Assembly: GCA_902790495.1 (NCBI GenBank)
Contig: CADASK010000003.1
Location: 19,684-83,683, forward strand
DNA: 64,000 nt
Direction: 5' to 3'
Source: an uncultured Eubacteriales bacterium
GTDB taxonomy: Bacteria > Bacillota > Clostridia > Christensenellales > Aristaeellaceae
The notes beneath the pieces were generated by a model, which saw only the letters and a list, made by a program, of their open reading frames with translations, did no database searches and was not told the origin of the DNA. How positions within the stretch are numbered: position 1 is the stretch's first letter; every line of letters begins with the position of its first letter. The position numbers and the translations under genes are program-made. Of the stretch, positions 1 through 64,000 are shown in pieces.

Positions 1-514
1 CGTGGGCGGCGCGGGCGCCCTCGGACATCTCGAAGCTCATGCCGTCCTCGGAGACCCAGTGCACGGGCTCGGCGCCCTCCTGCCAGGAGCGGGTGTCGAT
101 CTCGACCTTGTCGCTGACCATGAACACGGAGTAGAAGCCCAGGCCGAAGTGGCCGATGATGTCGCTCTTGCCGTCCTTCTTCTCGTCGTCCTTGGCGTCG
201 GCGAACTGCTTCATAAACTCCGCCGCGCTGGAGAAGGCGACCTGGTTGATGTACTTCTTCACCTCGTCGGCCGTCATGCCGATGCCGGTGTCGTCGATGC
301 GGATCTCCTTCTTCTCCTTGTCCACGGTGACGGTGACGGACATGGCCGCGTCGTCGCCCGGGTTCAGCATGCGGTACTTGGTGATGGCGTCGCAGCCGTT
401 GGACACGGCCTCGCGCAGGAAGATGTCCTTATCCGAATAGAGCCAGCGCTTGATGACCGGCATGATATTTTCCGCGTCGATGGAGACGCTGCCCTTTTCC
501 AGTTCCACTGCCAT
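1..514 (-). CDS. htpG: Chaperone HtpG (Hsp90), N-terminal part
   Basis: This gene runs off the left edge; 171 residues of the N-terminal ATPase domain are visible. Hsp90-type GHKL nucleotide-binding motifs are readable: REAVSNGCDA (helix with the catalytic Glu and the Mg-binding Asn), DTGIGM (adenine-binding loop) and GHFGLGFYS (ATP lid). HtpG is an ATP-dependent cytosolic chaperone that refolds stress-damaged clients. The ATG follows an AAGGGGG ribosome binding site. The gene has its own promoter and a perfect CIRCE operator upstream, so HrcA-controlled heat induction is inferred. The middle and C-terminal domains lie outside the window. Confidence 0.95.
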   Translation of the reverse strand, partial: MAVELEKGSVSIDAENIMPVIKRWLYSDKDIFLREAVSNGCDAITKYRMLNPGDDAAMSVTVTVDKEKKEIRIDDTGIGMTADEVKKYINQVAFSSAAEFMKQFADAKDDEKKDGKSDIIGHFGLGFYSVFMVSDKVEIDTRSWQEGAEPVHWVSEDGMSFEMSEGARAAH

Positions 515-592
515 GGGAAAGCCCCCTTGATGTTGATGGTTGGAGGGCCGAGGGGACACTGATGTTCTTTGCCCTTTCGGCCCGCGAGGGGT

Positions 593-621
593 ATTGTAAC
601 ACCTTTCGGAGGGAAATGCAA
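593..621 (-). promoter_or_regulatory. htpG promoter (TTGCAT-17-TACAAT)
   Basis: On the minus strand a -35 TTGCAT (616-621) and a -10 TACAAT (593-598) are separated by 17 bases. The predicted transcript would have an untranslated leader of about 70 bases before the htpG start. Confidence 0.75.
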
Positions 622-628
622 TAGAAAA

Positions 629-655
629 TTAGCACTCATCAAGAAAGAGTGCTAA
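629..655 (-). promoter_or_regulatory. CIRCE operator (HrcA binding site)
   Basis: TTAGCACTC-N9-GAGTGCTAA matches the CIRCE consensus at every arm position. It sits 7 bp upstream of the -35 of the htpG promoter. CIRCE is the binding site of the heat-shock repressor HrcA and normally controls groESL and dnaK. Here the adjacent target is htpG, which in Bacillus subtilis is not under HrcA. Confidence 0.93.
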
Positions 656-717
656 CAAAATGAGCCATCGGACGCTGAGCGGCAGCCCGGCGGCTTCCCG
701 GCAGACAAGCCTTGTCC

Positions 718-819
718 TCACAGCTCCCTGCGCAGCCAGAGGCTTTCTGCTGTCCTGGATGCCTCTGTAAAGCCGTGCTTCAGAAACAGCCTGACCGCGG
801 GATTGTCCGCGGCGATACC
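718..819 (-). pseudogene. GNAT acetyltransferase C-terminal remnant
   Basis: In one minus-strand frame the segment reads NPAVRLFLKHGFTEAS and ends in TGA. This is the typical end of a GNAT N-acetyltransferase (DNPA..LY.KHGF). No acetyl-CoA binding motif or start can be followed upstream in the same frame, so only about 33 residues remain. It lies just downstream of the frameshifted Nudix gene, which suggests this small interval is decaying. Confidence 0.5.
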
Positions 820-889
820 TGGGTTCGTAGAGCGTCAGCATATCGCTGCATCCTCTCCTTATCGCTGCTTCTTCCCGCACGGACTTCCG

Positions 890-1404
890 TCAGAGATACC
901 CCTCCGCCATCAGCAGCTCGAGCACCCTGGCCTCGCGCTCCACCATCGCCCGGTTGTATGGATTCAGGGAAGCCCGGCGGTTTTCGGGATGACGTCCTGC
1001 GGACGGACGAAGGTCAGCGAAAAGTGCTCGTCCGCCTCGTAAGCATCCAGCTGCTGGGGGACCAGGGCTTCCCAGGCCTCACAGAGAAAGTAGTAATTGT
1101 CCTGCACAAAGATCTCGGTCGGATCGGTGGCGCTCCTCTGAACCCTGTGCACATACCCGTATTCCCGAATGCTGTCCGGGATCACCACCAGGCCGGCCTC
1201 CTCGCGGGTCTCGCGGATCAGGGCTTCCACGGGCGCTTCGCCGGGATGGATGCCGCCGCCGGGAAACTTGTAGTCATCATACTTCAGGCTGTGGACCATG
1301 GCCACCCGGCCGTCCCGGATGATGATGCTTCTCGCCGAGTTGCGCACAAAGGAATGCGTGCAGTCGGCATAATCGCGCTTGTCCATCTCAAACAGCAGCC
1401 GCAT
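890..1404 (-). pseudogene. Nudix hydrolase with C-terminal frameshift
   Basis: The reading frame from the ATG at 1404 gives 146 residues containing a Nudix box, GGIHPGEAPVEALIRETREEAG (GX5EX7REUXEEXGU), which coordinates Mg for hydrolysis of nucleoside-diphosphate-X substrates. The frame ends early at IPKTAGLP. One base away, the sequence continues as NPYNRAMVEREARVLELL to a TGA at 890, a plausible family C-terminus. Inserting one base near 986-988, a G run on the plus strand, joins the two and gives about 171 residues. This may be a real frameshift or a homopolymer error. The substrate cannot be told. Confidence 0.75.
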
Positions 1405-1570
1405 GCGCTGTCACCGTCCTGTCTGTTCTTGTCTCTCGGGGATGATGTCCTCATTATACTCCCGGTCCAGCCCGCTGGCAAGCAGCTGCTGGAAGCAGCC
1501 GGATCCTCCATGCGCCTCCGCACAGGCGCGATGGGAAGGAAATTGCAAAATAAAAAGACGAAATGCAATA

Positions 1571-1604
1571 TATAGATGACATTTTCGACGCGATCATCTA
1601 TAAT
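1571..1604 (+). promoter_or_regulatory. Promoter with overlapping operator-like inverted repeat for the XRE gene
   Basis: A -35 ATGACA (1576-1581) and a perfect -10 TATAAT (1599-1604) are spaced by 17 bases. Perfect 9-bp inverted arms, TATAGATGA (1571-1579) and TCATCTATA (1594-1602), overlap both hexamers. This arrangement suggests autorepression by the XRE regulator encoded next. Confidence 0.65.
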
Positions 1605-1642
1605 GAGCAACGTGATCCAAGCTGATCCGAGGTGGTGATCCC

Positions 1643-1870
1643 ATGAGAAATCTGAAACTGAAATTCCGCCGGATTGAAGTCAATATGTCGCAAACGGAAC
1701 TGGCGAAGCAGGTCGGTGTGACAAGGCAGACGATCGGTCTGATCGAGGCCGGGGAGTTCAATCCCTCGATCAGACTGTGCAACAGGATCTGCCGTGCCCT
1801 CGGTGTGACATTGAACGATCTGTTCTGGGAGGAGACAGAGCATGAAGAGGAAGAAGAGTATCAGCGCTGA
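1643..1870 (+). CDS. XRE/Cro-family transcriptional regulator (YozG-like)
   Basis: This 75-residue protein is almost entirely a helix-turn-helix domain: MSQTELAKQVGVTRQTIGLIE is the HTH core, and NPSIRLCNRICRALGVTLNDLFW closes the domain. The acidic tail is EETEHEEEEE. Short regulators of this kind commonly precede small membrane proteins in Bacillota. The stop overlaps the next start as TGATG, so translation of the following membrane peptide is probably coupled. The inverted repeat over its own promoter is the likely operator. What signal it senses is unknown. Confidence 0.9.
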   Translation: MRNLKLKFRRIEVNMSQTELAKQVGVTRQTIGLIEAGEFNPSIRLCNRICRALGVTLNDLFWEETEHEEEEEYQR

Positions 1871-1986
1871 TGACGGTTGCCGTCACATTCGTGCTGTGCT
1901 TTGCGGCCTTGAAGATATCCATGAAAGCGACTTACAGAAGGCAAAAGCAGCTGGAGGAAGAACCGGAAGACGCGAATCAAATGTAA
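1870..1986 (+). CDS. Small single-pass membrane protein
   Basis: This is a 38-residue peptide with one hydrophobic segment, MTVAVTFVLCFAALKI, followed by a basic stretch and an acidic end (LEEEPED). Its ATG overlaps the stop of the XRE gene (TGATG), which supports expression by coupling. The position in an XRE-membrane protein cassette is typical, but the family is not recognised. It could be a truncated form of a longer partner. Confidence 0.55.
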   Translation: MTVAVTFVLCFAALKISMKATYRRQKQLEEEPEDANQM

Positions 1987-2019
1987 GGACAAAAGAAAAA
2001 CAGATGGAGGAAAGATAAC

Positions 2020-2214
2020 ATGAAACAGTTCATTCAGGCAATCAGCGGAAAGAAAGCGCTCTATGTGGTCATGGCCCTTGCGGTGATTGCAACCGTTCTC
2101 GAGATCGTGACATCCATCAGAAACGGAACCAACACAGACTGGCAGGGCATGGCTGTTTACTGGGTAGCGATCGCCGGCTGGGCAGCATGCCTTGCGGAGA
2201 AGAAAAAAAGCTGA
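2020..2214 (+). CDS. Small two-helix membrane protein
   Basis: This 64-residue protein has two predicted membrane segments (ALYVVMALAVIATVLEIV and VYWVAIAGWAACLA) and a KKK end. The ATG is preceded by GGAGG at a good distance. It is the third gene of the XRE cassette and a terminator follows it. No function is recognised; a membrane partner of the regulator is an inference from position only. Confidence 0.7.
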   Translation: MKQFIQAISGKKALYVVMALAVIATVLEIVTSIRNGTNTDWQGMAVYWVAIAGWAACLAEKKKS

Positions 2215-2238
2215 TTCTATTACCACAAGGTTTCACTG

Positions 2239-2283
2239 AACAGATCCTCGGGCTGGATATATCCTGATCGGGGATCTGTTTTG
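2239..2283 (+). terminator. Rho-independent terminator of the XRE cassette
   Basis: AACAGATCC and GGATCTGTT arms flank a loop of about 24 bases and run into TTTT. It lies directly after the small membrane protein genes. The loop is long, so strength is uncertain. Confidence 0.5.
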
Positions 2284-2445
2284 CAGGATTATCAGGATAT
2301 GCAACGAATCATCACTTTCAGAAGGCCGTGTTTGTGGTACATGGATCGTGCCTGAAACATGGCTGTTCGGGATGAGACAGAAGCGACTGAACGCTGAAGT
2401 TCATGAATCATCGACAAATCGGGATTTGAAGGAGAAAGACGCCCA

Positions 2446-2961
2446 ATGCTTTTAACCGAGAGTTTAGAAACGCCAAGATTAACAATTCGCTCTTGGCGGA
2501 AGTCTGATAAAGACTTTACGCTGTCTCTGTGGGGAGATAAAGAAAACGGAAAGTATATGAGCGACCCTATCCGTGAGAACATGGATGAAGCATATCTCAA
2601 ATGTGTTGATGAGATGGAAGACAACCCAGAGGGGTATTACTTGGTTGCTGAATGGAAAGAGAAAGGTACACCTGTCGGTACCTGCTGCATATTCCCTGAA
2701 AACGGAAATTATGATATCGGGTATTGCATCGCAAAAGAGCATTGGAAAGAAGGCCTTGGAACCGAAGTGATTGACGCTATCATCCGTTGGGTAAAAGCGG
2801 AAGGCGGCAAGTCCATCACGGCAGAAGTGGCCGATATCAATCTTGCGTCGGTTGCACTTCTTCGCAAATTTGGATTTTCAGAGGATAGAAAAACTTGCTA
2901 TAAAAAATGGGGAGAAGAAACCTATTTTGATTCCCATTATTATAAGCTGAACTTAGCGTGA
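2446..2961 (+). CDS. GNAT family N-acetyltransferase (RimJ/RimL type)
   Basis: This 171-residue protein has the RimJ/RimL architecture: ETPRLTIRSW at the N-terminus, PVGTCCI and DIGYCIAKEHWKEGLGTE forming the acetyl-CoA pyrophosphate loop (motif A), and NLASVALLRKFGFSED near the end. It would transfer acetyl from acetyl-CoA to an amine, perhaps a protein N-terminus or a small molecule. The gene and its leader are visibly AT-richer than neighbours, with many AAA, GAA and ATT codons, which points to recent acquisition. It appears monocistronic and a hairpin terminator lies downstream. Confidence 0.9.
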   Translation: MLLTESLETPRLTIRSWRKSDKDFTLSLWGDKENGKYMSDPIRENMDEAYLKCVDEMEDNPEGYYLVAEWKEKGTPVGTCCIFPENGNYDIGYCIAKEHWKEGLGTEVIDAIIRWVKAEGGKSITAEVADINLASVALLRKFGFSEDRKTCYKKWGEETYFDSHYYKLNLA

Positions 2962-3052
2962 GCATTCCATTCATTACAGCCAATTCCAGTTTGTCGGGCA
3001 AAGGATGGGCAGAACCCCGGGCACTCATGGAGCCAACACCAGCCGTACTAAG

Positions 3053-3080
3053 CCATGCACGGGAAACTGCATGGTTTTTT
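3053..3080 (+). terminator. Rho-independent terminator
   Basis: CCATGCA (3053-3059) pairs with TGCATGG (3068-3074) around an 8-base loop and is followed directly by six T. It ends transcription after the acetyltransferase. Similar CCATGC-stem terminators occur at 30241 and 39793. Confidence 0.8.
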
Positions 3081-3184
3081 GGATGCGCCCTGTCATGCAT
3101 GGCTTCGGGCCTGAAGCCACCCTGCCATCCGGCTGCTGCACAAGATCGCCATCTCTTCCCAGAGCATGTTAAATGTTTATCATA

Positions 3185-3213
3185 TTGACAAAGCCCCTCA
3201 GGTGGACTATACT
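3185..3213 (+). promoter_or_regulatory. Promoter of the ABC binding protein gene
   Basis: A consensus TTGACA and a TATACT are separated by exactly 17 bases. The leader that follows contains GTCCCC and GGGGAC arms and a repeated CGACAGG, which could form a small hairpin. No known riboswitch is recognised. Confidence 0.85.
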
Positions 3214-3265
3214 GGTCGGGTCCCCGACAGGAGAACCGACAGGGGACAGCAAGGAGAATCAACCT

Positions 3266-4118
3266 ATGAAGAAACTCATCGCTCTTGTCCTCGCGGCCCT
3301 GCTGGCGCTGAGCCTGTGCGCAGCGGGCGCCGAAGGCTTCACCCTCACCGCGCCCAGCGGCGCGCCCGCCCTGGCCGTGGCCACCCTGGCGACCCAGAAC
3401 CCCGAGGCCTTCACCTTCATCTCGGCGGAGACCATCCCCGCGGCCTTCGCGGCCAACGAGGCCGACTTCATCATCGCCCCCATCAACGCGGGCGCGAAGC
3501 TCTTCAAGGCCGGCAAGTCCACCTACCGCCTGGCGGCCGTGGTCACCTGGGGCAACCTGTACTTCGCCTCCCAGCGCGAGGGCTTCCAGCTGGCCGACAT
3601 GAACGGCGCGAAGGTCACCCTCTTCGGCGAGAACACCATCAACGCCTCCGTCGCCCTCTACGCCCTGAAGCAGAACGGCATCGAGCCTGCGGAGGTGGAG
3701 TACCTCGCCGGCGCGGCCAACACCCAGGCCCTGCTGCTCTCCGACGCCGAGGCCATCGTGCTGACCGCCGAGCCCGCCCTGACCGCCGCCAAGATCAAGA
3801 ACGACAAGGTGACCGGCTATGCCGTGAACGATCTCTTCCGCGAGGCCACCGGCTTTGACGGCTACACCCAGGCCGGTCTGTTCGTGCGCGCCGAGACCGC
3901 CGACACCCAGGCCGAGGCCGTGGCCGCCTACCTGAAGGAGATCGAGGCCGCCGATCCTGCCCAACGCCAAGGTGGCGACCGCCGCCATCCCGAACTGCGC
4001 CATCCGCTACACCGCCGCGACAGAGGCGAAGGCGCAGGTGGAGGCCACCGCGCAGATCGACCTGACCCAGTTCGGCGGCGCTGTGCCCGCTGACGATTTC
4101 TACTATGGAGCAGAGTAA
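3266..4118 (+). pseudogene. ABC transporter substrate-binding protein (SsuA/NMT1-like), frameshifted
   Basis: A signal peptide (MKKLIALVLAALLALSLCAA) leads a periplasmic-binding-protein-like domain of the SsuA/ThiY/NMT1 type, with IIAPINAGAKL near residue 75. After EIEAAD the original frame degrades into Arg/Gly-rich sequence. One base further on, the sequence resumes as LPNAKVATAAIPNCAIRY and ends FYYGAE-stop at 4118. An extra base near 3956 therefore separates the two parts; intact length would be about 283 residues. In the restored frame the gene overlaps the permease start by 14 bases, as expected for a coupled operon. The substrate (nitrate, sulfonate, thiamine precursor or other) is unknown. 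Confidence 0.8.
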
Positions 4119-4896
4119 GCGAAACCGCATCATCACACAGGGACTGGGCGTTCTCCTCATCGGCCTGCTCGTGCAGGGCACGGGCTGGCTGAAGGGGAAC
4201 AGCCTGGTCTTTCCGGGCGTGGGGGAGATTCTCCGCGCCTTTTTCGCCTTGCTGGGAAAGGGCCAGACCTACCGCCTCATCGGCACCACGGTGCTGCACC
4301 TGGCGGAGGCCCTGGTCCTCTCCAGCCTCGCGGGCATCGCCCTGGGCCTGCTGGAGGGCGTGTGGGATTTCGCCCATGAGCTGCTCACCCCGCTGATGAC
4401 CCTGCTGCGTTCCATCCCGATGGTGGTGCTGGCGGTGGTCATCATGGTGCTGACGAAGTACGAGCGGGTGCCGCTGATCGCCACCTCGCTGATCCTGATC
4501 CCCCTCATCAGCGAGGCGGTCTGCGAGGGCTGCCGCGCGATTCCCCAGGAGCTGCTGGATGTCTACCGGCTGAACAGCCCCCTGAACCTCACCGTGGTGC
4601 GACTGGTCTATCTGCCGATGATGGCGGGCTACCTGCGCCAGGCCTATGTCAGCGCCGTGGGCATGGGGGTGAAGATGGTGGTCTCCACCGAGTACCTGGT
4701 GCAGACCCGGGACTCCCTGGGCAAGGCCATCCACAACAGCATCTATTTTAACGACTACCAGGATATCTACGCCTATGTGCTGCTGATCGCCCTGGTGGTG
4801 CTGCTGCTCGGGCGGCTGCCCGCGGCCCTGATCAGCCTCAATGAGAAGCACAAAAAAACTTCCCCCACTGGGAGAAGTTCACGCGCACGCCGGTAA
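4105..4896 (+). CDS. ABC transporter permease (SsuC/TauC type)
   Basis: This 263-residue protein has about six hydrophobic helices and a BPD-type loop around LISEAVCEGCRAIPQELLDVYRL, which matches the EAA loop contacting the ATPase. The family imports sulfonates, nitrate or pyrimidine precursors with a lipid-anchored or soluble binding protein. Translation is coupled to the upstream binding protein gene. No ATPase gene follows: the next gene is rpsT on the other strand. The last codons run into the rpsT terminator and the HKKTSPTGRSSRARR tail is probably non-functional. Confidence 0.88.
   Translation: MEQSKRNRIITQGLGVLLIGLLVQGTGWLKGNSLVFPGVGEILRAFFALLGKGQTYRLIGTTVLHLAEALVLSSLAGIALGLLEGVWDFAHELLTPLMTLLRSIPMVVLAVVIMVLTKYERVPLIATSLILIPLISEAVCEGCRAIPQELLDVYRLNSPLNLTVVRLVYLPMMAGYLRQAYVSAVGMGVKMVVSTEYLVQTRDSLGKAIHNSIYFNDYQDIYAYVLLIALVVLLLGRLPAALISLNEKHKKTSPTGRSSRARR
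4852..4880 (-). terminator. rpsT terminator
   Basis: Read on the minus strand, AACTTCTCCC pairs with GGGGGAAGTT and runs into seven T. It lies just after the rpsT stop and inside the last codons of the convergent permease gene. Confidence 0.8.
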
Positions 4897-4898
4897 AA

Positions 4899-5165
4899 TT
4901 ACACAGCGGCAGCCTTGTTCAGCCTCTTCGCGAGACGAGCCTTCTTGCGGTTGGCTGCATTCTTGCTGATGACGCCCTTGGTCACGGCCTTGTCGATAGC
5001 GGAGGCGGTCGCGTTCAGCTGCGTGCCGGCGCTCGCAGGATCAGCGGCCACCGCGGCATCAAACTTCTTCAGAGAAGTACGCACACCGCTCATCACCATG
5101 CGATTGTGCAGGTTCTTCTTCTCGCTGACCTTCACGCGCTTCTTGGCGGACTTGATGTTCGGCAA
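4899..5165 (-). CDS. rpsT: 30S ribosomal protein S20
   Basis: The 88-residue basic protein begins MPNIKSAKKRVKVSEKKNL and ends NRKKARLAKRLNKAAA, the classic S20 pattern; S20 binds 16S rRNA in the body of the small subunit. The start codon is TTG, placed 8 bases after a near-perfect AAGGAGGTGA. Escherichia coli rpsT also uses UUG, and there the weak start takes part in autoregulation. The gene is monocistronic, with its own promoter and terminator. Confidence 0.97.
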   Translation of the reverse strand: MPNIKSAKKRVKVSEKKNLHNRMVMSGVRTSLKKFDAAVAADPASAGTQLNATASAIDKAVTKGVISKNAANRKKARLAKRLNKAAAV

Positions 5166-5211
5166 CTCGATTCACCTCCTTAAGCGATGGATGTTTCAAA
5201 CATCGCAAGCT

Positions 5212-5240
5212 ATTGTAGCATAGAACAAACGAAAAAGCAA
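5212..5240 (-). promoter_or_regulatory. rpsT promoter
   Basis: On the minus strand TTGCTT (5235-5240) and TACAAT (5212-5217) are spaced by 17 bases, about 45 bases upstream of the TTG start. Confidence 0.75.
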
Positions 5241-5327
5241 GGGTCATCTTTTGCCGGAATCGTGTTCTTGGGATTGTTCTTTTGTAACAAATGTGCGAAG
5301 AAAGCGTGACGGAGCCTTCTGGCCGCG

Positions 5328-5356
5328 TTGCCATGCCCGGGGTTTTATGCTACAAT
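5328..5356 (+). promoter_or_regulatory. Promoter of the CDF transporter gene
   Basis: TTGCCA (5328-5333), 17 bases, then TACAAT (5351-5356), preceded by TATGC as an extended -10. It places the start of transcription downstream of the longest open frame start at 5251, so the GTG at 5413 is preferred. Confidence 0.7.
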
Positions 5357-5412
5357 GGCCTGGGTTTCCAACTCAAAAACCGAACCGGGGAACTGAAAGG
5401 AAGCATTTCGCC

Positions 5413-6549
5413 GTGAGCGATCAGACAAACGAAACCGTGACGACCCAAAGCCGGGACAAGGTGATCATCCGCACCAGCGTCATTGGCATCCTGACCAACG
5501 TGCTGCTGGCCGCCTTCAAGGCCGCGGTCGGCATTCTCTCCCACTCCATCGCGGTGACGCTGGACGCGGTGAACAACCTCTCCGACGCCCTGTCCTCCAT
5601 CATCACCATTGTGGGCACCAAGCTGGCGGGCCGCCTGCCGGACAAGAAGCATCCCCTGGGCTATGGCCGCATCGAGTACCTGAGCGCCATGATCGTCTCC
5701 GGCCTGGTGCTCTACGCCGGCATCACCTCGGGCGTCGAGTCCGTGAAGAAGATCCTGCACCCGGAGCTGCCGGACTACAGCACGGTGTCCCTCGTCATCA
5801 TCGCCGTGGCGGTGGCCGCGAAGGTGATCCTGGGGCGCTATGTGAAGGCCCAGGGCAAAAAGGTGAACTCCGGCTCCCTGGTGGCCTCCGGCTCGGACGC
5901 CCTCAATGACGCCATCCTCTCCGCCTCCGTGCTGGCGTGCGCGCTGATCTTCAAGCTGACGGGCCTCTCGCTGGAGGCGTGGGTCGGCATCGTGATCGCC
6001 GTGTTCATCATCAAGGCGGGCATCGAGATGATGATCGAGACCCTGAACGACATCCTCGGCACCCGGGCGGACGCGGAAACCACCGGGCAGATCCGGGAGA
6101 TCATCAAGGGCATGCCGAATGTGCGCGGCGCCTACGACCTGGTCCTGCACAACTACGGCCCGAATAAGAACCTGGCCTCGGTGCACGTGGAGCTGCCGGA
6201 CACCATGACCGTGGAGGAGCTGGACCGCCTGACCCGCCGCATGGAGAGCGAGGTCTTCCGGAAGACCGGCGTCATCCTCACGGGCGTGGGCGTCTACTCC
6301 TACAACACGGGCAACGACGAGGCCGCGAGGACGCAGGAGGCCGTGCGCAGCCTGGTGCTGTCCCATGACTGGGCGCTGCAGATGCACGGCTTCTACCTGG
6401 ACACGGCGGAAAAGACCATGCGCTTTGACGTGGTGCTGAGCTTTGACATCCGCCCGAAGGAGGCCCTGGCGATCCTCAACGAGGAGGTCCGGAAGGCCTA
6501 CCCGGATTACCGCCTGCAGATCATCGCAGACGTGGATCTGGCGGACTGA
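5413..6549 (+). CDS. Cation diffusion facilitator family transporter
   Basis: This is a divalent-metal/proton antiporter of the cytoplasmic membrane, 378 residues. Six hydrophobic segments fill the first ~210 residues. The metal-site positions in TM2 and TM5 read DAVNNLSDAL and GSDALNDA, that is NxxxD and DxxxD in place of the HxxxD usual in zinc transporters. A cytoplasmic ferredoxin-like domain (VRGAYDLVLHNYGP) follows, then an additional ~80-residue C-terminal region of similar type. GTG is chosen as start because the promoter lies upstream of it and GAAAGGAAG precedes it. The residues could mean manganese or iron rather than zinc, but specificity cannot be read safely. Confidence 0.92.
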   Translation: MSDQTNETVTTQSRDKVIIRTSVIGILTNVLLAAFKAAVGILSHSIAVTLDAVNNLSDALSSIITIVGTKLAGRLPDKKHPLGYGRIEYLSAMIVSGLVLYAGITSGVESVKKILHPELPDYSTVSLVIIAVAVAAKVILGRYVKAQGKKVNSGSLVASGSDALNDAILSASVLACALIFKLTGLSLEAWVGIVIAVFIIKAGIEMMIETLNDILGTRADAETTGQIREIIKGMPNVRGAYDLVLHNYGPNKNLASVHVELPDTMTVEELDRLTRRMESEVFRKTGVILTGVGVYSYNTGNDEAARTQEAVRSLVLSHDWALQMHGFYLDTAEKTMRFDVVLSFDIRPKEALAILNEEVRKAYPDYRLQIIADVDLAD

Positions 6550-6584
6550 GAAAACCCGCTGCGATAACGCTTCGGGAGGGCATG

Positions 6585-6851
6585 ATGGAATACGTGTATG
6601 GGAAGGAGCAGCTGCTGCCGCGCGTTGCTGAGGTGGAGGTCTGCCCCGAATATCAGTTGCTGCTGACTTTCCGCAATGGCGAGAAGAGAGTCTTTGATAT
6701 GCGTCCCTATCTGACCATGCCGGCATACAGGACACTGCGGGCAGTATTCGCCTCGGCGCAGGTGGCTTTTGGCACGGTGGTATGGCCTGGGGATGTGGGC
6801 ATCAGTCCGGAAACGATGTATCTGAAATCAGTGCCTGTCGAATACGCCTAA
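6585..6851 (+). CDS. DUF2442 family protein
   Basis: This 88-residue protein has the DUF2442 pattern: LLLTFRNGEKRVFDMRPYL, then FGTVVWPGDVGISPETMYLKS. Members are small and often sit beside toxin-antitoxin-like genes with DUF4160, but no such partner is present here. A GGGAGGG site favours the second ATG (6585) over the one at 6582. Function is unknown. Confidence 0.85.
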   Translation: MEYVYGKEQLLPRVAEVEVCPEYQLLLTFRNGEKRVFDMRPYLTMPAYRTLRAVFASAQVAFGTVVWPGDVGISPETMYLKSVPVEYA

Positions 6852-6978
6852 GAAGCCTGAGTCTTCAACCCGCCCCCTTTGTCCGCGGACGCGATGCAGC
6901 CGGGGAATCTCGCGGACAGCAGATAGAACGATCGCAACCGGGGGAGAATCCGCACATTGCCAAAGGAGATGAAAAGAG

Positions 6979-7521
6979 ATGAAGCAACTCGTAGCCCTGC
7001 TGCTGACCCTGCTGCTCTGCGCCTCAGTGAGTGTCCACGCGGAGGGCCGGGAAACCGAGTTCGTCCTCAACGGCTTTGACACCGTCGATATTTATGGCGC
7101 CAAGGCCGACGCGAGCCTGTACGAGGGCTATGACCTCATCATGCTCAACGTGTGGGCGACCTACTGTCCGCCGTGCCTGGAGGAGATGCCGGAGCTGGGC
7201 AGGCTCGCGGAGGAGTGGGCCCCTAAGGGCGTGCGCATCCTCGGCCTGGTCAGCGATGTGCTGACCAACAGCCTGGAGCCGGACGAGGGCCAGATGGCGC
7301 TGGCCCGCCAGGTCGCGGAGAAGACCGGCGCCGCCTACACCCACCTGGTGCCGGATCTGGAGCTGGTGATGAAGGTGCTGATGGGCGTGCAGTACGTGCC
7401 GACCACGATCTTCCTGACGGGGGACGGCCGGCTGACCGGCCAGGTCTACGTCGGCTCCTATGGCTATGACGAATGGAACACCGCCATCGAGACAACCCTG
7501 AAAGGCCTGGAGGCGAAGTAA
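6979..7521 (+). CDS. TlpA-like thioredoxin-fold protein, exported
   Basis: A signal peptide (MKQLVALLLTLLLCASVSVHA) precedes a thioredoxin fold of the TlpA/ResA type. The redox site is WATYCPPCLEEMPEL, with both cysteines of CxxC present, and the cis-proline loop is YVPTTIFL. It should act outside the membrane as a thiol-disulfide oxidoreductase. The protein has 180 residues, a normal length. No cytochrome biogenesis partner is adjacent. A short coiled-coil membrane gene follows 24 bases downstream. Confidence 0.9.
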   Translation: MKQLVALLLTLLLCASVSVHAEGRETEFVLNGFDTVDIYGAKADASLYEGYDLIMLNVWATYCPPCLEEMPELGRLAEEWAPKGVRILGLVSDVLTNSLEPDEGQMALARQVAEKTGAAYTHLVPDLELVMKVLMGVQYVPTTIFLTGDGRLTGQVYVGSYGYDEWNTAIETTLKGLEAK

Positions 7522-7544
7522 GGCGATCGAATGGGGGAAAGCGT

Positions 7545-7817
7545 ATGCAGAGCAAAAAGAATGCGGCGATCATCGTGCTGGCGATTCTCGTTGTGGCGCT
7601 GGCCATCCTGCTTTATCTGACCAACGCCGACAAGAACCGGCTGGCCGACATGAACGCCGGCCTGACCGGGCAGGTGGAGAGCCTGAGCGGAGAGAAGTAG
7701 GGCTGGACGGCCTTCTCGATGGCCAACGACTGGGGCACCTTCTACGGCGAAGGCGTGGAGAAGGTGGGCCTGCCCGGCGCGGAGCAGGAAGCCGAGGCCC
7801 TGCCGGACGCCGCGTAA
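7545..7817 (+). pseudogene. Membrane coiled-coil protein interrupted by in-frame TAG
   Basis: The first 51 codons give MQSKKNAAIIVLAILVVALA (membrane anchor) and the start of a coiled coil (NRLADMNAGLTGQVESLSGEK), ending at a TAG (7698-7700). The same frame continues open for 38 more codons (GWTAFSMANDWGTFYGEGVE..) to a TAA at 7817. I recall similar anchor-coil-aromatic proteins in related Clostridia, so the tail looks genuine. The TAG could be a real mutation, recoding or a sequence error. The peptide as read would be only 51 residues. Confidence 0.5.
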
Positions 7818-7837
7818 AACAGTTTTAATCAGATTTT

Positions 7838-7918
7838 CAGATTTGGACGAAGGCTGCGAAGGGCTGTCAGGGGCTTTGCCATTCCCCCGGCAGCCCTTTG
7901 CATCTGCCTCTTCCAAAT
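7838..7918. repeat. Diverged palindromic repeat, related to the three-way-junction family
   Basis: Nested arms GATTTGGA/TTCCAAATC and TGCGAAGGGCTG/CAGCCCTTTGCA enclose a core with AGGGGCTTTGCC. It resembles the short dispersed element but its P3 hairpin is lost. It fills the gap between the coiled-coil gene and the GlpA gene and has no T run. Confidence 0.5.
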
Positions 7919-8006
7919 CACAGAAAAACATGGTAGAATGTCAGGTGAGCAACAGCCCGGCGCGGAGGGAAAGACCGCGTCGGTTTTGTCGAAGGGGGGA
8001 AACGGA

Positions 8007-9470
8007 TTGAAGACCGATATCATCGTCATCGGCGCGGGCGTCACGGGCTGCGCGGTGGCGCGGATGCTGAGCCGGTACGAGGCGGACGTCACGGTGCTCG
8101 AGCGCGGCTGCGACTGCGCGGAGGGCGCGAGCAAGGCCAACAGCGGCATCGTGCACGCGGGCTTTGACGCGGTGCCCGGCACGAAGAAGGCCCTGTACAA
8201 CGTGCGCGGCGCGGAGATGTACGAGGCGCTGACTGGCGAACTGGGCGTGCCCTACCGCCGCAACGGCGCGCTGGTGGTTGCCTTCTCCGAGGAGGAGCGC
8301 CCCGTGCTGCGGGAGCTGCTGGAGCAGGGCGAGAGGAACGGCGTGAAGGAGCTGCGCATCGTCGAGAAGGACGAGCTGCACGCCCTGGAGCCGAACCTGA
8401 ACCCGGAGGCGGTCTGCGCCCTCTACGCGCCCACCAGCGGCCTGGTGAGTCCCTACGAGATGACCTACGCCCTGGCCGACCACGCGGCGGTCAACGGCGT
8501 GCGCTTCGTCTTTGACACGAATGTCACCGGCCTCAGGCGCGAGGACGGCCTCTGGCACGTGGCCACGGACAACGGCGAGTGGGAGGCCCGCGCGGTGGTC
8601 AACTGCGCCGGCTGCGGGGCGGACACCCTGCACAACGCCATCTGCGCCGCGGGGGAGGAGATCCACATCATCCCGCGCCGCGGCCAGTACGATATCCTCG
8701 ACCATCCGGACGCGGAGCCCTTTGCGCGCACAATGTTCCAGTGCCCCTCGAAAATGGGCAAGGGCATCCTCGTCGCGCCGACCGTGCACCGCAACGTGCT
8801 GCTGGGCCCCACCGCCGAGGACATCGACGACGAGCGCGACAACAGCACCACGGCGGAGGGCCTGAGCGAGGTGAGCCGCGTGGCGGCGAGAACCTGGCCG
8901 GCCATCAGCCTGCGCACGGTGATCACCAACTTCTCCGGCGTGCGCGCCCACGAGGCGAAGGGCGACTTCGTCATCGGCGCGGTGCCCGGCGCGGAGATGG
9001 CCTGGGAGGCCGCCGGCATCGAGAGCCCTGGTCTGAGCGCTGCCCCCGCCATCGGCGAGGCCCTGGCGGAGATGATCGCCGAGGGCATGGGCCTCGGGAA
9101 GAAGGCCGAATGGAAGCCCGCGCCCGCCCGTCCCAAGCCCTTCAACGAGATGAACGAGGAGGAGCGCGCGGCGGCGGTGGCGGCCGATCCCGAGAACGGT
9201 CACATCATCTGCCGCTGCGAGGTGGTGACCGAGGCGGAGATCCGCGCGGCCATCCGCCGGCCCGTGGGCGCGAAGACCATCGACGGCGTGAAGCGCCGCA
9301 CCCGCGCCGGCATGGGCCGCTGCCAGGGCGGCTTCTGCTCGCCCCGCGTGGCGGAGATCCTGGCCGAGGAGCTGCGTGAGCCGCTGACCGCCGTCACCAA
9401 GGACGGCCATGGCAGCGAGCTGCTGGTGGGCACGGTACACAGCGCGATGGAGGAGGCGGCACAGGCATGA
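8007..9470 (+). CDS. glpA: FAD-dependent glycerol-3-phosphate dehydrogenase-like oxidoreductase (GlpA type) with BFD-like domain
   Basis: A Rossmann FAD motif, IIVIGAGVTGCAVARML, opens this DAO-family protein; residues to ~370 form the catalytic part (SGIVHAGFD, NCAGCGADTL, NFSGVRAHE). The C-terminal ~100 residues carry a BFD-type [2Fe-2S] domain with CRCEVVTEAEI and GRCQGGFCSPR. Related enzymes oxidise glycerol-3-phosphate to dihydroxyacetone phosphate. The TTG at 8007 follows GGGGGGAAA and is preferred over an ATG at 7938, which lies at a putative -10. The next gene overlaps by ATGA. The set GlpA, FAD oxidoreductase, DUF1667 is a known Clostridial arrangement; no glycerol kinase is present here. 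Confidence 0.88.
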   Translation: MKTDIIVIGAGVTGCAVARMLSRYEADVTVLERGCDCAEGASKANSGIVHAGFDAVPGTKKALYNVRGAEMYEALTGELGVPYRRNGALVVAFSEEERPVLRELLEQGERNGVKELRIVEKDELHALEPNLNPEAVCALYAPTSGLVSPYEMTYALADHAAVNGVRFVFDTNVTGLRREDGLWHVATDNGEWEARAVVNCAGCGADTLHNAICAAGEEIHIIPRRGQYDILDHPDAEPFARTMFQCPSKMGKGILVAPTVHRNVLLGPTAEDIDDERDNSTTAEGLSEVSRVAARTWPAISLRTVITNFSGVRAHEAKGDFVIGAVPGAEMAWEAAGIESPGLSAAPAIGEALAEMIAEGMGLGKKAEWKPAPARPKPFNEMNEEERAAAVAADPENGHIICRCEVVTEAEIRAAIRRPVGAKTIDGVKRRTRAGMGRCQGGFCSPRVAEILAEELREPLTAVTKDGHGSELLVGTVHSAMEEAAQA

Positions 9471-10723
9471 GCATCAAGAAGGATCTGGTGATTGTAGGCG
9501 GAGGCCCCGCCGGTCTGGCCGCGGCCATCGGCGCGCGGGAGGCCGGCATCGAGGATCTGGTCATCCTGGAGCGCGAGCACCAGGCGGGCGGCATCCTGCG
9601 GCAGTGCATCCACAACGGCTTCGGCCTGCACCGCTTCGGCGAGGAGCTGACCGGCCCGGAGTACGCCCAGCGTGACATCAATCGCGCTGAGGAGCTGGGC
9701 CTGGACATCCGCTGCGACACGACCGTGCTGGCGGTGGATCACGACCGCCGGGTCACCTGCGTCAGCGCCGAGCGCGGCGTGGAGGTGTTTGAGGCCGGCG
9801 CGGTGGTGCTGGCCATGGGCTGCAGGGAGCGTCCCCGCGGCGCCCTGGGCACCCCCGGCACGCGGTGCGCGGGCGTCTACACCGCCGGCACGGCCCAGCG
9901 CTTCGTCAACCTGATGGGCGAGATGCCCGGCAAGCGCGTGGTCATCCTCGGCAGCGGCGACATCGGCCTGATCATGGCCCGCCGCATGACCCTGCAGGGC
10001 GCGAAGGTGCTGGCCTGCGTGGAGCTGATGCCCTACTCTTCCGGCCTCAACCGCAACATCGTGCAGTGCCTGGAGGACTACGACATCCCGCTGTACCTGA
10101 GCCACACGGTGACCGCCATCGAGGGCCGCGAGCGCCTGACCGGCGTGACCGTGAGCGCGGTGGACGAGCGCCGCCGCCCGATCCCCGGCACGGAAAAGCA
10201 CTTCGACTGCGACACCCTGCTGCTCTCCGTGGGCCTGATCCCGGAAAATGAGCTGAGCCGAGGGGCCGGCGTGGAGCTGTCCCCGGTGACCAGCGGCGCG
10301 GTGGTGGACGACAGCCTGGCCACCAGCATCCCCGGCGTGTTCGCCTGCGGCAACGTGCTGCACGTGCACGACCTGGTGGATCACGTCTCCAACGAGAGCT
10401 TTTTGGCCGGACGCGCGGCGGCGGCCTTCATCCGCGAGGGCGAGCACAAGGGCGCCAGCGTGCGCGTGCTGGACGGCAAGGGTGTGCGCGGCGTGGTACC
10501 CCAGCGCATCCGCCTCCAGGGCGCCAACAGCGTGGACGTGCAGCTGATGTTCCGGCCCGACGCGGTCTACAGGAACGCGACGGTGGTCGCCGAGTGCGGC
10601 GGACAGGTGCTGGCGAAGAAGCGCGCGATGATCTTCACCCCCGGCGAGATGGCGGTGCTGCCGCTCAAGGCCGAGGCGCTGAAGGGCGTCGCGGGCGACA
10701 TCACCGTGCGGATGGACGTGTGA
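9467..10723 (+). CDS. FAD/NAD(P)-dependent oxidoreductase, GlpB-like partner
   Basis: This 418-residue pyridine-nucleotide-disulfide-type flavoprotein has two dinucleotide motifs: LVIVGGGPAGLAAAIGA at the start for FAD and VVILGSGDIGLIMARRM near residue 160 for NAD(P). SIPGVFACGNVLHVHDLVD is the FAD-ribityl contact. Redox-active CxxC is absent, so it probably passes electrons between flavin and the iron-sulfur partners. It overlaps the GlpA gene by 4 bases and is followed 14 bases later by the DUF1667 gene, consistent with one complex. Confidence 0.88.
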   Translation: MSIKKDLVIVGGGPAGLAAAIGAREAGIEDLVILEREHQAGGILRQCIHNGFGLHRFGEELTGPEYAQRDINRAEELGLDIRCDTTVLAVDHDRRVTCVSAERGVEVFEAGAVVLAMGCRERPRGALGTPGTRCAGVYTAGTAQRFVNLMGEMPGKRVVILGSGDIGLIMARRMTLQGAKVLACVELMPYSSGLNRNIVQCLEDYDIPLYLSHTVTAIEGRERLTGVTVSAVDERRRPIPGTEKHFDCDTLLLSVGLIPENELSRGAGVELSPVTSGAVVDDSLATSIPGVFACGNVLHVHDLVDHVSNESFLAGRAAAAFIREGEHKGASVRVLDGKGVRGVVPQRIRLQGANSVDVQLMFRPDAVYRNATVVAECGGQVLAKKRAMIFTPGEMAVLPLKAEALKGVAGDITVRMDV

Positions 10724-10737
10724 CGGAGGGATGAGAG

Positions 10738-11091
10738 ATGACTGAACGCGTGATTACATGCATCAACTGCCCCATGGGCTGCCGCATGACGGTGGCCCTG
10801 GAGGGCGATCAGGTGGTGAGCGTCACCGGCAACACCTGCAAGCGCGGCGACACCTACGCCCGCCAGGAGTGCACCGATCCCCAGCGGATGGTGACCGCCG
10901 TGGTGGAGGTGGAGGGCAGCGCCTGCCCGCTCTCCGTCAAGACCCGCACGCCCATCCCGAAGGCGCGCATCCGCGACTGCATGGCCGCCCTGGCTCAGGT
11001 GAAGCTGACCGCCCCCGTGCGCGAGCACGACGTGGTGATCGCCAATGTCTGCGGCACCGGCGTGGACGTGATCGCGACCCGGAGCGTGTGA
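10738..11091 (+). CDS. DUF1667 protein, iron-sulfur partner of the GlpA operon
   Basis: The 117-residue protein has CINCPMGC near the start and GNTCKRGDTYARQEC further on, a four-cysteine arrangement suitable for an iron-sulfur cluster. DUF1667 genes usually follow the GlpA and FAD oxidoreductase genes, as here. An electron-transfer role in glycerol-3-phosphate oxidation is inferred from this context. GAGGGATGAGAG precedes the ATG. No clear terminator follows. Confidence 0.88.
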   Translation: MTERVITCINCPMGCRMTVALEGDQVVSVTGNTCKRGDTYARQECTDPQRMVTAVVEVEGSACPLSVKTRTPIPKARIRDCMAALAQVKLTAPVREHDVVIANVCGTGVDVIATRSV

Positions 11092-11373
11092 GACAGCCCG
11101 ATTTTCGGCTGAAATGCGCCCCGAAAACGAAACTTTTACACCTGTGAATCGCATGTAAACGCTGCAAAGCTCTGTTCACAGATGGACAATAAGGGAACAA
11201 CAGCAACCGCTGGACACAAATCCGGCGGCTGCTTTGCGCCTTCAGCGGTAAAGATTCCCGGAGAAAAGCTGTCAAATTTGGTCAAACGCAGCCCGGCTGT
11301 CGAAGGGAATCGGGCAAAAGTCAGAAAAACGAAATAAATACGAAACATTCCAAAAAGAAATCTTCATAAATGG
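11092..11373. other. Long leader/intergenic region
   Basis: About 280 bases without a supported gene lie between the glp operon and the promoter of the large surface protein. The sequence is AT-richer than its surroundings. It holds one imperfect hairpin (ACCGCTG at 11206 with CAGCGGT at 11243) but no T run. I see no riboswitch or small RNA that I can name. Confidence 0.4.
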
Positions 11374-11401
11374 TTGACAAAACGCTTGCCCTTGCTATAA
11401 T
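11374..11401 (+). promoter_or_regulatory. Promoter of the large surface protein gene
   Basis: Consensus TTGACA (11374-11379) and TATAAT (11396-11401) with a 16-base spacer. It is the strongest-looking promoter in the window and shows that translation starts near 11460, not at 11370. Confidence 0.88.
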
Positions 11402-11459
11402 ATTCTCTGAAATCTGTTTGGCGCAGGTACCGTCCGTCCAAGGCGGAGCCGTGACCATC

Positions 11460-14400
11460 ATGAAAGGAAAGGTGAGTCAAGTGAGAAAGTTGCTTGCGAT
11501 GCTGATCGCTCTGGCGATGCTCCTGCAGATGACCGGTCCGGTTTTTGCGGAAGCTGAACCCGCCGAAGTGATGAACGCGGTCAGCGCCATGGCAGCGGAA
11601 GCGGGCCTGCCTATGCGGTTCTTCAAACCTGAGGCTCCCGCGGCTGAGGCCGAGCCTGTGGCTGTGGTGGCTGAGCCCGCTGCAGAACCTGTCGAAGCCC
11701 CCGCTGAGGCGGTCGAGCCCCCTGTGGAGGCTGTGGCCGAGGAGGAAATCACCCTCGAGCCCGCCGTTGAGGTGATCCCCGTTGTGGAGGCCGTCACCGA
11801 GGAAGTCCCCGCTGTGGTGGCTCCCGTGGCCGAGACCCCCGTGGCGGAGACCCCCGCCGCAGAAGCCCCCGCTGCGGAAACTCCCGCTGCGGCCGAGGAA
11901 CCCGCTGTTGCCGCGGACGAACCCGTTGTGGTTCCCTTCGTGGCGATGGTGTCCGTGAAGGCCGACAAGGAGAAGGCCGTCGAGGGTGAGGAAGTCGTGC
12001 TGACCGCGAAGGTCGAGTCCGGCTTCGCCTACACCGTGATTTGGGAAGCCCACGATCCCGCTACCGATGTGGAGGGCGAGGAGATTGTGTGGGTGAAGGT
12101 CGCCGACGGCGACACCTGTACCTATGTGGCTGATCCCGCCAAGGCCGCGGTGGAATACCGCGCTGTGGCCGTGGCCGCCGAGGGCGAGGGCCGCGTGGCT
12201 TCCGTGCCGGTGACTGTGGCCGTGGAAGCCAAGGCCGCCGAGGAAGCCGCCCCCGTGGCGGAGGTGCCCGCTGTGGCCGAAGCGCCCGCCGAGGCTGCCG
12301 CTCCCGCTGCGGAAGCTGCCCCCGCAGAGGCCGCCGAAGCCCCCGCTGAGGTTGCTGAAGCGCCCGCCGAGGCTCCTGCCGAGGAAGCCGCTCCCGCTGA
12401 GGAAGCCGCTCCCGCCGAGGAGGAAGGCGTCGCGATCGCCATCGACCTGGGCAATGTCGAGGAGGCCGCCGTTGAGGTGGCTGCCGAGGCCGCTGAGGAA
12501 GCCGCTCCCGCCGCTGAGGGCGAGGAGGTCGTAGAGGCCGAGGCCGCTGAGGTGGTTGAGGAAGTCGTCGAGGAGACCGAGGAAGCGGTCGTGGTCGAGG
12601 GCGCCGAGGAAGCCTACGGCGAGAAGACCCTGGCTGTGAACGCGGCTCCTGTCACCGACTCCCTGAACAATGTCACGAAGCAGAGCCAGATCTGGAAGAT
12701 TACCACGAGCAGCGTGGGCAGTCTGAATGTCTACGTGGATCCCCAGACCCTGCTGACCGGCGGCATGACCCTGACCGTGACCCTCTACAATGAGGACATG
12801 AGCATGATCATCGACGGCCCGAAGACCGGCAGCACCCGCGTGACCGCCGGCTTCAGCTGGCTGGACGCCGGTACCTATTATGCGAAGGTCGAAGCCCTGA
12901 ACGGCTTCCCGGCTCCCACCGGTGTTCTGCCTTATACCATTGAGGCCAAGCAGAATGCCGCGGGCGTCAACTTCAACAACAACCGCTCCCAGATGAACGC
13001 TCTGACCCTGACCAGCGGCACCCTGGTGACCGGCGCGCTGACCTGGCAGACCGCCATTCAGCACTGGTTGAATTGGTGGGATTACGCGCAGTTCACCGTG
13101 GGCAGCGCGAGCCGCCTCAAGATCGAGCTCACCAACTACACGAACAAAGAGCTGGACATCATCCTCTATAACGGCGATATCACGGAAGCGCTGGGCACCA
13201 CGCCCAGGTTCCAGGCGGCCCCGGGTTCCGAGAACGCAGGAACGCCGACAACGCGGGAGGCTTATGTGGAACCCGGCACCTACTTCCTGCGCATTCAGGG
13301 CATGGAGAAGGAACAGGTCGGCAAGTATGATCTGCGTGTGACCTGGACCTCCTGCGAGACCACCGAAGTGGAGCCCAACGGCGGCATCGGCAATCCGACC
13401 GCCATCACCTACGGTCAGACCCACCGCGGCGCGCTGACCCTGACGGACAACTCGGATTACTATCGCATCACCACCGGCGCCGGTTATGCCCAGGAAGTGG
13501 ACATCACTGTGAACGACGGCATGGGCGTGATCGTGTCCGTGCTGGATGTCAACGAGCAGCCTGTGCTGTATAACAGCTTTGCCACCAACGGCTATTACTA
13601 CACCGCGCCCAACGGCACCGCCAATTCTCCGGTGCTGACCAACCCCTATTCTATCACCCCCGTGGGCACCGAGTCCAACAAGACCCAGGCTGTGTTCCAC
13701 GTCAAGCTGAACCCCAGCACCGCCTACTACATCGTGATCAACCGCCAGACGCCCGTCGACACTACCTGGACGGCCGGCACCACGATGCAGACCGGTGTGT
13801 ACGACATCACTCTGACTGCCGACAAGACCGTGCAGAGCATGGTGGCGGCCGTGTATGACAACTGGGCTGTCGCCACCGGCGACATGACCGACCGTTACCA
13901 GGCTGTGGCCCGCTTCACCAATCCCGCTCCCACCTCCGCTCTGGACAATGGCTGCTGGGAGATCGTGAACGCCACCACCGGCAAGGTGCTGACCCCCCTG
14001 CAGGACTACCGCATCCACGGTATCTCCACCACCAGTGGTCAGAACGGCTGGCTGCCCTTCCTGAACTACACAGGCCCCATCCCGAAGGAACAGCTCATCA
14101 ACCACGTGGCGCTGGTGGGCGGCGACGTGTGGTCTGCCATCGTGGTGGACTTCATGCGGCCCAACGGCACCTACAGTGTGAGCGCCGGCGATCAGCTTTA
14201 CTTCCGCTTCATCATGAACGACAGCGCGAAGAACCGTGAGCATCGTCATTCCAGCTTCAACGTGACCATCGGCGGCGGCACCTCTGTGGTGCGCGTGAAC
14301 ATGCCTGTCATCGACAGCGTGCCCGCCGGCACCCAGTTCACCGTGACCGCCGACCTGTCCGCTGGCAGCATCCCGAACCGCACCTACCTGTGGTGGCTCG

Positions 14401-15584
14401 TGGACAACGCCACCGGCAAGACCGTGGCGACCCAGGTGACCACCGCGCCCGCTGCGAACTTCACCGTGAACACGCCCGGCACCTACTTCTGCCAGATGTT
14501 CTGGTGGAATCCGAACATGGTCAACCCGATCACGGGCCTGGCCACCGGTTACTGGGAGTATGGTGCGAACCACGACTCCAGGAACAACACGTCTCCCTAC
14601 ATGCAGTACCTGACGGTCACCAGCAACATGGGCGTGACCAGCGTCGTGCTGACCAAGAAGAGCGACACCGTGCTGCACGTGAAGATGAACGCGACCATCG
14701 CGCCCATCTACACCAACTTCGTGGTGTACCTGGACGGCGTGAAGCAGACCGACAGCTACTACTTCACCAACGGCACCACCGAGTTTGACATGAACGTGTC
14801 CAACTCCGGTACCTATGTGGTGTATGGCCAGGCCTGGGACGGCGTGAGCGGCTCCTGGGTGACTGTGCCCTCCAACGCTGTGAACATCGCCGCCGGCGAT
14901 CACCTGATGTCCGTGACGGCCAATCCCACCACGGTCAGCAAGGGTGGCAGCGTGGCCTACACGCTGAACTACACCGGCACGCTGAGCAACGCGCAGTACG
15001 CTCTGTACTACTACGCGACCAGCCCTGGCACGCCCACCCTGGTGGCCACCTGGGCCGGCGCGCAGCCTGTGCACGTGTTCCAGCTGGATACCGTCGGCTA
15101 CTATGTGGTCGTCGCGACGGCCTGGTTCCCGACCCGCACCGAGGTCAAGACCTCCGAGATCGTGCAGGTGGTGGACACCGCGCCCTACGTGATCACTGCT
15201 GGCGGCGCCAAGGTGGCTGCAAGCACCACGACCGACGCGATCCTGATCTCCAACAAGAAGCCCGAGAAGCAGCTTGGCCAGAAGACCAGCTTCAGCATCA
15301 AGACCGGCGGCAGTGCCACCACCCACATCAAGTGGGAGCTGTACAAGGCCTCCGACAACAGCCTGGTGCTGAGCGACGAGGGCAACCAGAAGACCTTCGT
15401 GCTGAACACCGCCACGCTGGGCGACCAGTTCATGAACAAGGATACCAAGGGCAACATGATCAGCACCGACTTCTATGTGAAGGTGTACCTGACCAGCGAC
15501 ACCAAGGCGCCTTACACCTATCAGTGGTGGCAGAGCCAGAACGTGACCGTGTATCTGCCCGTCGCGCCCGAATCCGGCCTGTAA
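11460..15584 (+). CDS. Large secreted surface protein with Ala/Pro/Glu-rich stalk and PPC/Ig-like domains
   Basis: This 1374-residue protein starts with a signal peptide (LLAMLIALAMLLQMTGPVFA). Residues ~45-390 are low-complexity Pro-Ala-Glu-Val repeats (PAEAAEAPAE), with a small beta domain in between. From ~400 onward come beta-rich modules; YVEPGTYFLRIQGMEKEQVG and KYDLRVTW resemble bacterial pre-peptidase C-terminal (PPC) domains, and VTANPTTVSKGGSVAYTL looks Ig-like. No LPXTG, SLH or other anchor is visible at the C-terminus, so it may be released or held non-covalently. The start could also be GTG 11481, which has AGGTGAG upstream. An adhesin or polysaccharide-interacting role is only a guess. 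Confidence 0.85.
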   Translation: MKGKVSQVRKLLAMLIALAMLLQMTGPVFAEAEPAEVMNAVSAMAAEAGLPMRFFKPEAPAAEAEPVAVVAEPAAEPVEAPAEAVEPPVEAVAEEEITLEPAVEVIPVVEAVTEEVPAVVAPVAETPVAETPAAEAPAAETPAAAEEPAVAADEPVVVPFVAMVSVKADKEKAVEGEEVVLTAKVESGFAYTVIWEAHDPATDVEGEEIVWVKVADGDTCTYVADPAKAAVEYRAVAVAAEGEGRVASVPVTVAVEAKAAEEAAPVAEVPAVAEAPAEAAAPAAEAAPAEAAEAPAEVAEAPAEAPAEEAAPAEEAAPAEEEGVAIAIDLGNVEEAAVEVAAEAAEEAAPAAEGEEVVEAEAAEVVEEVVEETEEAVVVEGAEEAYGEKTLAVNAAPVTDSLNNVTKQSQIWKITTSSVGSLNVYVDPQTLLTGGMTLTVTLYNEDMSMIIDGPKTGSTRVTAGFSWLDAGTYYAKVEALNGFPAPTGVLPYTIEAKQNAAGVNFNNNRSQMNALTLTSGTLVTGALTWQTAIQHWLNWWDYAQFTVGSASRLKIELTNYTNKELDIILYNGDITEALGTTPRFQAAPGSENAGTPTTREAYVEPGTYFLRIQGMEKEQVGKYDLRVTWTSCETTEVEPNGGIGNPTAITYGQTHRGALTLTDNSDYYRITTGAGYAQEVDITVNDGMGVIVSVLDVNEQPVLYNSFATNGYYYTAPNGTANSPVLTNPYSITPVGTESNKTQAVFHVKLNPSTAYYIVINRQTPVDTTWTAGTTMQTGVYDITLTADKTVQSMVAAVYDNWAVATGDMTDRYQAVARFTNPAPTSALDNGCWEIVNATTGKVLTPLQDYRIHGISTTSGQNGWLPFLNYTGPIPKEQLINHVALVGGDVWSAIVVDFMRPNGTYSVSAGDQLYFRFIMNDSAKNREHRHSSFNVTIGGGTSVVRVNMPVIDSVPAGTQFTVTADLSAGSIPNRTYLWWLVDNATGKTVATQVTTAPAANFTVNTPGTYFCQMFWWNPNMVNPITGLATGYWEYGANHDSRNNTSPYMQYLTVTSNMGVTSVVLTKKSDTVLHVKMNATIAPIYTNFVVYLDGVKQTDSYYFTNGTTEFDMNVSNSGTYVVYGQAWDGVSGSWVTVPSNAVNIAAGDHLMSVTANPTTVSKGGSVAYTLNYTGTLSNAQYALYYYATSPGTPTLVATWAGAQPVHVFQLDTVGYYVVVATAWFPTRTEVKTSEIVQVVDTAPYVITAGGAKVAASTTTDAILISNKKPEKQLGQKTSFSIKTGGSATTHIKWELYKASDNSLVLSDEGNQKTFVLNTATLGDQFMNKDTKGNMISTDFYVKVYLTSDTKAPYTYQWWQSQNVTVYLPVAPESGL

Positions 15585-15652
15585 GACAGACCTGAGACAG
15601 GCGAAGGCAAGCCGCAGCGCATGACGTGAACGCTTGCTGAAGACAAAACCCT

Positions 15653-15686
15653 GTGCCAACCGGCCTCAAAACCGGTTGGCACTTTT
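15653..15686 (+). terminator. Strong rho-independent terminator
   Basis: GTGCCAACCGG pairs perfectly over 11 bp with CCGGTTGGCAC around an 8-base loop, followed by TTTT. It ends the surface protein transcript. Confidence 0.9.
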
Positions 15687-15807
15687 CGTTATTTGGCAGC
15701 CTGCGGCCTTGACGTTTTCCCTGCGTTCTGCTACAGTAGAAGCCGCGCGCAGCGCAAAAGAAAAACGCCGATGACCAGCATCGACGTTCATGGGAGACAA
15801 GCTGCCT

Positions 15808-15864
15808 CGAAGGTCCAGGGCGATCGGAAAGCCCTGGTCGCCGCCCTCAGGCGGCGAAACCCTT
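15808..15864 (+). repeat. Three-way-junction repeat, short form (copy A)
   Basis: P2 arms CCAGGGC/GCCCTGG enclose GATCGGAAA; P3 arms CGCCGCC/GGCGGCG enclose CTCA. The outer flank GAAGG faces CCCTT. The element abuts the stop codon of the DUF4332 gene, which lies on the opposite strand. Orientation plus is defined here as P2 before P3. Confidence 0.85.
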
Positions 15865-16267
15865 AGTACTCTACACCCCGGGGCATTTCCTTCGCCTGGC
15901 GAACCCAGTCGGTCACCTGGCTCAGGGCGGGCACGCGGCGCACCAGCTTCTTCTCGACGTTCACTTCGTTCATCTTCTTGAAGAGGTTGTCGGGCTTGCG
16001 GGTCGCCAGCTCGGCCACGGTGTCCACACCGGCCTCCTCCAGCAGGTCGGCGTACTCGCTGCCCACACCCTTGATGCGGAACAGGTCGCAGTGGTTGACC
16101 CACTCCAGGATCAGCTTCTCGCTGATGCCGCTCTTCTCGGCCAGCTCCTTGCGGCCCTTCTTGGTGTTGCCCGCCTTATAGAGCTGATCGACTGTGGCGA
16201 TGCCGGCGTTGGTCAGCTGGGCCTGGTAGGTCTCACCGATGCCCTCGATAAAACTCAGTTTTGCCAT
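15863..16267 (-). CDS. DUF4332 domain protein (helix-hairpin-helix)
   Basis: The 134-residue protein reads MAKLSFIEGIGETYQAQLTNAG, then FRIKGVGSEYADLLEEAGVDTVAEL, two helix-hairpin-helix units typical of DUF4332. Such units resemble the DNA-binding C-terminal domains of polymerase-like proteins, but the role of this family is unknown. The ATG at 16267 follows AAAGGATG. The gene has its own promoter and its stop touches a dispersed repeat. Confidence 0.88.
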   Translation of the reverse strand: MAKLSFIEGIGETYQAQLTNAGIATVDQLYKAGNTKKGRKELAEKSGISEKLILEWVNHCDLFRIKGVGSEYADLLEEAGVDTVAELATRKPDNLFKKMNEVNVEKKLVRRVPALSQVTDWVRQAKEMPRGVEY

Positions 16268-16321
16268 TGTGTGCCATCCTTTCCCTTGATCAGATTTGGT
16301 GGAATGGTTTCCATTAAGCAC

Positions 16322-16350
16322 ATTATAGCAAAACGCACCCCAAAAGACAA
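16322..16350 (-). promoter_or_regulatory. Promoter of the DUF4332 gene
   Basis: On the minus strand TTGTCT (16345-16350), 17 bases, then a perfect TATAAT (16322-16327). Confidence 0.8.
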
Positions 16351-16430
16351 CCCGCAACAAGGAAAAAACAGCGTCCATTCACAATTTGAATGCAACAGCT
16401 TCGCGACACAACGGCATATGTGCGAAGGGG

Positions 16431-16555
16431 CGAAGGGGTGGAGGGGGCTCGGAGCGCCCGGAAAACGCCATGTTATGGCGTTTTCAGCGGAGAGCGGGCG
16501 GTAGCCCCGGACCGATCGCAAAGCCCCCTCCCCGCGCCCGCAGGCGCGGAACCCT
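16431..16555 (+). repeat. Three-way-junction repeat, long form (copy B)
   Basis: P2 arms GAGGGGGCT/AGCCCCCTC and P3 arms CGCGCC/GGCGCG are present, with loop GATCGCAAA. Between the first P2 arm and that loop lies an insert carrying the hairpin GAAAACGCCAT-GTT-ATGGCGTTTTC, which is perfect here. A P3-like remnant (CCGCAGGCGCGGAATCCC) follows at 16604-16621. Confidence 0.85.
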
Positions 16556-16644
16556 GTTGCCGCCGCAAAGAACGACCCTTATCATGGAGCCAAGCATTCG
16601 TGCCGCAGGCGCGGAATCCCTACATAGAAAGGAATGTATCCATC

Positions 16645-17094
16645 ATGCGATGTGTCATCCAGCGCGTCACCCAGGCCAGCGTCCTCTCCGACGGAGAGGA
16701 GGTGGGCCGCATCGGCTCGGGCCTCATGATCCTCATCGGCGTCCGCGTCTCGGACACCCACGACGACGTAAAGTACATGGCCGAGCGCGTGCCCGTGCTC
16801 CGCATCTTCGAGGACGAGGCGGGCAAGATGAACCGTTCCATCCTCGACGTGGGCGGCGAGATCCTGGCGGTGAGCCAGTTCACCCTCTACGCGGACACCC
16901 GCGGCCAGCGCAGGCCGGGCTTCACGCAGGCGGCCAGGCCGGAGCAGGCCAACGCCCTCTACGAGGAGCTGATCGAGGCCTGGCGGGCGCAGGGGATCCA
17001 TGTGGAGACCGGAAGATTCCGCACCGAGATGCAGGTGAGTCTGACCAATGATGGCCCCACGACAATCCTGATGGACTCGGAGAAAACGATCTGA
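16645..17094 (+). CDS. dtd: D-aminoacyl-tRNA deacylase
   Basis: This 149-residue protein matches Dtd throughout: [13 protein letters not shown] at the start, the catalytic [15 protein letters not shown] (SQFTL motif) and [13 protein letters not shown], then [19 protein letters not shown] containing the NxGP-type motif as NDGPTT. Dtd frees D-amino acids and misacylated glycine from tRNA. The ATG at 16645 follows GAAAGGA; the open frame extends upstream only through a dispersed repeat. It converges with the YczE-like gene across a shared terminator. Confidence 0.96.
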
Positions 17095-17104
17095 TGGGTA
17101 TAAG

Positions 17105-17132
17105 AAAAGCCATCCTCAAGGATGGCTTTTTG
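17105..17132. terminator. Bidirectional terminator between dtd and the YczE-like gene
   Basis: AAAAGCCATCC pairs with GGATGGCTTTT around TCAA, giving A and T runs on both sides that serve both converging genes. Confidence 0.9.
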
Positions 17133-17142
17133 TGTGCCGCGC

Positions 17143-17799
17143 TCAGCGCTTCTTCCCGTACCGCACAGGCTCCCAGATCGTCTTGTTGAACATGGCGATG
17201 ATGGGGCCCATGCACAGGGCGGTGATGATGGTGCCCACGTGCACGATGGCGGTGACGTCCTCCCCGGCAAAGATGCACAGCGCGCCGCCAATCACCACGC
17301 AGGCCACATCGGTGATGATGCGGCACAGGCGGAAGGGCACGGTGCTCCGCTCCGACCAGGTGATGGCCATGGCGTCATAGACCGAGACGCCCATGTCCGC
17401 CACCATGTAGCACGAGGCGAACACGCAGGAGACCATCAGCGCGGCGGCGAACAGCACCAGCCGCACCGGCAGCAGCTCCACCGGCAGGGCGGCGCGGACG
17501 AGGGCCTCCGACGCGTCGATCACAAAGCCCAGCAGGAACATGTTGATCAGCGTGCCGAGGCCGATCTTCCTGCGGTTCATCAGCAGGACGATCACCAGCA
17601 TGATGCCGCTGAGGGCGGTGTAGTAGGTGCCGTAGCTCAGCGAAGGCCAGACGGTGCGCAGGGCGTAGAAGACGCCCCAGGCGAAGACCTGGAAGGGATC
17701 GACGCCGAGGGCGGCGCCCTTGTACATGCCCACGGCGACGCCGGTCATGAGGACGCCGACGGTGGTCATGACCACCCGGCGGAGGGTTTCCTGTTTCAT
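17143..17799 (-). CDS. YczE/YyaS/YitT-family membrane protein
   Basis: This 218-residue integral membrane protein has five to six hydrophobic segments. The motif GAALGVDPFQVFAWGV near residue 30 and DMGVSVYDAMAITWSE near residue 135 are duplicated GxxPxD-like signatures of the YczE family. Members are widespread in Bacillota; function is poorly known. It converges with dtd and is downstream of another membrane protein gene on the same strand, 73 bases away. Confidence 0.85.
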   Translation of the reverse strand: MKQETLRRVVMTTVGVLMTGVAVGMYKGAALGVDPFQVFAWGVFYALRTVWPSLSYGTYYTALSGIMLVIVLLMNRRKIGLGTLINMFLLGFVIDASEALVRAALPVELLPVRLVLFAAALMVSCVFASCYMVADMGVSVYDAMAITWSERSTVPFRLCRIITDVACVVIGGALCIFAGEDVTAIVHVGTIITALCMGPIIAMFNKTIWEPVRYGKKR

Positions 17800-17872
17800 G
17801 AGATAACCTCTTTCTTGATTGATGGCAGCAGGGGTTCTGCGCCCGACGTCGTGTTTTGGCGAGAAACCCGTA

Positions 17873-18451
17873 TCAGCTGCGAAGGAATTTGAGCTTCGGC
17901 CTCAGCTTCTGGGCGTAGAGCGCCACCAGCGGCATCAGCAGTCGGTCGTAGAGCAGCAGGCACAGGGCCGTCGCCGCGAAGAACAGCGCGGTCATCACCC
18001 GGCCCATCTCGCCGAACTCGGCGGTGATGGCGTCCAGGTGAAGGACATAGCCGATGAAGGCGTACATCGCGAGGATCGCCGCGAGGAAGATGGCGAGCTT
18101 CAGCAGGAGGCGCGGCGTCTTTTTGGGGACGCGCTTCTCGAGCTGCCACTTCACCAGCGGCCACCAGCCGATGAATAGATAGAAGAAGGCGGCCTCCTTA
18201 TCCAGGCCGAGGATCAGCGCCAGCAGGCCCGTGGCCAGCCAGCAGGTCCAGCCGGCCCTGCGCCCGTATTCCAGCATGGGCGGGAGCAGCAGGGCGGAGG
18301 CGAGCAGCGGCGCGGCGTAGGTCGCGATGAACATCACCCCGCCCGCGAGCATCAGCACCACGGAGAGGGCGGTCATCAGCCCGCAGAGGGCGATCATCGC
18401 GCTCATCTCCCGGGAGGAGCGCCGCCTGGTCGGTGGAGAATCTGGGGACAT
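17873..18451 (-). CDS. Multi-pass membrane protein of unknown function
   Basis: This 192-residue protein has five hydrophobic segments and a basic C-terminus (YAQKLRPKLKFLRS). The pattern (ALCGLMTALSVVLMLAGG, ATYAAPLLASALLLP, GWWPLVKW) is reminiscent of ECF-type substrate-binding membrane components, but no family is certain. GAGGAGG precedes the ATG. It is divergent from the secreted protein gene at 18623 and likely cotranscribed with the YczE-like gene. Confidence 0.75.
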   Translation of the reverse strand: MSPDSPPTRRRSSREMSAMIALCGLMTALSVVLMLAGGVMFIATYAAPLLASALLLPPMLEYGRRAGWTCWLATGLLALILGLDKEAAFFYLFIGWWPLVKWQLEKRVPKKTPRLLLKLAIFLAAILAMYAFIGYVLHLDAITAEFGEMGRVMTALFFAATALCLLLYDRLLMPLVALYAQKLRPKLKFLRS

Positions 18452-18482
18452 GGGAGGCCTCCTCTCGCGCGTGCTGGTGGTT

Positions 18483-18510
18483 ATTGTAGCACCAAAGGGG
18501 AGAAAGTCAA
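18483..18510 (-). promoter_or_regulatory. Promoter of the membrane protein pair
   Basis: Minus strand TTGACT (18505-18510), 16 bases, TACAAT (18483-18488). Confidence 0.75.
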
Positions 18511-18563
18511 GCAAAAGCACAGCCCAAATCCGCGCAAAAGTGCAACAAAAAAGGCATGAGGTG

Positions 18564-18592
18564 TTGACAAACTGCCCGTCTTTCCTTATACT
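18564..18592 (+). promoter_or_regulatory. Promoter of the secreted protein gene
   Basis: Consensus TTGACA (18564-18569), 17 bases, TATACT (18587-18592). It is divergent from the promoter at 18483. Confidence 0.85.
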
Positions 18593-18622
18593 TTGTTTAC
18601 AATTGTGACAAAGGGGGTGAAA

Positions 18623-19309
18623 ATGGCTGTGAGGAAAGTGTGTTCGATGATGCTCGCGGGCGTGCTGCTTTGGCTCGCGGCTGTTTCCGCCCTCGGCGAA
18701 GGCGCGCTGCCGACCTGCGAGGGCATGGCCTACATCTTCCAGGCCGGCACCACCATCACCGGCAAGAGCGCCTTCCCGCGCTACCTCTCGGACTTCCAGA
18801 GCCAGTGGAAGCGGCTGGAGCCGAAGGCCGCGTGGACGGAGCCGGAGGAGACGGGCATCCTGCGCTGCATCCGCTCTGACCGCGAGGGCTGCGGTGTCGC
18901 CATCCTCTATGTGGAGGAGAGCCAGCACGTGCTGGCGGTCTCCGTGTACAAGACCTTTACCCCGGACAAGAGCCGCACGGCCCGCACGGGGCTGATGGCG
19001 ACGGCCCGCCAGATGACGGAGGCCCTGATCCGTCTGGAGCACGAGGACGGCGCGGCCCAGGTGCGCCAGCAGCGCTCCGCCACCAACGAGGCCCTGCGCA
19101 CCCTGCTGGCTCCGCTGACCGACCCGGACAGTCTGGTGGAGGCGATCTTCTCCGGGCTGCGGGTGGAGGCCACGCTGGCGGGACACCAGGCGGTGTGCGA
19201 GCTGAACTACGACACCGAGGCCATGACCCTCACCGCGTCCATCGTGGTGGCCCCGACAGGCCCTTCGATGCAAGCGTCCAATGCGGGGGAGAGGCCCGGG
19301 AGAACCTGA
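18623..19309 (+). CDS. Secreted protein of unknown function
   Basis: This 228-residue protein has a signal peptide (SMMLAGVLLWLAAVSALGEG). The remainder is a soluble alpha/beta sequence with three short regions of note: GCGVAILYVEESQHVLAVSVY, a helical EALIRLEHEDGAAQVRQQRS, and VCELNYDTEAMTLTASIVV at the end. No family is recognised. AAGGGGGTG precedes the ATG, and the gene has its own promoter and terminator. It is not a typical amino-acid binding protein although an amino-acid ABC pair follows. Confidence 0.8.
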   Translation: MAVRKVCSMMLAGVLLWLAAVSALGEGALPTCEGMAYIFQAGTTITGKSAFPRYLSDFQSQWKRLEPKAAWTEPEETGILRCIRSDREGCGVAILYVEESQHVLAVSVYKTFTPDKSRTARTGLMATARQMTEALIRLEHEDGAAQVRQQRSATNEALRTLLAPLTDPDSLVEAIFSGLRVEATLAGHQAVCELNYDTEAMTLTASIVVAPTGPSMQASNAGERPGRT

Positions 19310-19336
19310 TGTGCCTGACCAGGTTGGAGACAGGAT

Positions 19337-19360
19337 AAAAGAGCCTTCGCGCTCTTTTTT
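19337..19360 (+). terminator. Rho-independent terminator
   Basis: AAGAGC and GCTCTT arms around CTTCGC run into six T. Confidence 0.8.
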
Positions 19361-19374
19361 CTTTTCCTGTTCGC

Positions 19375-19402
19375 TTGACATTCGCCGGAGAACAGTTATA
19401 GT
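19375..19402 (+). promoter_or_regulatory. Promoter of the amino-acid ABC operon
   Basis: TTGACA (19375-19380), 16 bases, TATAGT (19397-19402), directly after the upstream terminator. Confidence 0.8.
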
Positions 19403-19464
19403 AGAGAAGTCTGCCGCGTGTGCGGCGGATGGGAACCAAAGCATGGGAGGCATCAATTATCCTT

Positions 19465-20135
19465 ATGAATGACCGCGTGATCCAAATCCTGAAGGACGCC
19501 TTTCCGCAGCTGATCGAGAAGTTCTTCACCATGACCATTCCCCTCACCGCCCTCTCCTTCACCCTGGCGCTGGTCATCGCCGTGGTCACCGCCATGATCC
19601 AGTACGCGAACGTGAAGGGGCTGCGGCAGCTGTGCCGCGTCTATATCTGGATCATCCGCTGCACGCCCCTGCTGGTGCAGCTCTACCTCGTGTTCTATGG
19701 CCTGCCGAGCCTGGGCATCCTGCTGGACGCCTTCCCGACGGCGGTGCTGGTCTTCGGCATCAACGAGGGCGCGTACATGGCGGAGACCATGCGCGGCTCG
19801 CTGGAGGCCGTGCCCTCCGGCCAGATGGAGGCCGGCTACTGCGTGGGCATGAACTACCTGCAGATCATGGGCCACGTCATCCTGCCCCAGGCCTTCCGCA
19901 CGGCCTTCCCGTCGCTGAGCAACTCGCTCATCAGCATGGTGAAGGGCACGTCGCTGGCCTCGGTCATCACGGTGACGGAGATGTTCCGCCAGGCGATCGT
20001 CATCAACGGCCGCGTGTACGAATCCCTCGCGCTCTACACTGAGGTGGCCTTGATCTACCTGGTCTTCTGCTCCCTGCTGACGCTGCTGCAGCGCTGGGGC
20101 GAGAAGAAGCTGAACGCCTATGGAGGTGCCCGCTG

Positions 20136-20136
<1 letters not shown>
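19465..20136 (+). CDS. Polar amino-acid ABC transporter permease
   Basis: This 223-residue protein belongs to the HisM/GlnP permease family: IRCTPLLVQLYLVFYGLP and the EAA-loop region GAYMAETMRGSLEAVPSGQMEAG, with ILPQAFRTAFPSLSNSLISMVKGTSLAS as the ATPase contact. About five membrane helices are visible. The start is chosen at ATG 19465; the nearest GGGAGG is 16 bases upstream, rather far, so the start is less sure. It is coupled to the ATPase gene by a TGATG overlap. No binding protein gene is adjacent. Confidence 0.92.
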
Positions 20137-20888
<752 letters not shown>

Positions 20889-20929
20889 GAATCTGATATC
20901 ATAACAATGCGACAAGCCCAACGGGCACC

Positions 20930-20989
20930 CGAAGGTTTCCAAAGGGCGATCGGAAAGCCCTTTGGCCGCGCCCGCAGGCGCGGAACCCT
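20930..20989 (+). repeat. Three-way-junction repeat, short form (copy C)
   Basis: P2 arms CCAAAGGGC/GCCCTTTGG around GATCGGAAA; P3 arms CGCGCC/GGCGCG around CGCA; outer GGTT faces AACC. It is paired with copy D in opposite orientation 30 bases on. Confidence 0.85.
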
Positions 20990-21019
20990 ACTGTTGTAGA
21001 CATATGCAGTCATGAGTCT

Positions 21020-21082
21020 TGCAAAGGATGTCGGCCTGCGGGCCGACCCGGGGGCTTTGCGATCGCCCCCGGGACCCCTTCG
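21020..21082 (-). repeat. Three-way-junction repeat, short form (copy D)
   Basis: In reverse orientation, P3 arms TCGGCC/GGCCGA and P2 arms CCCGGGGGC/GCCCCCGGG keep the loops CGCA and GATCGCAAA. The stem bases differ from copy C at most positions while pairing is preserved. Confidence 0.85.
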
Positions 21083-21126
21083 CAGCATGACTTGAATATG
21101 GCAATTCTCTTTGAGAAGAATCAAAC

Positions 21127-21169
21127 ACAAAGAGGCTCTCTGCCTGAAACGGACAGAGAGCCTCTTTGT
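21127..21169. terminator. Perfect 16-bp hairpin, probable terminator
   Basis: ACAAAGAGGCTCTCTG pairs with CAGAGAGCCTCTTTGT around an 11-base loop. It lies between the amino-acid ABC operon and the convergent small membrane gene. T runs are weak on both sides. Confidence 0.65.
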
Positions 21170-21178
21170 CTATGAGCC

Positions 21179-21376
21179 TTAGTTTTTGCGGCTGCCAAGC
21201 ATCATCCTGACGCCCGTATAAATCAGCGCGATCGGGATCGCGTACCGCAGCACGCCGAACACCGCGCTGATTAGCAGACCGCCCAGCACAAAGAACAGCC
21301 AGAACCAGGCCGTGCGCATGAGCGCCGCCATGAGGCGAAGGGGGAGAAAGAACAGATCCATCAGTGCGAACAACAT
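21179..21376 (-). CDS. Small membrane protein
   Basis: This 65-residue protein has two hydrophobic stretches (AWFWLFFVLGGLLISAVFGV and YAIPIALIYTGVRMML). The ATG at 21376 follows GAGAGGATG. A much longer open frame upstream includes the DnaA-box region and is unlikely to be coding. No family is recognised. Confidence 0.6.
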   Translation of the reverse strand: MLFALMDLFFLPLRLMAALMRTAWFWLFFVLGGLLISAVFGVLRYAIPIALIYTGVRMMLGSRKN

Positions 21377-21608
21377 GTGAAACATCCTCTCTGCCGGAAG
21401 CCTGCGCCGGGATGATAAGCCGCCGCGTCGCTTTCGACAATGACAGTATACCGCCGGGGCACATGAGAAACCAGGGGAAACAGATGAGAATTTGATGAGA
21501 AAGAGGAAACCCGGCATGGATGCGAAGAAGCGGGCGCGATGCCATGCAATCCGAACGATGGGCGGGACAGCGGCGCGTCGGAGCCGGAAAGGCAATCCAC
21601 AGCCCTGA

Positions 21609-21794
21609 ATCGCTGTGGAGAACCTGTGAAGATTGTAACAGACCGAAGTCTCTTTCGCAAACACGGCCATCAGGCCGAAAATACCCCCGAACAACCGTTC
21701 TTTCGATCTGTAAACAAAAGTTATCCACAGCCTTCTGCACATGATGGGGATAAACAGGGGGATTTTATCCACACCTTTCCACAGGTTATCCACA
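21609..21794 (+). promoter_or_regulatory. DnaA-box cluster (candidate origin or DnaA-binding locus)
   Basis: Three perfect DnaA boxes TTATCCACA occur at 21721-21729, 21765-21773 and 21786-21794, all in the same direction. A one-mismatch box, TTCTCCACA, is on the minus strand near 21611. CTTTCCACA at 21776 and CAATCCACA near 21593 are weaker. TCTAAC/GTTAGA arms follow at about 21808. No dnaA, dnaN or rpmH gene is near, so this may be a secondary DnaA-binding region rather than oriC. Confidence 0.65.
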
Positions 21795-22026
21795 GGTATT
21801 AGGGAAATCTAACACGAACGTTAGACCGGAGTCTGTCGCGCTGGTTCGGCAAGAGGCGCGTTTTTAGCCCCTAGAGGCCTGCTACCCCCGCCAGGCCGCG
21901 CAAAAGAACTTTACAAATACAATGGGTTCGGGTATGCTGTTAAGGCGTATCCGGCCGTCACGGCCGGCGCCGCCTCCCTCACGCGGAGGCATGAACAGGA
22001 AATCGAAAAGGAAGGCCGAACCGACC

Positions 22027-23535
22027 ATGTATCAGCTGATGTCCCCCGACCAGGCCGTGCGCCTCATCCAGAGCGGTGACTGCATCTGCGTCAACTCCTT
22101 CGTCGGCATCGAGAACCCGGTGGAGCTGCACGAGGCCCTCTACCGCCGCTACCGCGACACCCGAGCGCCCAGCCGCCTGACCCTCGTCTCCTCCGCCGGC
22201 TTCGGCGTGTGGGACGAAAACCGCAACGCCGAGGGCTACATCCGCGATGGCGCGGTGGAGCGGCTCATCTGCGGCCACTTCGGGGCCATGCTCTCCACCA
22301 AGAAGCTGGTGCTGGAGGATCGCTTCGAGGCCTACAACCTGCCCCTGGGCTGCATCAGCCACGCCATCCGTGCCCAGGCGGGCGGCCTGCCGGGAGCGCT
22401 GAGCAAGGTCGGCCTGGACATCTTCGTCGACCCGCGCCGGGAGGGCCCCGGCATCAACCGGGTTTCCCGCGACACCGACCTGGTCAAGCTGGTGGAGGTG
22501 GACGGCGAGGAGTTCCTCTATTACCAGCTGCCCAAGCTGAACATCGCCCTGATCAAGGGCACGGCGGCGGACCGCTTCGGCAACATCTCCTTCGACGATA
22601 TGTACATGTCCGGCGACGCCCTGTCCATCTGCCAGGCCGTGCGCGCCAACCACGGCAAGGTGATCGTGCAGGTGGACCGCCTGGTGACCACGCCCTCGCG
22701 CCCGCGCAACACCATCATTCCCGGCTGCCTGGTGGACGTGATCGTGGTGACGGAGCCGGAGCCGCGGCCCGTGGCCTTCAAGGCGCTGACCGGCAGCTTT
22801 GAGATCCCCTACGAGGAGTGGAAGGGCTGGCAGGAGATGGTGGACGACCTCTCCAACGCCCGCACCAACGGCAGCCCGGCCTTCAACACCATCGGCCGCC
22901 GCGCCGCGCGCGAGCTGCACCCGGACGACATCGTCAACATCGGCATCGGCATCCCGGAGACCGTGGCGAAGTACGCCCGCAAGAACGGCATGCTGGACAA
23001 GATCACCCTCACGGTGGAGTCCGGCGGCATCGGCGGCTTCCCGGCCAGCGGCACCGTCTTCGGCGCGATGATCGGCGCGGCCTCGGTGTACGACATGGCC
23101 AACCAGTTCGACCTGTACAACCACGGCGGCCTGAACATCTGCTTCATGGGCGCCTTCGAGGTGGACCGCTGGGGCAACGTCAACGCCCACCGCGGGCCGG
23201 AGAATTTCAGCGGCATCGGCGGCTTCGCCAACATCACCGCGAAGACCCCCACGGTGGTGTTCTGCTTGACCTTCAACACCAAGGGCCTGAGGATGGAGCG
23301 CCACCGCGACGACGTGACCATCCTCGAAAACGGCACGGTGCCCAAGTTTGTGGAGGAGGTGCGCAGTATCAGCTTCTCTGCCAAGCGGGCCAGGGAGAAT
23401 GGCCAGCGCGTGCTCTACGTCACCGAGCGCTGCGTGTTTGAGCTGGGGGAGAAGGGCCTCCGCCTGAAGGAGGTCTACCCCGGTGTGGATATCCAGAAGG
23501 ACATCCTGGATTTGCTGCCGTTTGAAGTAGAATAA
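22027..23535 (+). CDS. Acyl-CoA:acetate / 3-oxoacid CoA-transferase family protein
   Basis: This 502-residue family I CoA-transferase carries fused alpha and beta halves, like YdiF/propionate CoA-transferase. The beta half has the catalytic glutamate in TVESGGIGGFP (Glu ~331), preceded by VNIGIGIPETVAKYA. It moves CoA between short-chain acids through a glutamyl-CoA thioester and would serve butyrate, propionate or acetate fermentation. ATG 22027 lies 11-12 bases after AAAGGAAGG. No partner gene of a fermentation pathway is adjacent. The exact acyl substrate is not readable. Confidence 0.92.
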   Translation: MYQLMSPDQAVRLIQSGDCICVNSFVGIENPVELHEALYRRYRDTRAPSRLTLVSSAGFGVWDENRNAEGYIRDGAVERLICGHFGAMLSTKKLVLEDRFEAYNLPLGCISHAIRAQAGGLPGALSKVGLDIFVDPRREGPGINRVSRDTDLVKLVEVDGEEFLYYQLPKLNIALIKGTAADRFGNISFDDMYMSGDALSICQAVRANHGKVIVQVDRLVTTPSRPRNTIIPGCLVDVIVVTEPEPRPVAFKALTGSFEIPYEEWKGWQEMVDDLSNARTNGSPAFNTIGRRAARELHPDDIVNIGIGIPETVAKYARKNGMLDKITLTVESGGIGGFPASGTVFGAMIGAASVYDMANQFDLYNHGGLNICFMGAFEVDRWGNVNAHRGPENFSGIGGFANITAKTPTVVFCLTFNTKGLRMERHRDDVTILENGTVPKFVEEVRSISFSAKRARENGQRVLYVTERCVFELGEKGLRLKEVYPGVDIQKDILDLLPFEVE

Positions 23536-23569
23536 TAGCAACCCTTCAGACTGTAACCTTCAAGAGGAT

Positions 23570-23606
23570 GCGCGAAGGGTTGCCCCCGGGACCCCTTCGC
23601 AGCATG
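23570..23606 (-). repeat. Truncated three-way-junction repeat (copy E)
   Basis: About 25 bases (GCCCCCGGGACCCCTTCGCA) match the end of copy D, but P3 and the first half of P2 are missing. It follows the CoA-transferase stop. Confidence 0.6.
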
Positions 23607-23663
23607 CGTTTACGGTGGACAATCTTATTGCAATGTGCATAAGATGAAGAAATTCATGATTTT

Positions 23664-23698
23664 CGGGAGACAAACCTTGATTTGTCTCCCGGTTTTTA
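23664..23698 (+). terminator. Rho-independent terminator
   Basis: CGGGAGACAAA pairs perfectly over 11 bp with TTTGTCTCCCG around CCTTGA and runs into GTTTTTATT. It ends the CoA-transferase transcript. Confidence 0.92.
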
Positions 23699-23754
23699 TT
23701 ATGATGCTCATGCGGGAATGCTCCCGCAAACCCCTTTAGGCAGGTGATCCCCTG

Positions 23755-24657
23755 ATGGAAATCAACTGGTACCCCGGACATATGGCGAAGGCCAAGCGCC
23801 TCCTGAGCGACCAGCTCTCCCGCGTGGACGTGGTGGTCGAGCTCTGCGACGCGCGCCTGCCCCTCTCCAGCCGCAATCCGGATCTCGAAAAACTCACGCG
23901 CGGCAAGAAGCGCATCCTTCTGCTCAACAAGGCCGACCTGGCCGACGCCAACGCCACCGCGGCCTGGGTGCGCGCCTTCAAGGCGGAGGGCCTGGACGCC
24001 GCGCCCTTCAACGCCTCGGGCAGCCGCGCCAAGGAGGCCCTGACCCTCATCGACCGCGCGGCGAAGGAAGCCGTGGAGCGCGCGGCCATCAAGGGCGTGC
24101 ACAAGGTGGTGCGAGCTATGGTGGTCGGCGTGCCGAATGTGGGCAAAAGCACACTCATCAACAAGCTCTACGGCTCCGGCATCGCGCGCACGGGCAACAA
24201 GCCCGGCGTGACCCGCGCCAACCAGTGGGTCAACATCACGCCCTACCTGCAGCTGATGGATTCCCCCGGCCTCATGTGGCCGAAGCTGGACGACCAGGTG
24301 GCCGCGCGGCGGCTGTGCTACATCGGCTCCATCAAGGACGACGTGGTGGATGTGCCGATGCTGACCATCTGCCTGCTGGAGGATCTGCTGGAGGCGGGCT
24401 CCACGGCGGCGGCCGAGCGCTTCCGCATCAGCGACACGTCCCTGCGGGGCGAGGCTCTCCTGGAGAATGTGTGCCGGGGCCGCGGCTTCCTGATGCGCGG
24501 CGGCGTGTGCGACATCGACCGCTGCTGCGGCGTGGTGCTGGAGGAGTTCCGCGCCGGCAAGTGCGGCAAGGTGACGCTGGAGCGCCCGCCGAGACGGGAA
24601 AAGCCCCAGAGCGAGACGGCGGCGGAGGTGCAGGGCGATGGCGCGCATCCCGCGTGA
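23755..24657 (+). CDS. rbgA: Ribosome biogenesis GTPase YlqF/RbgA
   Basis: The 300-residue protein starts with MEINWYPGHMAKAKR, the family hallmark. The GTPase motifs are circularly permuted, as in all RbgA: G4 NKADL (~residue 60) precedes G1 GVPNVGKSTLIN (~123) and G3 DSPGLMWP (~172). RbgA assists late assembly of the 50S subunit. It overlaps rnhB by 20 bases; rbgA-rnhB-yraN is a well-known Bacillota order. Confidence 0.97.
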   Translation: MEINWYPGHMAKAKRLLSDQLSRVDVVVELCDARLPLSSRNPDLEKLTRGKKRILLLNKADLADANATAAWVRAFKAEGLDAAPFNASGSRAKEALTLIDRAAKEAVERAAIKGVHKVVRAMVVGVPNVGKSTLINKLYGSGIARTGNKPGVTRANQWVNITPYLQLMDSPGLMWPKLDDQVAARRLCYIGSIKDDVVDVPMLTICLLEDLLEAGSTAAAERFRISDTSLRGEALLENVCRGRGFLMRGGVCDIDRCCGVVLEEFRAGKCGKVTLERPPRREKPQSETAAEVQGDGAHPA

Positions 24658-25261
24658 GGAGAAGGCCCGGGCGCTGCTGGCCTTCGAGGAGCCCTGGCGC
24701 GGGCAAGGCTTAGTTGTCGCCGGGATGGACGAGGCCGGGCGCGGCCCCCTGGCGGGCCCCGTGGTCACCGCTTGCGTGGTGATGCCGCCGGAGCCGCTGC
24801 TCATCTGGGTGGACGACTCGAAAAAGCTCAGCGAGAAGCGCCGGGAGCAGGTCTATGAGGAGATCCTGGCGACGGCCCTGGCCGTGGGCGTGGGCATCGC
24901 GGACGCGGAGGAGATCGACCGGGTCAACATCCTGCAGGCCACGAAGAACGCCATGCGGCGCGCCGCCGGCCAGGTGCAGGCGGACGTCTGCCTGATCGAC
25001 GCGGTGGAGAATCTGGGCCTCGCCATGCGCGAGGTGCCGATCATCCGCGGCGACGCCCAGGCCTACTCCATCGCCGCGGCGAGCATCGTGGCGAAGGTGA
25101 CCCGTGACCGGATGCTCCGGGAGCTGGACACCCGCTACCCGGACTACGGCTTCGCGCGCAACAAGGGCTACGGCACGGCGGAGCACATCGCCGCCCTGAA
25201 GCACCTCGGCCCCTGCCCGGAGCACCGCAGGAGCTTCATCGGGCATTTTGTAACAGTTTAG
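24638..25261 (+). CDS. rnhB: Ribonuclease HII
   Basis: The 207-residue protein has the catalytic carboxylates in GMDEAGRGPLAGPVV (Asp, Glu), LIDAVEN and the AASIVAKVTRDR helix, and ends HRRSFIGHFVTV. RNase HII removes RNA from RNA/DNA hybrids and single ribonucleotides from DNA. It is translated from an ATG inside the end of rbgA. It ends in TAG, the only complete gene in the window that does. Confidence 0.96.
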   Translation: MARIPREEKARALLAFEEPWRGQGLVVAGMDEAGRGPLAGPVVTACVVMPPEPLLIWVDDSKKLSEKRREQVYEEILATALAVGVGIADAEEIDRVNILQATKNAMRRAAGQVQADVCLIDAVENLGLAMREVPIIRGDAQAYSIAAASIVAKVTRDRMLRELDTRYPDYGFARNKGYGTAEHIAALKHLGPCPEHRRSFIGHFVTV

Positions 25262-25278
25262 ATTTGCAAAGGCTTGAG

Positions 25279-25402
25279 GACCTCATCCGTCAGCGTCTGA
25301 CGACGCTGCCACCTTCCCCATAGGGGAAGGCTTTAGGGACCGTTCCCCAGCCTTCCCCCTTGGGGAAGGTGTCAGCCCGCTTGCGGGCTGACGGATGAGG
25401 TC
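25279..25402. repeat. Large palindromic repeat, second family (CCTCATCCGTCAG type)
   Basis: Perfect 16-bp terminal arms GACCTCATCCGTCAGC and GCTGACGGATGAGGTC enclose four small hairpins, two of them CCTTCCCC...GGGGAAGG. This cruciform, MITE-like design matches elements I have seen in gut Clostridia. A partial copy is at 41991. A P3 remnant of the first family (CCCGCAAGCGCGGAACCC) follows to 25421. Confidence 0.8.
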
Positions 25403-25426
25403 GCCCGCAAGCGCGGAACCCATGCA

Positions 25427-25822
25427 ATGAATCCGATAACAAAGATGAGCAATACAACAAACATCCGAACGCAATACACCTCCGGCCTCGCCGGTGAAAC
25501 CCAGGCCGAGCGCTATCTCGCCTCCCTGGGCTACACCCCGATCACGCGCCGTTACCGCGGCGGCGACGGCGAGATCGACCTGATCCTCCGGGACGGGGAC
25601 ACCCTGGTCTTTGTGGAGGTCAAGGCGCGGCCCCGGGGCGCGGCGGGGCAGGGGCTGCTGGCCGTGACGTCTGCCAAGCAGAGACGCATGACCCACGCGG
25701 CCAGGCGGTTTTTGCTGGAGCGGGATGCTTTGGACAGCCCCGTTCGTTTTGATGTGGTGGAGATTACAGCCAGTGGGCTGCTCCACGTGAAGGATGCGTT
25801 CAGGCCGCAAAGAGCGTGGTAA
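25427..25822 (+). CDS. UPF0102 protein YraN (nuclease-fold)
   Basis: This 131-residue protein has the YraN pattern: GLAGETQAERYLASLGY, GGDGEIDLILRDGDTLVFVEVKAR (the D...EVK motif of restriction-endonuclease-like folds) and RFDVVEI near the end. It usually follows rnhB, as here, although a palindromic repeat now separates the two. Its substrate is unknown; a role in DNA repair or recombination has been proposed for related proteins. The first ~15 residues are not conserved and the start may lie at a later ATG. Confidence 0.92.
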   Translation: MNPITKMSNTTNIRTQYTSGLAGETQAERYLASLGYTPITRRYRGGDGEIDLILRDGDTLVFVEVKARPRGAAGQGLLAVTSAKQRRMTHAARRFLLERDALDSPVRFDVVEITASGLLHVKDAFRPQRAW

Positions 25823-25849
25823 AATGCCCTTTGCGGTTGCATGGCAGCA

Positions 25850-25914
25850 GAGGGTTTCGCCGCCTGCGGGCGGCGACCAAAGGGCTTTGCGATCGCCCTT
25901 TGGAAACCTTCGCC
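25850..25914 (-). repeat. Three-way-junction repeat, short form (copy G)
   Basis: Reverse orientation: P3 CGCCGCC/GGCGGCG around TGCG (CGCA when reversed), P2 CCAAAGGGC/GCCCTTTGG around TTTGCGATC. Outer AGGGTTT faces AAACCTT. Confidence 0.85.
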
Positions 25915-25983
25915 CTTCGCCGTTATCGTGTGCTGCTGTTTACTTGAGCTTGTTTAATTGTTGCCTACAGGAAGTGTGAGCCT

Positions 25984-28900
25984 ATGGTGATGCTGAGAGA
26001 ACGTGCGCGGCTGCTGGCGGCGGGGGTGCTGCTGGCGGCTTTGCTGTGCCTGCCCATCGCGGCGGGAGCGGACGGCGGGGAGAACCTGCTGACCAACCCC
26101 TCCTTTGAGACGGTGGGGAGCAACGGCCTGCCCTCGGGCTGGTCGACGGACGCCTACCTGCGCACCGAGGGCTACACCGTGTGGAGCACGGACGACGGCG
26201 CGCAGGACGGGAACGTCAGCGCGGCCATCCACAACATCGGCCTGAACGACGCCCGCTTCACCCAGCGCGTGCGGGTGGAGCCGGAGAGCCTCTACCGCCT
26301 GTCCGGCTGGGTGAAGGCCCAGAGCGACGCGGGCGACGAGAACGGCTGGGGCGCCAACCTCTCCGTCGAGGGCGTCTACGCCTCCACCGACTGGATCTAC
26401 GACACCGACGGCGCGTGGCGTTATGTGGAGATGTACGGCGAGACCGGTGAGGATCAGACCGAGGTGGTGGTCTGCGCCCGCCTGGGCGGCTACAGCGGCG
26501 AGAGCGTGGGCATGGCCTGGTTTGACGACCTGCGGCTGGAAAAGGTGGACTCCGTGCCGGGCGAGGACATCGCCCTGCGCTGGTACAACGTGGCCCGGCC
26601 TGCGGCGGCGGAGAGCTTCGACGAGGACGAGGCGGCCCCCTTCTACCCGTGGCTCATCGCCATCGCGGCGGTCTACACCCTGGCGCTGCTGGGGATGCTG
26701 CGCTGGCTGGGGGAGAGGCGGCAGCCGCTGGAGAGCCGGCGGGAGCGGACGTCCCCGCTGTTCTGGGTCGGCCTGGCCCTGGCCTTCGGCCTGCGCGTCT
26801 TCATCGCCCTGCGGGTGGAGGGCTACCAGGTGGATGTCAACTGCTTCCGCGCCTGGGGCGACCGCATGGCCTCGGTGGGGGCGGCGGGCTTCTACAGCGC
26901 GGACTGGTTCTGCGATTATCCCCCGGCCTATCTCTATGTCTTGGGGCTGTGCGGCAGGGCGGTGCGCGCGCTGTCGGCAGACGCGGCCCTCTCCGGCGAG
27001 GCGGCCATGCTGGTCTACAAGCTGCCGGTGATGCTCTGTGACCTGGGCCTGGCGGCGCTGCTGGAGCGCTTCAGCCGGGAGCGCAGCGCGGACCGCGGGC
27101 GCTCGGCGGCCCTCGGCCTGCTGCTGGCCTTCCACCCGATGCTGATCCTCAACAGCGCGGCCTGGGGCCAGATCGACAGCGTGCTGGCCCTGCTGATCTG
27201 CGCGATTGCGTACCTCGCCATCCGCAAAAACTGGCGCGCGCTGATGCCGGTCTACATGCTGGCGGCGCTGGTGAAGCCCCAGGCGCTGATGCTGGGCTTT
27301 TTGGGCCTGACCTGCCTGGCGATGGTGGGACTCCGGGAGAAGGAGAGCCGCAAGGCCATGCTCCAGGGCGCCGGGCTGGCAGTGCTGGTGCTGCTGGCGG
27401 TGGTGACGCCCTTCTCCATTCGTCAGCAGCCGGACTGGCTCTTCCTCAAGTACGGCGAGTCCCTGGCCTCCTACGCCCACGCGACGGTGAACACCGCCAA
27501 CCTCTACTACCTCTTCGGGGCGAACTGGGCGAGCGTGACGCTGCCGGCGAACCTCGGCGCGGCCCTGTGCCTGTGCCTGACCGCGGCGCTGTGGGGCCTG
27601 TGCGTGTTCCGCCGCCTGCGGGCGGAGGGCAGGCGCCTCATCTGGGTGGAACCGACGCTGATGGCGGCCTTCGCCCTCTTCTTCCTCTCGGCGGGTCTGG
27701 CCGGGGCCTCCTGGTCGGTCGTCGGCTACGGCGCGATGGCCTTCGCCTTCGCGGTGACCCTGCCGCTGTACATCCGCGCGGGGAAGGTGGAAAATCTGCC
27801 GCTGCTGGGCGGGCTGCTCTTCCTGCTGCTGTACACCCTGGGCATCAAGATGCACGAGCGCTACCTCTTCCCGGCCATTGCCCTGCTGTTCATGGCCTGG
27901 GCGGTGCGGCGGGATGCGCGCATCCTCATCGCCCTGGCGCTGAGCGGCGCGGCCATGTTCGTCAACACGGGCATCGTGCTGGACAACTCCATCCGCCTGG
28001 GCAGCGCGCTGGGCCACCTGAACAGCGACACCCAGGGCCTGGCGAATGGCCTGGCGGTGCTGAACCTGGCCTCGCTCATCCCGCTGCTGGGCGCGGCCCT
28101 GGACGCCTGCCTCTCGCCGGAGCGCGAGGTGCGGCTGCACCTGCCCTTTGGGCTGAGGCTGCGGGAGGCGGAGCCCGTGCCGGTCACGGCCTTCCGCACG
28201 GACGCGGGGCTGCACTGGTCGCGCAGGGACACGGCCATCCTCGCCGCCATCACCCTGGTCTACAGCGCGGTGGCCCTGTGGAACCTCGGCAGCACCAAGG
28301 CCCCGCAGACGGCCTGGACCTCCACCGGCTACGACGAGCAGGTGGTGCTGGACCTGGGCGAGCGGCACGAGGACTTCTCCATGGCCTACTTCGCGCGGGT
28401 CAGCTACAGCAACTTCTCCGTGGAGACCAGCGACGATGGCGTCACCTGGTCCCAGCCCTATCCCGCGCAGATGGCCGAGGGCATGTGCTTCCACTGGACC
28501 TATCTGATGCCCGCCACGGCGGACGCCTACGGCAACGCGAGCTTCGTCTCCTCCGTGCGCTACGCCGACGTGCAGAAGCTCTCCGGTCGCTACGTGCGGC
28601 TGACGGCGGATCAGATCGGCCTGCAGCTGTGCGAGGTGATCTTCCGCGAGAGCGTGACCGAGGCCGTGAACCACACCGATGCGGAGAACGGGAGCACCTG
28701 GACGGAATACGTGCAGCACAGCGGCGCGGAGATCCCCGCGACGTTCGTGCGGCAGACCGGCATCAACATGGATTCGCCGCTGCTCTCGGACGGGGCGGCG
28801 GTCTGCGACGAGCCGGGCACCCTCGAGGGCGAGCCGGGCTGGTACAACTCCACCTACTTCGACGAGATCTACCACGCGCGCACGGCCTACGAGCACCTGC

Positions 28901-30225
28901 ACGGCCTGGTACCCTACGAGACGACGCACCCGCCGCTGGGCAAGCTGCTGATGAGCGCGTGCGTGGCCGTGTTTGGCATGACGCCCTTCGGCTGGCGCTT
29001 CGCCGGGGCGCTGGCGGGCATCCTGATGCTGCCGGCGATGTACCTGCTGGGCAAGCAGCTGACCAAGCGCACGAGCCTCGCGGCCCTGGCCTGCGGGCTG
29101 CTGGCGCTGGACTGCATGCACCTGACCCAGACGCGCATCGCCACCATCGACAGCTTCCCGGTGCTGTTCATCCTGTTGGCGACACTGTTCATGCTGCGCT
29201 TCATGCAGCGGGATCTCTCTGCGCCCGTGCCGGGGCTTTTGACGGAGCGGCAGGGCGGCTTTAGGGCTGTGCGATCCTTCCTGCCTGACCTGGCCTGCAG
29301 TGGCTTCTTCATGGGCTGCGCGGTGGCGAGCAAGTGGATCGGCGTCTATGCAGGCCTGGGGCTGGCGGTGCTCTACTTCTGGACCTGTCTGCGCCATCTG
29401 CGCATGGGCCGCGAGGCGAAGCGCCTGCTGCGGGAGCATGCCGCGCTGGACGCTGAGACCCGGGCCGCGCTGGAGGTGCGGGCGGACTGCGCCTTCACCC
29501 GGTTCGTGGCCCTATGCCTGTGCTGTCTCGTCTTCTTTGTGGCGGTGCCGGTTATCGTGTACCTGCTGTGCTACCTGCCGTACTTCGCCTACCGGATGCC
29601 GGTCTCCCCGCTGGAATACCTGCGGCTGGTGGTGCAGGCCCAGGAGTACATGCTCAGCTACCACGGCGAGCCGGGCCGCGGCATGGACCATCCCTTCTAT
29701 TCCCCCTGGTACGAGTGGCCGGTCAACGGGCGGCCGATGTATTACGCCATGGGCTACTACCAGCGGCCGGGGTACAGCCAGGCCATCTTCTGCTTCGGCA
29801 ACCCGGCGGTGTGGTACGTGGGCCTGGCCGCGGTGGGCCTGCTGGCCCTGCTCTGGGCGCGCCGCCACGTCTATCGCCGCGCGGGCACGGAGGGGCTGCT
29901 GCATCCCCGGGCATATACGGACGCCATCGGCCCGGCCTTCGTGCTCATCAGCCTGCTGGCCCAGTACCTGCCCTGGGTGCTGGTGCCCCGCGGCACCTAC
30001 ATCTACCACTACTTCGCCTCCGTGCCCTTCCTGATCCTGGCAACCGTGCTGGTAGTGGGCTGGGCGATGGAGCGCCTGCCGCGTCTGGGCGTCTGGCCGG
30101 TGATCGTCCTGCTGCTGGCGGCGCTGATCGGCTTCGGCATCTTCTACCCCTACGCCAGCGGCGTCACCACGCCGGTGGACTGGCTGAATATCGGAAGCCA
30201 TTTCCTGACGCTGTATCACACGTAA
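25984..30225 (+). CDS. Membrane glycosyltransferase fusion with N-terminal CBM and C-terminal PMT domain
   Basis: This 1413-residue protein is modular. A signal peptide leads a carbohydrate-binding CenC-like domain (ENLLTNPSFETVGS to WFDDLRLEKV, ~28-195). A first multi-pass region (~220-690) resembles GT-C enzymes, with DVNCFRAWGD and DYPPAYLYVLG in the first loops. A beta-rich extracellular segment follows (~740-930; SNFSVETSDDGVTWSQ, discoidin-like). The final part (~955-1413) is a PMT_2 domain: FDEIYHARTAYEH with the catalytic DE pair and THPPLGK. Such enzymes use polyprenyl-phosphate sugars to glycosylate proteins or polymers outside the membrane. Two GT-C cores in one chain is unusual. 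It has its own terminator and no obvious operon partner. Confidence 0.85.
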   Translation: MVMLRERARLLAAGVLLAALLCLPIAAGADGGENLLTNPSFETVGSNGLPSGWSTDAYLRTEGYTVWSTDDGAQDGNVSAAIHNIGLNDARFTQRVRVEPESLYRLSGWVKAQSDAGDENGWGANLSVEGVYASTDWIYDTDGAWRYVEMYGETGEDQTEVVVCARLGGYSGESVGMAWFDDLRLEKVDSVPGEDIALRWYNVARPAAAESFDEDEAAPFYPWLIAIAAVYTLALLGMLRWLGERRQPLESRRERTSPLFWVGLALAFGLRVFIALRVEGYQVDVNCFRAWGDRMASVGAAGFYSADWFCDYPPAYLYVLGLCGRAVRALSADAALSGEAAMLVYKLPVMLCDLGLAALLERFSRERSADRGRSAALGLLLAFHPMLILNSAAWGQIDSVLALLICAIAYLAIRKNWRALMPVYMLAALVKPQALMLGFLGLTCLAMVGLREKESRKAMLQGAGLAVLVLLAVVTPFSIRQQPDWLFLKYGESLASYAHATVNTANLYYLFGANWASVTLPANLGAALCLCLTAALWGLCVFRRLRAEGRRLIWVEPTLMAAFALFFLSAGLAGASWSVVGYGAMAFAFAVTLPLYIRAGKVENLPLLGGLLFLLLYTLGIKMHERYLFPAIALLFMAWAVRRDARILIALALSGAAMFVNTGIVLDNSIRLGSALGHLNSDTQGLANGLAVLNLASLIPLLGAALDACLSPEREVRLHLPFGLRLREAEPVPVTAFRTDAGLHWSRRDTAILAAITLVYSAVALWNLGSTKAPQTAWTSTGYDEQVVLDLGERHEDFSMAYFARVSYSNFSVETSDDGVTWSQPYPAQMAEGMCFHWTYLMPATADAYGNASFVSSVRYADVQKLSGRYVRLTADQIGLQLCEVIFRESVTEAVNHTDAENGSTWTEYVQHSGAEIPATFVRQTGINMDSPLLSDGAAVCDEPGTLEGEPGWYNSTYFDEIYHARTAYEHLHGLVPYETTHPPLGKLLMSACVAVFGMTPFGWRFAGALAGILMLPAMYLLGKQLTKRTSLAALACGLLALDCMHLTQTRIATIDSFPVLFILLATLFMLRFMQRDLSAPVPGLLTERQGGFRAVRSFLPDLACSGFFMGCAVASKWIGVYAGLGLAVLYFWTCLRHLRMGREAKRLLREHAALDAETRAALEVRADCAFTRFVALCLCCLVFFVAVPVIVYLLCYLPYFAYRMPVSPLEYLRLVVQAQEYMLSYHGEPGRGMDHPFYSPWYEWPVNGRPMYYAMGYYQRPGYSQAIFCFGNPAVWYVGLAAVGLLALLWARRHVYRRAGTEGLLHPRAYTDAIGPAFVLISLLAQYLPWVLVPRGTYIYHYFASVPFLILATVLVVGWAMERLPRLGVWPVIVLLLAALIGFGIFYPYASGVTTPVDWLNIGSHFLTLYHT

Positions 30226-30240
30226 GGGTAAGCAACAGAA

Positions 30241-30277
30241 AAACCATGCGAGGTTTCAAGGCTTCGCATGGTTTTTT
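30241..30277. terminator. Terminator after the glycosyltransferase gene
   Basis: AAACCATGCGA pairs with TCGCATGGTTT around 12 bases and runs into TTTTTT. It sits between two converging genes. The same stem recurs at 39793. Confidence 0.88.
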
Positions 30278-30307
30278 CTGTGGGTCTTTCATCCTGCCAA
30301 AGCGCGC

Positions 30308-31357
30308 TCATTTGGGCTCCTGATACCTTCTCCTGTATTCGCTGGGGGTTGCGCCGTTATGCTTGCGGAAGGCTCTGATGAACTGGTCGCTGCCCTCGTA
30401 GCCGATCTGCAGGGCGATATCCAGGATGCTGATGGAGGTGTCCCGCAGCAGCTGCTTGGCGTTCTCCAGGCGGATGCTGGTCAGCAGCTGGGTGAAGGTC
30501 TGGCCGGTGGTGTGGCGGATCATGCGGGAGGCGTGCTCCGGGGAATAGTGGAAGGCCTCGGCGAGCTGGGTGAGCGTGGTGTCCGACGCGTGGTCCTGGA
30601 TGTAGCGCGCAAAGCGGATGGCCGCGTCGGAATCCGCCGGCTGGTCCGCAGGCAGCTCGCAGCTGGCCATGTACCGCCGGAGCAGCAGCACGAAAATCTT
30701 GGTGACCACCGCGTTGATCAGCTCGTTGTAGTAGGCCTCCTGGTCAAAGGTTTCGCTGCACAGCTCGACGAAGGCGTAGTGCAGGTCCATGTCGTCCCGG
30801 GTGTGGAAGAGCAGGTAGTCAATGCCCGGCTTGCTCAGCAGCGTGCTCATGAAGAAGTTGGACAGCAGGTTGTCCCCGCGCAGGATGCTGTAGAAATACT
30901 GGCGGAAGGTGGAGCGGCGGATCAGCACGTCGATGATGATGCTCTCGTCGTTCACATCCAGGGAGTGGGTGACCTTGGGCTGGATGAAGCAGAGGTCGCC
31001 CGTGCGGAGGATGGAGCGGTTTTCGCCCACCTGATGGATGCACTTGCCCTCCAGCACGAAGAACATCTCAAAGAAATTGTGGTGGTGGGGGATGGCCGGG
31101 GTGTAGCAGTTGTGCTTGAAGACGTGGATGCCCTCCCGCCAGTCGGAGGAGAAGAACCAGTCCTCCAGGTACTCCGGCGGGATCGTGTCCTTCCACTCCG
31201 GCACCAGGAGGTTGTCCCGGTAGACCTGCTCGCGGTCGATCCCGGCGAGGTATTCCTCAAAGCCCATGGAGGAGGCCTTGGCCAGCCGGTAATTCCGGTA
31301 AAAGATCTCGCTGTCGTTCAGGGCGTGGAGCCGGCTCATCAGCTGAGGTTCGTTCAT
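30308..31357 (-). CDS. AraC family transcriptional regulator with cupin sensor
   Basis: The 349-residue protein has a long N-terminal region, a cupin sensor (~90-150; HNFFEMFFVLEGKCIHQVG, RTGDLCFIQPKVTHSLD) and two C-terminal helix-turn-helix motifs (~250-345; LAEAFHYSPEHASRMIRH and ILDIALQIGYEGSDQFIRAFRKHNGATPSEYR). It is divergent from the sugar ABC/GH operon and very likely its activator. The direct repeats upstream of that operon are the probable binding sites. Confidence 0.93.
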   Translation of the reverse strand: MNEPQLMSRLHALNDSEIFYRNYRLAKASSMGFEEYLAGIDREQVYRDNLLVPEWKDTIPPEYLEDWFFSSDWREGIHVFKHNCYTPAIPHHHNFFEMFFVLEGKCIHQVGENRSILRTGDLCFIQPKVTHSLDVNDESIIIDVLIRRSTFRQYFYSILRGDNLLSNFFMSTLLSKPGIDYLLFHTRDDMDLHYAFVELCSETFDQEAYYNELINAVVTKIFVLLLRRYMASCELPADQPADSDAAIRFARYIQDHASDTTLTQLAEAFHYSPEHASRMIRHTTGQTFTQLLTSIRLENAKQLLRDTSISILDIALQIGYEGSDQFIRAFRKHNGATPSEYRRRYQEPK

Positions 31358-31399
31358 GCTTCTTGTCCTTCCTTCCCGGATGCGGTCGGGGATGAGGAC

Positions 31400-31428
31400 A
31401 GGATATACGCGAAGGAGAGAATTGTCAA
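31400..31428 (-). promoter_or_regulatory. Promoter of the AraC gene
   Basis: Minus strand TTGACA (31423-31428), 17 bases, TATCCT (31400-31405). Confidence 0.7.
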
Positions 31429-31506
31429 TACCCCATGCCTGATTTGCAGACAGTCTTTTGTTTTGTGAGGAATCAGCCCTGATCAGGCAGCTTATGGACA
31501 GATGAT

Positions 31507-31571
31507 ATCAAATATTGCATGCTCAATCAATCAAATATGATCGAACACAGACCGCGGCGTCATGCTATAAT
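31507..31571 (+). promoter_or_regulatory. Sugar operon promoter with AraC-type direct repeats
   Basis: A perfect -10 TATAAT (31566-31571) has no recognisable -35 at the right distance. Upstream lie two direct repeats ATCAAATAT at 31507-31515 and 31530-31538, 23 bp apart, about two helical turns. A poor -35 with promoter-proximal tandem half-sites is the usual layout for AraC-type activation. Confidence 0.65.
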
Positions 31572-31600
31572 GCGGGTATCAGGAATCGTTCACGATTGGG

Positions 31601-33097
31601 GTGATTTTGTTGGAGCCGATTTTAACGGTGCGGGGCATGGACAAGAGCTTCGGCGCCACCGTCGCGCTGCGGCAGGTGGATCTGGACGTGTATCCCGGGG
31701 AGATCCGGGGTCTGATCGGCGAGAACGGCAGCGGCAAATCCACGCTGACCTCCATCATTGCGGGCATCCAGAAGGCGGACGCGGGGGAGATCCGCTTCCA
31801 CGGCCAGCCCTGGCAGCCCGCCTCCATGATCGACGCCCTGGCCCACGGCATCGGCATGATCGTGCAGGAAACCGGCACGATCCCAGGCATCACCGTGGCG
31901 GAAAACCTCTTCCTCGGCGAGAGCAGCCGCTTCCGCACGCCGCTGGGGCTGGTCAGCCGCCACGCCATGGAGCGGGAGGCCCGTCAGGCCCTGGACGTGA
32001 TCCACGCCGACCACATCCAGCCCGGGATGCCCACCGCCATGCTGGACCTGCAGGAGCGCAAGCTGGTGGAGGTCGCCAAGGTGATGGTGAAGAAGCCGGA
32101 GATTCTGGTGGTGGACGAGACCACCACGGCCCTCTCCCAGAAGGGCCGCGAGCTGCTGTACCGGCTGATGAACAGCCTGAAGGCGGAGGGCAAGTCCGTC
32201 ATCTTCATCTCCCACGACCTGGACGAGATCAAGCAGGTCTGCGACACGCTGACCGTGCTGCGGGACGGACGGATCATCACCCATTTCACCCGAGAGACCT
32301 ACGACGACGATGCCATCAAGACCAGCATGATCGGCCGGGAGATGCAGGGCGATTACTACCGCTCGGACAGCGAGCCCTCCTGGCGGGAGGACGTGCTGCT
32401 GAGGGCCGAGCACCTGACCGGCAGCGGGCTGCGGGACATCTCCCTGGAGGTCCGGGCCGGGGAGATCCTCGGCGTCGGCGGCCTGAGCGAGTGCGGCATG
32501 CACACCCTGGGCAAGGCCCTGTTCGGCAGCGCCCAGCTGACCGGCGGCACCGTGGAGACCGAGGGCAAGGCCTTCAGCGATCCCAGACAGGCCACGAAGC
32601 TCGGCGTGGGCTATGTTTCCAAGGAGCGGGACACCGAGTCCCTGTGCCAGCAGGCCTCCATCCGGGACAACATCGCCATCGCCGGCCTCAAGCACATCCA
32701 GCATAAGCGCCTGATCCTCAAAAAGCGGGAGACGGCCTACGTGCAGAAGCAGGTGGACGCCCTGAGCATCAAGTGCCGGCACATGGAGCAGCCCGTCAGC
32801 GCCATGTCGGGCGGCAACAAGCAGAAGGTCGTCTTCGGCAAGTGGCTGGGCGCGGGGAGCAGGGTGCTGATCCTCGACTGCCCCACCCGCGGCGTGGACA
32901 TCGGCGTGAAGCAGAGCATGTACCAGCTGATCACCCAGATGAAGCGCGAGGGCAAGGCCATCCTGATCATCTCCGAGGAGATGGCGGAGCTGATCGGCAT
33001 GTGCGACCGCCTGCTGGTGATGAAGGACGGCGTGGTGCAGAAGGAATTCCTGCGCGGGCAGATGAACGAGGCGGACATCATCCGCTACATGATTTGA
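31601..33097 (+). CDS. Sugar ABC transporter ATP-binding protein (RbsA/MglA type)
   Basis: This 498-residue protein contains two ATPase domains. The first has Walker A GENGSGKST and Walker B ILVVDETTTAL, but its signature reads LDLQERKLVEVA instead of LSxGQ. The second has the degenerate P-loop usual in this family (GVGGLSECGMHTLG), signature MSGGNKQKVVFGKWL and Walker B VLILDCPTRGVD. It powers uptake of a monosaccharide or small glycoside. The start may be GTG 31601 or TTG 31610; GGGGTGA fits the latter better. First gene of the AraC-controlled operon. Confidence 0.93.
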   Translation: MILLEPILTVRGMDKSFGATVALRQVDLDVYPGEIRGLIGENGSGKSTLTSIIAGIQKADAGEIRFHGQPWQPASMIDALAHGIGMIVQETGTIPGITVAENLFLGESSRFRTPLGLVSRHAMEREARQALDVIHADHIQPGMPTAMLDLQERKLVEVAKVMVKKPEILVVDETTTALSQKGRELLYRLMNSLKAEGKSVIFISHDLDEIKQVCDTLTVLRDGRIITHFTRETYDDDAIKTSMIGREMQGDYYRSDSEPSWREDVLLRAEHLTGSGLRDISLEVRAGEILGVGGLSECGMHTLGKALFGSAQLTGGTVETEGKAFSDPRQATKLGVGYVSKERDTESLCQQASIRDNIAIAGLKHIQHKRLILKKRETAYVQKQVDALSIKCRHMEQPVSAMSGGNKQKVVFGKWLGAGSRVLILDCPTRGVDIGVKQSMYQLITQMKREGKAILIISEEMAELIGMCDRLLVMKDGVVQKEFLRGQMNEADIIRYMI

Positions 33098-33109
33098 GGA
33101 GGCGGTCGT

Positions 33110-34069
33110 ATGGGCAAGCAGACAATCCGTGAGCGCATCCCGGCCTTTGCCTCCATCCTGGGGCTGCTGGTGCTGATCGCTGCCTACTACATCGTCGGCG
33201 CGATCCGGGACGCCAACGTGGCCTACGGCCTCAAGGCCGTCGTCAACCAGAGCGTGGTGGTGGCGCTGGTGGCCACCGGCGCGGTCTTCATCTACACCCT
33301 GGGCAGCTTTGACATCAGCCTCGGCGCGGCCACCGGCGTCAGCGCGCTGCTGGGCGCCATGGCCTACAACGCCACGGGGAGCCTGGCGGTCATGTTCCTC
33401 GTGTGCGTCGGGGTCGCCGTGGCCATCGGCTTCATCAATTCCTCCCTGGCGTCGGTCTTCAACCTGCCCATCTTCGTCACCACGGTGGCGATGATGAGCG
33501 TGCTCAGCGCCTTCATGCTGATCCTCATCGGCTGGAACGGCGCGGGCGACACCATCAAGGTGAAGGCCCGGGACGTGCGGCCCCTGGACAACATTCCCTT
33601 CAAGGTGGCGATCCTCGCGGCCTACATCGCCCTGTGCTGGTTCGTGTTCACCCTGCTGCCCACGGGCCGCGAGGCCAAGTTCATCGGCGGCAACCCGGTG
33701 TGCGCGCGGCTCAGCGGCATCAACGAGAAGAAGCTGGCCGTCATCGCCTCGCTGATCTCCGCCGTCGGCATCGGCCTGGGCGCGTTCCTGACCATCGTCT
33801 ACGCGCCGACGCTCAACAAGGACACGGCCTCCTCCATCGGCATGGACGTGATCATCGCCATCGTCTTCGGCGGCATGCCGGTCTCCGGCGGCCCCCGCAG
33901 CCGCATCCTGTCGGCGGTGGTCGGCGCCTTCTCCATGGGCTTCCTCAGCCAGATCATGTCCATGCTGAACCTGGGCAGCGGCTACGGCCAGATGATCAAG
34001 GCGGCCATCTTCCTGCTGGTGGTGTTCATCGCCCTGGGCAGCCAGCGCGGCAAGCTTCTCACAAGATGA
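33110..34069 (+). CDS. Sugar ABC transporter permease (RbsC type)
   Basis: The 319-residue membrane protein has about eight to ten helices, with GSFDISLGAATGVSALLGAMA and the C-terminal GGMPVSGGPRSRILSAVVGA, the conserved loop of ribose/galactose-type permeases. It follows the ATPase gene by 12 bases with GGAGG. A second permease occurs later in the operon, so the transporter is probably a heterodimeric channel. Confidence 0.93.
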   Translation: MGKQTIRERIPAFASILGLLVLIAAYYIVGAIRDANVAYGLKAVVNQSVVVALVATGAVFIYTLGSFDISLGAATGVSALLGAMAYNATGSLAVMFLVCVGVAVAIGFINSSLASVFNLPIFVTTVAMMSVLSAFMLILIGWNGAGDTIKVKARDVRPLDNIPFKVAILAAYIALCWFVFTLLPTGREAKFIGGNPVCARLSGINEKKLAVIASLISAVGIGLGAFLTIVYAPTLNKDTASSIGMDVIIAIVFGGMPVSGGPRSRILSAVVGAFSMGFLSQIMSMLNLGSGYGQMIKAAIFLLVVFIALGSQRGKLLTR

Positions 34070-34115
34070 TAACGCGGCAAGCGTTACAATAAAAAGCAAA
34101 AAAGGAGAAACGAAC

Positions 34116-35303
34116 ATGAAGAACCTGAAGCGTTTCCTGTCCCTGGCCCTGTGCCTGATGCTGGCGCTGGCCTGCGTGCCGGCTATGGCGGACGGCCATG
34201 TGAAGATCGGCGTGCTGGTCTCCGACGCCACCTCCTCCGAGGCACTGGCCTTCCGCGCCTACTACACCGAGTACATCGCCAAGGCCTACGGCGTGGAGTT
34301 CATCTACTCCGACGAGCTGACCGACGCCGCCGGCGAGAAGAGCGCCATCGACAACTTCATCGTCAACAACTGCAAGGCGGTCATCTCCTTCTCCTCCTTT
34401 GACCGTCCCTCCCAGATCGACCAGTGTGACGCGGCCGGCATCTACTACGCCGTGGCCACCGGCACCCTGAGCGACGAACAGTACAACGAGTACAAGGACT
34501 ACGAGACCTATGTCGGCGCCATCGGCCCCAGCAACCAGATCGAGTTCCAGGCCGGCTATGACATGGCCGCCTACTACATCGACCAGGGCATGACCAAGTT
34601 CGGCATGTTCGGCGGCGCCGTGCCCTACTACAACGACATGCACATCTACCGTGCCGCCGGCATGCTGGCCGCCATGGTGGAGAAGGGCGGCGAAGGCGCG
34701 AACTACAAGGGCGCCGACAACGCCGGCGCCATCATCGGCCAGATCTACGCGGACGGCAGCATCGAGCCCTGCACCATCGGCAGCCTGGAGCTGGCGGCCT
34801 ATGTGGGCGGCTACGACTTCAACGACGCCTGGTTCGGCAAGCTGGCCCAGATGGTGGGCACCGAGGGCATCCAGGCGATCCTGACCGTGGGCAGCGGCGT
34901 GGACGTGCTGGGCGGCTTCATCTCCGGCTCCGGCGTCAAGCTGGCGACCGTGGACAGCTTCACCCCCGCCATGAAGGAAGCCATGGACAACGGCATCCTG
35001 GACTACATGGCTGGCAAGTTTGCCGCCTCCATCGGCCCGATCTTCGCCGCCATGCTGAACGCCGTGAACGGCCAGCCCATCCGCGACGGCGAGGGCAATG
35101 CGCTGGCCCTGGGCCAGGGCTACTGGGTCGCCACCAGCGCGGAGCAGTTCGCGGAGTACAGCGCCGTGGATTCTTCCATGACCGATCCCGCCTACACCAA
35201 GGAGATTCTGGATCAGTACGCCGCTGCGGGCGTGAGCTATGACGACTTCGCGGAGTTTGTGTCCAAGTACAGCTTTGACGAGATTGTTGCGCTGAAGAAA
35301 TAA
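34116..35303 (+). CDS. Sugar ABC transporter substrate-binding protein
   Basis: A signal peptide (KRFLSLALCLMLALACVPAMA) precedes a type I periplasmic-binding fold of 395 residues in total. VKIGVLVSDATSSEALAFRAYY is the first strand-helix unit and AVISFSSFDRPSQIDQCDAAGI the hinge-proximal part. A canonical lipobox is not clear. The AAAAAGGAG site supports the ATG. The ligand is unknown; the downstream GH3 and GH78-like genes suggest a plant-derived glycoside or rhamnoside. Confidence 0.9.
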   Translation: MKNLKRFLSLALCLMLALACVPAMADGHVKIGVLVSDATSSEALAFRAYYTEYIAKAYGVEFIYSDELTDAAGEKSAIDNFIVNNCKAVISFSSFDRPSQIDQCDAAGIYYAVATGTLSDEQYNEYKDYETYVGAIGPSNQIEFQAGYDMAAYYIDQGMTKFGMFGGAVPYYNDMHIYRAAGMLAAMVEKGGEGANYKGADNAGAIIGQIYADGSIEPCTIGSLELAAYVGGYDFNDAWFGKLAQMVGTEGIQAILTVGSGVDVLGGFISGSGVKLATVDSFTPAMKEAMDNGILDYMAGKFAASIGPIFAAMLNAVNGQPIRDGEGNALALGQGYWVATSAEQFAEYSAVDSSMTDPAYTKEILDQYAAAGVSYDDFAEFVSKYSFDEIVALKK

Positions 35304-35332
35304 TCCATTTCTCTCATCGACTTGCGATGTGT

Positions 35333-35460
35333 CAGGGGTTCCGCGCCTGCGGGCGCGGGGAGGGGGCTTTGCGATCGGTCCGGGGCTGCCGCCCGTTCTC
35401 CGCTGAAAACTCCATAACATGGAGTTTTCCGGGCGCTCCGAACCCCCTCCACCCCTTCGC
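35333..35460 (-). repeat. Three-way-junction repeat, long form (copy H)
   Basis: P3 GCGCCTGCGGGCGC, P2 GGAGGGGG with CCCCCTCC, and an insert with the perfect hairpin GAAAACTCCAT-AAC-ATGGAGTTTTC. It splits the sugar operon between the binding protein and the second permease. Confidence 0.85.
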
Positions 35461-35599
35461 CCCGCATCCTGATGTTGAGCGAGTATAAGTATCCTGCCGG
35501 GGCGGAGAATGCTCCGTTCCCGGCGCTCTTTCTGCGGAGGCACGTTTAAGGCGCGCCTCTGCAAAAGGAGCGCCTATTTCGCCAAAGGAGTGACCTGGT

Positions 35600-36580
35600 A
35601 TGAAGAAAAGGCCCTTGCTGAAAAAACTGCTGCTGAGCCTGCTGATCCCCTGCGCGGTGCTGCTGGTGCTGGAGGCCATCGCCCTGGGCAAGGGCGTGCG
35701 CCTCTTCGCCAATGCCGACAGCTGGAAGCTGTTCTTCCGCGCGGTGGCGAATGTGACGCTGACCACCTTCGCCCTGTCCATCAACCTGGACTCCGGCCGG
35801 TTCGACTTCTCCCTGGGCGCGGTCTCCATGCTCTCCGCCACGGTGGCGGGCACCCTGGCCCAGCAATGGGGGATCGGCCCCTGGCCGACCCTGGCCATCG
35901 CGGTGGCCGTGGCGGCGCTGCTGGGGCTGATCCACGGCGGCGTGTACGTGCTCACGCGCATCCCGCCCATCATCGTGTCCCTGGGCATGGCCCTGTTCTA
36001 CGAGGGCTGCGCCTTCGCCTTCACCGGCGGCAAGGGCGTGTCCCTGGTGACGCGCACGGACATCATCGGCTTCTCCACCATCGGGAACTACATCCTGGTG
36101 ACGGCCGTCGCCGTGGCGCTGATCGTGCTGCTCTTCGATTTCACCCGCTTCGGCGCGAATTACCGCGCCCTGGTCAGCGGCCAGAAGATCGCCGTGGAGA
36201 CCGGCATCCACGAGGTCGGCAACGCCCTGGGCTGCTACGCCGTGAGCGGCGCGCTGATGGGCGTGGTGGGCTTCATCAGCCTGGCCAACACGGGCAGCCA
36301 GCAGATGGCGCTGAACTTCGGCTCCATCGGCATCATGTTCACCGCCTTCCTGCCCATGTTCATCGGCGGCTGGATCGGCCGGTACATCAACAAGCGCGTG
36401 GGCATCATGCTGGGCGCGGTCTCCATGGCGCTGATCTCCCTGGCCTTCGCCCGGTTCGACACGGCGTCCTCGGTGCAGAGCATCGTCTCCGCCCTGCTGC
36501 TGGTGCTGTTCCTGATCTACCTGAACAACGAGTTCGCTATTCTCTCCAAATTCCGCGGGAAAAAGGAGGCCGAATCATGA
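35600..36580 (+). CDS. Second sugar ABC transporter permease
   Basis: This 326-residue membrane protein is paralogous to the first permease of the operon: SGRFDFSLGAVSMLSATVAGTLA corresponds to the GSFDISLGA loop. TRIPPIIVSLGMALFYEGCAFAF follows as in RbsC. AAAGGAGTG precedes the ATG. It ends ATGA, overlapping the GH3 gene by 4 bases. A dispersed repeat lies between it and the binding protein gene, so expression may depend on readthrough. Confidence 0.9.
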   Translation: MKKRPLLKKLLLSLLIPCAVLLVLEAIALGKGVRLFANADSWKLFFRAVANVTLTTFALSINLDSGRFDFSLGAVSMLSATVAGTLAQQWGIGPWPTLAIAVAVAALLGLIHGGVYVLTRIPPIIVSLGMALFYEGCAFAFTGGKGVSLVTRTDIIGFSTIGNYILVTAVAVALIVLLFDFTRFGANYRALVSGQKIAVETGIHEVGNALGCYAVSGALMGVVGFISLANTGSQQMALNFGSIGIMFTAFLPMFIGGWIGRYINKRVGIMLGAVSMALISLAFARFDTASSVQSIVSALLLVLFLIYLNNEFAILSKFRGKKEAES

Positions 36581-38253
36581 GCATCGATCTGAAAGCCAAG
36601 CCCTTTTGCCTGAACGACGCGCAGATTGCCTGGGTGCGTGAGACCCTGTCCGCCATGACGGAGGACGAGAAGATCGGGCAGCTCTTCCTGCCCATCGCCT
36701 TCTCCTCGGACGAAAACTATCTGCGCTACGAGATGCTGCGCTACCACATCGGCGGGCTGCTGTTCAAGACCAGCCCCTCCAAGGAGGTACGCGCGGCCCT
36801 GCAATTCATGCAGGAGAACAGCAAGATCCCTCTGCTGTGCGCGGCCAACCTCGAGTTCGGCTCCACCGGTTTTTTGGAGGACGGCACGCTGTTCGGCCAG
36901 CAGCTGGGCATCGGCGCCACGGATGACCCGGAGCAGGCGTACCGCATGGGTTCCGTCTCCTGCAAGGAGGCCGCGGCGGCGGGCTGCAATTTCGCCTTCG
37001 CCCCGGTGAGCGACCTGGATCTCAACTGGCGCAATCCCATCATCAACGTGCGTTCCTACGGCCGCGACCCGGAGAAGGTGCTGGCCTTCTGCAAGGCCTA
37101 CAAGCGCGGCGCGGACGAGAACGGCGTGGCCGTCTCGGTCAAGCACTTCCCTGGCGACGGCGTGGACGAGGTGGATCAGCACCTGCTGGTCTCCGTCAAC
37201 ACCATGCCCATCGATGAGTGGGAGGCCACCTACGGCCGGGTCTACCGCGGCATGATCGAGGACGGGGCCATGAGCTTCATGATCGGCCATATCGACCACC
37301 CCGCCTGGCGGCACAGGCTGAACCCCGCTCTGCCCGAGGGCACGGTGCCGGCCACCCTCTCCAGGGAGCTGATGACCGGCCTGCTGCGGGAGCACCTGGG
37401 CTTCAACGGCCTGATCATCACCGACGCGACGCCGATGGTGGGCTACAACTGCTCCATGAAGCACGCGGACGCCGTGCCCACCACCATCGCGGCCGGCGCG
37501 GATATGTTCCTGTTCAACAAGAGCCTGCCGGAGGACTTCGCCTACATGAAGGACGGCATCCGGCGGGGCCTGCTGACCTGGGCGCGGGTGGACGAGGCCG
37601 TGACCCGCATCCTGGCCATGAAGGCCGCTCTCCGTCTCAACGAGCAGACCGTGCAGCCGGAGGAGGCGATGGCCTGCATCGGCTGCGCGCAGCACCACGC
37701 CTGGGCGCGGGAGCTGGCGGACGAGGCCGTCACCCTGGTGAAGGAGACGGAGCACAACCTGCCCCTGAATCCCCGGAAGACGAAGCGGCTGCTGCTGGAG
37801 GTGCTGGGCGGCTGCCCGTCGGAGCAGCACATCGCCGGGTACATGCGTGAGAAGCTGACCGCGGAGGGCTTCGAGGTCACCCTGTACCAGCCGGAGGATT
37901 TCTCCACCTACCAGTTCGGCGTGAAGCCCTTCACGGACGCCTACGACGCCGTGCTGTACCTGGGCAACATCGAGAACGCCAGCAACAAGACGACGAACCG
38001 CATCAGCTGGAACACCTTCTGGGGGCACGGCAACAACGTGCCGTGGTTCGTACACGAGGTGCCCACGGTGTTCGCCTCCCTGGCGAATCCCTATCACCTG
38101 GTGGACGTGCCCATGATCAAGACCTACATCAACTGCTATTCCAACAACGACGAGACCCTGGATGCGCTGGTGGAAAAGCTGATGGGCCGGGACACCTTCC
38201 GGGGCCAGTCGCCCACGGACCCCTTCTGCGGGAAGGAATATCTGCGCTATTGA
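36577..38253 (+). CDS. Glycoside hydrolase family 3 enzyme
   Basis: The 558-residue protein has the GH3 barrel: SVKHFPGDGVDEVDQH (~188; NagZ-like KHFPG motif with the His-Asp dyad region) and GLIITDATPMVGYN with the probable nucleophile Asp283. A second alpha/beta domain follows (~390-558; ADEAVTLVKETEHNLPL). There is no signal peptide, so it acts in the cytosol on imported sugar. The family includes beta-glucosidases, xylosidases and N-acetylhexosaminidases; the KHFPG motif favours hexosaminidase, but this is not certain. Translation is coupled to the permease. Confidence 0.9.
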   Translation: MSIDLKAKPFCLNDAQIAWVRETLSAMTEDEKIGQLFLPIAFSSDENYLRYEMLRYHIGGLLFKTSPSKEVRAALQFMQENSKIPLLCAANLEFGSTGFLEDGTLFGQQLGIGATDDPEQAYRMGSVSCKEAAAAGCNFAFAPVSDLDLNWRNPIINVRSYGRDPEKVLAFCKAYKRGADENGVAVSVKHFPGDGVDEVDQHLLVSVNTMPIDEWEATYGRVYRGMIEDGAMSFMIGHIDHPAWRHRLNPALPEGTVPATLSRELMTGLLREHLGFNGLIITDATPMVGYNCSMKHADAVPTTIAAGADMFLFNKSLPEDFAYMKDGIRRGLLTWARVDEAVTRILAMKAALRLNEQTVQPEEAMACIGCAQHHAWARELADEAVTLVKETEHNLPLNPRKTKRLLLEVLGGCPSEQHIAGYMREKLTAEGFEVTLYQPEDFSTYQFGVKPFTDAYDAVLYLGNIENASNKTTNRISWNTFWGHGNNVPWFVHEVPTVFASLANPYHLVDVPMIKTYINCYSNNDETLDALVEKLMGRDTFRGQSPTDPFCGKEYLRY

Positions 38254-38262
38254 GGAGCAGTT

Positions 38263-39735
38263 ATGTTTGAAGAAAAGAAAGCGGCCTGGCTGGCCCGGGC
38301 GGAGGCCTGCAAGCCCGCGCTCCGCACGGAGACGGTGCGGCCCGCCGCCGGCATGCCCGCGCAGACGCTCAGGGAAAACGACAGCGTCGTGCTGGACTTC
38401 GGCAACCACTTCGTGGGCAGGCTGACCCTCAGGCTGCGCAGCGAGGGCAGCCACCCGGACGCCCCGGCCTGGCTGCAGGTGAAGTTCTGCGAGAACAGCC
38501 GGGAGCTGAACGAGACGCTGGAGGGCTACCAGGGCTGGATCAGCAAAGGCTGGGTGCAGCAGGAGTAGGTGCACGTGGATGTGCTGCCGGCCGTGCTGGC
38601 TCTGCCCAGGCGCTACGCCTTCCGCTATGTCCGGATCGACGTGCTGGCGCTCTCCTCCAAGTACAGCCTGGTGATCGAGGACGCCTGGGCCGAGACCACG
38701 ACCTCCGCCGACGACAGCACGGTGGAAGCGCTCCGGGGCGAAACCTGGGAGGAGGCCATCGACCGTGTGGCCCTGCGCACCCTGCGCAGCTGCATGCAGG
38801 ACGTCTTCGAGGACGGGCCCAAACGGGACCGCCGCCTGTGGCTGGGCGACCTGTGCCTGCAGACCCTGGCCAACAGCGTGACCTACCGCCGCTTTGACCT
38901 GGTGAAGCGCTGCCTGTATCTCTTCGCCTGTGCGGCGGATGGCGAGGGCCGCATCCCCGCCTGCCTCTTCACCGAGCCTCAGGTGGAGGGCGACGACACC
39001 TACATGTTTGACTACTCCCTGTTCTTCATCCCGACCCTGCTGCAGTATGTCCAGGCCAGCGGCGACCGGGAGACGGGGGAGGAGCTGCTGCCGCTGGCGC
39101 TGCATCAGCTGAAGCTGGCGGAGGAGCGGTTTGACCCCGAAACCCAGCTCATCCGGGACAGCGATCAGCTGGGCTGGTGCTTTGTGGACTGGAACCTGCA
39201 GCTGAACAAGCAGTGCTCCGCCCAGGCCGTCTGGCTCTATTGCGCCCAGGCCGCCCTGCAGCTGAAGGAGGATCCGGCGCTGGCCGGTCTGATTGAGACG
39301 CGGAAGGCCGCCATGCTCGCCCACTGGTACGACCGCGGGCGCCATCTGTTTGTCAGCGGCGCAGAGCGGCAGATCTCCCGGGCCTCCCAGGTGTGGGCCA
39401 TCCTGGCCGGCGCCGTGACCGGCGAGGAGGCGCGTGCCTGCCTGGACGCCGCCGCGGCCTGCCCCGAGGCCCTGGCCATGGTGACGCCCTACATGATGCA
39501 CCACTACGCCGAGGCCCTGTGCCTCGTCGGCCGGAGGCAGGAAGCGCGCCAGGTCATCCGGGACTACTGGGGCGCGATGGTGAACAGCGGCGCGGACACC
39601 TTCTGGGAGCTGTTCAATCCCGCCGACCCCGACGAATCCCCCTACGGCTCCCCGGTGGTCAACAGCTACTGCCACGCCTGGAGCTGCACGCCCACGTGGT
39701 TCCTGAGAAGCGGGGTGCTGGGGGAAAACAGCTAA
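38263..39735 (+). pseudogene. GH78-like alpha-L-rhamnosidase, interrupted by in-frame TAG
   Basis: Codons 1-101 encode an N-terminal beta domain (VVLDFGNHFVGRLTLRLRS). A TAG at 38566-38568 stops it after WVQQE. The same frame then runs open for 388 codons and continues seamlessly (VHVDVLPAVLALPRRYAFRYVRI). The catalytic six-hairpin region has VFEDGPKRDRRLWLGDL, the GH78-type acid motif, and ends SCTPTWFLRSGVL. Total length would be 490 residues. A single TGG or TTG to TAG change would explain it. It is the last gene of the sugar operon; whether active enzyme is made is open. Confidence 0.75.
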
Positions 39736-39792
39736 GATACAATCTCGGCCGGATGCGCCTGGGAAGCGGCGGTCCAGCCATGGGGAATACAG

Positions 39793-39830
39793 AAAAACCA
39801 TGCGAGGGTTTGAGGCTTCGCATGGTTTTT
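39793..39830. terminator. Terminator of the sugar operon
   Basis: AAAAACCATGCGA pairs with TCGCATGGTTTTT, giving A and T runs on both sides, so it can also serve the convergent ABC-F gene. Confidence 0.9.
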
Positions 39831-39845
39831 GTATGCATCTGTCTG

Positions 39846-41759
39846 TCATTCCGCCGCCTCGGCTTCCAGCGCCTCCCACTTCTCGTAGAGCTGGGCGATC
39901 TCGTCCTTCTTGCGCTGGTAGCTCTTCGCCAGCTCGGCGGCGAGGGCGGCGTCCTGGTAGGTCTCCGGGGCGGCGAGGCGGGCCTCCAGCTCGGCGGCCT
40001 CCTCCTCGGCGCGCATCACGGCGGCCTCGGCCTCCTTCACCGCCAGGGCAAGGGCCTTCTGGCGCTGCTGCTCCTCGCGGGAGCGCCGCTTCTCCTTCTG
40101 CTGGGCGGTGCGGGTCTGGGCGGGCAGGCTGCCGTCCGGCGGCATCTCCCGGTTAATCTTCTCGAAGTAGTCGTCGTAGTTGCCCAGGTACTCGTCGATG
40201 TGGCCGTCCTGGAGCACCAGCACCTTCTCGGCAAAGCGGTTGATGAAGTACCGGTCGTGGCTGATGGCGAGGATGGTGCCGGGGAAATCCTGCAGGGCCT
40301 GCTCCAGCACCTCGCGGCTGTCCATGTCCAGGTGGTTGGTGGGCTCGTCCAGCAGGAGCAGGTTGTCCTTGTGCAGCATCAGCTTGGTGAGGGCGACGCG
40401 GCCCTTCTCGCCGCCGGAGAGGGTGTCGATGGGCATCAACACGTCGTCGCCGGTGAAGAGGAACAGCCCCAGCGCGCCGCGCACCTCGGTCTGATCCAGG
40501 CGGCGGAAGTCGTCCCAGACCTCGTCCAGCACGGTCTTCATGGGGTGCAGCTTGGCCTGGTGCTGGTCGTAGTAGCCGATGTCCACGCCGGTGCCGAAGC
40601 GGATGACGCCCCGGTCGGGCTTTTCCTCGCCCACGATGCACTTGAGCAGGGTGGATTTGCCCGTGCCGTTGTCGCCGATGAGGGCGCAGCGGTCGCCGGC
40701 GCGCAGGTGCAGGTTCACCCCGTCGAAGAGGGTGCGGCCGTCGTAGCCCTTGCCCAGCTCCTCGATCATCAGCACGTCGTCGCCGGTGCGGCGGCGGCAC
40801 TCGAAGCGGAAGCGGATGGCGCTCTCGTCCTCGGGCCGCTCCAGGCGCTCCAGCTTCTCCAGCCGCTTCTCGCGGCTCTCGGCGGCGCGGATGGATTTCT
40901 CCCGGTTGAAGGAGCGGTAGCGGGCGATGATGGCCTCCTGCCGCGCGATCTCCCGCTGCTGCATCTGCCAGGCCTTGCGGCGGATCTCGAAGCGCTCGGC
41001 GCGCTGGCCGATGTAGTCGGTGTAGTTGCCGTTGTAGCACTCCACGGTGCCGAAGAGCAGCTCGCCGATGCGGCCGCACACGTGATCCATGAAGGCGCGG
41101 TCGTGGCTGATGAGCAGCACGGCCCCGCGGTAGCTGTTCAGGTAATCCTCCAGCCAGGCGATGGACTTCAGGTCCAGGTGGTTGGTGGGCTCGTCCAGCA
41201 GCAGGATGTCCGGCTCGGTCAGCAGCATGCGGCCCAGGCAGAGCCGGGTGCGCTCGCCGCCGGAGAGCAGCGCCGCCCGCTGTCCCTGCTGATCCTTGCG
41301 GAAGCCGAGGCCGGCCAGCACGCCCTGCACGGTGGAGCGCCAGCCGTAGCCGTTGGCGCGCTCGAAGTCCCGGGTCAGCTGGTCGTACTGGCTGCCCAGA
41401 CGGCGCAGGAGGTCGGCGTCCTCGGCGGCGTCGGCCATCTGCTCCTCCAAGGCGCGGAGCTGCTGCTCCATGGCGACCACCGGCTCGAAGACGCTCTCCA
41501 GCTCCTCCAGCACGGTGCGGCTTTCGTCCACCTCGCCCTGCTGGGCCAGGTAGCCGAAGCGCAGGCCCTTCTGCTGGGTGATGGTGCCGCCGTCGGAGGT
41601 CTCCAGCCCCGCGAGGATCTTCATCAGGGTGGATTTGCCGCTGCCGTTGACGCCGACCAGGCCCATGCGCTCCCCGTCCTGCAGGGTGAACGAAACGTCC
41701 TTGAGCACCTCGTTGGTGCCAAAGCTCTTGCGGACGCCCTGTAAGGCCAGGAGGATCAT
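39846..41759 (-). CDS. ABC-F family ATPase
   Basis: The 637-residue protein has two ATPase domains and no membrane helices. Walker A motifs are GVNGSGKST and GDNGTGKST; signatures LSGGERTRLCLGRML and LSGGEKGRVALTKLM; Walker B ILLLDEPTNHLD in both. The inter-domain linker (~240-320) is charged, and a C-terminal coiled coil (~540-637) resembles Uup/YdiF. ABC-F proteins act on the ribosomal E site in translation quality control or antibiotic protection. The ATG at 41759 follows AAAGGAG. Housekeeping versus resistance type cannot be told by eye. Confidence 0.95.
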   Translation of the reverse strand: MILLALQGVRKSFGTNEVLKDVSFTLQDGERMGLVGVNGSGKSTLMKILAGLETSDGGTITQQKGLRFGYLAQQGEVDESRTVLEELESVFEPVVAMEQQLRALEEQMADAAEDADLLRRLGSQYDQLTRDFERANGYGWRSTVQGVLAGLGFRKDQQGQRAALLSGGERTRLCLGRMLLTEPDILLLDEPTNHLDLKSIAWLEDYLNSYRGAVLLISHDRAFMDHVCGRIGELLFGTVECYNGNYTDYIGQRAERFEIRRKAWQMQQREIARQEAIIARYRSFNREKSIRAAESREKRLEKLERLERPEDESAIRFRFECRRRTGDDVLMIEELGKGYDGRTLFDGVNLHLRAGDRCALIGDNGTGKSTLLKCIVGEEKPDRGVIRFGTGVDIGYYDQHQAKLHPMKTVLDEVWDDFRRLDQTEVRGALGLFLFTGDDVLMPIDTLSGGEKGRVALTKLMLHKDNLLLLDEPTNHLDMDSREVLEQALQDFPGTILAISHDRYFINRFAEKVLVLQDGHIDEYLGNYDDYFEKINREMPPDGSLPAQTRTAQQKEKRRSREEQQRQKALALAVKEAEAAVMRAEEEAAELEARLAAPETYQDAALAAELAKSYQRKKDEIAQLYEKWEALEAEAAE

Positions 41760-41820
41760 GGCGTGGTCTCCTTTCGGCAAATGTTTTTTAAAGAAATGCA
41801 TTCATATGCTGAATGCAGGA

Positions 41821-41882
41821 GCAGGTTCCGCGCCTGCGGGCGCGGGCAGGGGGCTTTGCGATCGCCCCCTGCACCCCTTCGC
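41821..41882 (-). repeat. Three-way-junction repeat, short form (copy I)
   Basis: P3 CGCGCC/GGCGCG; P2 CAGGGGGC/GCCCCCTG around TTTGCGATC. First of three repeats filling the gap between the ABC-F and YycJ-like genes. Confidence 0.85.
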
Positions 41883-41917
41883 GTCGCCTTTTTTTCAAGC
41901 TGCGAAAAGGTGCGGCC

Positions 41918-41975
41918 CGAAGGTCCAGGGCGATCGGAAAGCCCTGGTCGCCGCCCGCAGGCGGCGAAATCCTTT
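41918..41975 (+). repeat. Three-way-junction repeat, short form (copy J)
   Basis: P2 CCAGGGC/GCCCTGG around GATCGGAAA; P3 CGCCGCC/GGCGGCG around CGCA; outer AAGG faces CCTT. Opposite in orientation to copy I, 35 bases away. Confidence 0.85.
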
Positions 41976-41990
41976 TGCATAAGAGTGCAG

Positions 41991-42050
41991 ACCCTCATCC
42001 GTCAGCGTCTTGCGACGCTGCCACCTTCCCCCAGAAGGGGGAAGGCTTAT
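41991..42050. repeat. Partial copy of the second palindromic family
   Basis: CCTCATCCGTCAGCGTC, the CAGCGTC/GACGCTG hairpin and CCTTCCCCC/GGGGGAAGG correspond to the left half of the element at 25279. It ends on the stop codon of the YycJ-like gene. Confidence 0.7.
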
Positions 42051-42874
42051 CAAGCGAGCGCAACCGCATCGGGCTGGGCGAGCGTATACACCCCGCCCAC
42101 GCGATCCCGCCAGGCCAGATCAATCCGGATATCCTCGCCCAGGCGCATGCCCTCCAGCTCCACGCGGTTCTCGCTGGTGGTCAGCGCGAGGCTGGGCGTG
42201 TTGTTCTCCCCGGAGAGGTGGCCGAGGATCAGGCTGCGGGTGCCGGCCTCCGCCAGGCGGACAATGGCCTCCGCGCAGGCTTCGTTGCTCAGGTGGCCGT
42301 GGTTGGAGAGGATGCGTCTCTTCAGCGCGGCGCTGTAGTGCGGGTTGCACCGCAGCATGTCGGGGTCATGGTTGCTCTCCAGCAGGATCAGGTCGCTGCC
42401 GGAGATGGCGCTGTGCACGCTCTCGGTGTAGTGGCCGATGTCCGTGGCGGTGGAAAGGCTGACCCCGCTGCCCCACAGCCGGAAGCCGCAGGGCTCCGCC
42501 GCGTCGTGGGGGATGGCGAAGGGCACCACACCGATGTCGCCCAGGTAGAAGTCGCTGGAACGGTCGAAGACCCGCGCGAGCCCGGCGGGGACGCTGCCGA
42601 GCTTGCCGGTCATGGCCTGCCAGGTCAGCTCCGTGGCGTAGATCGGGATGCCGTACCTGCGGGCGAGGATGCCGGCCCCGGCGATGTGGTCGCTGTGCTC
42701 GTGGGTGATGAGCAGGGCGTCGATGCTCCCCGGCTCCACGCCGATGAACCTCAGTGCGTCGGTGATCATCTTGCCGGAGCGCCCCGCGTCGATGAGCAGG
42801 CGTGTGTTCCCGTATTGCACAAACAGGCAGTTTCCGCTGGACCCAGAGTACAGCGGGCAGAAAATCATGTCCAT
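42050..42874 (-). CDS. MBL-fold hydrolase, YycJ/WalJ type
   Basis: The 274-residue metallo-beta-lactamase-fold protein starts PLYSGSSGNCLFVQYG and has the metal motif ITHEHSDHIAG (HxHxDH), NHDPDML and SNHGHLSNEAC, ending with ILGHLSGENNTP. This pattern matches YycJ/WalJ, an exonuclease-like enzyme linked to DNA repair and cell-division coordination in Bacillota. In Bacillus it follows walRK; no such genes are here. It is flanked by dispersed repeats on both sides. Confidence 0.92.
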   Translation of the reverse strand: MDMIFCPLYSGSSGNCLFVQYGNTRLLIDAGRSGKMITDALRFIGVEPGSIDALLITHEHSDHIAGAGILARRYGIPIYATELTWQAMTGKLGSVPAGLARVFDRSSDFYLGDIGVVPFAIPHDAAEPCGFRLWGSGVSLSTATDIGHYTESVHSAISGSDLILLESNHDPDMLRCNPHYSAALKRRILSNHGHLSNEACAEAIVRLAEAGTRSLILGHLSGENNTPSLALTTSENRVELEGMRLGEDIRIDLAWRDRVGGVYTLAQPDAVALA

Positions 42875-42939
42875 GAAAATCCTATTCTGTCTTACACGAT
42901 AACCAAGTGTGCGCTAAACCGCAGCATGAAAGGAGGCGA

Positions 42940-43006
42940 TGCGAAGGGGTGCAGGGGGCGATCGCAAAGCCCCCTGCCCGCGCCCGCAGGCGCGGAACCC
43001 CATGCA
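42940..43006 (+). repeat. Three-way-junction repeat, short form (copy K)
   Basis: The cleanest copy: outer stem GGGGT/ACCCC, extended by TGC/GCA; P2 CAGGGGGC/GCCCCCTG around GATCGCAAA; P3 CGCGCC/GGCGCG around CGCA. It lies upstream of the YycJ-like gene and downstream of the LicD gene. Confidence 0.88.
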
Positions 43007-43033
43007 AAGGAAAGACGAGGAGAAAGACTTTTC

Positions 43034-43783
43034 TTAAACGTCAAGATGTTTGGCAACTCTCTCACTCTCCGGCGGCGGTGTCATATAATCCGCCCCGAAG
43101 AGAATCGTCAGCACCTCGTCATACTTCACAGGAATCAGCACCGGGATGCCCTCGAAGGGCACGGTCATCTTCTCCGCAAACTGCTCCGGATGCCAGATGT
43201 GCATCATCAGCTCAAACGCACCGTTGCTCATGCACAGGTCGTCGCCCGTCTTGTACTTCGTGGAGATCTTCTCATAGCGGCTGGTCTTCCACTTCGTGGA
43301 GAAGGGCAGGCCCATCAGGTGCGTCACCCGCAGGAGGATGCGGTTTTTCAGCCCGAAGCGGCTGTAGTCCACATTCCGCTTCAGCATGCCCTGCAGCAGG
43401 TGCAGCCGCAGGAACCACCACTTGCGCTGGAAGCCCTCCGGCGGCACATGGTCGAGGATGAACAGGTCGGTGAAGGCGGCGGCCTTCTCCGGATCGCGGT
43501 TCATCACGCGGGGCGTCCACGTGTTCAGGTAGGTCAGCTCGAAGCGCTTGTCGCACTCCTTCGGGTAGACCACGCGGAAGCGCTCGAACTCCTCGCGGGT
43601 GATGAGGAGGTCCACGTCGTCGTCCCAGGGGATGAAGCCCTTGTGGCGCACGGCCCCCAGCAGGGAGCCGCACATCATGTTGTACTGGATGTGGTGGCGG
43701 TCGCACACCGCGGTGATGTCGCGGAGCTGCTCCAGCAGCTCGGCGTGAATGGCGTCGAGGGAAAGTTTGGTTTGTTCAGCCAT
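43034..43783 (-). CDS. LicD family phosphotransferase
   Basis: This 249-residue protein has the LicD nucleotidyltransferase-fold signature: YNMMCGSLLGAVRHKGFIPWDDDVDLLI, with paired acidic residues for metal. LicD enzymes attach phosphorylcholine or phosphoribitol groups to envelope polysaccharides or teichoic acids. It is last in an operon with a sugar transferase and two transketolase subunits, separated from them by a truncated repeat. Its acceptor is unknown. Confidence 0.93.
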   Translation of the reverse strand: MAEQTKLSLDAIHAELLEQLRDITAVCDRHHIQYNMMCGSLLGAVRHKGFIPWDDDVDLLITREEFERFRVVYPKECDKRFELTYLNTWTPRVMNRDPEKAAAFTDLFILDHVPPEGFQRKWWFLRLHLLQGMLKRNVDYSRFGLKNRILLRVTHLMGLPFSTKWKTSRYEKISTKYKTGDDLCMSNGAFELMMHIWHPEQFAEKMTVPFEGIPVLIPVKYDEVLTILFGADYMTPPPESERVAKHLDV

Positions 43784-43828
43784 AAGGCATACTCCTATTC
43801 AAACGGAGTGATTTCTTTTTGCGTGACG

Positions 43829-43866
43829 CAGGGGTTCCGCGCCTGCGGGCGCGGGTCAGGGGCTTT
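43829..43866 (-). repeat. Truncated three-way-junction repeat (copy L)
   Basis: P3 GCGCCTGCGGGCGC and the first P2 arm (TCAGGGGC) are kept; the rest is missing. It lies between the transketolase and LicD genes. Confidence 0.7.
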
Positions 43867-43887
43867 TGGGAAGGTGAGCTGTGGATA

Positions 43888-44811
43888 TTATGGTTTCAGC
43901 CACTCCAGGGTCTTCTTGCAGATGGCCTCATCATCCATCCCGTAGACGCCGCGCAGGTACTGCTGGGTGCCCACGATGGAGGAGTAGATGTCGGGCATGC
44001 CGATGCGCTTGACGCGGCAGGGGAGGCCCTCATCCGCCACGACCTCGGCCACGGCCGAGCCGAAGCCGCCCACCACCGTGTGCTCCTCGACGGTGACCAG
44101 CAGCGGGAAGCGCCGGGCCAGCTCGAGGATCTTCTCCCGGTCGATGGGCTTGATGGACGGGAAGGACACCACCTCGGCGCTGACGCCCTGGGCTGCCAGC
44201 TTTTCCGCGGCGGAGACGGTCTGGGTCAGGATGCCGCCGGCCGAGAGCAGGGCGACGTCGCTGCCTTCGCGCAGGGTCAGGGCCTGGGGGAGACGCCAGC
44301 CCTCGATGGGCTTCGTGTGAAGCGTCGGCTCGCCGCCGCGGCCCAGCCGCAGGTAGCAGGTGCCGGGGGTGCGCAGCATCTCGGGCACCACGGCCTCCAC
44401 CTCCGCCGGATCGCCGGGGGTGAATACGGTGACGCCGGGCAGGGCGCGGATGACGGCCATGTCCTCGGTGGCGTGATGGCTCATGCCGAGGGAGCCGTAC
44501 ACAAAGCCGCCGCCCACGCACACCACCTTGACGTTGGCCTCGTGGTAGGCGCAGTCGTTGCGGATCTGCTCCAGGCAGCGCAGGGTCGGGAAGTTGCCGA
44601 TGGAATAGGTCAGCACGGTGCGGCCCGTCCGCGCCAGGCCCGAGGCCATGCTGGTCATGCCCTGCTCGGCGATGCCCGCGTTGATGAACTGCTTCGGATA
44701 GGTCTCCCAGAAGGGCTTGAGCACGCCAAAGCCCAGGTCGCCGGTGATCAGGGTGATCCGATCGTCCGCGGCGGCTTCGCGCATCAGCGCGCGCACAAAT
44801 GCGTCTCTCAT
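43888..44811 (-). CDS. Transketolase, C-terminal subunit
   Basis: The 307-residue protein comprises the pyrimidine-binding and C-terminal domains of transketolase: ITGDLGFGVLKPFWETYPKQFINAGIAEQGMTSMASGLA, with the catalytic Glu in IAEQ, and a Rossmann-like end (LLVTVEEHTVVGGFGSAV). It overlaps the N-terminal subunit gene by ATGA. Split transketolases in polysaccharide loci often supply unusual ketose or pentitol precursors rather than the pentose phosphate pathway. Confidence 0.93.
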   Translation of the reverse strand: MRDAFVRALMREAAADDRITLITGDLGFGVLKPFWETYPKQFINAGIAEQGMTSMASGLARTGRTVLTYSIGNFPTLRCLEQIRNDCAYHEANVKVVCVGGGFVYGSLGMSHHATEDMAVIRALPGVTVFTPGDPAEVEAVVPEMLRTPGTCYLRLGRGGEPTLHTKPIEGWRLPQALTLREGSDVALLSAGGILTQTVSAAEKLAAQGVSAEVVSFPSIKPIDREKILELARRFPLLVTVEEHTVVGGFGSAVAEVVADEGLPCRVKRIGMPDIYSSIVGTQQYLRGVYGMDDEAICKKTLEWLKP

Positions 44812-45704
44812 GGTCTGTGCGCCTCCAGTTCCTTGAGGGCGGCCTCATACTCTTCGCCCTGCGGGCTGCGGTAGTGCCAGAGGATGTTGTTCTCCATGAA
44901 GGATACGCCCTTGCCCTTCACCGTGTCGGCGATGATGACGGTGGGCTTTCCGCTGCCCAGGGCGGCCTTCGCCTGCTCCATGGCCTCGGTCAGGGCGGCG
45001 ATGTCGTGGCCGTCCACCTCGATGGCCCGCCAGCCGAAGGCGCGCCACTTCTCCGCGAAGGGCTCCAGGCGGATGGTGTTCTCGCAGAAATCCAGGGACT
45101 GCATCCGGTTGTGATCCACCACGGCGACGAGATTGTCCAGGCCGTAGTGCGCGGCCTGCAGCGCGGCCTCCCACACGGAGCCCTCGTCGCACTCGCCGTC
45201 GCCCAGCACGCACCAGGTGCGCCAGGTCTTGCCGTCCAGCCTTGCGCCCATGGCCATGCCCGCGGCGGTGGCCAGGCCGTGGCCGAGGGAGCCGGTGGAC
45301 ATCTCCACGCCGGGCACGCCCTTGTGGCTGACGTGGCCGGAGAGGCGCGAGCCGTTCTGGTAGTGGGTCTTCAGCTCCTCCACGGGGAAGAAGCCGCGCT
45401 CCGCCAGGGCCGCGTAGACCGCCGCGCCCGCGTGGCCCTTGGAGAGGATCATGCGGTCACGGTCCGGGGCTGTCGGATGCTCCGGGTCCACGTTCAGCGC
45501 CCGGGTGTAGAGCACGGCCATGAGCTCCGCCAGGGAGAAGATCGCGCCGATGTGGCTGCCCTTGCTCAGGTGGGTCATCTCCAGGCCGTGGCGGCGGATC
45601 AGCCAGGCCAGCACGGCGGGATCGCTTGTGTCGCACACGCCGCCGGGAAAGGCGCTGTGCGTCCGCTCGGTGTAGCTCATCTCTATCTCAGCTGTCTCAG
45701 CCAT
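44808..45704 (-). CDS. Transketolase, N-terminal subunit
   Basis: The 298-residue protein contains the thiamine-diphosphate motif GDGECDEGSVWEAALQAA ending in VVDHN, and SKGHAGAAVYAAL, GSLGHGLATAAGMA. AAGGAGG precedes the ATG at 45704, which lies inside the end of the sugar transferase gene. Together with the next gene it forms one transketolase. Confidence 0.94.
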   Translation of the reverse strand: MAETAEIEMSYTERTHSAFPGGVCDTSDPAVLAWLIRRHGLEMTHLSKGSHIGAIFSLAELMAVLYTRALNVDPEHPTAPDRDRMILSKGHAGAAVYAALAERGFFPVEELKTHYQNGSRLSGHVSHKGVPGVEMSTGSLGHGLATAAGMAMGARLDGKTWRTWCVLGDGECDEGSVWEAALQAAHYGLDNLVAVVDHNRMQSLDFCENTIRLEPFAEKWRAFGWRAIEVDGHDIAALTEAMEQAKAALGSGKPTVIIADTVKGKGVSFMENNILWHYRSPQGEEYEAALKELEAHRP

Positions 45705-46407
45705 GTCGCGCCTCCTTGCCGCCCTGGTGATGCTCGGCCTGCATGTCCTTCGCCTTTCCGAACACGCCGCCGATGGTCTCGAAGAAGAGACCGGCGTCCA
45801 GCCCGAAGGACTGGTGCAGGGCGTATTCCACCCGCAGGCGGTTCTTCTCGGGCAGCACATATTTCTCGAAGTTTTCCACGGGGTTCTCCGTGCCGATGAT
45901 CTCGTCCTGGGCGATGAACACGATGGACGAGCGGTCGGTGATGCCGGGGCGCACCCACATGATGCACTCCTGCTCCTTGGTGTACTGGGTGGTGTAGAGC
46001 AGCAGCTCCGGCCGCGGGCCTACGAAGGACATGTCGCCCTTGAGGATGTTGAACAGCTGGGGCAGCTCGTCCAGCTTCAGGCGGCGCATGACGCGGCCCG
46101 CGCGGGTCACGCGGCTGTCGCCCAGGGCGGTGGTGCCGCCGGTCTTGTCCGCGCCCACAACCATGGAGCGGAACTTATAGATCAGGAAGGGCTGGTTGTG
46201 GTAGCCTCCGCGCACGGCCTTGTAGAGCACGGGGCCGGGGGAGTCCAGCTTGACCCAGAGGGCCAGCGGCAGCATGACCACCGAGGCCGGGATCAGCAGG
46301 ATCAGCGCCAGGACAAAGTCCAGCACACGCTTGACCACATGGGAATAGAACGGATGGGACAGCGGCCCATCCCAGTAAGGGAGCTTGGGCAATGGTTCTT
46401 TCGCCAT
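45697..46407 (-). CDS. Bacterial sugar transferase (undecaprenyl-phosphate type)
   Basis: The 236-residue protein has one N-terminal membrane anchor (VVKRVLDFVLALILLIPASVVML) and the PglC/WbaP-type catalytic region: YKFRSMVVGAD, RLKLDELPQLFNILKGDMSFVGPRPE (Asp-Glu catalytic pair). Such enzymes transfer a sugar phosphate to undecaprenyl phosphate and start capsule, teichoic-acid-like or glycoprotein glycan synthesis. It is the first gene of the envelope operon. Confidence 0.94.
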   Translation of the reverse strand: MAKEPLPKLPYWDGPLSHPFYSHVVKRVLDFVLALILLIPASVVMLPLALWVKLDSPGPVLYKAVRGGYHNQPFLIYKFRSMVVGADKTGGTTALGDSRVTRAGRVMRRLKLDELPQLFNILKGDMSFVGPRPELLLYTTQYTKEQECIMWVRPGITDRSSIVFIAQDEIIGTENPVENFEKYVLPEKNRLRVEYALHQSFGLDAGLFFETIGGVFGKAKDMQAEHHQGGKEARHG

Positions 46408-46467
46408 GGGAGTATCTGTCTCCTTGCAAAACAGTTCTCAGTCAACACCCAAATTGTTACGGAGGCA

Positions 46468-46592
46468 GCGAAGGTTTGCAAAGGGCTCGTAGCGCCCGGA
46501 AAACACCATGTTATGGAGTTTTCAGCGGAGAACGGGCGGCAGCCCCGGACCGATCGCAAAGCCCTTTGCCCGCGCCCGCAGGCGCGGAATCT
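46468..46592 (+). repeat. Three-way-junction repeat, long form (copy M)
   Basis: P2 GCAAAGGGCT/AGCCCTTTGC, P3 CGCGCC/GGCGCG, loop GATCGCAAA. The insert hairpin GAAAACACCAT-GTT-ATGGAGTTTTC has one mismatch. Confidence 0.85.
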
Positions 46593-46605
46593 CTGCCGCT
46601 CGCGG

Positions 46606-46664
46606 AGCCAACCCCTCAGTCATCGCTGACGCGATGACAGCTCCCCTCATAGGGGAGCCAGGGA
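46606..46664. repeat. Third palindromic family (CAGTCATCGCTGACG type)
   Basis: Two small hairpins: GTCATCG/CGATGAC and CTCCCCTCATAGGGGAG. A related block, CTCTCCCAGAGGGAGAG after TTTCGCTTCGCTCGACAG, is at 46812-46858. The pair frames copy N. Confidence 0.6.
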
Positions 46665-46672
46665 TAAGGCGG

Positions 46673-46799
46673 CTGCGAAGGGATCCCGGAGGTTCGGAGC
46701 GCCCGGAAAATTCCATGTTATGGAGTTTTCAGCGGAGAACGGGCGGCAGCCCTGGACCGATCGCAAAGCCCCCGGGTCGGCCCACAGGCCGAAACCCCT
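46673..46799 (+). repeat. Three-way-junction repeat, long form (copy N)
   Basis: P3 TCGGCC/GGCCGA around CACA, loop GATCGCAAA, insert hairpin GAAAATTCCAT-GTT-ATGGAGTTTTC with one mismatch. The P2 arms are less regular than in other copies. Confidence 0.78.
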
Positions 46800-46811
46800 G
46801 CTGTGGGAGCC

Positions 46812-46858
46812 CTTTCAGTTTCGCTTCGCTCGACAGCTCTCCCAGAGGGAGAGCCAAG
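46812..46858. repeat. Third palindromic family, second block
   Basis: TTTCGCTTCGCTCGACAGCT followed by the CTCTCCC/GGGAGAG hairpin. It ends 10 bases before the parB stop. Confidence 0.5.
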
Positions 46859-46868
46859 GGGGCAGGTG

Positions 46869-47750
46869 TCAATTCCCCTCCGCCGCCAGCGCCTCCATCC
46901 TCATCAGGATCTCGTTAAACCGCTCCAGCTCGTCCCGCGAGTAATACTGCAGCACGATGCGCCCCTTCTTCACACTGCCCTTCACGGCGGCGCGCACGCC
47001 CATGGTCTCGCGGATGCGGTTCTCCAGGTCGGTCAGCTCCACCGGCCGGGGCTTGGGCTGAGGCTTCGGTTTTCTGTCGGCGACACTCTCCCGGCGGCGG
47101 GCGGCCTCAGCCTCCAGCTGACGCACGCTCCAGCCCTCCTGGGCGCTCAGCCGCGCCAGCTGCAGCCGCTCCTCGTCCGTCTCCAGGCCTGCCAGCACGC
47201 GCCCGTGGCCCGCGGAGAGCACGCCCTCGCGGATCATCTCGGCGATCTCGTCCGGCAGGGTGAGCAGGCGGAGCAGGTTGGCCACGGCGGGGCGGCTCTT
47301 GGCCACGCGCTGGGCGGCGGCCTCCTGGGTGTAGCCGCACTCGTCCATCAGCGCGCGGATGCCCATGGCGGTCTCCATGGGGTTCAGGTCCTCGCGCTGC
47401 AGGTTTTCGATCAGGGCGATCTCCATCTGCCGGCTCAGCTCCAGCTCCCGCACCACGCAGGGCACCTGGGTGAGACCGGCCTGCCGTGCGGCCCGCCAGC
47501 GGCGCTCGCCCGCCACGATGCGGTAGCGCCCGCCGGGGGTCGGCGTCACCAGCAGGGGCTGCAGTACGCCCTGGTCGCGGATGGACTGGGCCAGCTGGGT
47601 GATGGTCTCCTCCGGGAAGGTCTGGCGGGGCTGGTCGGGGTTGGTGTCGATGTCCCCGATGGGGATCTCGCGCAGGTTTTCGCCGCTGTCGAGGGTCTCG
47701 GGCAGCAGCACGTCCAGGCCGCGGCCGAGGCCGTGGGGCTTCTTGGGCAT
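46869..47750 (-). CDS. parB: Chromosome partition protein ParB (Spo0J)
   Basis: This 293-residue protein has the CTPase/ParB N-terminal motifs (NPDQPRQTF, YRIVAGERRWRAARQAGL, IENLQREDLNPME), a helix-turn-helix (GYTQEAAAQRVAKSRPAVANLLRLL) and a C-terminal dimerisation segment. ParB loads at parS as a CTP-dependent clamp and recruits SMC. It lies 6 bases after parA. Two parS half-sites lie over the parA promoter. Confidence 0.96.
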   Translation of the reverse strand: MPKKPHGLGRGLDVLLPETLDSGENLREIPIGDIDTNPDQPRQTFPEETITQLAQSIRDQGVLQPLLVTPTPGGRYRIVAGERRWRAARQAGLTQVPCVVRELELSRQMEIALIENLQREDLNPMETAMGIRALMDECGYTQEAAAQRVAKSRPAVANLLRLLTLPDEIAEMIREGVLSAGHGRVLAGLETDEERLQLARLSAQEGWSVRQLEAEAARRRESVADRKPKPQPKPRPVELTDLENRIRETMGVRAAVKGSVKKGRIVLQYYSRDELERFNEILMRMEALAAEGN

Positions 47751-47756
47751 CGGGTA

Positions 47757-48605
47757 TCAGTCCTTCTTCTTTTTCTTGTCCTTGCTCTTGTCTTTCTTCT
47801 TCTTTTTGTCCTTGTCCTTCTTGGGCTCCTCCCACACGGGCGCTTCGGTGCCGTTGCGGGTGAGGAACTCGGCGGCCAGGGCGCGGTAGGCCATGGCGCC
47901 GGTGGACTTGGGATCGTAGACGTGGATGGGCTCGCCGTGGGAGGGAGCTTCGCCCAGGCGCACGCTGCGCGGGATCGTCGCGGCGTAGACCTTCTGGCGG
48001 AAGTGCTTCTTCACCTGATCTACCACCTGCAGGCCGAGGTTGGTGCGGCCGTCCAGCATGGTCAGCAGCACGCCCTCGATGTCCAGGGCGGGGTTCAGCG
48101 AGCGGCGGACGCGGGTGACCGTGTTCATCAGGCTGGTGACGCCCTCCAGGGCATAGTATTCGCACTGGATCGGGATCAGCACGGTGTCCGCCGCAGCCAG
48201 GGCGTTCAGGGTCAGAAGGCCCAGGGACGGCGGGCAGTCCACCAGGATGTAATCATAATCGTTTTTCAGGGCGGAGATCGCCTTCTTGAGCTGGAACTCG
48301 CGCCGCTCGGCGTTCACCAGCTCCACCTCGGCCCCGGCCAGCCGGATGTCGCCCGGCACGAGGGAGAGGTTCTTCCAGGGCGTCTCCTCCACGCAGGCGC
48401 GCAGGGGCAGCTGGCCCAGCAGGGCCTCGTAGACGCTGTTCTCGCCGGCCTCCATGCCCAGGCCGGAGGTGGTGTTGCCCTGGGGGTCGAGGTCGACCAG
48501 CAGCACCCGCTGACCCATCTCGCCCAGCAGGGCCGAGAGGTTGACGGCGGTGGTGGTTTTGCCCACGCCGCCTTTCTGGTTGGTCACCGCAATCGTCTTG
48601 CCCAT
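47757..48605 (-). CDS. parA: Chromosome partition ATPase ParA (Soj)
   Basis: The 282-residue ATPase starts with the deviant Walker A KGGVGKTTTAVNLS and has DLDPQGNTTSGLG and LVDCPPSLGLLTLNAL. It works with ParB in origin segregation. ATG 48605 is preferred over the adjacent GTG because AAAGGGTG is 6 bases upstream. Unusually, the last ~25 residues are almost all Lys and Asp (KKDKDKKKKKDKSK), beyond the normal Soj end; this may add non-specific nucleoid binding. Confidence 0.96.
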   Translation of the reverse strand: MGKTIAVTNQKGGVGKTTTAVNLSALLGEMGQRVLLVDLDPQGNTTSGLGMEAGENSVYEALLGQLPLRACVEETPWKNLSLVPGDIRLAGAEVELVNAERREFQLKKAISALKNDYDYILVDCPPSLGLLTLNALAAADTVLIPIQCEYYALEGVTSLMNTVTRVRRSLNPALDIEGVLLTMLDGRTNLGLQVVDQVKKHFRQKVYAATIPRSVRLGEAPSHGEPIHVYDPKSTGAMAYRALAAEFLTRNGTEAPVWEEPKKDKDKKKKKDKSKDKKKKKD

Positions 48606-48664
48606 CACAGCACCCTTTCCGCCGGCGCCCTCACGGCGCGGCGCGCATACTCATACGATTCTCT

Positions 48665-48706
48665 ATTATAGATTGTTTCACGTCGATGGTCAAGCATTGT
48701 TTCACG
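48665..48706 (-). promoter_or_regulatory. parAB promoter with two parS-like half-sites
   Basis: Minus strand -35 TTGACC (48688-48693), 17 bases, -10 TATAAT (48665-48670). The plus-strand sequence ATTGTTTCACG occurs at 48672-48682 and again at 48696-48706, 24 bp apart. TGTTTCACG is the left half of parS (TGTTTCACGTGAAACA); the right half is missing in both. One half-site fills the spacer and the other sits behind the -35, suggesting ParB autorepression. Confidence 0.65.
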
Positions 48707-48729
48707 GGCTGGGCAAGGTTTTGAAACCC

Positions 48730-48792
48730 CGAAGAGTCCAGAGGCGATCGGAAAGCCTCTGGTCGCCGCCCGCAGGCGGCGAAATCCTCTGC
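48730..48792 (+). repeat. Three-way-junction repeat, short form (copy O)
   Basis: P2 CCAGAGGC/GCCTCTGG around GATCGGAAA; P3 CGCCGCC/GGCGGCG around CGCA; outer AGAG faces CTCT. Compared with copies A and J, both the P2 and the outer stem have changed in a paired way. Confidence 0.88.
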
Positions 48793-48882
48793 AGACGCAA
48801 ACCCTCTGCAAGCCGATAGCTTATCTGTGCAGGGAAAAGCAATAAAATACCGCCGGTCGCAAAACCAACGGTATTTGTTCTC

Positions 48883-49650
48883 TCAATGTGCGTTGCGGAA
48901 GGCGTCCCAGTCGTAGACATACTTCTCGCCGCCGGCCTTGGGCGGCTCAAACCCGAACAGCTCGCTCACCGTCACCAGCTCAAAGCCCCGCGCCTGCAGC
49001 TCGGGGATCAGTTCCTCCAGGAACAGCGTGTCCTTCTTCTTCGCGTGGAAGAGCAGGATGCTGCCGTTCTGGATGTCCTGGAGTGCCCGCTTCATGTCCT
49101 TGGTCTCGCTGACGTCCCAGTGAACAATGTGGTCGAAGCCGCACTTTTCGATGGCGCGGATGACCTCGTTCTCCGAGCTCTTCTTGCCGGTCTCCACGGA
49201 GCCGTAGGGCGGCCGGAGCCAGCGGATCGGGTAATGGTAGCCCAGGGTCTCGTCCAGGGCCTCCTGGGCGTGGCCCATGCAGCCGATGAGGCCGCGCAGG
49301 TCGCGGTTGCCCATCTTCATGTGGGAGTAGGTGTGGGTACCGATCTCACAGCCGCTGTCCAGCACGGACTGCCACAGCGCGCGGTTCTTTTCGCCCATGC
49401 AGCCCGTGTGCACCAGCGGGAAGAAGGTCATGGCGATACCGTACTCCCGGCAGAGCTCCACGTCCCTCTCAAGCCATTGCCTGGAGGTTTTGTAGCAGTC
49501 GTCGACGGTGATGGCAATCTTCGGGACGCTGCGGTCTCCGTGGTGGAGGATGAAGGGCGCCAGCGGGTCGCCGGGGGCTTCCGCTGCTGCGGTCACCAGG
49601 CACAGCAGCGTGCATGCGCATAAGAACAGGGCCACCACCTGTTTGAACAT
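48883..49650 (-). CDS. Polysaccharide deacetylase (NodB family), exported
   Basis: This 255-residue carbohydrate esterase family 4 protein has a signal peptide (ALFLCACTLLCLVTAAAEA). Motifs: AITVDDCYKTS (TFDDG variant; both Asp kept), IGTHTYSHMKM (metal His), WLRPPYGS, DVSETKD and ILLFHAKK. It probably removes N-acetyl groups from peptidoglycan or another surface glycan. GGAGG 8 bases before ATG 49650 sets the start. It lies directly downstream of the giant repeat protein. Confidence 0.92.
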   Translation of the reverse strand: MFKQVVALFLCACTLLCLVTAAAEAPGDPLAPFILHHGDRSVPKIAITVDDCYKTSRQWLERDVELCREYGIAMTFFPLVHTGCMGEKNRALWQSVLDSGCEIGTHTYSHMKMGNRDLRGLIGCMGHAQEALDETLGYHYPIRWLRPPYGSVETGKKSSENEVIRAIEKCGFDHIVHWDVSETKDMKRALQDIQNGSILLFHAKKKDTLFLEELIPELQARGFELVTVSELFGFEPPKAGGEKYVYDWDAFRNAH

Positions 49651-49677
49651 TTGTTGTTCCTCCATACACATAAGAAA

Positions 49678-52600
49678 TTACTCCACAACCGGCGCAGGAA
49701 GCCCTTCCTCGTCCAGCCGCTCCATGGTCTCCAGCTCGCCGTCCGCGCCGTAGGTGTAGACCGTCTCGGCCCAGCCGTCGAGGCAGGCGATCAGGCCGCC
49801 GTCGATGTCGTAGAGGCTTTCGCGGATCAGCCGGCCTGCCTCGTCGTAGTCCATGCGGCGCTCGCTGAAGGTGTCGTTGCCGGAGGTGGGCTGGTAGTCC
49901 GCGTCGGCGTAGGTCTCGCGGGTCACCCGGCCGGCCTCGTCGTGCTCGCGGTAGATCTCCGCGTAGCCGTCGGCGTTCTCGGTCAGTGCGCCGTCCGCGT
50001 CGTAGAAGCGCTCCAGCACCAGGCAGCCGAAGCTGTCGTAATCCCGGGTCACGGCCGCATAGCCACCGGCAAGCACCGCGGGCTCGCCCGAGGCGTCAAA
50101 CCAGGCCTCGTAGGTCACCCGGCCGTCCTCGTCATACTGGTAGACGATGTCCGCGTAGCCCTCGGCGCTGACCACGGGCTGGCCGTCCGCGTCCAGGCAG
50201 ATGGCCTCCTGCACATGGCCGGCGTCGTCGAGGATGTATCGGCTGCCGACCCACTGCGCGCCGTCCCTGGCCCAGGGCTGGCCGTCCGTGCCGAACCAGC
50301 GCTCCTCGGTGATCTGGCCGTTGCTGTTCATGACATAGCGCACCTGCGCCCAGCCCGCCGCGCAGGCCGTCGGCTGGCCGTAGGCGTTGTAATAGCTCTC
50401 TGTGAGGGTGTGATCCGCCTCGCTGAAGGTGCGGCGAAGGGTCACGTAGGACTCGCCGTCCGCCGGGGCGCTCTGGCCGGCCGCGTCGAACCAGGCCTCC
50501 ATCACCGCGTTGCCGGCCCCGTCATAGACCGTGCGGTGGGAAGCCCAGCCGGTGCGCAGGGGCTGGCCGTCCGCGCCGTAGCGGATGACGGCGGCAGGCC
50601 GTCCCGCGGCGTCGTACTGGGTGCTGACGGCGGCGCAGCCGTCCTCCTGGGCCTTCAGCTGGCCGTCCGTGCCGTAGTAGGCGGTGAAGATCGCCAGACC
50701 CTCGGCGTTGTACTCGTAGGCGACGGCCGCATAGCCGCCGGCCAGGGTCAGGCTGCCGTTTTCATCCAGGTAGCGCTCGCTGGTCACGAGGTCCTGATCG
50801 TTGTAGGTGTACATCACGGCGCTGCAGCCCGAGGCGCTGCGGGCGGGCAGCCCGGCCTCGTCCAGGTAGCGGATCATGGTCACGCGGCCCTTCGCGTCGC
50901 GGGTGTATTCCGCCGTGGCCCAGCCCTCGTCGCCGGTCACGGCCTGGCCCTGGGCGTTGAGCCAGGTGCGGGAGGTCTCCAGGCCCTCGGCGCCGTAGGC
51001 GACGCGCACGCTGCCCTCGCCGCCCGCGGTGAAGAAGCTCTCCTCCGTGAGAACGCCGTCCTGACTCCACTGGCGGCGGATCTCCATCCAGCCGTCAGGG
51101 CCGGCGGTGGGATTGCCCGCCGCGTTCAGCCAGCGCTCGGCTGTCACGTTGCCCTTCGCGTCGTAGGTGTATTCCGCCGCGGGCTTCACCGTGCCGGAGG
51201 CAATCTCCTCCGCGGTGGAGGTGCGCTCAAAGACGACGTGGCCGGCGGCGTCGTAGCGGCGTTCCGCCCGCGCGTAGCCCGCGAGGGTGTCCACCGGCTG
51301 GGCGTCCGCGTCCATGTAGTTCTCCTCCACGAGGCGGTTGCGCTCGTCGTAGCGCACGCGGTAGCTGCTGTAGGTGTCGCCCTGGGGCGCGCCGCGGCCG
51401 TCCGCGCCCGTCCAGGTCTCCGCCACCAGGCGGCCGTCCTCGTCGTAGGCGCGCTCCACCGCCGCGTAGCCCACGCCGGGGTCTACGGGCTGCAGGGCCT
51501 CGTCAAAGAAGCTCTCGGAGAGGATGTTCTCGTCGGCGTCATAGGTTCTGCGGCGCTCGGCCCAGCCCTCGCGGCAGCGCACCAGGCGGTTTTCGCTGTC
51601 GATGTAGCGGGTGAGGGTCACGTTGCCGGCCTCGTCGTAGGCGTACTGCACGGTGGCCCAGGTGTCGCCCTGGGTCATGGGCTGGCCGTCGGGGCCGTAC
51701 CAGGTCTGCTCGGTGACGCGCCCCGCCTCGTCGCGCACGGTGCGGATGCCCGCGTAGCCCTCGCGGCTGAGGGTCAGCTGGCCCTCGCCGTCGAAGTACC
51801 ATTCGCCGGCCACGCGGCCCTGGGCGTCATAGACGTAGGCCACCCGGGCGTAGCCGTCCGCGCAGTCGGTGGGCTGGCCGCTTTCGTCCAGGTAGGTGAC
51901 CTCGCCCAGGCGGCCCGCCGCATCATAGGCCCAGGCCACGCCCGCGTAGCCGTCGGCGGTCACGGCGGCCCTGCCGTTCAGGTCATACCAGATCTGCCGC
52001 ACGATGCGGCCCTTGTCGTCCCGGGTGAGCTGCACGGAGGCGTAGCCGTCGGCGGTCTCCACGGGCTTGCCGCTCTTGTCCAGGTAGGTCTCGGTGACGC
52101 TGCCGTCCTTGCCGTAGGCGAAGCTCTTCTGCCAGTAGCCGCCCTTGGTCTCGGTCTTCAGGCCGTTGACGCCCTCGTAGCGCTCCAGCGTCACGCGGCC
52201 CTGCTCGTCGTTCTCATACTCCACGGCCGCGTAGCCCTCGCCCAAATCGACGGAGGCGTCCCGGGTGTCAAACCAGCCCTGCCACACCAGGTAGTGGTTC
52301 TTGTCCCAGTCCTTGCGCACCACGGCGTAGCCGGAGGCCGTGTCCACCAGCTGGCCGTCCAGGCCCTGGTAGTATTCGGCGGTGATGTTCCCGGCCAGGT
52401 CGTACTCATAGCTGACGGAGGCATAGCCCTCGTCGGTGAGCATCGGCGCGCCGGTGCCGTCGGCGTAGGTCACGCCGGTCAGCTTGCCGTCCTTGTCGTA
52501 GGTGAAGTTGCGGGTGGCGGCCCCGTGCAGGCTGGCGGGGGTGCCGTCGGCGCGCAGATAGGCCTCATGGGTCACCTGGCCGTCCGCGTTCCAGTCCTTG

Positions 52601-54462
52601 CGCACCACGGCGTAGCCCTCGGCGATGTCCGTCAGCTGGCCGTCGGCGTCCAGGTAGGTCTCCTCGACGATGTTCTTGTCCGCGTCCAGCACGCGGCGCA
52701 CGGCGGCGTAGCCCGCCTTGAGCACCACGGGGCGGTCGTCCACGCCGTAGAAGGTGAGGGTGTAGGAGGAGCCGTCCGCGCTGTTCTCACGGCGGGTGTA
52801 GGCGTACTCCTCGCCGGCCAGGAGGGTCATGCGGCCGTCGATGTCATAGTAGCGGGTGGTGATCAGCTCGCCGCCCGCGCCGTACTCGTTGCGCAGGGAG
52901 GCGTAGCCGCCCTTGATGACCACGGGCTGGCCGTTCTCGTTGTAATAGCGCTCGGTCTCCACCTGGCCGTCCGCCGTGTAGGTGTAGCGGACGCTGTGCC
53001 AGCCCTCGGCGCTCACGGCGGGCTTGCTGTTGCGGTAGCAGGCGACGCTGGCGATGCGGTCGTTCTGCCAGGTGTAGCGGCGCTGGCTGACGCCGGCGTT
53101 GTCCACCATCTCGCCGCCGATGGAGTCCAGGTAGACCTCGCTGGTCTTGTGGCCCAGGGCGTCGTAGGTGTATTCGGCGGAGGCGTAGCCGTCCGGGCCG
53201 TTGACGCGCTTGCCGTCCGTGCCCATGTAGAGGATGCCGGTCAGCATCCCCGCCTTGTCGTACTTGTAGGTGATCTTGTAATAGCCCTCGGCGCAGGTGG
53301 CGGGCTTGCGGTTCGCGTCCTCGTAGTAGACCTCGCGCAGCAGGCTGCCGCTCCAGTTGGAGCACTCCCGGGCGTAGCCGAAGGAGGGCACGACCATCAG
53401 CTTGTCGTTGAGGCCGAAATACTGGCGGCGGGTCACGTTGTTCTTGCCGTCGTAGTTGTAGTCGATGCGGCTGTAGCCCAGGGCGGTCTCGGTGCGCTCA
53501 CCCTTGCTGTCCAGGAAGCGCTCGCTCTCCACGCGGTTCTTCACGCCCAGGATCTGCAGCACGGCACAGTAGCCGTCCGCCGTCTCGAAGGGCTTGTCCT
53601 CGGTGTCAAAGTAGCTGCGGGTGCATGTGTTCTGCCGGCCCGTGCGGTACTCCACGGTCATAGAGGCGTAGCCCTGGGGCCCGGGCACCTTCTCCTTCGC
53701 CGCGCCGTAGTAGGCCTCCTTCACCAGGCGGCCCCGCTCGTCCAGCGAGCGCTCCTCCATGGCCCAGCCCAGGCGGGTGTTGACCGCCAGGCTGCCGCGC
53801 TCGTCCAGGTAGCGGGCCAGCAGGCGGGTCTCGCCGTCCTCCGACCAGCTCCACTCGGCGCTGGCGTAGCCCTCGGCGCACACGAAGCCCTTGCCGTCCG
53901 CGCGCTTGTAGCTCTCGGTGGCCTTCACGGTGTTCTCGCCCTTGACCGCCCAGGTGATGGTGTGGGTGGCGTAGAGGGCGGGGGAGTCCAGGGGCTTGGC
54001 GTCCGCGCCGTAGTTGCGGGTCTGGGTCATGCGGTGGTTGCTGTAGTCCATCTCGCACACCGCGTAGCCCTCCGGGCCGATCACGTAGCCGCCCCGGCTG
54101 TCGGTGTAGGCGCGGCGGGTCATCTCTCCGAACTCGTTGTATTCGTTCGCACACACGGCCCAACCCATCGCGCCCTCGCAGGCCTGGCCCTTCTCGTCAT
54201 AATAGGAGGTGCGCGTGAGCAGCTCGCCCTGGTACTCGTAGCGCACCGTGGCGTAGCCCGCGTCCTCGGCCACCACGACCTGGCCCGAGGCGTCGGTGAA
54301 GCTCATCTCGGTGATCTGTCCGTCGGCGTTGACCACCCGGCGGGCGGTCAGCTCGCCCGAGGTCAGCGCCAGCGCGGGATGCGCCCCGGCAAACGCGCCG
54401 AAGGCGAGGAAGGAAGCCAATAACACAGAAACGGCCCTGCGGACGGGTCGACGCTCTTTCAT
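49678..54462 (-). CDS. Giant secreted YD/RHS-like tandem repeat protein
   Basis: This 1594-residue protein has a signal peptide (AVSVLLASFLAFGAFAGAHP). The rest is about 48 tandem repeats of 32-34 residues. One unit reads roughly GYA.V.Y.YD..G....E.YLD..GQP....D, for example GYARVAYVYDAQGRVAGEWY. The YD..G core resembles YD/RHS repeats, which bind carbohydrate and can form a beta shell, but there is no RHS core or C-terminal toxin and no anchor. Repeats near the N-terminus are most diverged. The ATG at 54462 follows AGGTG by 9 bases. Carbohydrate binding is plausible but unproven. Confidence 0.85.
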   Translation of the reverse strand: MKERRPVRRAVSVLLASFLAFGAFAGAHPALALTSGELTARRVVNADGQITEMSFTDASGQVVVAEDAGYATVRYEYQGELLTRTSYYDEKGQACEGAMGWAVCANEYNEFGEMTRRAYTDSRGGYVIGPEGYAVCEMDYSNHRMTQTRNYGADAKPLDSPALYATHTITWAVKGENTVKATESYKRADGKGFVCAEGYASAEWSWSEDGETRLLARYLDERGSLAVNTRLGWAMEERSLDERGRLVKEAYYGAAKEKVPGPQGYASMTVEYRTGRQNTCTRSYFDTEDKPFETADGYCAVLQILGVKNRVESERFLDSKGERTETALGYSRIDYNYDGKNNVTRRQYFGLNDKLMVVPSFGYARECSNWSGSLLREVYYEDANRKPATCAEGYYKITYKYDKAGMLTGILYMGTDGKRVNGPDGYASAEYTYDALGHKTSEVYLDSIGGEMVDNAGVSQRRYTWQNDRIASVACYRNSKPAVSAEGWHSVRYTYTADGQVETERYYNENGQPVVIKGGYASLRNEYGAGGELITTRYYDIDGRMTLLAGEEYAYTRRENSADGSSYTLTFYGVDDRPVVLKAGYAAVRRVLDADKNIVEETYLDADGQLTDIAEGYAVVRKDWNADGQVTHEAYLRADGTPASLHGAATRNFTYDKDGKLTGVTYADGTGAPMLTDEGYASVSYEYDLAGNITAEYYQGLDGQLVDTASGYAVVRKDWDKNHYLVWQGWFDTRDASVDLGEGYAAVEYENDEQGRVTLERYEGVNGLKTETKGGYWQKSFAYGKDGSVTETYLDKSGKPVETADGYASVQLTRDDKGRIVRQIWYDLNGRAAVTADGYAGVAWAYDAAGRLGEVTYLDESGQPTDCADGYARVAYVYDAQGRVAGEWYFDGEGQLTLSREGYAGIRTVRDEAGRVTEQTWYGPDGQPMTQGDTWATVQYAYDEAGNVTLTRYIDSENRLVRCREGWAERRRTYDADENILSESFFDEALQPVDPGVGYAAVERAYDEDGRLVAETWTGADGRGAPQGDTYSSYRVRYDERNRLVEENYMDADAQPVDTLAGYARAERRYDAAGHVVFERTSTAEEIASGTVKPAAEYTYDAKGNVTAERWLNAAGNPTAGPDGWMEIRRQWSQDGVLTEESFFTAGGEGSVRVAYGAEGLETSRTWLNAQGQAVTGDEGWATAEYTRDAKGRVTMIRYLDEAGLPARSASGCSAVMYTYNDQDLVTSERYLDENGSLTLAGGYAAVAYEYNAEGLAIFTAYYGTDGQLKAQEDGCAAVSTQYDAAGRPAAVIRYGADGQPLRTGWASHRTVYDGAGNAVMEAWFDAAGQSAPADGESYVTLRRTFSEADHTLTESYYNAYGQPTACAAGWAQVRYVMNSNGQITEERWFGTDGQPWARDGAQWVGSRYILDDAGHVQEAICLDADGQPVVSAEGYADIVYQYDEDGRVTYEAWFDASGEPAVLAGGYAAVTRDYDSFGCLVLERFYDADGALTENADGYAEIYREHDEAGRVTRETYADADYQPTSGNDTFSERRMDYDEAGRLIRESLYDIDGGLIACLDGWAETVYTYGADGELETMERLDEEGLPAPVVE

Positions 54463-54465
54463 CAC

Positions 54466-54528
54466 GAAAAACACCTGCGCTTTCGCATAGTTATTCCTTT
54501 TCTGATTTCTATGGAAGGGGTGTTTTTC
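54466..54528. promoter_or_regulatory. Inverted repeat upstream of the giant repeat protein
   Basis: GAAAAACACC (54466-54475) and GGTGTTTTTC (54519-54528) are perfect 10-bp arms 43 bases apart. The first overlaps the ribosome binding site. It may be an operator or an mRNA stem that masks the start. No convincing promoter is seen between them. Confidence 0.4.
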
Positions 54529-54627
54529 CTGCCGAAATCTATGTAAATCCTGCGGATGCGGGCGCGAAAAAGCCCGCGATCCGTCTTTGCGGACTGCGGG
54601 CCGATGGCGCGGGTTCAGCCCTGCCTC

Positions 54628-57441
54628 TCATTTCACCCATGCTTCGACAAGGGCGTTGATGGTTTGTCTGAGATAGCGGAAGCAGCTCTGGACGATGTCG
54701 CCCACCGTGCGGACGCAGAAGACCTCCACCCAGATGTTCTCATTCATCACGCGCTCAATCACTTCCCGCGGAAGGTGGATATCGGTTGTGCTGGTGACGG
54801 GATCCAGCAGGTCGCCGTTCTGCTCCATCAGGGTCCTGCCCTCGTCAAAGCTCCAGTCCGTCGTCAGCTCCTGAACCAGGTCGGGCAGGATGCGGAACTT
54901 GTCCAATTCCAGCCCTTCCTCCGGCACGGGGATGGTGATGGAGGCGATGATCTCATGGGTCTGCTCGGTGACAAAGCGCAGGGTCGCCGAGCGGCCGTCG
55001 TCGCCCGCGGGCACCGTGCCGCGGACCACCAGGGCTGTGCGGTCCTCGGAGACGCCGACGGTGGCGAGGATATCCTCGTCCGTCACCGTGGGCAGCACCG
55101 CCACCCGGAAGCTGCGGTTCAGCAGGGTGCCGCTGAGCAGCGCCGTCTCCGCATAGACCGTGAGGCGGTAGCTGCCCGCGCCGAGGCTGTTGAGCGCCAG
55201 CTGGCCGTCCAGGGCGGAGATCTGGTAGCTGATATCGTTGGGCTTCACGGTGAGCTGCCGGATCTGCGCGCCTGTGGCCTCGTTGGTCAGCGTCACGGTG
55301 ACCAGCGTCACCGCGTTCAGGGAGACCACCCTGCCTTGGATGCGCGCGATCTGTCCCGCGTACTCGGTGCCCGTCGGCACGACGCGGTTGATCAGCGTGA
55401 GGTAATCGCAGGGCACGTTGTTCTCCTGGCAGTAGGTGATGGCCGCGGAGCCGTACTCGCTCTCGACGGTCAGGTTCGTGCAGTTGCCGAAGACGTTGTT
55501 GCCCAGCTTGGTCACGCCGCCGGGGATATAGAGGTGCTCCAGGCCGGTACAATTGTAGAAGGCCATGTCTCCGATCTCCTTGAGCGTTGAGGGCAGCGTG
55601 ACGTGCTTCAGATGGGCGTGCTCCCTGAACATGTTCTTGGGCAGCACCGTGATGCCCTCGGGCACGGTGATATCCGTGAGCGCCGGGCAGTTTTCAAAGA
55701 TGCCCACAAAGCCGCCCTTGGTCAGCTGCAGCGGATAATGGAAGGAGCGCAGGGAGGTGCAATTGTCGAAGGCCTCGTAATCAATCGTCGTCACGGAGTC
55801 CGGCAGGTCGGCGTCCAGCAGCGAGGAGCAGCCCAGGAACGCGCCGCGGCCGATCTCCTTCAGGCGATCGTTGAAAACCACATCCACGAGGGCGGCGCAG
55901 TCCCTGAAGGCGAAGACGTCCAGCTTTTCCAGCGAGGCAGGCAGCGTGACGGCCGTGAGCGCGCAGCCCCGGAAGGCTTCCATCCCGATGACGGTGATGC
56001 TGTCCGGCAGGCTGATGCTCTGCAGCGCTGCGCAGCCGTTGAACGCGCTGGTGCCGATGGTCGTCAGGGTCGAGGGCAGCTGCACCTGCTCCAGGGATGT
56101 GTGTCCCTGGAAGATGTGCTCCGCCAGGTCGGTGATGCCCTCGGGGACGGTGACGCTCGTCAGGGCCGGGCAGTCTTTGAAGATGCCCACAAAGCCCGCC
56201 TTGGTCAGCTGCATCGGATAGCGGAAGGTGCGCAGGGAAGTGCAGCCGGAGAAGGCATCGTAATCGATCCAGGTCACTGAGTCCGGCAGATCAGCGTCCA
56301 GCAGCGCCGTGCAGTTGGCGAAGACACCGCGTTCGATCCTCTGCAGCTGGTCGTTGAAAGCGACATCCACAAGCGAGGCGCAGTCCATAAAGGCGAAGAC
56401 GTCCAGCTTTTCCAGCGAGGCGGGCAGGGTGATGGCCGTGAACGCACAGCCCCGGAAGGCTTCTTGTCCGATGACGGTGACGCTGTCCGGCAGGCTGATG
56501 CTCTGCAGCGCAGCGCAGCCGTTGAACGCGCTTAGGCCAATGGTCTTCAGTGTCGAGGGCAGCTGCACCTGCTCCAGGGCTGTGTGTCCGTGGAAGATGT
56601 GCTCAGCCAGGTCGGTGACGCCCTCGGGGACGGCGACGCTCGTCAGGGCCGGGCAGTTTTTGAAGATGCCCACAAAGCCCGCCTTGGCCAGCTGCAGCGG
56701 ATAACGGAAGGAGCGCAGGGCCGTGCAGCCGGAGAAGGCGTCGTAGTCGATCCAGGTCACCGAGTCCGGCAGGTCGGCGTCCAGCAGCGCGGTGCAGTTG
56801 GTGAAGGCACCGCGGCCGATCTCCAGCAGCTCCTCGTTGAACACCACGTCCCTGAGCCTGGTGCAGTCCTGGAAGGCCATGGCACCAATCCCGGTCAGCC
56901 CCTCCGGCAGGTAGACCCGCTCCACATCCTTGTTCTTCGAGAGGGAGCCGATGACGGTCACCGCGTGGGTCTCGTCCGCCATGGCGGGAATCACGACGGC
57001 GGACGCGCTGCCGGTGTACCCGGTGATCTTCGCGGTCGTGTCGTCGAGCAGCTCAAAGGTGAACGCCTCTATCGGGGTGGTGTAGGCCTCGTAGGGGATG
57101 CCCTTCCCGGCGCAGTACAGTGCGGCCGGCGTATCCGGCAGGCCGTGGCCGACCATGGCGCTGCAGCCGTCGAAGGCGTCAGCCGCGATGTCCGTCAGGC
57201 CTGCGGGCAGGTACACCCGCGTCACGGAGCTGTTCGCGAAGGCTTTCGGGCCGATGCGCTGCAGCCCCTCCGGCAGAATCACCTCGTCCAGGCTCGTGTC
57301 CGAAATGAAGGCCTGCTCGCCGATCTCCACCGTGTCCGCCGGGAGCACAAGGCTGTCCGCGCAGGCGGCGCCGCAGCACGCGAGGCAGAGCAGCGTCAGC
57401 AGCAATACCAGCATGCCGTGGGGACGATTTCCCTTCATCAT
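54628..57441 (-). CDS. BspA-like leucine-rich repeat surface protein
   Basis: A signal peptide (GMLVLLLTLLCLACCGAACA) leads about 20 LRR_5-type units of ~23 residues (LPDSVTVIGQEAFRGCAFTAI) over residues 30-690, then ~240 residues of beta sequence without LRRs. BspA-type LRRs are common in surface proteins of gut and oral anaerobes and can mediate adhesion. Within the LRR part a 161-residue block is repeated three times. GGAGG 6 bases before ATG 57441 sets the start. No wall anchor is visible. Confidence 0.92.
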   Translation of the reverse strand: MMKGNRPHGMLVLLLTLLCLACCGAACADSLVLPADTVEIGEQAFISDTSLDEVILPEGLQRIGPKAFANSSVTRVYLPAGLTDIAADAFDGCSAMVGHGLPDTPAALYCAGKGIPYEAYTTPIEAFTFELLDDTTAKITGYTGSASAVVIPAMADETHAVTVIGSLSKNKDVERVYLPEGLTGIGAMAFQDCTRLRDVVFNEELLEIGRGAFTNCTALLDADLPDSVTWIDYDAFSGCTALRSFRYPLQLAKAGFVGIFKNCPALTSVAVPEGVTDLAEHIFHGHTALEQVQLPSTLKTIGLSAFNGCAALQSISLPDSVTVIGQEAFRGCAFTAITLPASLEKLDVFAFMDCASLVDVAFNDQLQRIERGVFANCTALLDADLPDSVTWIDYDAFSGCTSLRTFRYPMQLTKAGFVGIFKDCPALTSVTVPEGITDLAEHIFQGHTSLEQVQLPSTLTTIGTSAFNGCAALQSISLPDSITVIGMEAFRGCALTAVTLPASLEKLDVFAFRDCAALVDVVFNDRLKEIGRGAFLGCSSLLDADLPDSVTTIDYEAFDNCTSLRSFHYPLQLTKGGFVGIFENCPALTDITVPEGITVLPKNMFREHAHLKHVTLPSTLKEIGDMAFYNCTGLEHLYIPGGVTKLGNNVFGNCTNLTVESEYGSAAITYCQENNVPCDYLTLINRVVPTGTEYAGQIARIQGRVVSLNAVTLVTVTLTNEATGAQIRQLTVKPNDISYQISALDGQLALNSLGAGSYRLTVYAETALLSGTLLNRSFRVAVLPTVTDEDILATVGVSEDRTALVVRGTVPAGDDGRSATLRFVTEQTHEIIASITIPVPEEGLELDKFRILPDLVQELTTDWSFDEGRTLMEQNGDLLDPVTSTTDIHLPREVIERVMNENIWVEVFCVRTVGDIVQSCFRYLRQTINALVEAWVK
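55600..57050 (-). repeat. Three 483-bp internal duplications in the LRR gene
   Basis: The segment containing TGCCCACAAAGC recurs at 55701, 56184 and 56667, an exact 483-bp period (161 codons). Neighbouring LRR units repeat with the same spacing and are highly similar. This shows recent in-frame duplication by unequal recombination. Confidence 0.85.
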
Positions 57442-57484
57442 GAACGACCTCCTTGCCGTGGGTTCGGTGTGGGGGAGCCGAGGG

Positions 57485-59074
57485 TCACGGGCGCTTTCCG
57501 CGGGCGCTGCGCAGAGCGGCGAGCAGCTTTCTGCCCGTGTCGGCGGCTTCCTGGGCCGGCGCTGCTGCGGGGACAGCGGCCTTGTCCGTCTTGTCGCTTT
57601 TCTCGGTCTTCTCTGTCTTTTCGGGCTTCTCCGTCTTTTCCGCCTTGTCGGCCTTCTTGTCCTTCTTGGGAGGATGCTCGTCGCGCTCGGCGGCGGGCTT
57701 CTCCTTCTTGTCGCTCTTGGGCGGCTTGGCGTTCTTGGCGGCCTTGGTGTCCTTGGTTTCCTTGGCGTCCTTGACCTCTTTGGCTTCCTTTGCCTCTTTG
57801 GTCTCCCTGACGTCCCTGGCGGGCTTCGGCGCGGGGGCGGGCGGAGCCAGCGGCTTGCCGTCGGGGCTGAGGATGGGGGAGGCCTGGGCGGGGATCGCGC
57901 CGGAGAGCACCAGCGCGCGCTTGGCGCACAGGGGGCCGATCATCTCATAGAGCACCGACGAGGACAGGATGATGGTGGACAGCAGCATGCCGCTCTCCTC
58001 CGGCAGGATGCGCTGGGCCAACACGGCCAGACCGATGCTGACGCCGGCCTGGGGGATCAGGGCCAGGCCGAGATAGCGCTGCACCTCCAGCGGGGACTTG
58101 ATCAGCTTGGCGCCCCAGCGCGCGCCGAGGTACTTGCCCACGATGCGCACGGCGAAATAGGTCACGCCGATGATGCCCACCGTGGTCAGCGCGTGGATGT
58201 TCAGCCGCATGCCGCTGAGCACGAAGAACATCATGTTGACCGGCGGGGCGACGCGGGTCATCTGCTTGAACAGGGCCTTGTCGCGGGAGAAGTTCATCAC
58301 CGTCGCGCCCAGCACCATGCAGCCCAGCAGCGGGGAGATGTCCAGCGCGGCGCTGGTGCCGGCGATCAGGGTGATGAAGGCACAGGTCAGCACCACGCGG
58401 TGGTCGGTGGAGCGGCCCTGCAGGATGAGGCAGAGCAGGCGGCCCATCAGGTAGGAGAAGATGAGCATGGCGACGTTGAGGCCCAGGGGGAGCAGCACGC
58501 TCTCGAGGGTGACCTGGCTGTCCGTCTGGGCGGCGATGGCGGCGCACAGGCTGAAGGCCAGCAGGGACACGGCGTCGTCCATGGCGACGACCTGGATCAG
58601 GGTGTTGACGAAGACGCCCTTGGCCTTGTACTGGCGGATGGTCATCAGGCTGGAGGCCGGGGCGGTGGCCGAAGCGATGGCGCCCAGCAGCAGCGAGAAG
58701 GCCAGCGGCAGGCGGAACACCAGCAGCATCACCGCGGTGACGACCACCGCCGCCGTGAGGGATTCCATCAGGGTGAGGAGGATGACCTTGCGGCCCTGGC
58801 CGCGCAGGTGATCGATGCTCATGTAGCGGCCGACGCCGAAGGCGATCAGCGCCAGGGCGGCGTCCGTCATGAAGGACATGGCGCCCGTGAGGTGGGCGGG
58901 CAGCAGGTCGAGGCAGTAGGGGCCGATGGCCACACCGGCCAGGATGTATCCCGTGACATTGGGAAGCCCGAAGGCCTTGGTGGCCCTGGACATGATGAAG
59001 CCGGAAAACCAGATGATGGTCAGCGCCAGCAGAGCCTGGGCTTCCTGGCTTTGGGCGGCAATCCACGCGGACAT
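57485..59074 (-). CDS. CPA2-type cation/proton antiporter with lysine-rich C-terminal tail
   Basis: Residues 1-400 form ~12 membrane helices of the KefB/Na+-H+ exchanger family: NVTGYILAGVAIGPYCLDLLP, VAMDDAVSLLAFSL (the DD ion-site) and LALIPQAGVSIGLAVLAQ. The remaining ~130 residues are Lys/Glu/Asp/Pro/Ala-rich low complexity (ETKEAKEAKEVKDAKETK) ending TGRKLLAALRSARGKRP. The usual RCK/TrkA domain is absent and this disordered tail takes its place. AAAGGAGGG precedes the ATG. Confidence 0.9.
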   Translation of the reverse strand: MSAWIAAQSQEAQALLALTIIWFSGFIMSRATKAFGLPNVTGYILAGVAIGPYCLDLLPAHLTGAMSFMTDAALALIAFGVGRYMSIDHLRGQGRKVILLTLMESLTAAVVVTAVMLLVFRLPLAFSLLLGAIASATAPASSLMTIRQYKAKGVFVNTLIQVVAMDDAVSLLAFSLCAAIAAQTDSQVTLESVLLPLGLNVAMLIFSYLMGRLLCLILQGRSTDHRVVLTCAFITLIAGTSAALDISPLLGCMVLGATVMNFSRDKALFKQMTRVAPPVNMMFFVLSGMRLNIHALTTVGIIGVTYFAVRIVGKYLGARWGAKLIKSPLEVQRYLGLALIPQAGVSIGLAVLAQRILPEESGMLLSTIILSSSVLYEMIGPLCAKRALVLSGAIPAQASPILSPDGKPLAPPAPAPKPARDVRETKEAKEAKEVKDAKETKDTKAAKNAKPPKSDKKEKPAAERDEHPPKKDKKADKAEKTEKPEKTEKTEKSDKTDKAAVPAAAPAQEAADTGRKLLAALRSARGKRP

Positions 59075-59124
59075 GGAGGCCCTCCTTTCCGCCCTCCGGG
59101 TGCGGAGGCTTTTTAGGATGGTCT

Positions 59125-59153
59125 ATTATAGGCCATATGAGACGGAAATGCAA
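59125..59153 (-). promoter_or_regulatory. Promoter of the antiporter gene
   Basis: Minus strand TTGCAT (59148-59153), 17 bases, TATAAT (59125-59130). Confidence 0.82.
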
Positions 59154-59180
59154 GCAACGCAGCGAGCGATGGGAGCACAA

Positions 59181-59206
59181 AAAAGCTCGGTATGGACCGA
59201 GCTTTT
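59181..59206 (-). terminator. Terminator of the coiled-coil gene pair
   Basis: AAAAGCTCGGT pairs with ACCGAGCTTTT around ATGG; the minus strand continues into T's. It insulates the antiporter promoter from upstream transcription. Confidence 0.88.
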
Positions 59207-59213
59207 GATGCGG

Positions 59214-59342
59214 CAGGGGGTTCCGCGCCTGCGGGCGCGGGCAAAGGGCTTTGCGATCGGTCCGGGGCTGCCGCCCGCTCTCCGCTGAAAACTCCATAAC
59301 ATGGTGTTTTCCGGGCGCTACGAGCCCTTTGCAAACCTTCGC
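59214..59342 (-). repeat. Three-way-junction repeat, long form (copy P)
   Basis: P3 CGCGCC/GGCGCG, P2 GCAAAGGGCT/AGCCCTTTGC, insert hairpin GAAAACTCCAT-AAC-ATGGTGTTTTC with one mismatch. It lies upstream of the terminator in the direction of the coiled-coil genes. Confidence 0.85.
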
Positions 59343-59384
59343 CCGTCCGCTGTAGTTTGGCAATATTCAATGTGATAAAAGGCG

Positions 59385-59996
59385 TCAGGGATTCTCTTCG
59401 CCGCTCAGGTGCATCTCACTCAATCGCGCCTCGGTGTCCACCAGCATCAGCGACAGGGAACCGGCGGCGGGATCGTCCTCGTCCAGCACGTCCAGCAGCC
59501 CCTCGATGGCGGCGCGGCGGGTCAGCAGGGCATCATGGATCGCCTGCTGCAGGGCCGCGTGCTTCTGGGCGTCCGGCCCTGCCTCCATGGCCTCGGAGGC
59601 CTCGTGCAGGGCCCGGTCGGCGTTGGTCATCTCCTGCAGGAGACCGTTCAGCGTGTCCGCCTGCTCCTGCCAGCGGGCCGCCTCGGCCTCCTTCTCCTGG
59701 CGCAGGTCGGTCAGTGTCGCCAGCTGCAGGCGGATGCTTGCGGATTTGTCCATGGATTCCTGCAGGGCCAGGGCGGCGTCCCGCAGGCTGTTTTCGATGG
59801 CGGCCTGGTCGGCCTGGAGGGCTTCCTTCTGGGCCGCGGTGGCCTGCCAGGCGCTCTCGCTCTGGGTCAGGTCGGCCTCGGTCTGGCGCAGGGCTGCCTC
59901 CCGGGTCTGCCCCTTCTGCCACAGGCCCACGATCAGGCCGACGGCCACGAGGATCACCAGGCACAGCAGGGCGTTCAGACCTCGTTTAGTGCCCAT
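59385..59996 (-). CDS. Membrane-anchored coiled-coil protein (second of a pair)
   Basis: The 203-residue protein has an N-terminal anchor (ALLCLVILVAVGLIVGLWQ), then a long Gln/Glu/Ala-rich coiled coil (~32-160) and a short acidic end (LDVLDEDDP). Its start overlaps the preceding gene by 11 bases, so the two are cotranslated. The paired anchor-coil design recalls FtsL/DivIC or SNARE-like partners, but no family is certain. A repeat and a terminator follow. Confidence 0.75.
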   Translation of the reverse strand: MGTKRGLNALLCLVILVAVGLIVGLWQKGQTREAALRQTEADLTQSESAWQATAAQKEALQADQAAIENSLRDAALALQESMDKSASIRLQLATLTDLRQEKEAEAARWQEQADTLNGLLQEMTNADRALHEASEAMEAGPDAQKHAALQQAIHDALLTRRAAIEGLLDVLDEDDPAAGSLSLMLVDTEARLSEMHLSGEENP

Positions 59997-60483
59997 GGCG
60001 CACCTCCTGCGCGCGGGCGGTCAGATCCTGCTGGACGCGGCCCTCCGGCGTCTGCCGCTGGAAGGCGAGCCACAGCGCGCCCGCGTCGTTGAGCAGGCCG
60101 GTCTCCTCGCTGACGGCGCTCAGCAGGGCGTCGCGGGCCTCGTCGGCGGCCAGCTGGCTGGCAGTGACGGCCTCGGTCAGCGTCTTGTCCGCGGCGCGGG
60201 CCTCCTTGCGGGCGGCGCGGAGCTCAGCCTCCTCGCTGGCGGCGATGTCCCGCATGGGCAGCAGCTCGTCCAGCGTGGCCTGCACGCGGGGGATGGCCTC
60301 CTGCACCTGCTCCAGCTCCACCTGCTGCTTGCGCTCCCGCTGGCGGCTGTAGGCAAGCTGATTCTCGGTGTCTGTCATGCGCGCGCGCCAGTCCGTGGCT
60401 GTCACCGCGTTGGCTGCGATGGAGCCGCAGACGGCTAAAAGCGCCGCGCCTGCAGCCAGGCGTGTGCCCTTTCCGTTGGCCAT
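59986..60483 (-). CDS. Membrane-anchored coiled-coil protein (first of a pair)
   Basis: The 165-residue protein has a short N-terminal hydrophobic segment (LAAGAALLAVCGSIAANAV) and a coiled coil (~40-135; RQRERKQQVELEQVQEA). AAAGGAGGTGAGCTG precedes the ATG, a very strong ribosome binding site. It overlaps the second coiled-coil gene. The similar architecture suggests they bind each other. Function unknown. Confidence 0.75.
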   Translation of the reverse strand: MANGKGTRLAAGAALLAVCGSIAANAVTATDWRARMTDTENQLAYSRQRERKQQVELEQVQEAIPRVQATLDELLPMRDIAASEEAELRAARKEARAADKTLTEAVTASQLAADEARDALLSAVSEETGLLNDAGALWLAFQRQTPEGRVQQDLTARAQEVRHGH

Positions 60484-60505
60484 CAGCTCACCTCCTTTTG
60501 TGCAT

Positions 60506-60533
60506 ATTGTAACATATCGTCATAAAAACGCAA
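60506..60533 (-). promoter_or_regulatory. Promoter of the coiled-coil pair
   Basis: Minus strand TTGCGT (60528-60533), 16 bases, TACAAT (60506-60511), in an AT-rich stretch unlike the rest of the window. Confidence 0.7.
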
Positions 60534-60565
60534 TATATAATTCAAATAATAAAAGAAAACGTTAC

Positions 60566-60595
60566 AATTGTTAACAATTACGGCTGGTCAGCCGT
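60566..60595. other. Perfect palindrome and adjacent hairpin
   Basis: AATTGTTAACAATT (60566-60579) is a perfect 14-bp palindrome, and ACGGCT/AGCCGT around GGTC follows at once. The hairpin may end the Pr6Pr transcript on the minus strand; the palindrome may be an operator for the coiled-coil promoter 33 bases away. AACGTTACA also occurs on both sides. Confidence 0.5.
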
Positions 60596-60635
60596 CCTTG
60601 CAGCATTTGTAACGTTTGGTTTCGGTTGTTGGCGC

Positions 60636-61310
60636 TTACTTCGCCATCACTTTTCCGCGCAGGAACCGCAGCAGATGCGCGAGGCCCCAGGTGCCGATGA
60701 CCATCACCACCGCGATGACGCCGGCGACGCCCTTGCCCCAGGTGAAGAAGCCGTAGAAATCGTTCGTGGCCGGCCAGACGCCGACGCCGTTGATCAGGTT
60801 GTTGCCCACATACCACACGCCGTAGAGGGCCATGGGCAGCGCGCCCCAGAGGGCGTCCTTGGCCCGCAGCTCACCCTCGCGGCAGAGGAAGACGAAATCG
60901 AGGGCGGCCACCACCGGCACGGTCAGGTGCAGGTGCAGGCTGACCCCGGCGAACATGGGCGGATAGCCGAACATCGGGCCGAGGAAAACCATCACCGTCA
61001 GGAAGGTCAGGGAGACCGAGACCGTGCCGGCGAACTTGAGCACCAGCGTCCGGTGCGAGGTGCGGCGGCGCAGGAGCAGCGCGGCCCACAGGAGGCCGGC
61101 CGCGGCCATCAGCAGGTTGGAGAGGATGGTGAAATACTTCAGGCTCTCCCAGTTAGCACTGGCGAGCCGGCCGTTGCCGCCGGCGCGGAGGAACATGGTC
61201 AGCCAGCTGCCGATGGCCAGGAGGGCGAAGGCGATGTTCAGCGCCGCGGAGACCCTGGCGCGCGCGGAGAGCGGCTCGCGTCCGCGTGCCGTCTCAGAAG
61301 CCGAGCGCAT
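60636..61310 (-). CDS. Pr6Pr family membrane protein
   Basis: The 224-residue protein has six hydrophobic helices and the Pr6Pr pattern: NWESLKYFTILSNLLMAAAGLLW, HLHLTVPVVAALDFVF and ALYGVWYVGNNLINGVG. The family relates to FAR-17a/AIG1-type proteins; no reaction is established in bacteria. Its start overlaps the end of the LUD gene by 17 bases, so the two form an operon. Confidence 0.85.
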   Translation of the reverse strand: MRSASETARGREPLSARARVSAALNIAFALLAIGSWLTMFLRAGGNGRLASANWESLKYFTILSNLLMAAAGLLWAALLLRRRTSHRTLVLKFAGTVSVSLTFLTVMVFLGPMFGYPPMFAGVSLHLHLTVPVVAALDFVFLCREGELRAKDALWGALPMALYGVWYVGNNLINGVGVWPATNDFYGFFTWGKGVAGVIAVVMVIGTWGLAHLLRFLRGKVMAK

Positions 61311-61920
61311 CGTTGCAGAGGATCACATGGATGCGATCCGCGTGGCGGGAGAAGCGGGTGATGAGGAACTGGCAGCAGATGGTGTCCATGCTCTTGCAGT
61401 TCATGCACGCGCCGACCTTCTTGCAGGGGGTGTCCACCGGGAAGCGCTGGGCGTTGGTCACGGCGGCCACGGAGCGGGCGCGCTTCACGGCGCTGTCCAC
61501 GTCAGGGCAGACCTTGTTCATGCCCACGATCATGATGACCTTGCGCGGGCCGTTGCAGATGTAGGAGACGCGGTTGGCGTTGCCGTCGATGTTCACCAGC
61601 ACGCCGTCCTCGGTGATGGCGTTGACGCCGCTGAGGAAGACGTCCGCGCCGTAGCCGCGCAGCAGGGCCTCGCGGGGATCGCCGACGGCACGGTCGAGGA
61701 ACTCGTAGCTGCCGTTCTTCACCGCGTCCACCAGGCCGATCTCGATGGCGCTGGTCGCGCCGCCCATGGTGACGCTGGCGCCCTCGGGGATCAGGGAGAG
61801 GGCGATGCGCAGGGCCTCGTCCTTGTCGGCGGCCCAGTGGCCGGTCATGTTGCGGCTGTTCAGGCCCTTGATGACCTTCTGCGCCAGCAGTTCGTTGCGC
61901 CTGGAGACATAATCGTTCAT
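61294..61920 (-). CDS. LUD domain protein (LutC/YkgG-like)
   Basis: This 208-residue protein has the LUD (DUF162) pattern: GASVTMGGATSAIEIGLVDAV, VFLSGVNAITEDGVLVNIDGNANRVSY and RKVIMIVGMNKVC. LUD proteins take part in L-lactate oxidation with LutA and LutB, but stand-alone members without the iron-sulfur partners, as here, are common in Clostridia. Several cysteines near the end (GACMNCKSMDTICC) could bind metal. AAGGAGTG precedes ATG 61920. Confidence 0.9.
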   Translation of the reverse strand: MNDYVSRRNELLAQKVIKGLNSRNMTGHWAADKDEALRIALSLIPEGASVTMGGATSAIEIGLVDAVKNGSYEFLDRAVGDPREALLRGYGADVFLSGVNAITEDGVLVNIDGNANRVSYICNGPRKVIMIVGMNKVCPDVDSAVKRARSVAAVTNAQRFPVDTPCKKVGACMNCKSMDTICCQFLITRFSRHADRIHVILCNDALGF

Positions 61921-61972
61921 ACGGGTCACTCCTTTTCAATTCTGAAGAGAAAGAGCTGTTTGCTCTGCTGCC

Positions 61973-62001
61973 ATTATAAGGCAATGACACGCCGGGCACA
62001 A
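61973..62001 (-). promoter_or_regulatory. Promoter of the LUD/Pr6Pr operon
   Basis: Minus strand TTGTGC (61996-62001), 17 bases, TATAAT (61973-61978). Confidence 0.78.
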
Positions 62002-62012
62002 GTCCCGGCACA

Positions 62013-62057
62013 GAAAAACCGTCCTGAAAGCAACGTGTGGTTTTCAGAACGGTTTTT
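62013..62057 (-). terminator. Terminator of the isomerase/dehydrogenase operon
   Basis: AAAACCGT.CCTGAAA pairs with TTTCAG.AACGGTTTT and gives a T run on the minus strand. It lies after repeat copy Q. Confidence 0.85.
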
Positions 62058-62067
62058 TCGTCATGAC

Positions 62068-62195
62068 AGCAGGGGTTTCGGCCTGCGGGCCGACCCGGGG
62101 GCTTTGCGGTCGGTCCAGGGCTGCCGCCCGTTCTCCGCTGAAAACTCCATAACATGGCGTTTTCCGGGCGCTCCGAGCCCCCTACACCCCTTCGC
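62068..62195 (-). repeat. Three-way-junction repeat, long form (copy Q)
   Basis: P3 TCGGCC/GGCCGA, loop GACCGCAAA (one base off the consensus), insert hairpin GAAAACTCCAT-AAC-ATGGCGTTTTC with one mismatch. The P2 arms pair partly. Confidence 0.8.
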
Positions 62196-62245
62196 CGCCC
62201 GCGTTGAACATTTGCTGTCGTATAAGGGTACAAAAGAAGAATTTG

Positions 62246-63100
62246 TTACAGTCCTTCCGCCAGCTCCATCAGGAACTTCCTGGCCTGGATACAGTTCTCA
62301 GGCTTGGTGTTCTCCAGCGTCATCTGGATGAAGGGCTTGCGCGCCTTGGCGAAGCGCAGCACGGCGCTGTAATCCATCTCGCCTGTGCCGGCGGCGATGG
62401 AGATCATCTGCCCGTTCTCATCGATGCGGTAGTCCTTCAGATGGATGGTCAGCGTCTCCTCGCCCAGCAGCTCGATGGCCTCGGCGACGATCTCGTCGCG
62501 ACGGTCGAGGTTGTCCGGGTGGAGCAGGTTGACCGGGTCGAAGATGATGCCGAGGTTGGGGGAGCCGATGGCGTCCAGCACGCGGCGGGCGCGCCGGGGC
62601 GTGGAGACAATGTGCTTGTAGACCGGCTCGATGGCCATCATGACGCCGAACTGCTCCGCGGCGCGCACCACGGGCTCCAGGCGGCGGATGAACAGCTCCA
62701 GCGCCCAGTCGCTGTGGGTGGTCTCGGGGTCGTAGGCGTAGGCCGCGTTGGGGCTGCCGGTCTCGGTGCCCACCATGCCCGCGCCCAGCCAGGTGTTGAA
62801 GCGCAGATGCGCGACGTACTTGCGCAGGATCTGCTGGTAGGCGTCCCAGTCCGGGTGGGCGAGGTTCAGGTAGCAGCCCAGCACGGAGACGCTCAGCCCG
62901 CCTAGGTCGCCTTTCACCGCGTCGGCGAGGCCGGGGGTCAGGGCGGCGGGTTCCATGTAGCTCTTGTCGATGGTCTTGCTGAGCGCGAGATGCGCGCAGG
63001 TGTAGCCCATCTCGCGGGCCACCGCAGCGCGCTCAGCCAGGGTGCTGGGCCTGGCGTCGTGCAGGCGCAGGCCCAGGTTCAGCTGCTCGTATCCGCTCAT
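62246..63100 (-). CDS. Sugar phosphate isomerase/epimerase (xylose-isomerase-like TIM barrel)
   Basis: The 284-residue protein belongs to the AP_endonuc_2/xylose-isomerase-like TIM barrels: GVMMAIEPVYKH (metal Glu), LGIIFDPVNLLHPDN (Asp) and LTIHLKDYRIDENGQ (His), ending IQMTLENTKPENC (Glu). These four positions fit the metal site. The ATG overlaps the stop of the dehydrogenase gene (ATGA). With a gluconate 5-dehydrogenase partner, a role in hexuronate or keto-sugar catabolism is inferred. Confidence 0.9.
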   Translation of the reverse strand: MSGYEQLNLGLRLHDARPSTLAERAAVAREMGYTCAHLALSKTIDKSYMEPAALTPGLADAVKGDLGGLSVSVLGCYLNLAHPDWDAYQQILRKYVAHLRFNTWLGAGMVGTETGSPNAAYAYDPETTHSDWALELFIRRLEPVVRAAEQFGVMMAIEPVYKHIVSTPRRARRVLDAIGSPNLGIIFDPVNLLHPDNLDRRDEIVAEAIELLGEETLTIHLKDYRIDENGQMISIAAGTGEMDYSAVLRFAKARKPFIQMTLENTKPENCIQARKFLMELAEGL

Positions 63101-63894
63101 GGCTGCTTCCCGATGTAGGCCAGGATGCCGCCGTCGACATACAGGATGTGGCCGTTGACGAAGTTGGAGGCGTCCGAGGCGAGGAACACGGCGGGACCCT
63201 GCAGATCCTCGGGCGTGCCCCAGCGGGCAGCGGGCGTCTTGGCGACGATGAACTGGTCGAAGGGATGGCGGTTGCCGTCGGGCTGACGCTCGCGCAGGGG
63301 CGCGGTCTGGGGCGTGGCGATGTAGCCGGGGCCGATGCCGTTGCACTGGATGTTGGCCCCGCCGTACTCGGAGCAGATGTTGCGGGTCAGCATCTTGAGG
63401 CCGCCCTTGGCCGCCGCGTAGGCGGAGACGGTCTCGCGGCCCAGCTCGCTCATCATGGAGCAGATGTTGATGATCTTGCCGTGGCCCTTGGCGATCATGC
63501 CGGGCAGCACGGCCTTGGCGCAGATGAAGGGCGCGGTCAGGTCGACGTCGATGACGGCGCGCCAGTCGGCGGCGCTCATCTCCACCATGGGGATGCGCTT
63601 GATGATGCCGGCGTTGTTGACGAGGATGTCGATGGTGCCGACCTCGCTCTCGATCTTCTTCACCAGCTCGGCGACCTGATCCTCCTTGGTCACGTCGGCG
63701 GTGTAGCCGTGGGCCTTGATGCCCTTGGCGGCGTAGGCGTCGCGGCCCATCTGGGTCTTGTCCTCGTGCAGGTCGTTGAAGACGATGGTCGCACCGGCCT
63801 CGGCCAGGGCGCAGGCGATGGCGAAGCCGATGCCGTAGGACGCGCCGGTGACCCAGGCGACCTTGCCGTCCAGGCGGAAATCATTCATGGTCAT
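63097..63894 (-). CDS. Gluconate 5-dehydrogenase-like SDR oxidoreductase
   Basis: The 265-residue short-chain dehydrogenase has TGASYGIGFA (cofactor), NNAGIIKR and the catalytic SAYAAAKGGLKML (YxxxK), with INICSMMSEL carrying the active serine. IQCNGIGPGYIATPQTAPLR is typical of gluconate 5-dehydrogenase and KduD. It would interconvert 5-ketogluconate and gluconate or a similar uronate product. GGAGGTAATTCCC precedes ATG 63894. First gene of the operon. Confidence 0.92.
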   Translation of the reverse strand: MTMNDFRLDGKVAWVTGASYGIGFAIACALAEAGATIVFNDLHEDKTQMGRDAYAAKGIKAHGYTADVTKEDQVAELVKKIESEVGTIDILVNNAGIIKRIPMVEMSAADWRAVIDVDLTAPFICAKAVLPGMIAKGHGKIINICSMMSELGRETVSAYAAAKGGLKMLTRNICSEYGGANIQCNGIGPGYIATPQTAPLRERQPDGNRHPFDQFIVAKTPAARWGTPEDLQGPAVFLASDASNFVNGHILYVDGGILAYIGKQP

Positions 63895-63911
63895 GGGAAT
63901 TACCTCCTGTT

Positions 63912-63940
63912 ACTATATATTTGCCCCATGTTCATGGCAA
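63912..63940 (-). promoter_or_regulatory. Promoter of the dehydrogenase/isomerase operon
   Basis: Minus strand TTGCCA (63935-63940), 17 bases, TATAGT (63912-63917). Confidence 0.75.
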
Positions 63941-63963
63941 CCAGCCATGGGCGAGGGACATCT

Positions 63964-63995
63964 CATTGCCTAAGTTGTACAATGGACAGGCAATG
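63964..63995. promoter_or_regulatory. Operator-like inverted repeat
   Basis: CATTGCCT (63964-63971) and AGGCAATG (63988-63995) are perfect 8-bp arms 16 bases apart, about 25 bases behind the -35 of the dehydrogenase operon. TTGTACAA lies in the middle. A regulator of sugar-acid catabolism could bind; the gene beyond the right edge may share it. Confidence 0.5.
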
Positions 63996-64000
63996 GTCTG

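What the first reader, a model, noticed from the sequence alone, without database searches (positions are those of the whole stretch)
15808..62195. Dispersed intergenic repeat family with covarying three-way-junction structure
At least 14 full and 3-4 partial copies lie between genes at 15808, 16431, 20930, 21020, 23570, 25850, 35333, 41821, 41918, 42940, 43829, 46468, 46673, 48730, 59214 and 62068, with a diverged relative at 7838. Seen directly: P2 arms change between copies (CCAGGGC/GCCCTGG, CCAAAGGGC/GCCCTTTGG, CCAGAGGC/GCCTCTGG, CAGGGGGC/GCCCCCTG, CCCGGGGGC/GCCCCCGGG) while the loop GATCG(G/C)AAA hardly changes. P3 arms change likewise (CGCCGCC, CGCGCC, TCGGCC with their complements) around CGCA. 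The outer stem also covaries (GGGGT/ACCCC, AAGG/CCTT, AGAG/CTCT). Paired changes with fixed loops mean the fold is selected or copied as a unit. No T run follows, so these are not simple terminators. I do not recognise the family.
Basis: seen in the sequence. Interest (0 to 1): 0.9.

Follow-up and report, generated by a model that had tools for sequence, protein, structure and literature searches.

The report
Dispersed pseudoknot-triplex repeat of Clostridia and phages
Hundreds of copies of one short folding repeat lie between the genes of an uncultured bacterium related to Clostridia; copies from related bacteria and viruses change in step in a way that points to a conserved knot with a three-stranded helix, a variant of triplex repeats known from other bacteria, whose function and means of spreading are unknown.

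Summary
The repeat is real: 14 full copies plus 1-4 fragments in the window, 408 cores in the 2.47 Mb genome (reversed-pattern control 0). A stricter pattern hits 84 of 308 genomes of the family, 0 of 389 class genomes outside it, and viral contigs. No Rfam family matches. The linker read as an outer-stem arm instead tracks the purine arm of P2 by the code G-G, A-A, T-A (297 of 325 positions, permuted 220.2 +/- 6.7); linker and P2 length move together in hosts (167 of 176 parsed copies); the base before CGAAG covaries with a loop base (C-G 40, G-C 28, other 3). Together this describes an H-type pseudoknot with a class I purine-motif triple helix on one strand, most likely acting as single-stranded DNA (inferred). 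Copies occur in both orientations, form BIME-like unlike pairs and differ between sister species, so it behaves as a non-autonomous interspersed element. No Y1 transposase or reverse transcriptase was found in the four highest-copy genomes; the mobiliser is unknown. Closest known kind: BoxC/PIT/TM intrastrand-triplex repeats, with a REP/BIME life style.

The parts
15807..15872 (+). short copy (P2 7 bp, linker 2 nt; S1 is T, a T-G wobble)
16430..16555 (+). long copy (about 65-nt inserted domain in P2); boundaries from ~120-130 bp blast hits elsewhere in G000 and G005
16589..16630 (+). fragment (P3 remnant)
   Evidence: E 0.013
20929..20999 (+). short copy (P2 9 bp, linker 4 nt)
21015..21083 (-). 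short copy, tail-to-tail pair with 20929
23554..23605 (.). weak fragment
   Evidence: E 0.27-0.38
25363..25432 (+). fragment (P3-like)
   Evidence: E 0.006
25842..25913 (-). short copy
35334..35460 (-). long copy
41812..41882 (-). short copy, inverted pair with 41917
41917..41983 (+). short copy (P2 7 bp, linker 2 nt)
42941..43011 (+). short copy; orthologous copy in the sister species has linker, arm and 3' arm changed together
42941..42943 (+). pseudoknot strand S1-C-G (inferred to pair with loop C-G-S2, 42963-42965)
42947..42950 (+). linker, inferred third strand of the triplex
42951..42977 (+). P2 hairpin: purine arm 42951-42959, loop GATCGCAAA 42960-42968, pyrimidine arm 42969-42977
42978..42995 (+). 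P3 hairpin, loop CGCA
43821..43869 (-). fragment (P3 and part of P2)
   Evidence: E 0.0039
46468..46593 (+). long copy, absent at the sister-species locus L053
46675..46800 (+). long copy, absent at the sister-species locus L053
48729..48797 (+). short copy (P2 8 bp, linker 3 nt)
59207..59342 (-). long copy
62061..62198 (-). long copy (loop GACCGCAAA)

Best explanation
The repeat is a non-autonomous interspersed DNA element whose working part is a fold of one strand. Read 5' to 3': S1-C-G (pseudoknot strand), A-A-G, a linker of 2-5 nt, the purine arm of P2, loop GA-N-CGS2-AAA, the pyrimidine arm of P2 and, in most host copies, a P3 hairpin and an AA[C/T]CC tail. S1CG pairs with CGS2 in the loop (H-type pseudoknot), and G plus the linker lies in the major groove of P2 as an antiparallel third strand with triplets G*G-C, A*A-T and T*A-T (class I purine-motif intrastrand triplex). 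Shown by comparison: pairing and covariation of P2 and of S1 with S2, the linker-arm code, length scaling in hosts, copy number, distribution, and absence at sister-species sites. Inferred: the three-dimensional fold itself, that it forms as DNA when the strand is exposed in replication or recombination, that an unidentified trans-acting enzyme recognises the folded strand, and that this spreads the element between gene ends of hosts and phages in the manner of REP/BIME elements but without a RAYT.
For: Copy number: 408 cores in G000, 519 in G010, 314 in G002, 275 in G035, 55 in the sister species G005, 34 each in G001 and G006, 1-7 in the six other congeners. Strict pattern: 84 of 308 family genomes, 14 of 50 genera, reversed control 0; 1 of 391 class genomes, the own one. 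Length rule L = n-5 in 167 of 176 short copies parsed from 325 distinct core loci. Third-strand code: 82/88 over the 23 of 32 host haplotypes that keep the length rule (permuted 64.7 +/- 3.3, 0 of 20000); 30 virus-only strings 109/120 (81.2 +/- 4.6, 0 of 5000); pooled 82 strings 297/325 (220.2 +/- 6.7, highest 245 in 5000); other anchors 43-90 of 123 against 117 of 123. S1:S2: CG 40, GC 28, other 3 of 71, both states on many arm backgrounds. Orthologous pair window 42941 / L053: linker G to T, arm G to A and 3' arm C to T together. Mobile behaviour: two long copies absent at the orthologous site; 20 of 20 typed head-to-head pairs in G010 and 6 of 7 in G035 join unlike types (GGTC counted as the long form of GGT). 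DNA rather than RNA: G.T 14 and A.C 18 mismatch cells over P2 and P3 of hosts and viruses; host tandem gaps hold sense and antisense copies (G000 37/25, G002 11/10, G010 8/7). Purine-motif triplexes are stated not to form in RNA (PMC4666352, Introduction part 1).
Against: No mobiliser found, and no clean empty site or target duplication: intergenic DNA of the sister species is too diverged, and direct repeats of 10 or more flank 6% of G000 copies (control 1%), 4% in G010 (3%), 13% in G002 (3%). Permutations treat distinct strings as independent although copies share ancestry; strings of unusual length were left out. 28 of 325 positions break the code. Most search patterns fixed the two inner pseudoknot pairs and limited S2 to G or C, so only the S1:S2 pair is a test. 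In viruses the length rule is looser: P2 of 9 with linker 4 in 34 and linker 5 in 21 of 83. Phage and g51 copies lean antisense (36 vs 16; 27 vs 16), which plain orientation-free insertion does not explain. The AAA and the H-type order are also typical of RNA pseudoknots (recalled). In g51 and phages many copies have their own arms and sit tightly against gene ends, which looks like a local role rather than recent copying. E. coli TM motifs gave no in vivo footprint of a stable triplex (PMC4666352, passage).
Confidence: 0.58

Rival explanations
1. It works as RNA: a pseudoknot in transcripts that stabilises 3' ends, regulates translation or binds a protein.
For: H-type pseudoknot order with a conserved AAA; copies lie at gene 3' ends and, in g51, some lie directly upstream of ribosome-binding sites; phage and g51 copies have an orientation lean.
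Against: That lean is antisense, and host tandem copies are mixed; G.U is not tolerated more than A.C (14 vs 18); nine genes downstream of sense copies have nine different annotations; no Rfam match; purine-motif triplex reported not to form in RNA.
Confidence: 0.2
2. Classical REP/RAYT system whose transposase is missed by binning, assembly or the profile.
For: REP/BIME life style: intergenic, hundreds of copies, unlike inverted pairs, a four-base 5' foot before a hairpin; a published Y1 class is flanked by structures with foot CnGA, ~600 copies in Solibacter (PMC6006769, passages); G006 holds a RAYT 1.75 kb from one copy; copies often lie within 100 bases of contig ends (G006, G010).
Against: No Y1_Tnp match in G000, G002, G010, G035, G005, G001; no element in the DNA held around 20 RAYT loci of the family; a RAYT profile of my own finds only the known RAYT and IS200 genes in 4.18 Mb of fetched DNA, which samples the genomes only in part; the foot is not GT[AG]G.
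Confidence: 0.2
3. Bidirectional transcription terminator or insulator family.
For: Placed after stop codons on either strand; few copies in divergent gaps.
Against: A run of six or more T follows directly in two of about 40 g51 copies printed; a plain terminator needs neither pseudoknot nor third-strand code.
Confidence: 0.1
4. Type III toxin-antitoxin pseudoknots or phage mimics of them.
For: Similar size (36-45 nt) and pseudoknots in hosts and phages (PMC4627078, PMC5086642, passages).
Against: ToxN family in 2 of 14 genomes, of which only G002 is element-rich; in both, other antitoxin-like repeats precede the toxin (by eye; the tandem repeat finder lists no row there); copies are not arrays before a toxin.
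Confidence: 0.02

Closest known systems
BoxC / PIT / TM intrastrand-triplex repeats (PMC4666352: outline, Introduction part 1, sections 14 and 15 and passages read)
   Same: Short dispersed intergenic DNA repeats with purine-motif triplets GGC and A(T)AT, no strand bias to genes, about 37 nt
   Different: The E. coli TM is class II with a nine-position stem and short loops; here class I with 3-6 triplets, a conserved 9-nt loop tied by a pseudoknot, optional P3, a long form with an inserted domain, and copies in viral contigs. It falls outside the ITxF search definition (stem 6-15, loops 1-6).
REP / BIME elements with RAYT (TnpA-REP)
   Same: Intergenic, hundreds of copies, 5' foot before a hairpin, unlike inverted pairs
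   Different: No GT[AG]G foot, no RAYT found in the high-copy genomes, pseudoknot and third strand
Class 3 TnpA-Y1 structures with CnGA foot (PMC6006769, passages)
   Same: High copy number (~600 in Solibacter); foot CnGA resembles CCGA
   Different: Other phyla; GCGA copies break CnGA; no Y1 gene found here; the word pseudoknot does not occur in that text
Type III antitoxin pseudoknots (ToxI, CptI)
   Same: H-type pseudoknot, 36-45 nt, phage link
   Different: Not in arrays before a toxin, no sense orientation

Membership tests
Class I purine-motif intrastrand triplex | Order third strand, purine arm, pyrimidine arm; triplets GGC, AAT, TAT in sequence | tested here: met
   297/325 positions of 82 strings; sequence evidence only
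BoxC/PIT/TM as searched by ITxF | Triplex stem 6-15 nt, loops 1-6 nt | tested here: not met
   3-6 triplets (2-5 linker positions plus one fixed G), 9-nt loop
BoxC/PIT/TM | Fold forms in vitro | not testable with these tools
   needs oligonucleotides
REP/RAYT | GT[AG]G foot 5' of the hairpin | tested here: not met
   foot is [C/G]CGA
REP/RAYT | RAYT gene in the genome, flanked by the repeat | tested here: not met
   one RAYT in G006, 1.75 kb from a copy; MAGs, so absence is not proof
BIME | Unlike units in inverted pairs | tested here: met
   20 of 20 typed head-to-head pairs in G010, 6 of 7 in G035
MITE / transposon end | Target-site duplication and defined ends | tested here: inconclusive
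   g51 copies without P3: 14 of 41 with direct repeats of 10 or more vs 5.2% control, but many are gene-end or motif duplications
Type III toxin-antitoxin | Antitoxin repeats before a ToxN-like gene | tested here: not met
Rfam 15 families | Score above gathering | tested here: not met
   below threshold best E 0.18
Retroelement moved by a reverse transcriptase | RVT_1 in the genome | tested here: not met
   none in G000, G002, G010, G035 at E 0.001

The most novel reading that the evidence does not exclude
A single-stranded DNA pseudoknot held by a triple helix, kept by selection as its three-way covariation shows, is the substrate of an undescribed strand-processing system, independent of Y1 transposases and reverse transcriptases, shared by one Clostridia family and its phages.
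Probability: 0.28. Interest if true: 0.9.

Novelty: new variant of a known kind. Interest (0 to 1): 0.72.

Why it matters
Whether intrastrand DNA triplexes form and matter in cells is open; the E. coli TM study saw no stable triplex in vivo (PMC4666352, passage). Here evolution supplies a test: three positions change together (G*G-C to T*A-T or A*A-T) on many sequence backgrounds and in viruses. Inverted repeats can be kept in step by template switching, but a mirror repeat with T opposite A cannot (inference). It names exact mutants to make and points to an unknown mobiliser.

Tried and rejected
Chance: the reversed pattern gives 0 and in every same-family genome, but 1 in each of 5 of the 24 same-order genomes, where the short core itself gives 0-4; so low counts with the short core mean nothing. 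Watson-Crick pairing of the linker with the P2 3' arm: 52/88 at best. RAYT, reverse transcriptase, ToxN. Replication-strand bias: G000 33 vs 20 with 34 ambiguous, none clear elsewhere. Autonomous copy with a gene between two elements: ten genes from such spans were looked at by their first 60 residues and showed no transposase by eye; among 682 predicted genes of the sample the only near-identical paralogues were one pair in G010. Empty sites in G005 and G007: intergenic DNA too diverged. Plasmids: no match; phage records: 2 partial matches, both of which hold a motif. The model R1 took only P2 as structure. My direct-repeat test counted some g51 copies twice because a script took the first occurrence of a repeated string (share this); redone by position, 14 of 41 copies without P3 (from 9 loci) against 5.2%; one search had 40% against 7%. 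The pseudoknot screen used a score threshold that favours complementarity. Gene calls are simple scripts of mine; 20 of 83 phage motifs fall inside predicted genes, probably calling errors in part. Papers: ten searches, listings with starts of abstracts; read in part: PMC4627078, PMC5086642, PMC6006769 (passages), PMC4666352 (abstract, Introduction part 1 of 2, sections 14 and 15, passages). I saw no description of this element there; that speaks for these searches only.
Full report
What was given and what is there. The window is part of a 2.47 Mb, 78-contig genome. Its named relatives are uncultured Clostridia MAGs, many from ruminant gut by their titles; the nearest, L053 (92% ParB identity), lies in G060, which has the same size and the same listed copy places as G005. 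The listed repeats exist: 14 full copies by covariance model, 8 short and 6 long, plus one to four fragments. The genome holds 408 cores.

Anatomy. Short copies read S1-CGAAG-linker-P2-GATCGS2AAA-P2'-P3-AA[C/T]CC. Long copies carry about 65 nt between the P2 5' arm and the loop; in G002 another insertion sits on the 3' side. P3 is missing in G019, in some G035 copies and in 41 of 59 g51 copies; 27 of 87 viral copies show a P3-like hairpin by a loose test. The pseudoknot with P2 is therefore the core.

Structural tests. (a) P2: see the observation check; 5 of 9 pairs change on both sides, in a set that was chosen to pair. (b) Pseudoknot: in the host sample S1-S2 is C-G 112, G-C 67, G-G 2, T-G 1, A-C 1 of 183; 31 of 32 host haplotypes are complementary and one is T-G; 81 of 83 viral motifs keep all three pairs, with a threshold that favours this; 65 of 71 sequences keep all three with no such requirement. 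Most patterns fixed the two inner pairs, so S1:S2 is the informative one. The loop base before CGS2 varies (T, C, G), so the pseudoknot is three pairs. (c) Third strand: stem and linker length move together in hosts (7/2, 8/3, 9/4, 10/5; 167 of 176), less strictly in viruses. Linker bases match the purine arm, read antiparallel and anchored three pairs below the loop, by G-G, A-A, T-A: 297 of 325 over 82 strings. In the host set identity alone (mirror repeat) gives 55/88 and Watson-Crick with the 5' arm at most 29/88, against 82/88. The order third strand, purine arm, pyrimidine arm with antiparallel purine triplets is class I of the published scheme (PMC4666352).

DNA or RNA. G.T and A.C mismatches are about equally rare (14 and 18 cells), unlike what RNA selection on one strand would give. 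Host tandem copies are mixed in orientation. Phage and g51 copies lean antisense to the flanking genes, which is not what a sense RNA element would do, but also asks for an explanation. The paper cited states that purine-motif triplexes cannot form in RNA. I favour single-stranded DNA, without proof.

Distribution and spread. High copy numbers occur in separate lineages (G000, G002, G010 in one genus, G035 in another; G291 147 and G069 100 by the strict pattern) next to relatives with none. The strict pattern misses long copies, so its numbers are lower bounds. Outside the family 0 of 389 class genomes have it (391 searched, two of the family among them). At 46468-46800 two long copies are missing from the sister species, whose gap is about 39 bp; loss there is not excluded. 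At 42941 both species have the copy and differ by a concerted change.

Placement. Divergent gaps hold 0 of 48 copies in G010, 0 of 15 in G035, 7 of 80 in G000 (divergent gaps are 37 of 236 gaps of 60 nt or more in that sample) and 1 of 27 in G002. In G010 and G035 unlike types pair head to head 121-297 nt apart, as in BIMEs. In g51, copies without P3 lie with the 3' arm near a gene boundary, often just after a stop codon of the opposite strand; 14 of 41 have direct repeats around them against 5.2% in the control, several of them gene ends or tandem units of gene end plus motif.

Mobiliser. None found: no Y1_Tnp in G000, G001, G002, G005, G010, G035, no RVT_1 in the four richest, no element in the DNA held around 20 RAYT loci. 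These are MAGs and copies often lie at contig ends, so absence is not proof.

Verdict. A new variant of the known kind 'dispersed intrastrand-triplex repeat', with a REP/BIME life style. New are the pseudoknot tie, the three-way covariation, the sharing with viral contigs, and the lack of a RAYT in the genomes searched.

Noticed in passing
window 49678-54474 (-): Long open frame with 96-nt coding repeats (about 32 aa), many copies 60-80% alike.
   Followed up: no
window 11370-15584 (+): 1404-aa frame with direct repeats between about 11.7 and 12.5 kb, no NCBIfam hit at E 1e-10.
   Followed up: no
G000 C1:1-60000 (L013-L015): Three 20-kb stretches without any copy, against about one per 6 kb in the genome; island, prophage or contaminant not checked.
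   Followed up: no
L384 5121-5618 (-), genome G006: RAYT-like gene cut by the contig end, 1.75 kb from a copy; 26 of 250 family genomes have a relative.
   Followed up: partly
L385, L386, L387 (G009, G007): Nearly identical IS200-type TnpA genes in two species.
   Followed up: no
L416, L417 (G002, G008): ToxN-like genes preceded by antitoxin-like repeats similar to each other; in G002 a copy of the element lies just downstream of the toxin gene.
   Followed up: partly
L435, L440, L450: Tandem units made of the last codons of a gene plus the motif.
   Followed up: partly
L036-L044 (G010), L045-L048 (G035): Arrays of alternating orientation with partly conserved inner and outer flanks around unlike pairs.
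   Followed up: partly
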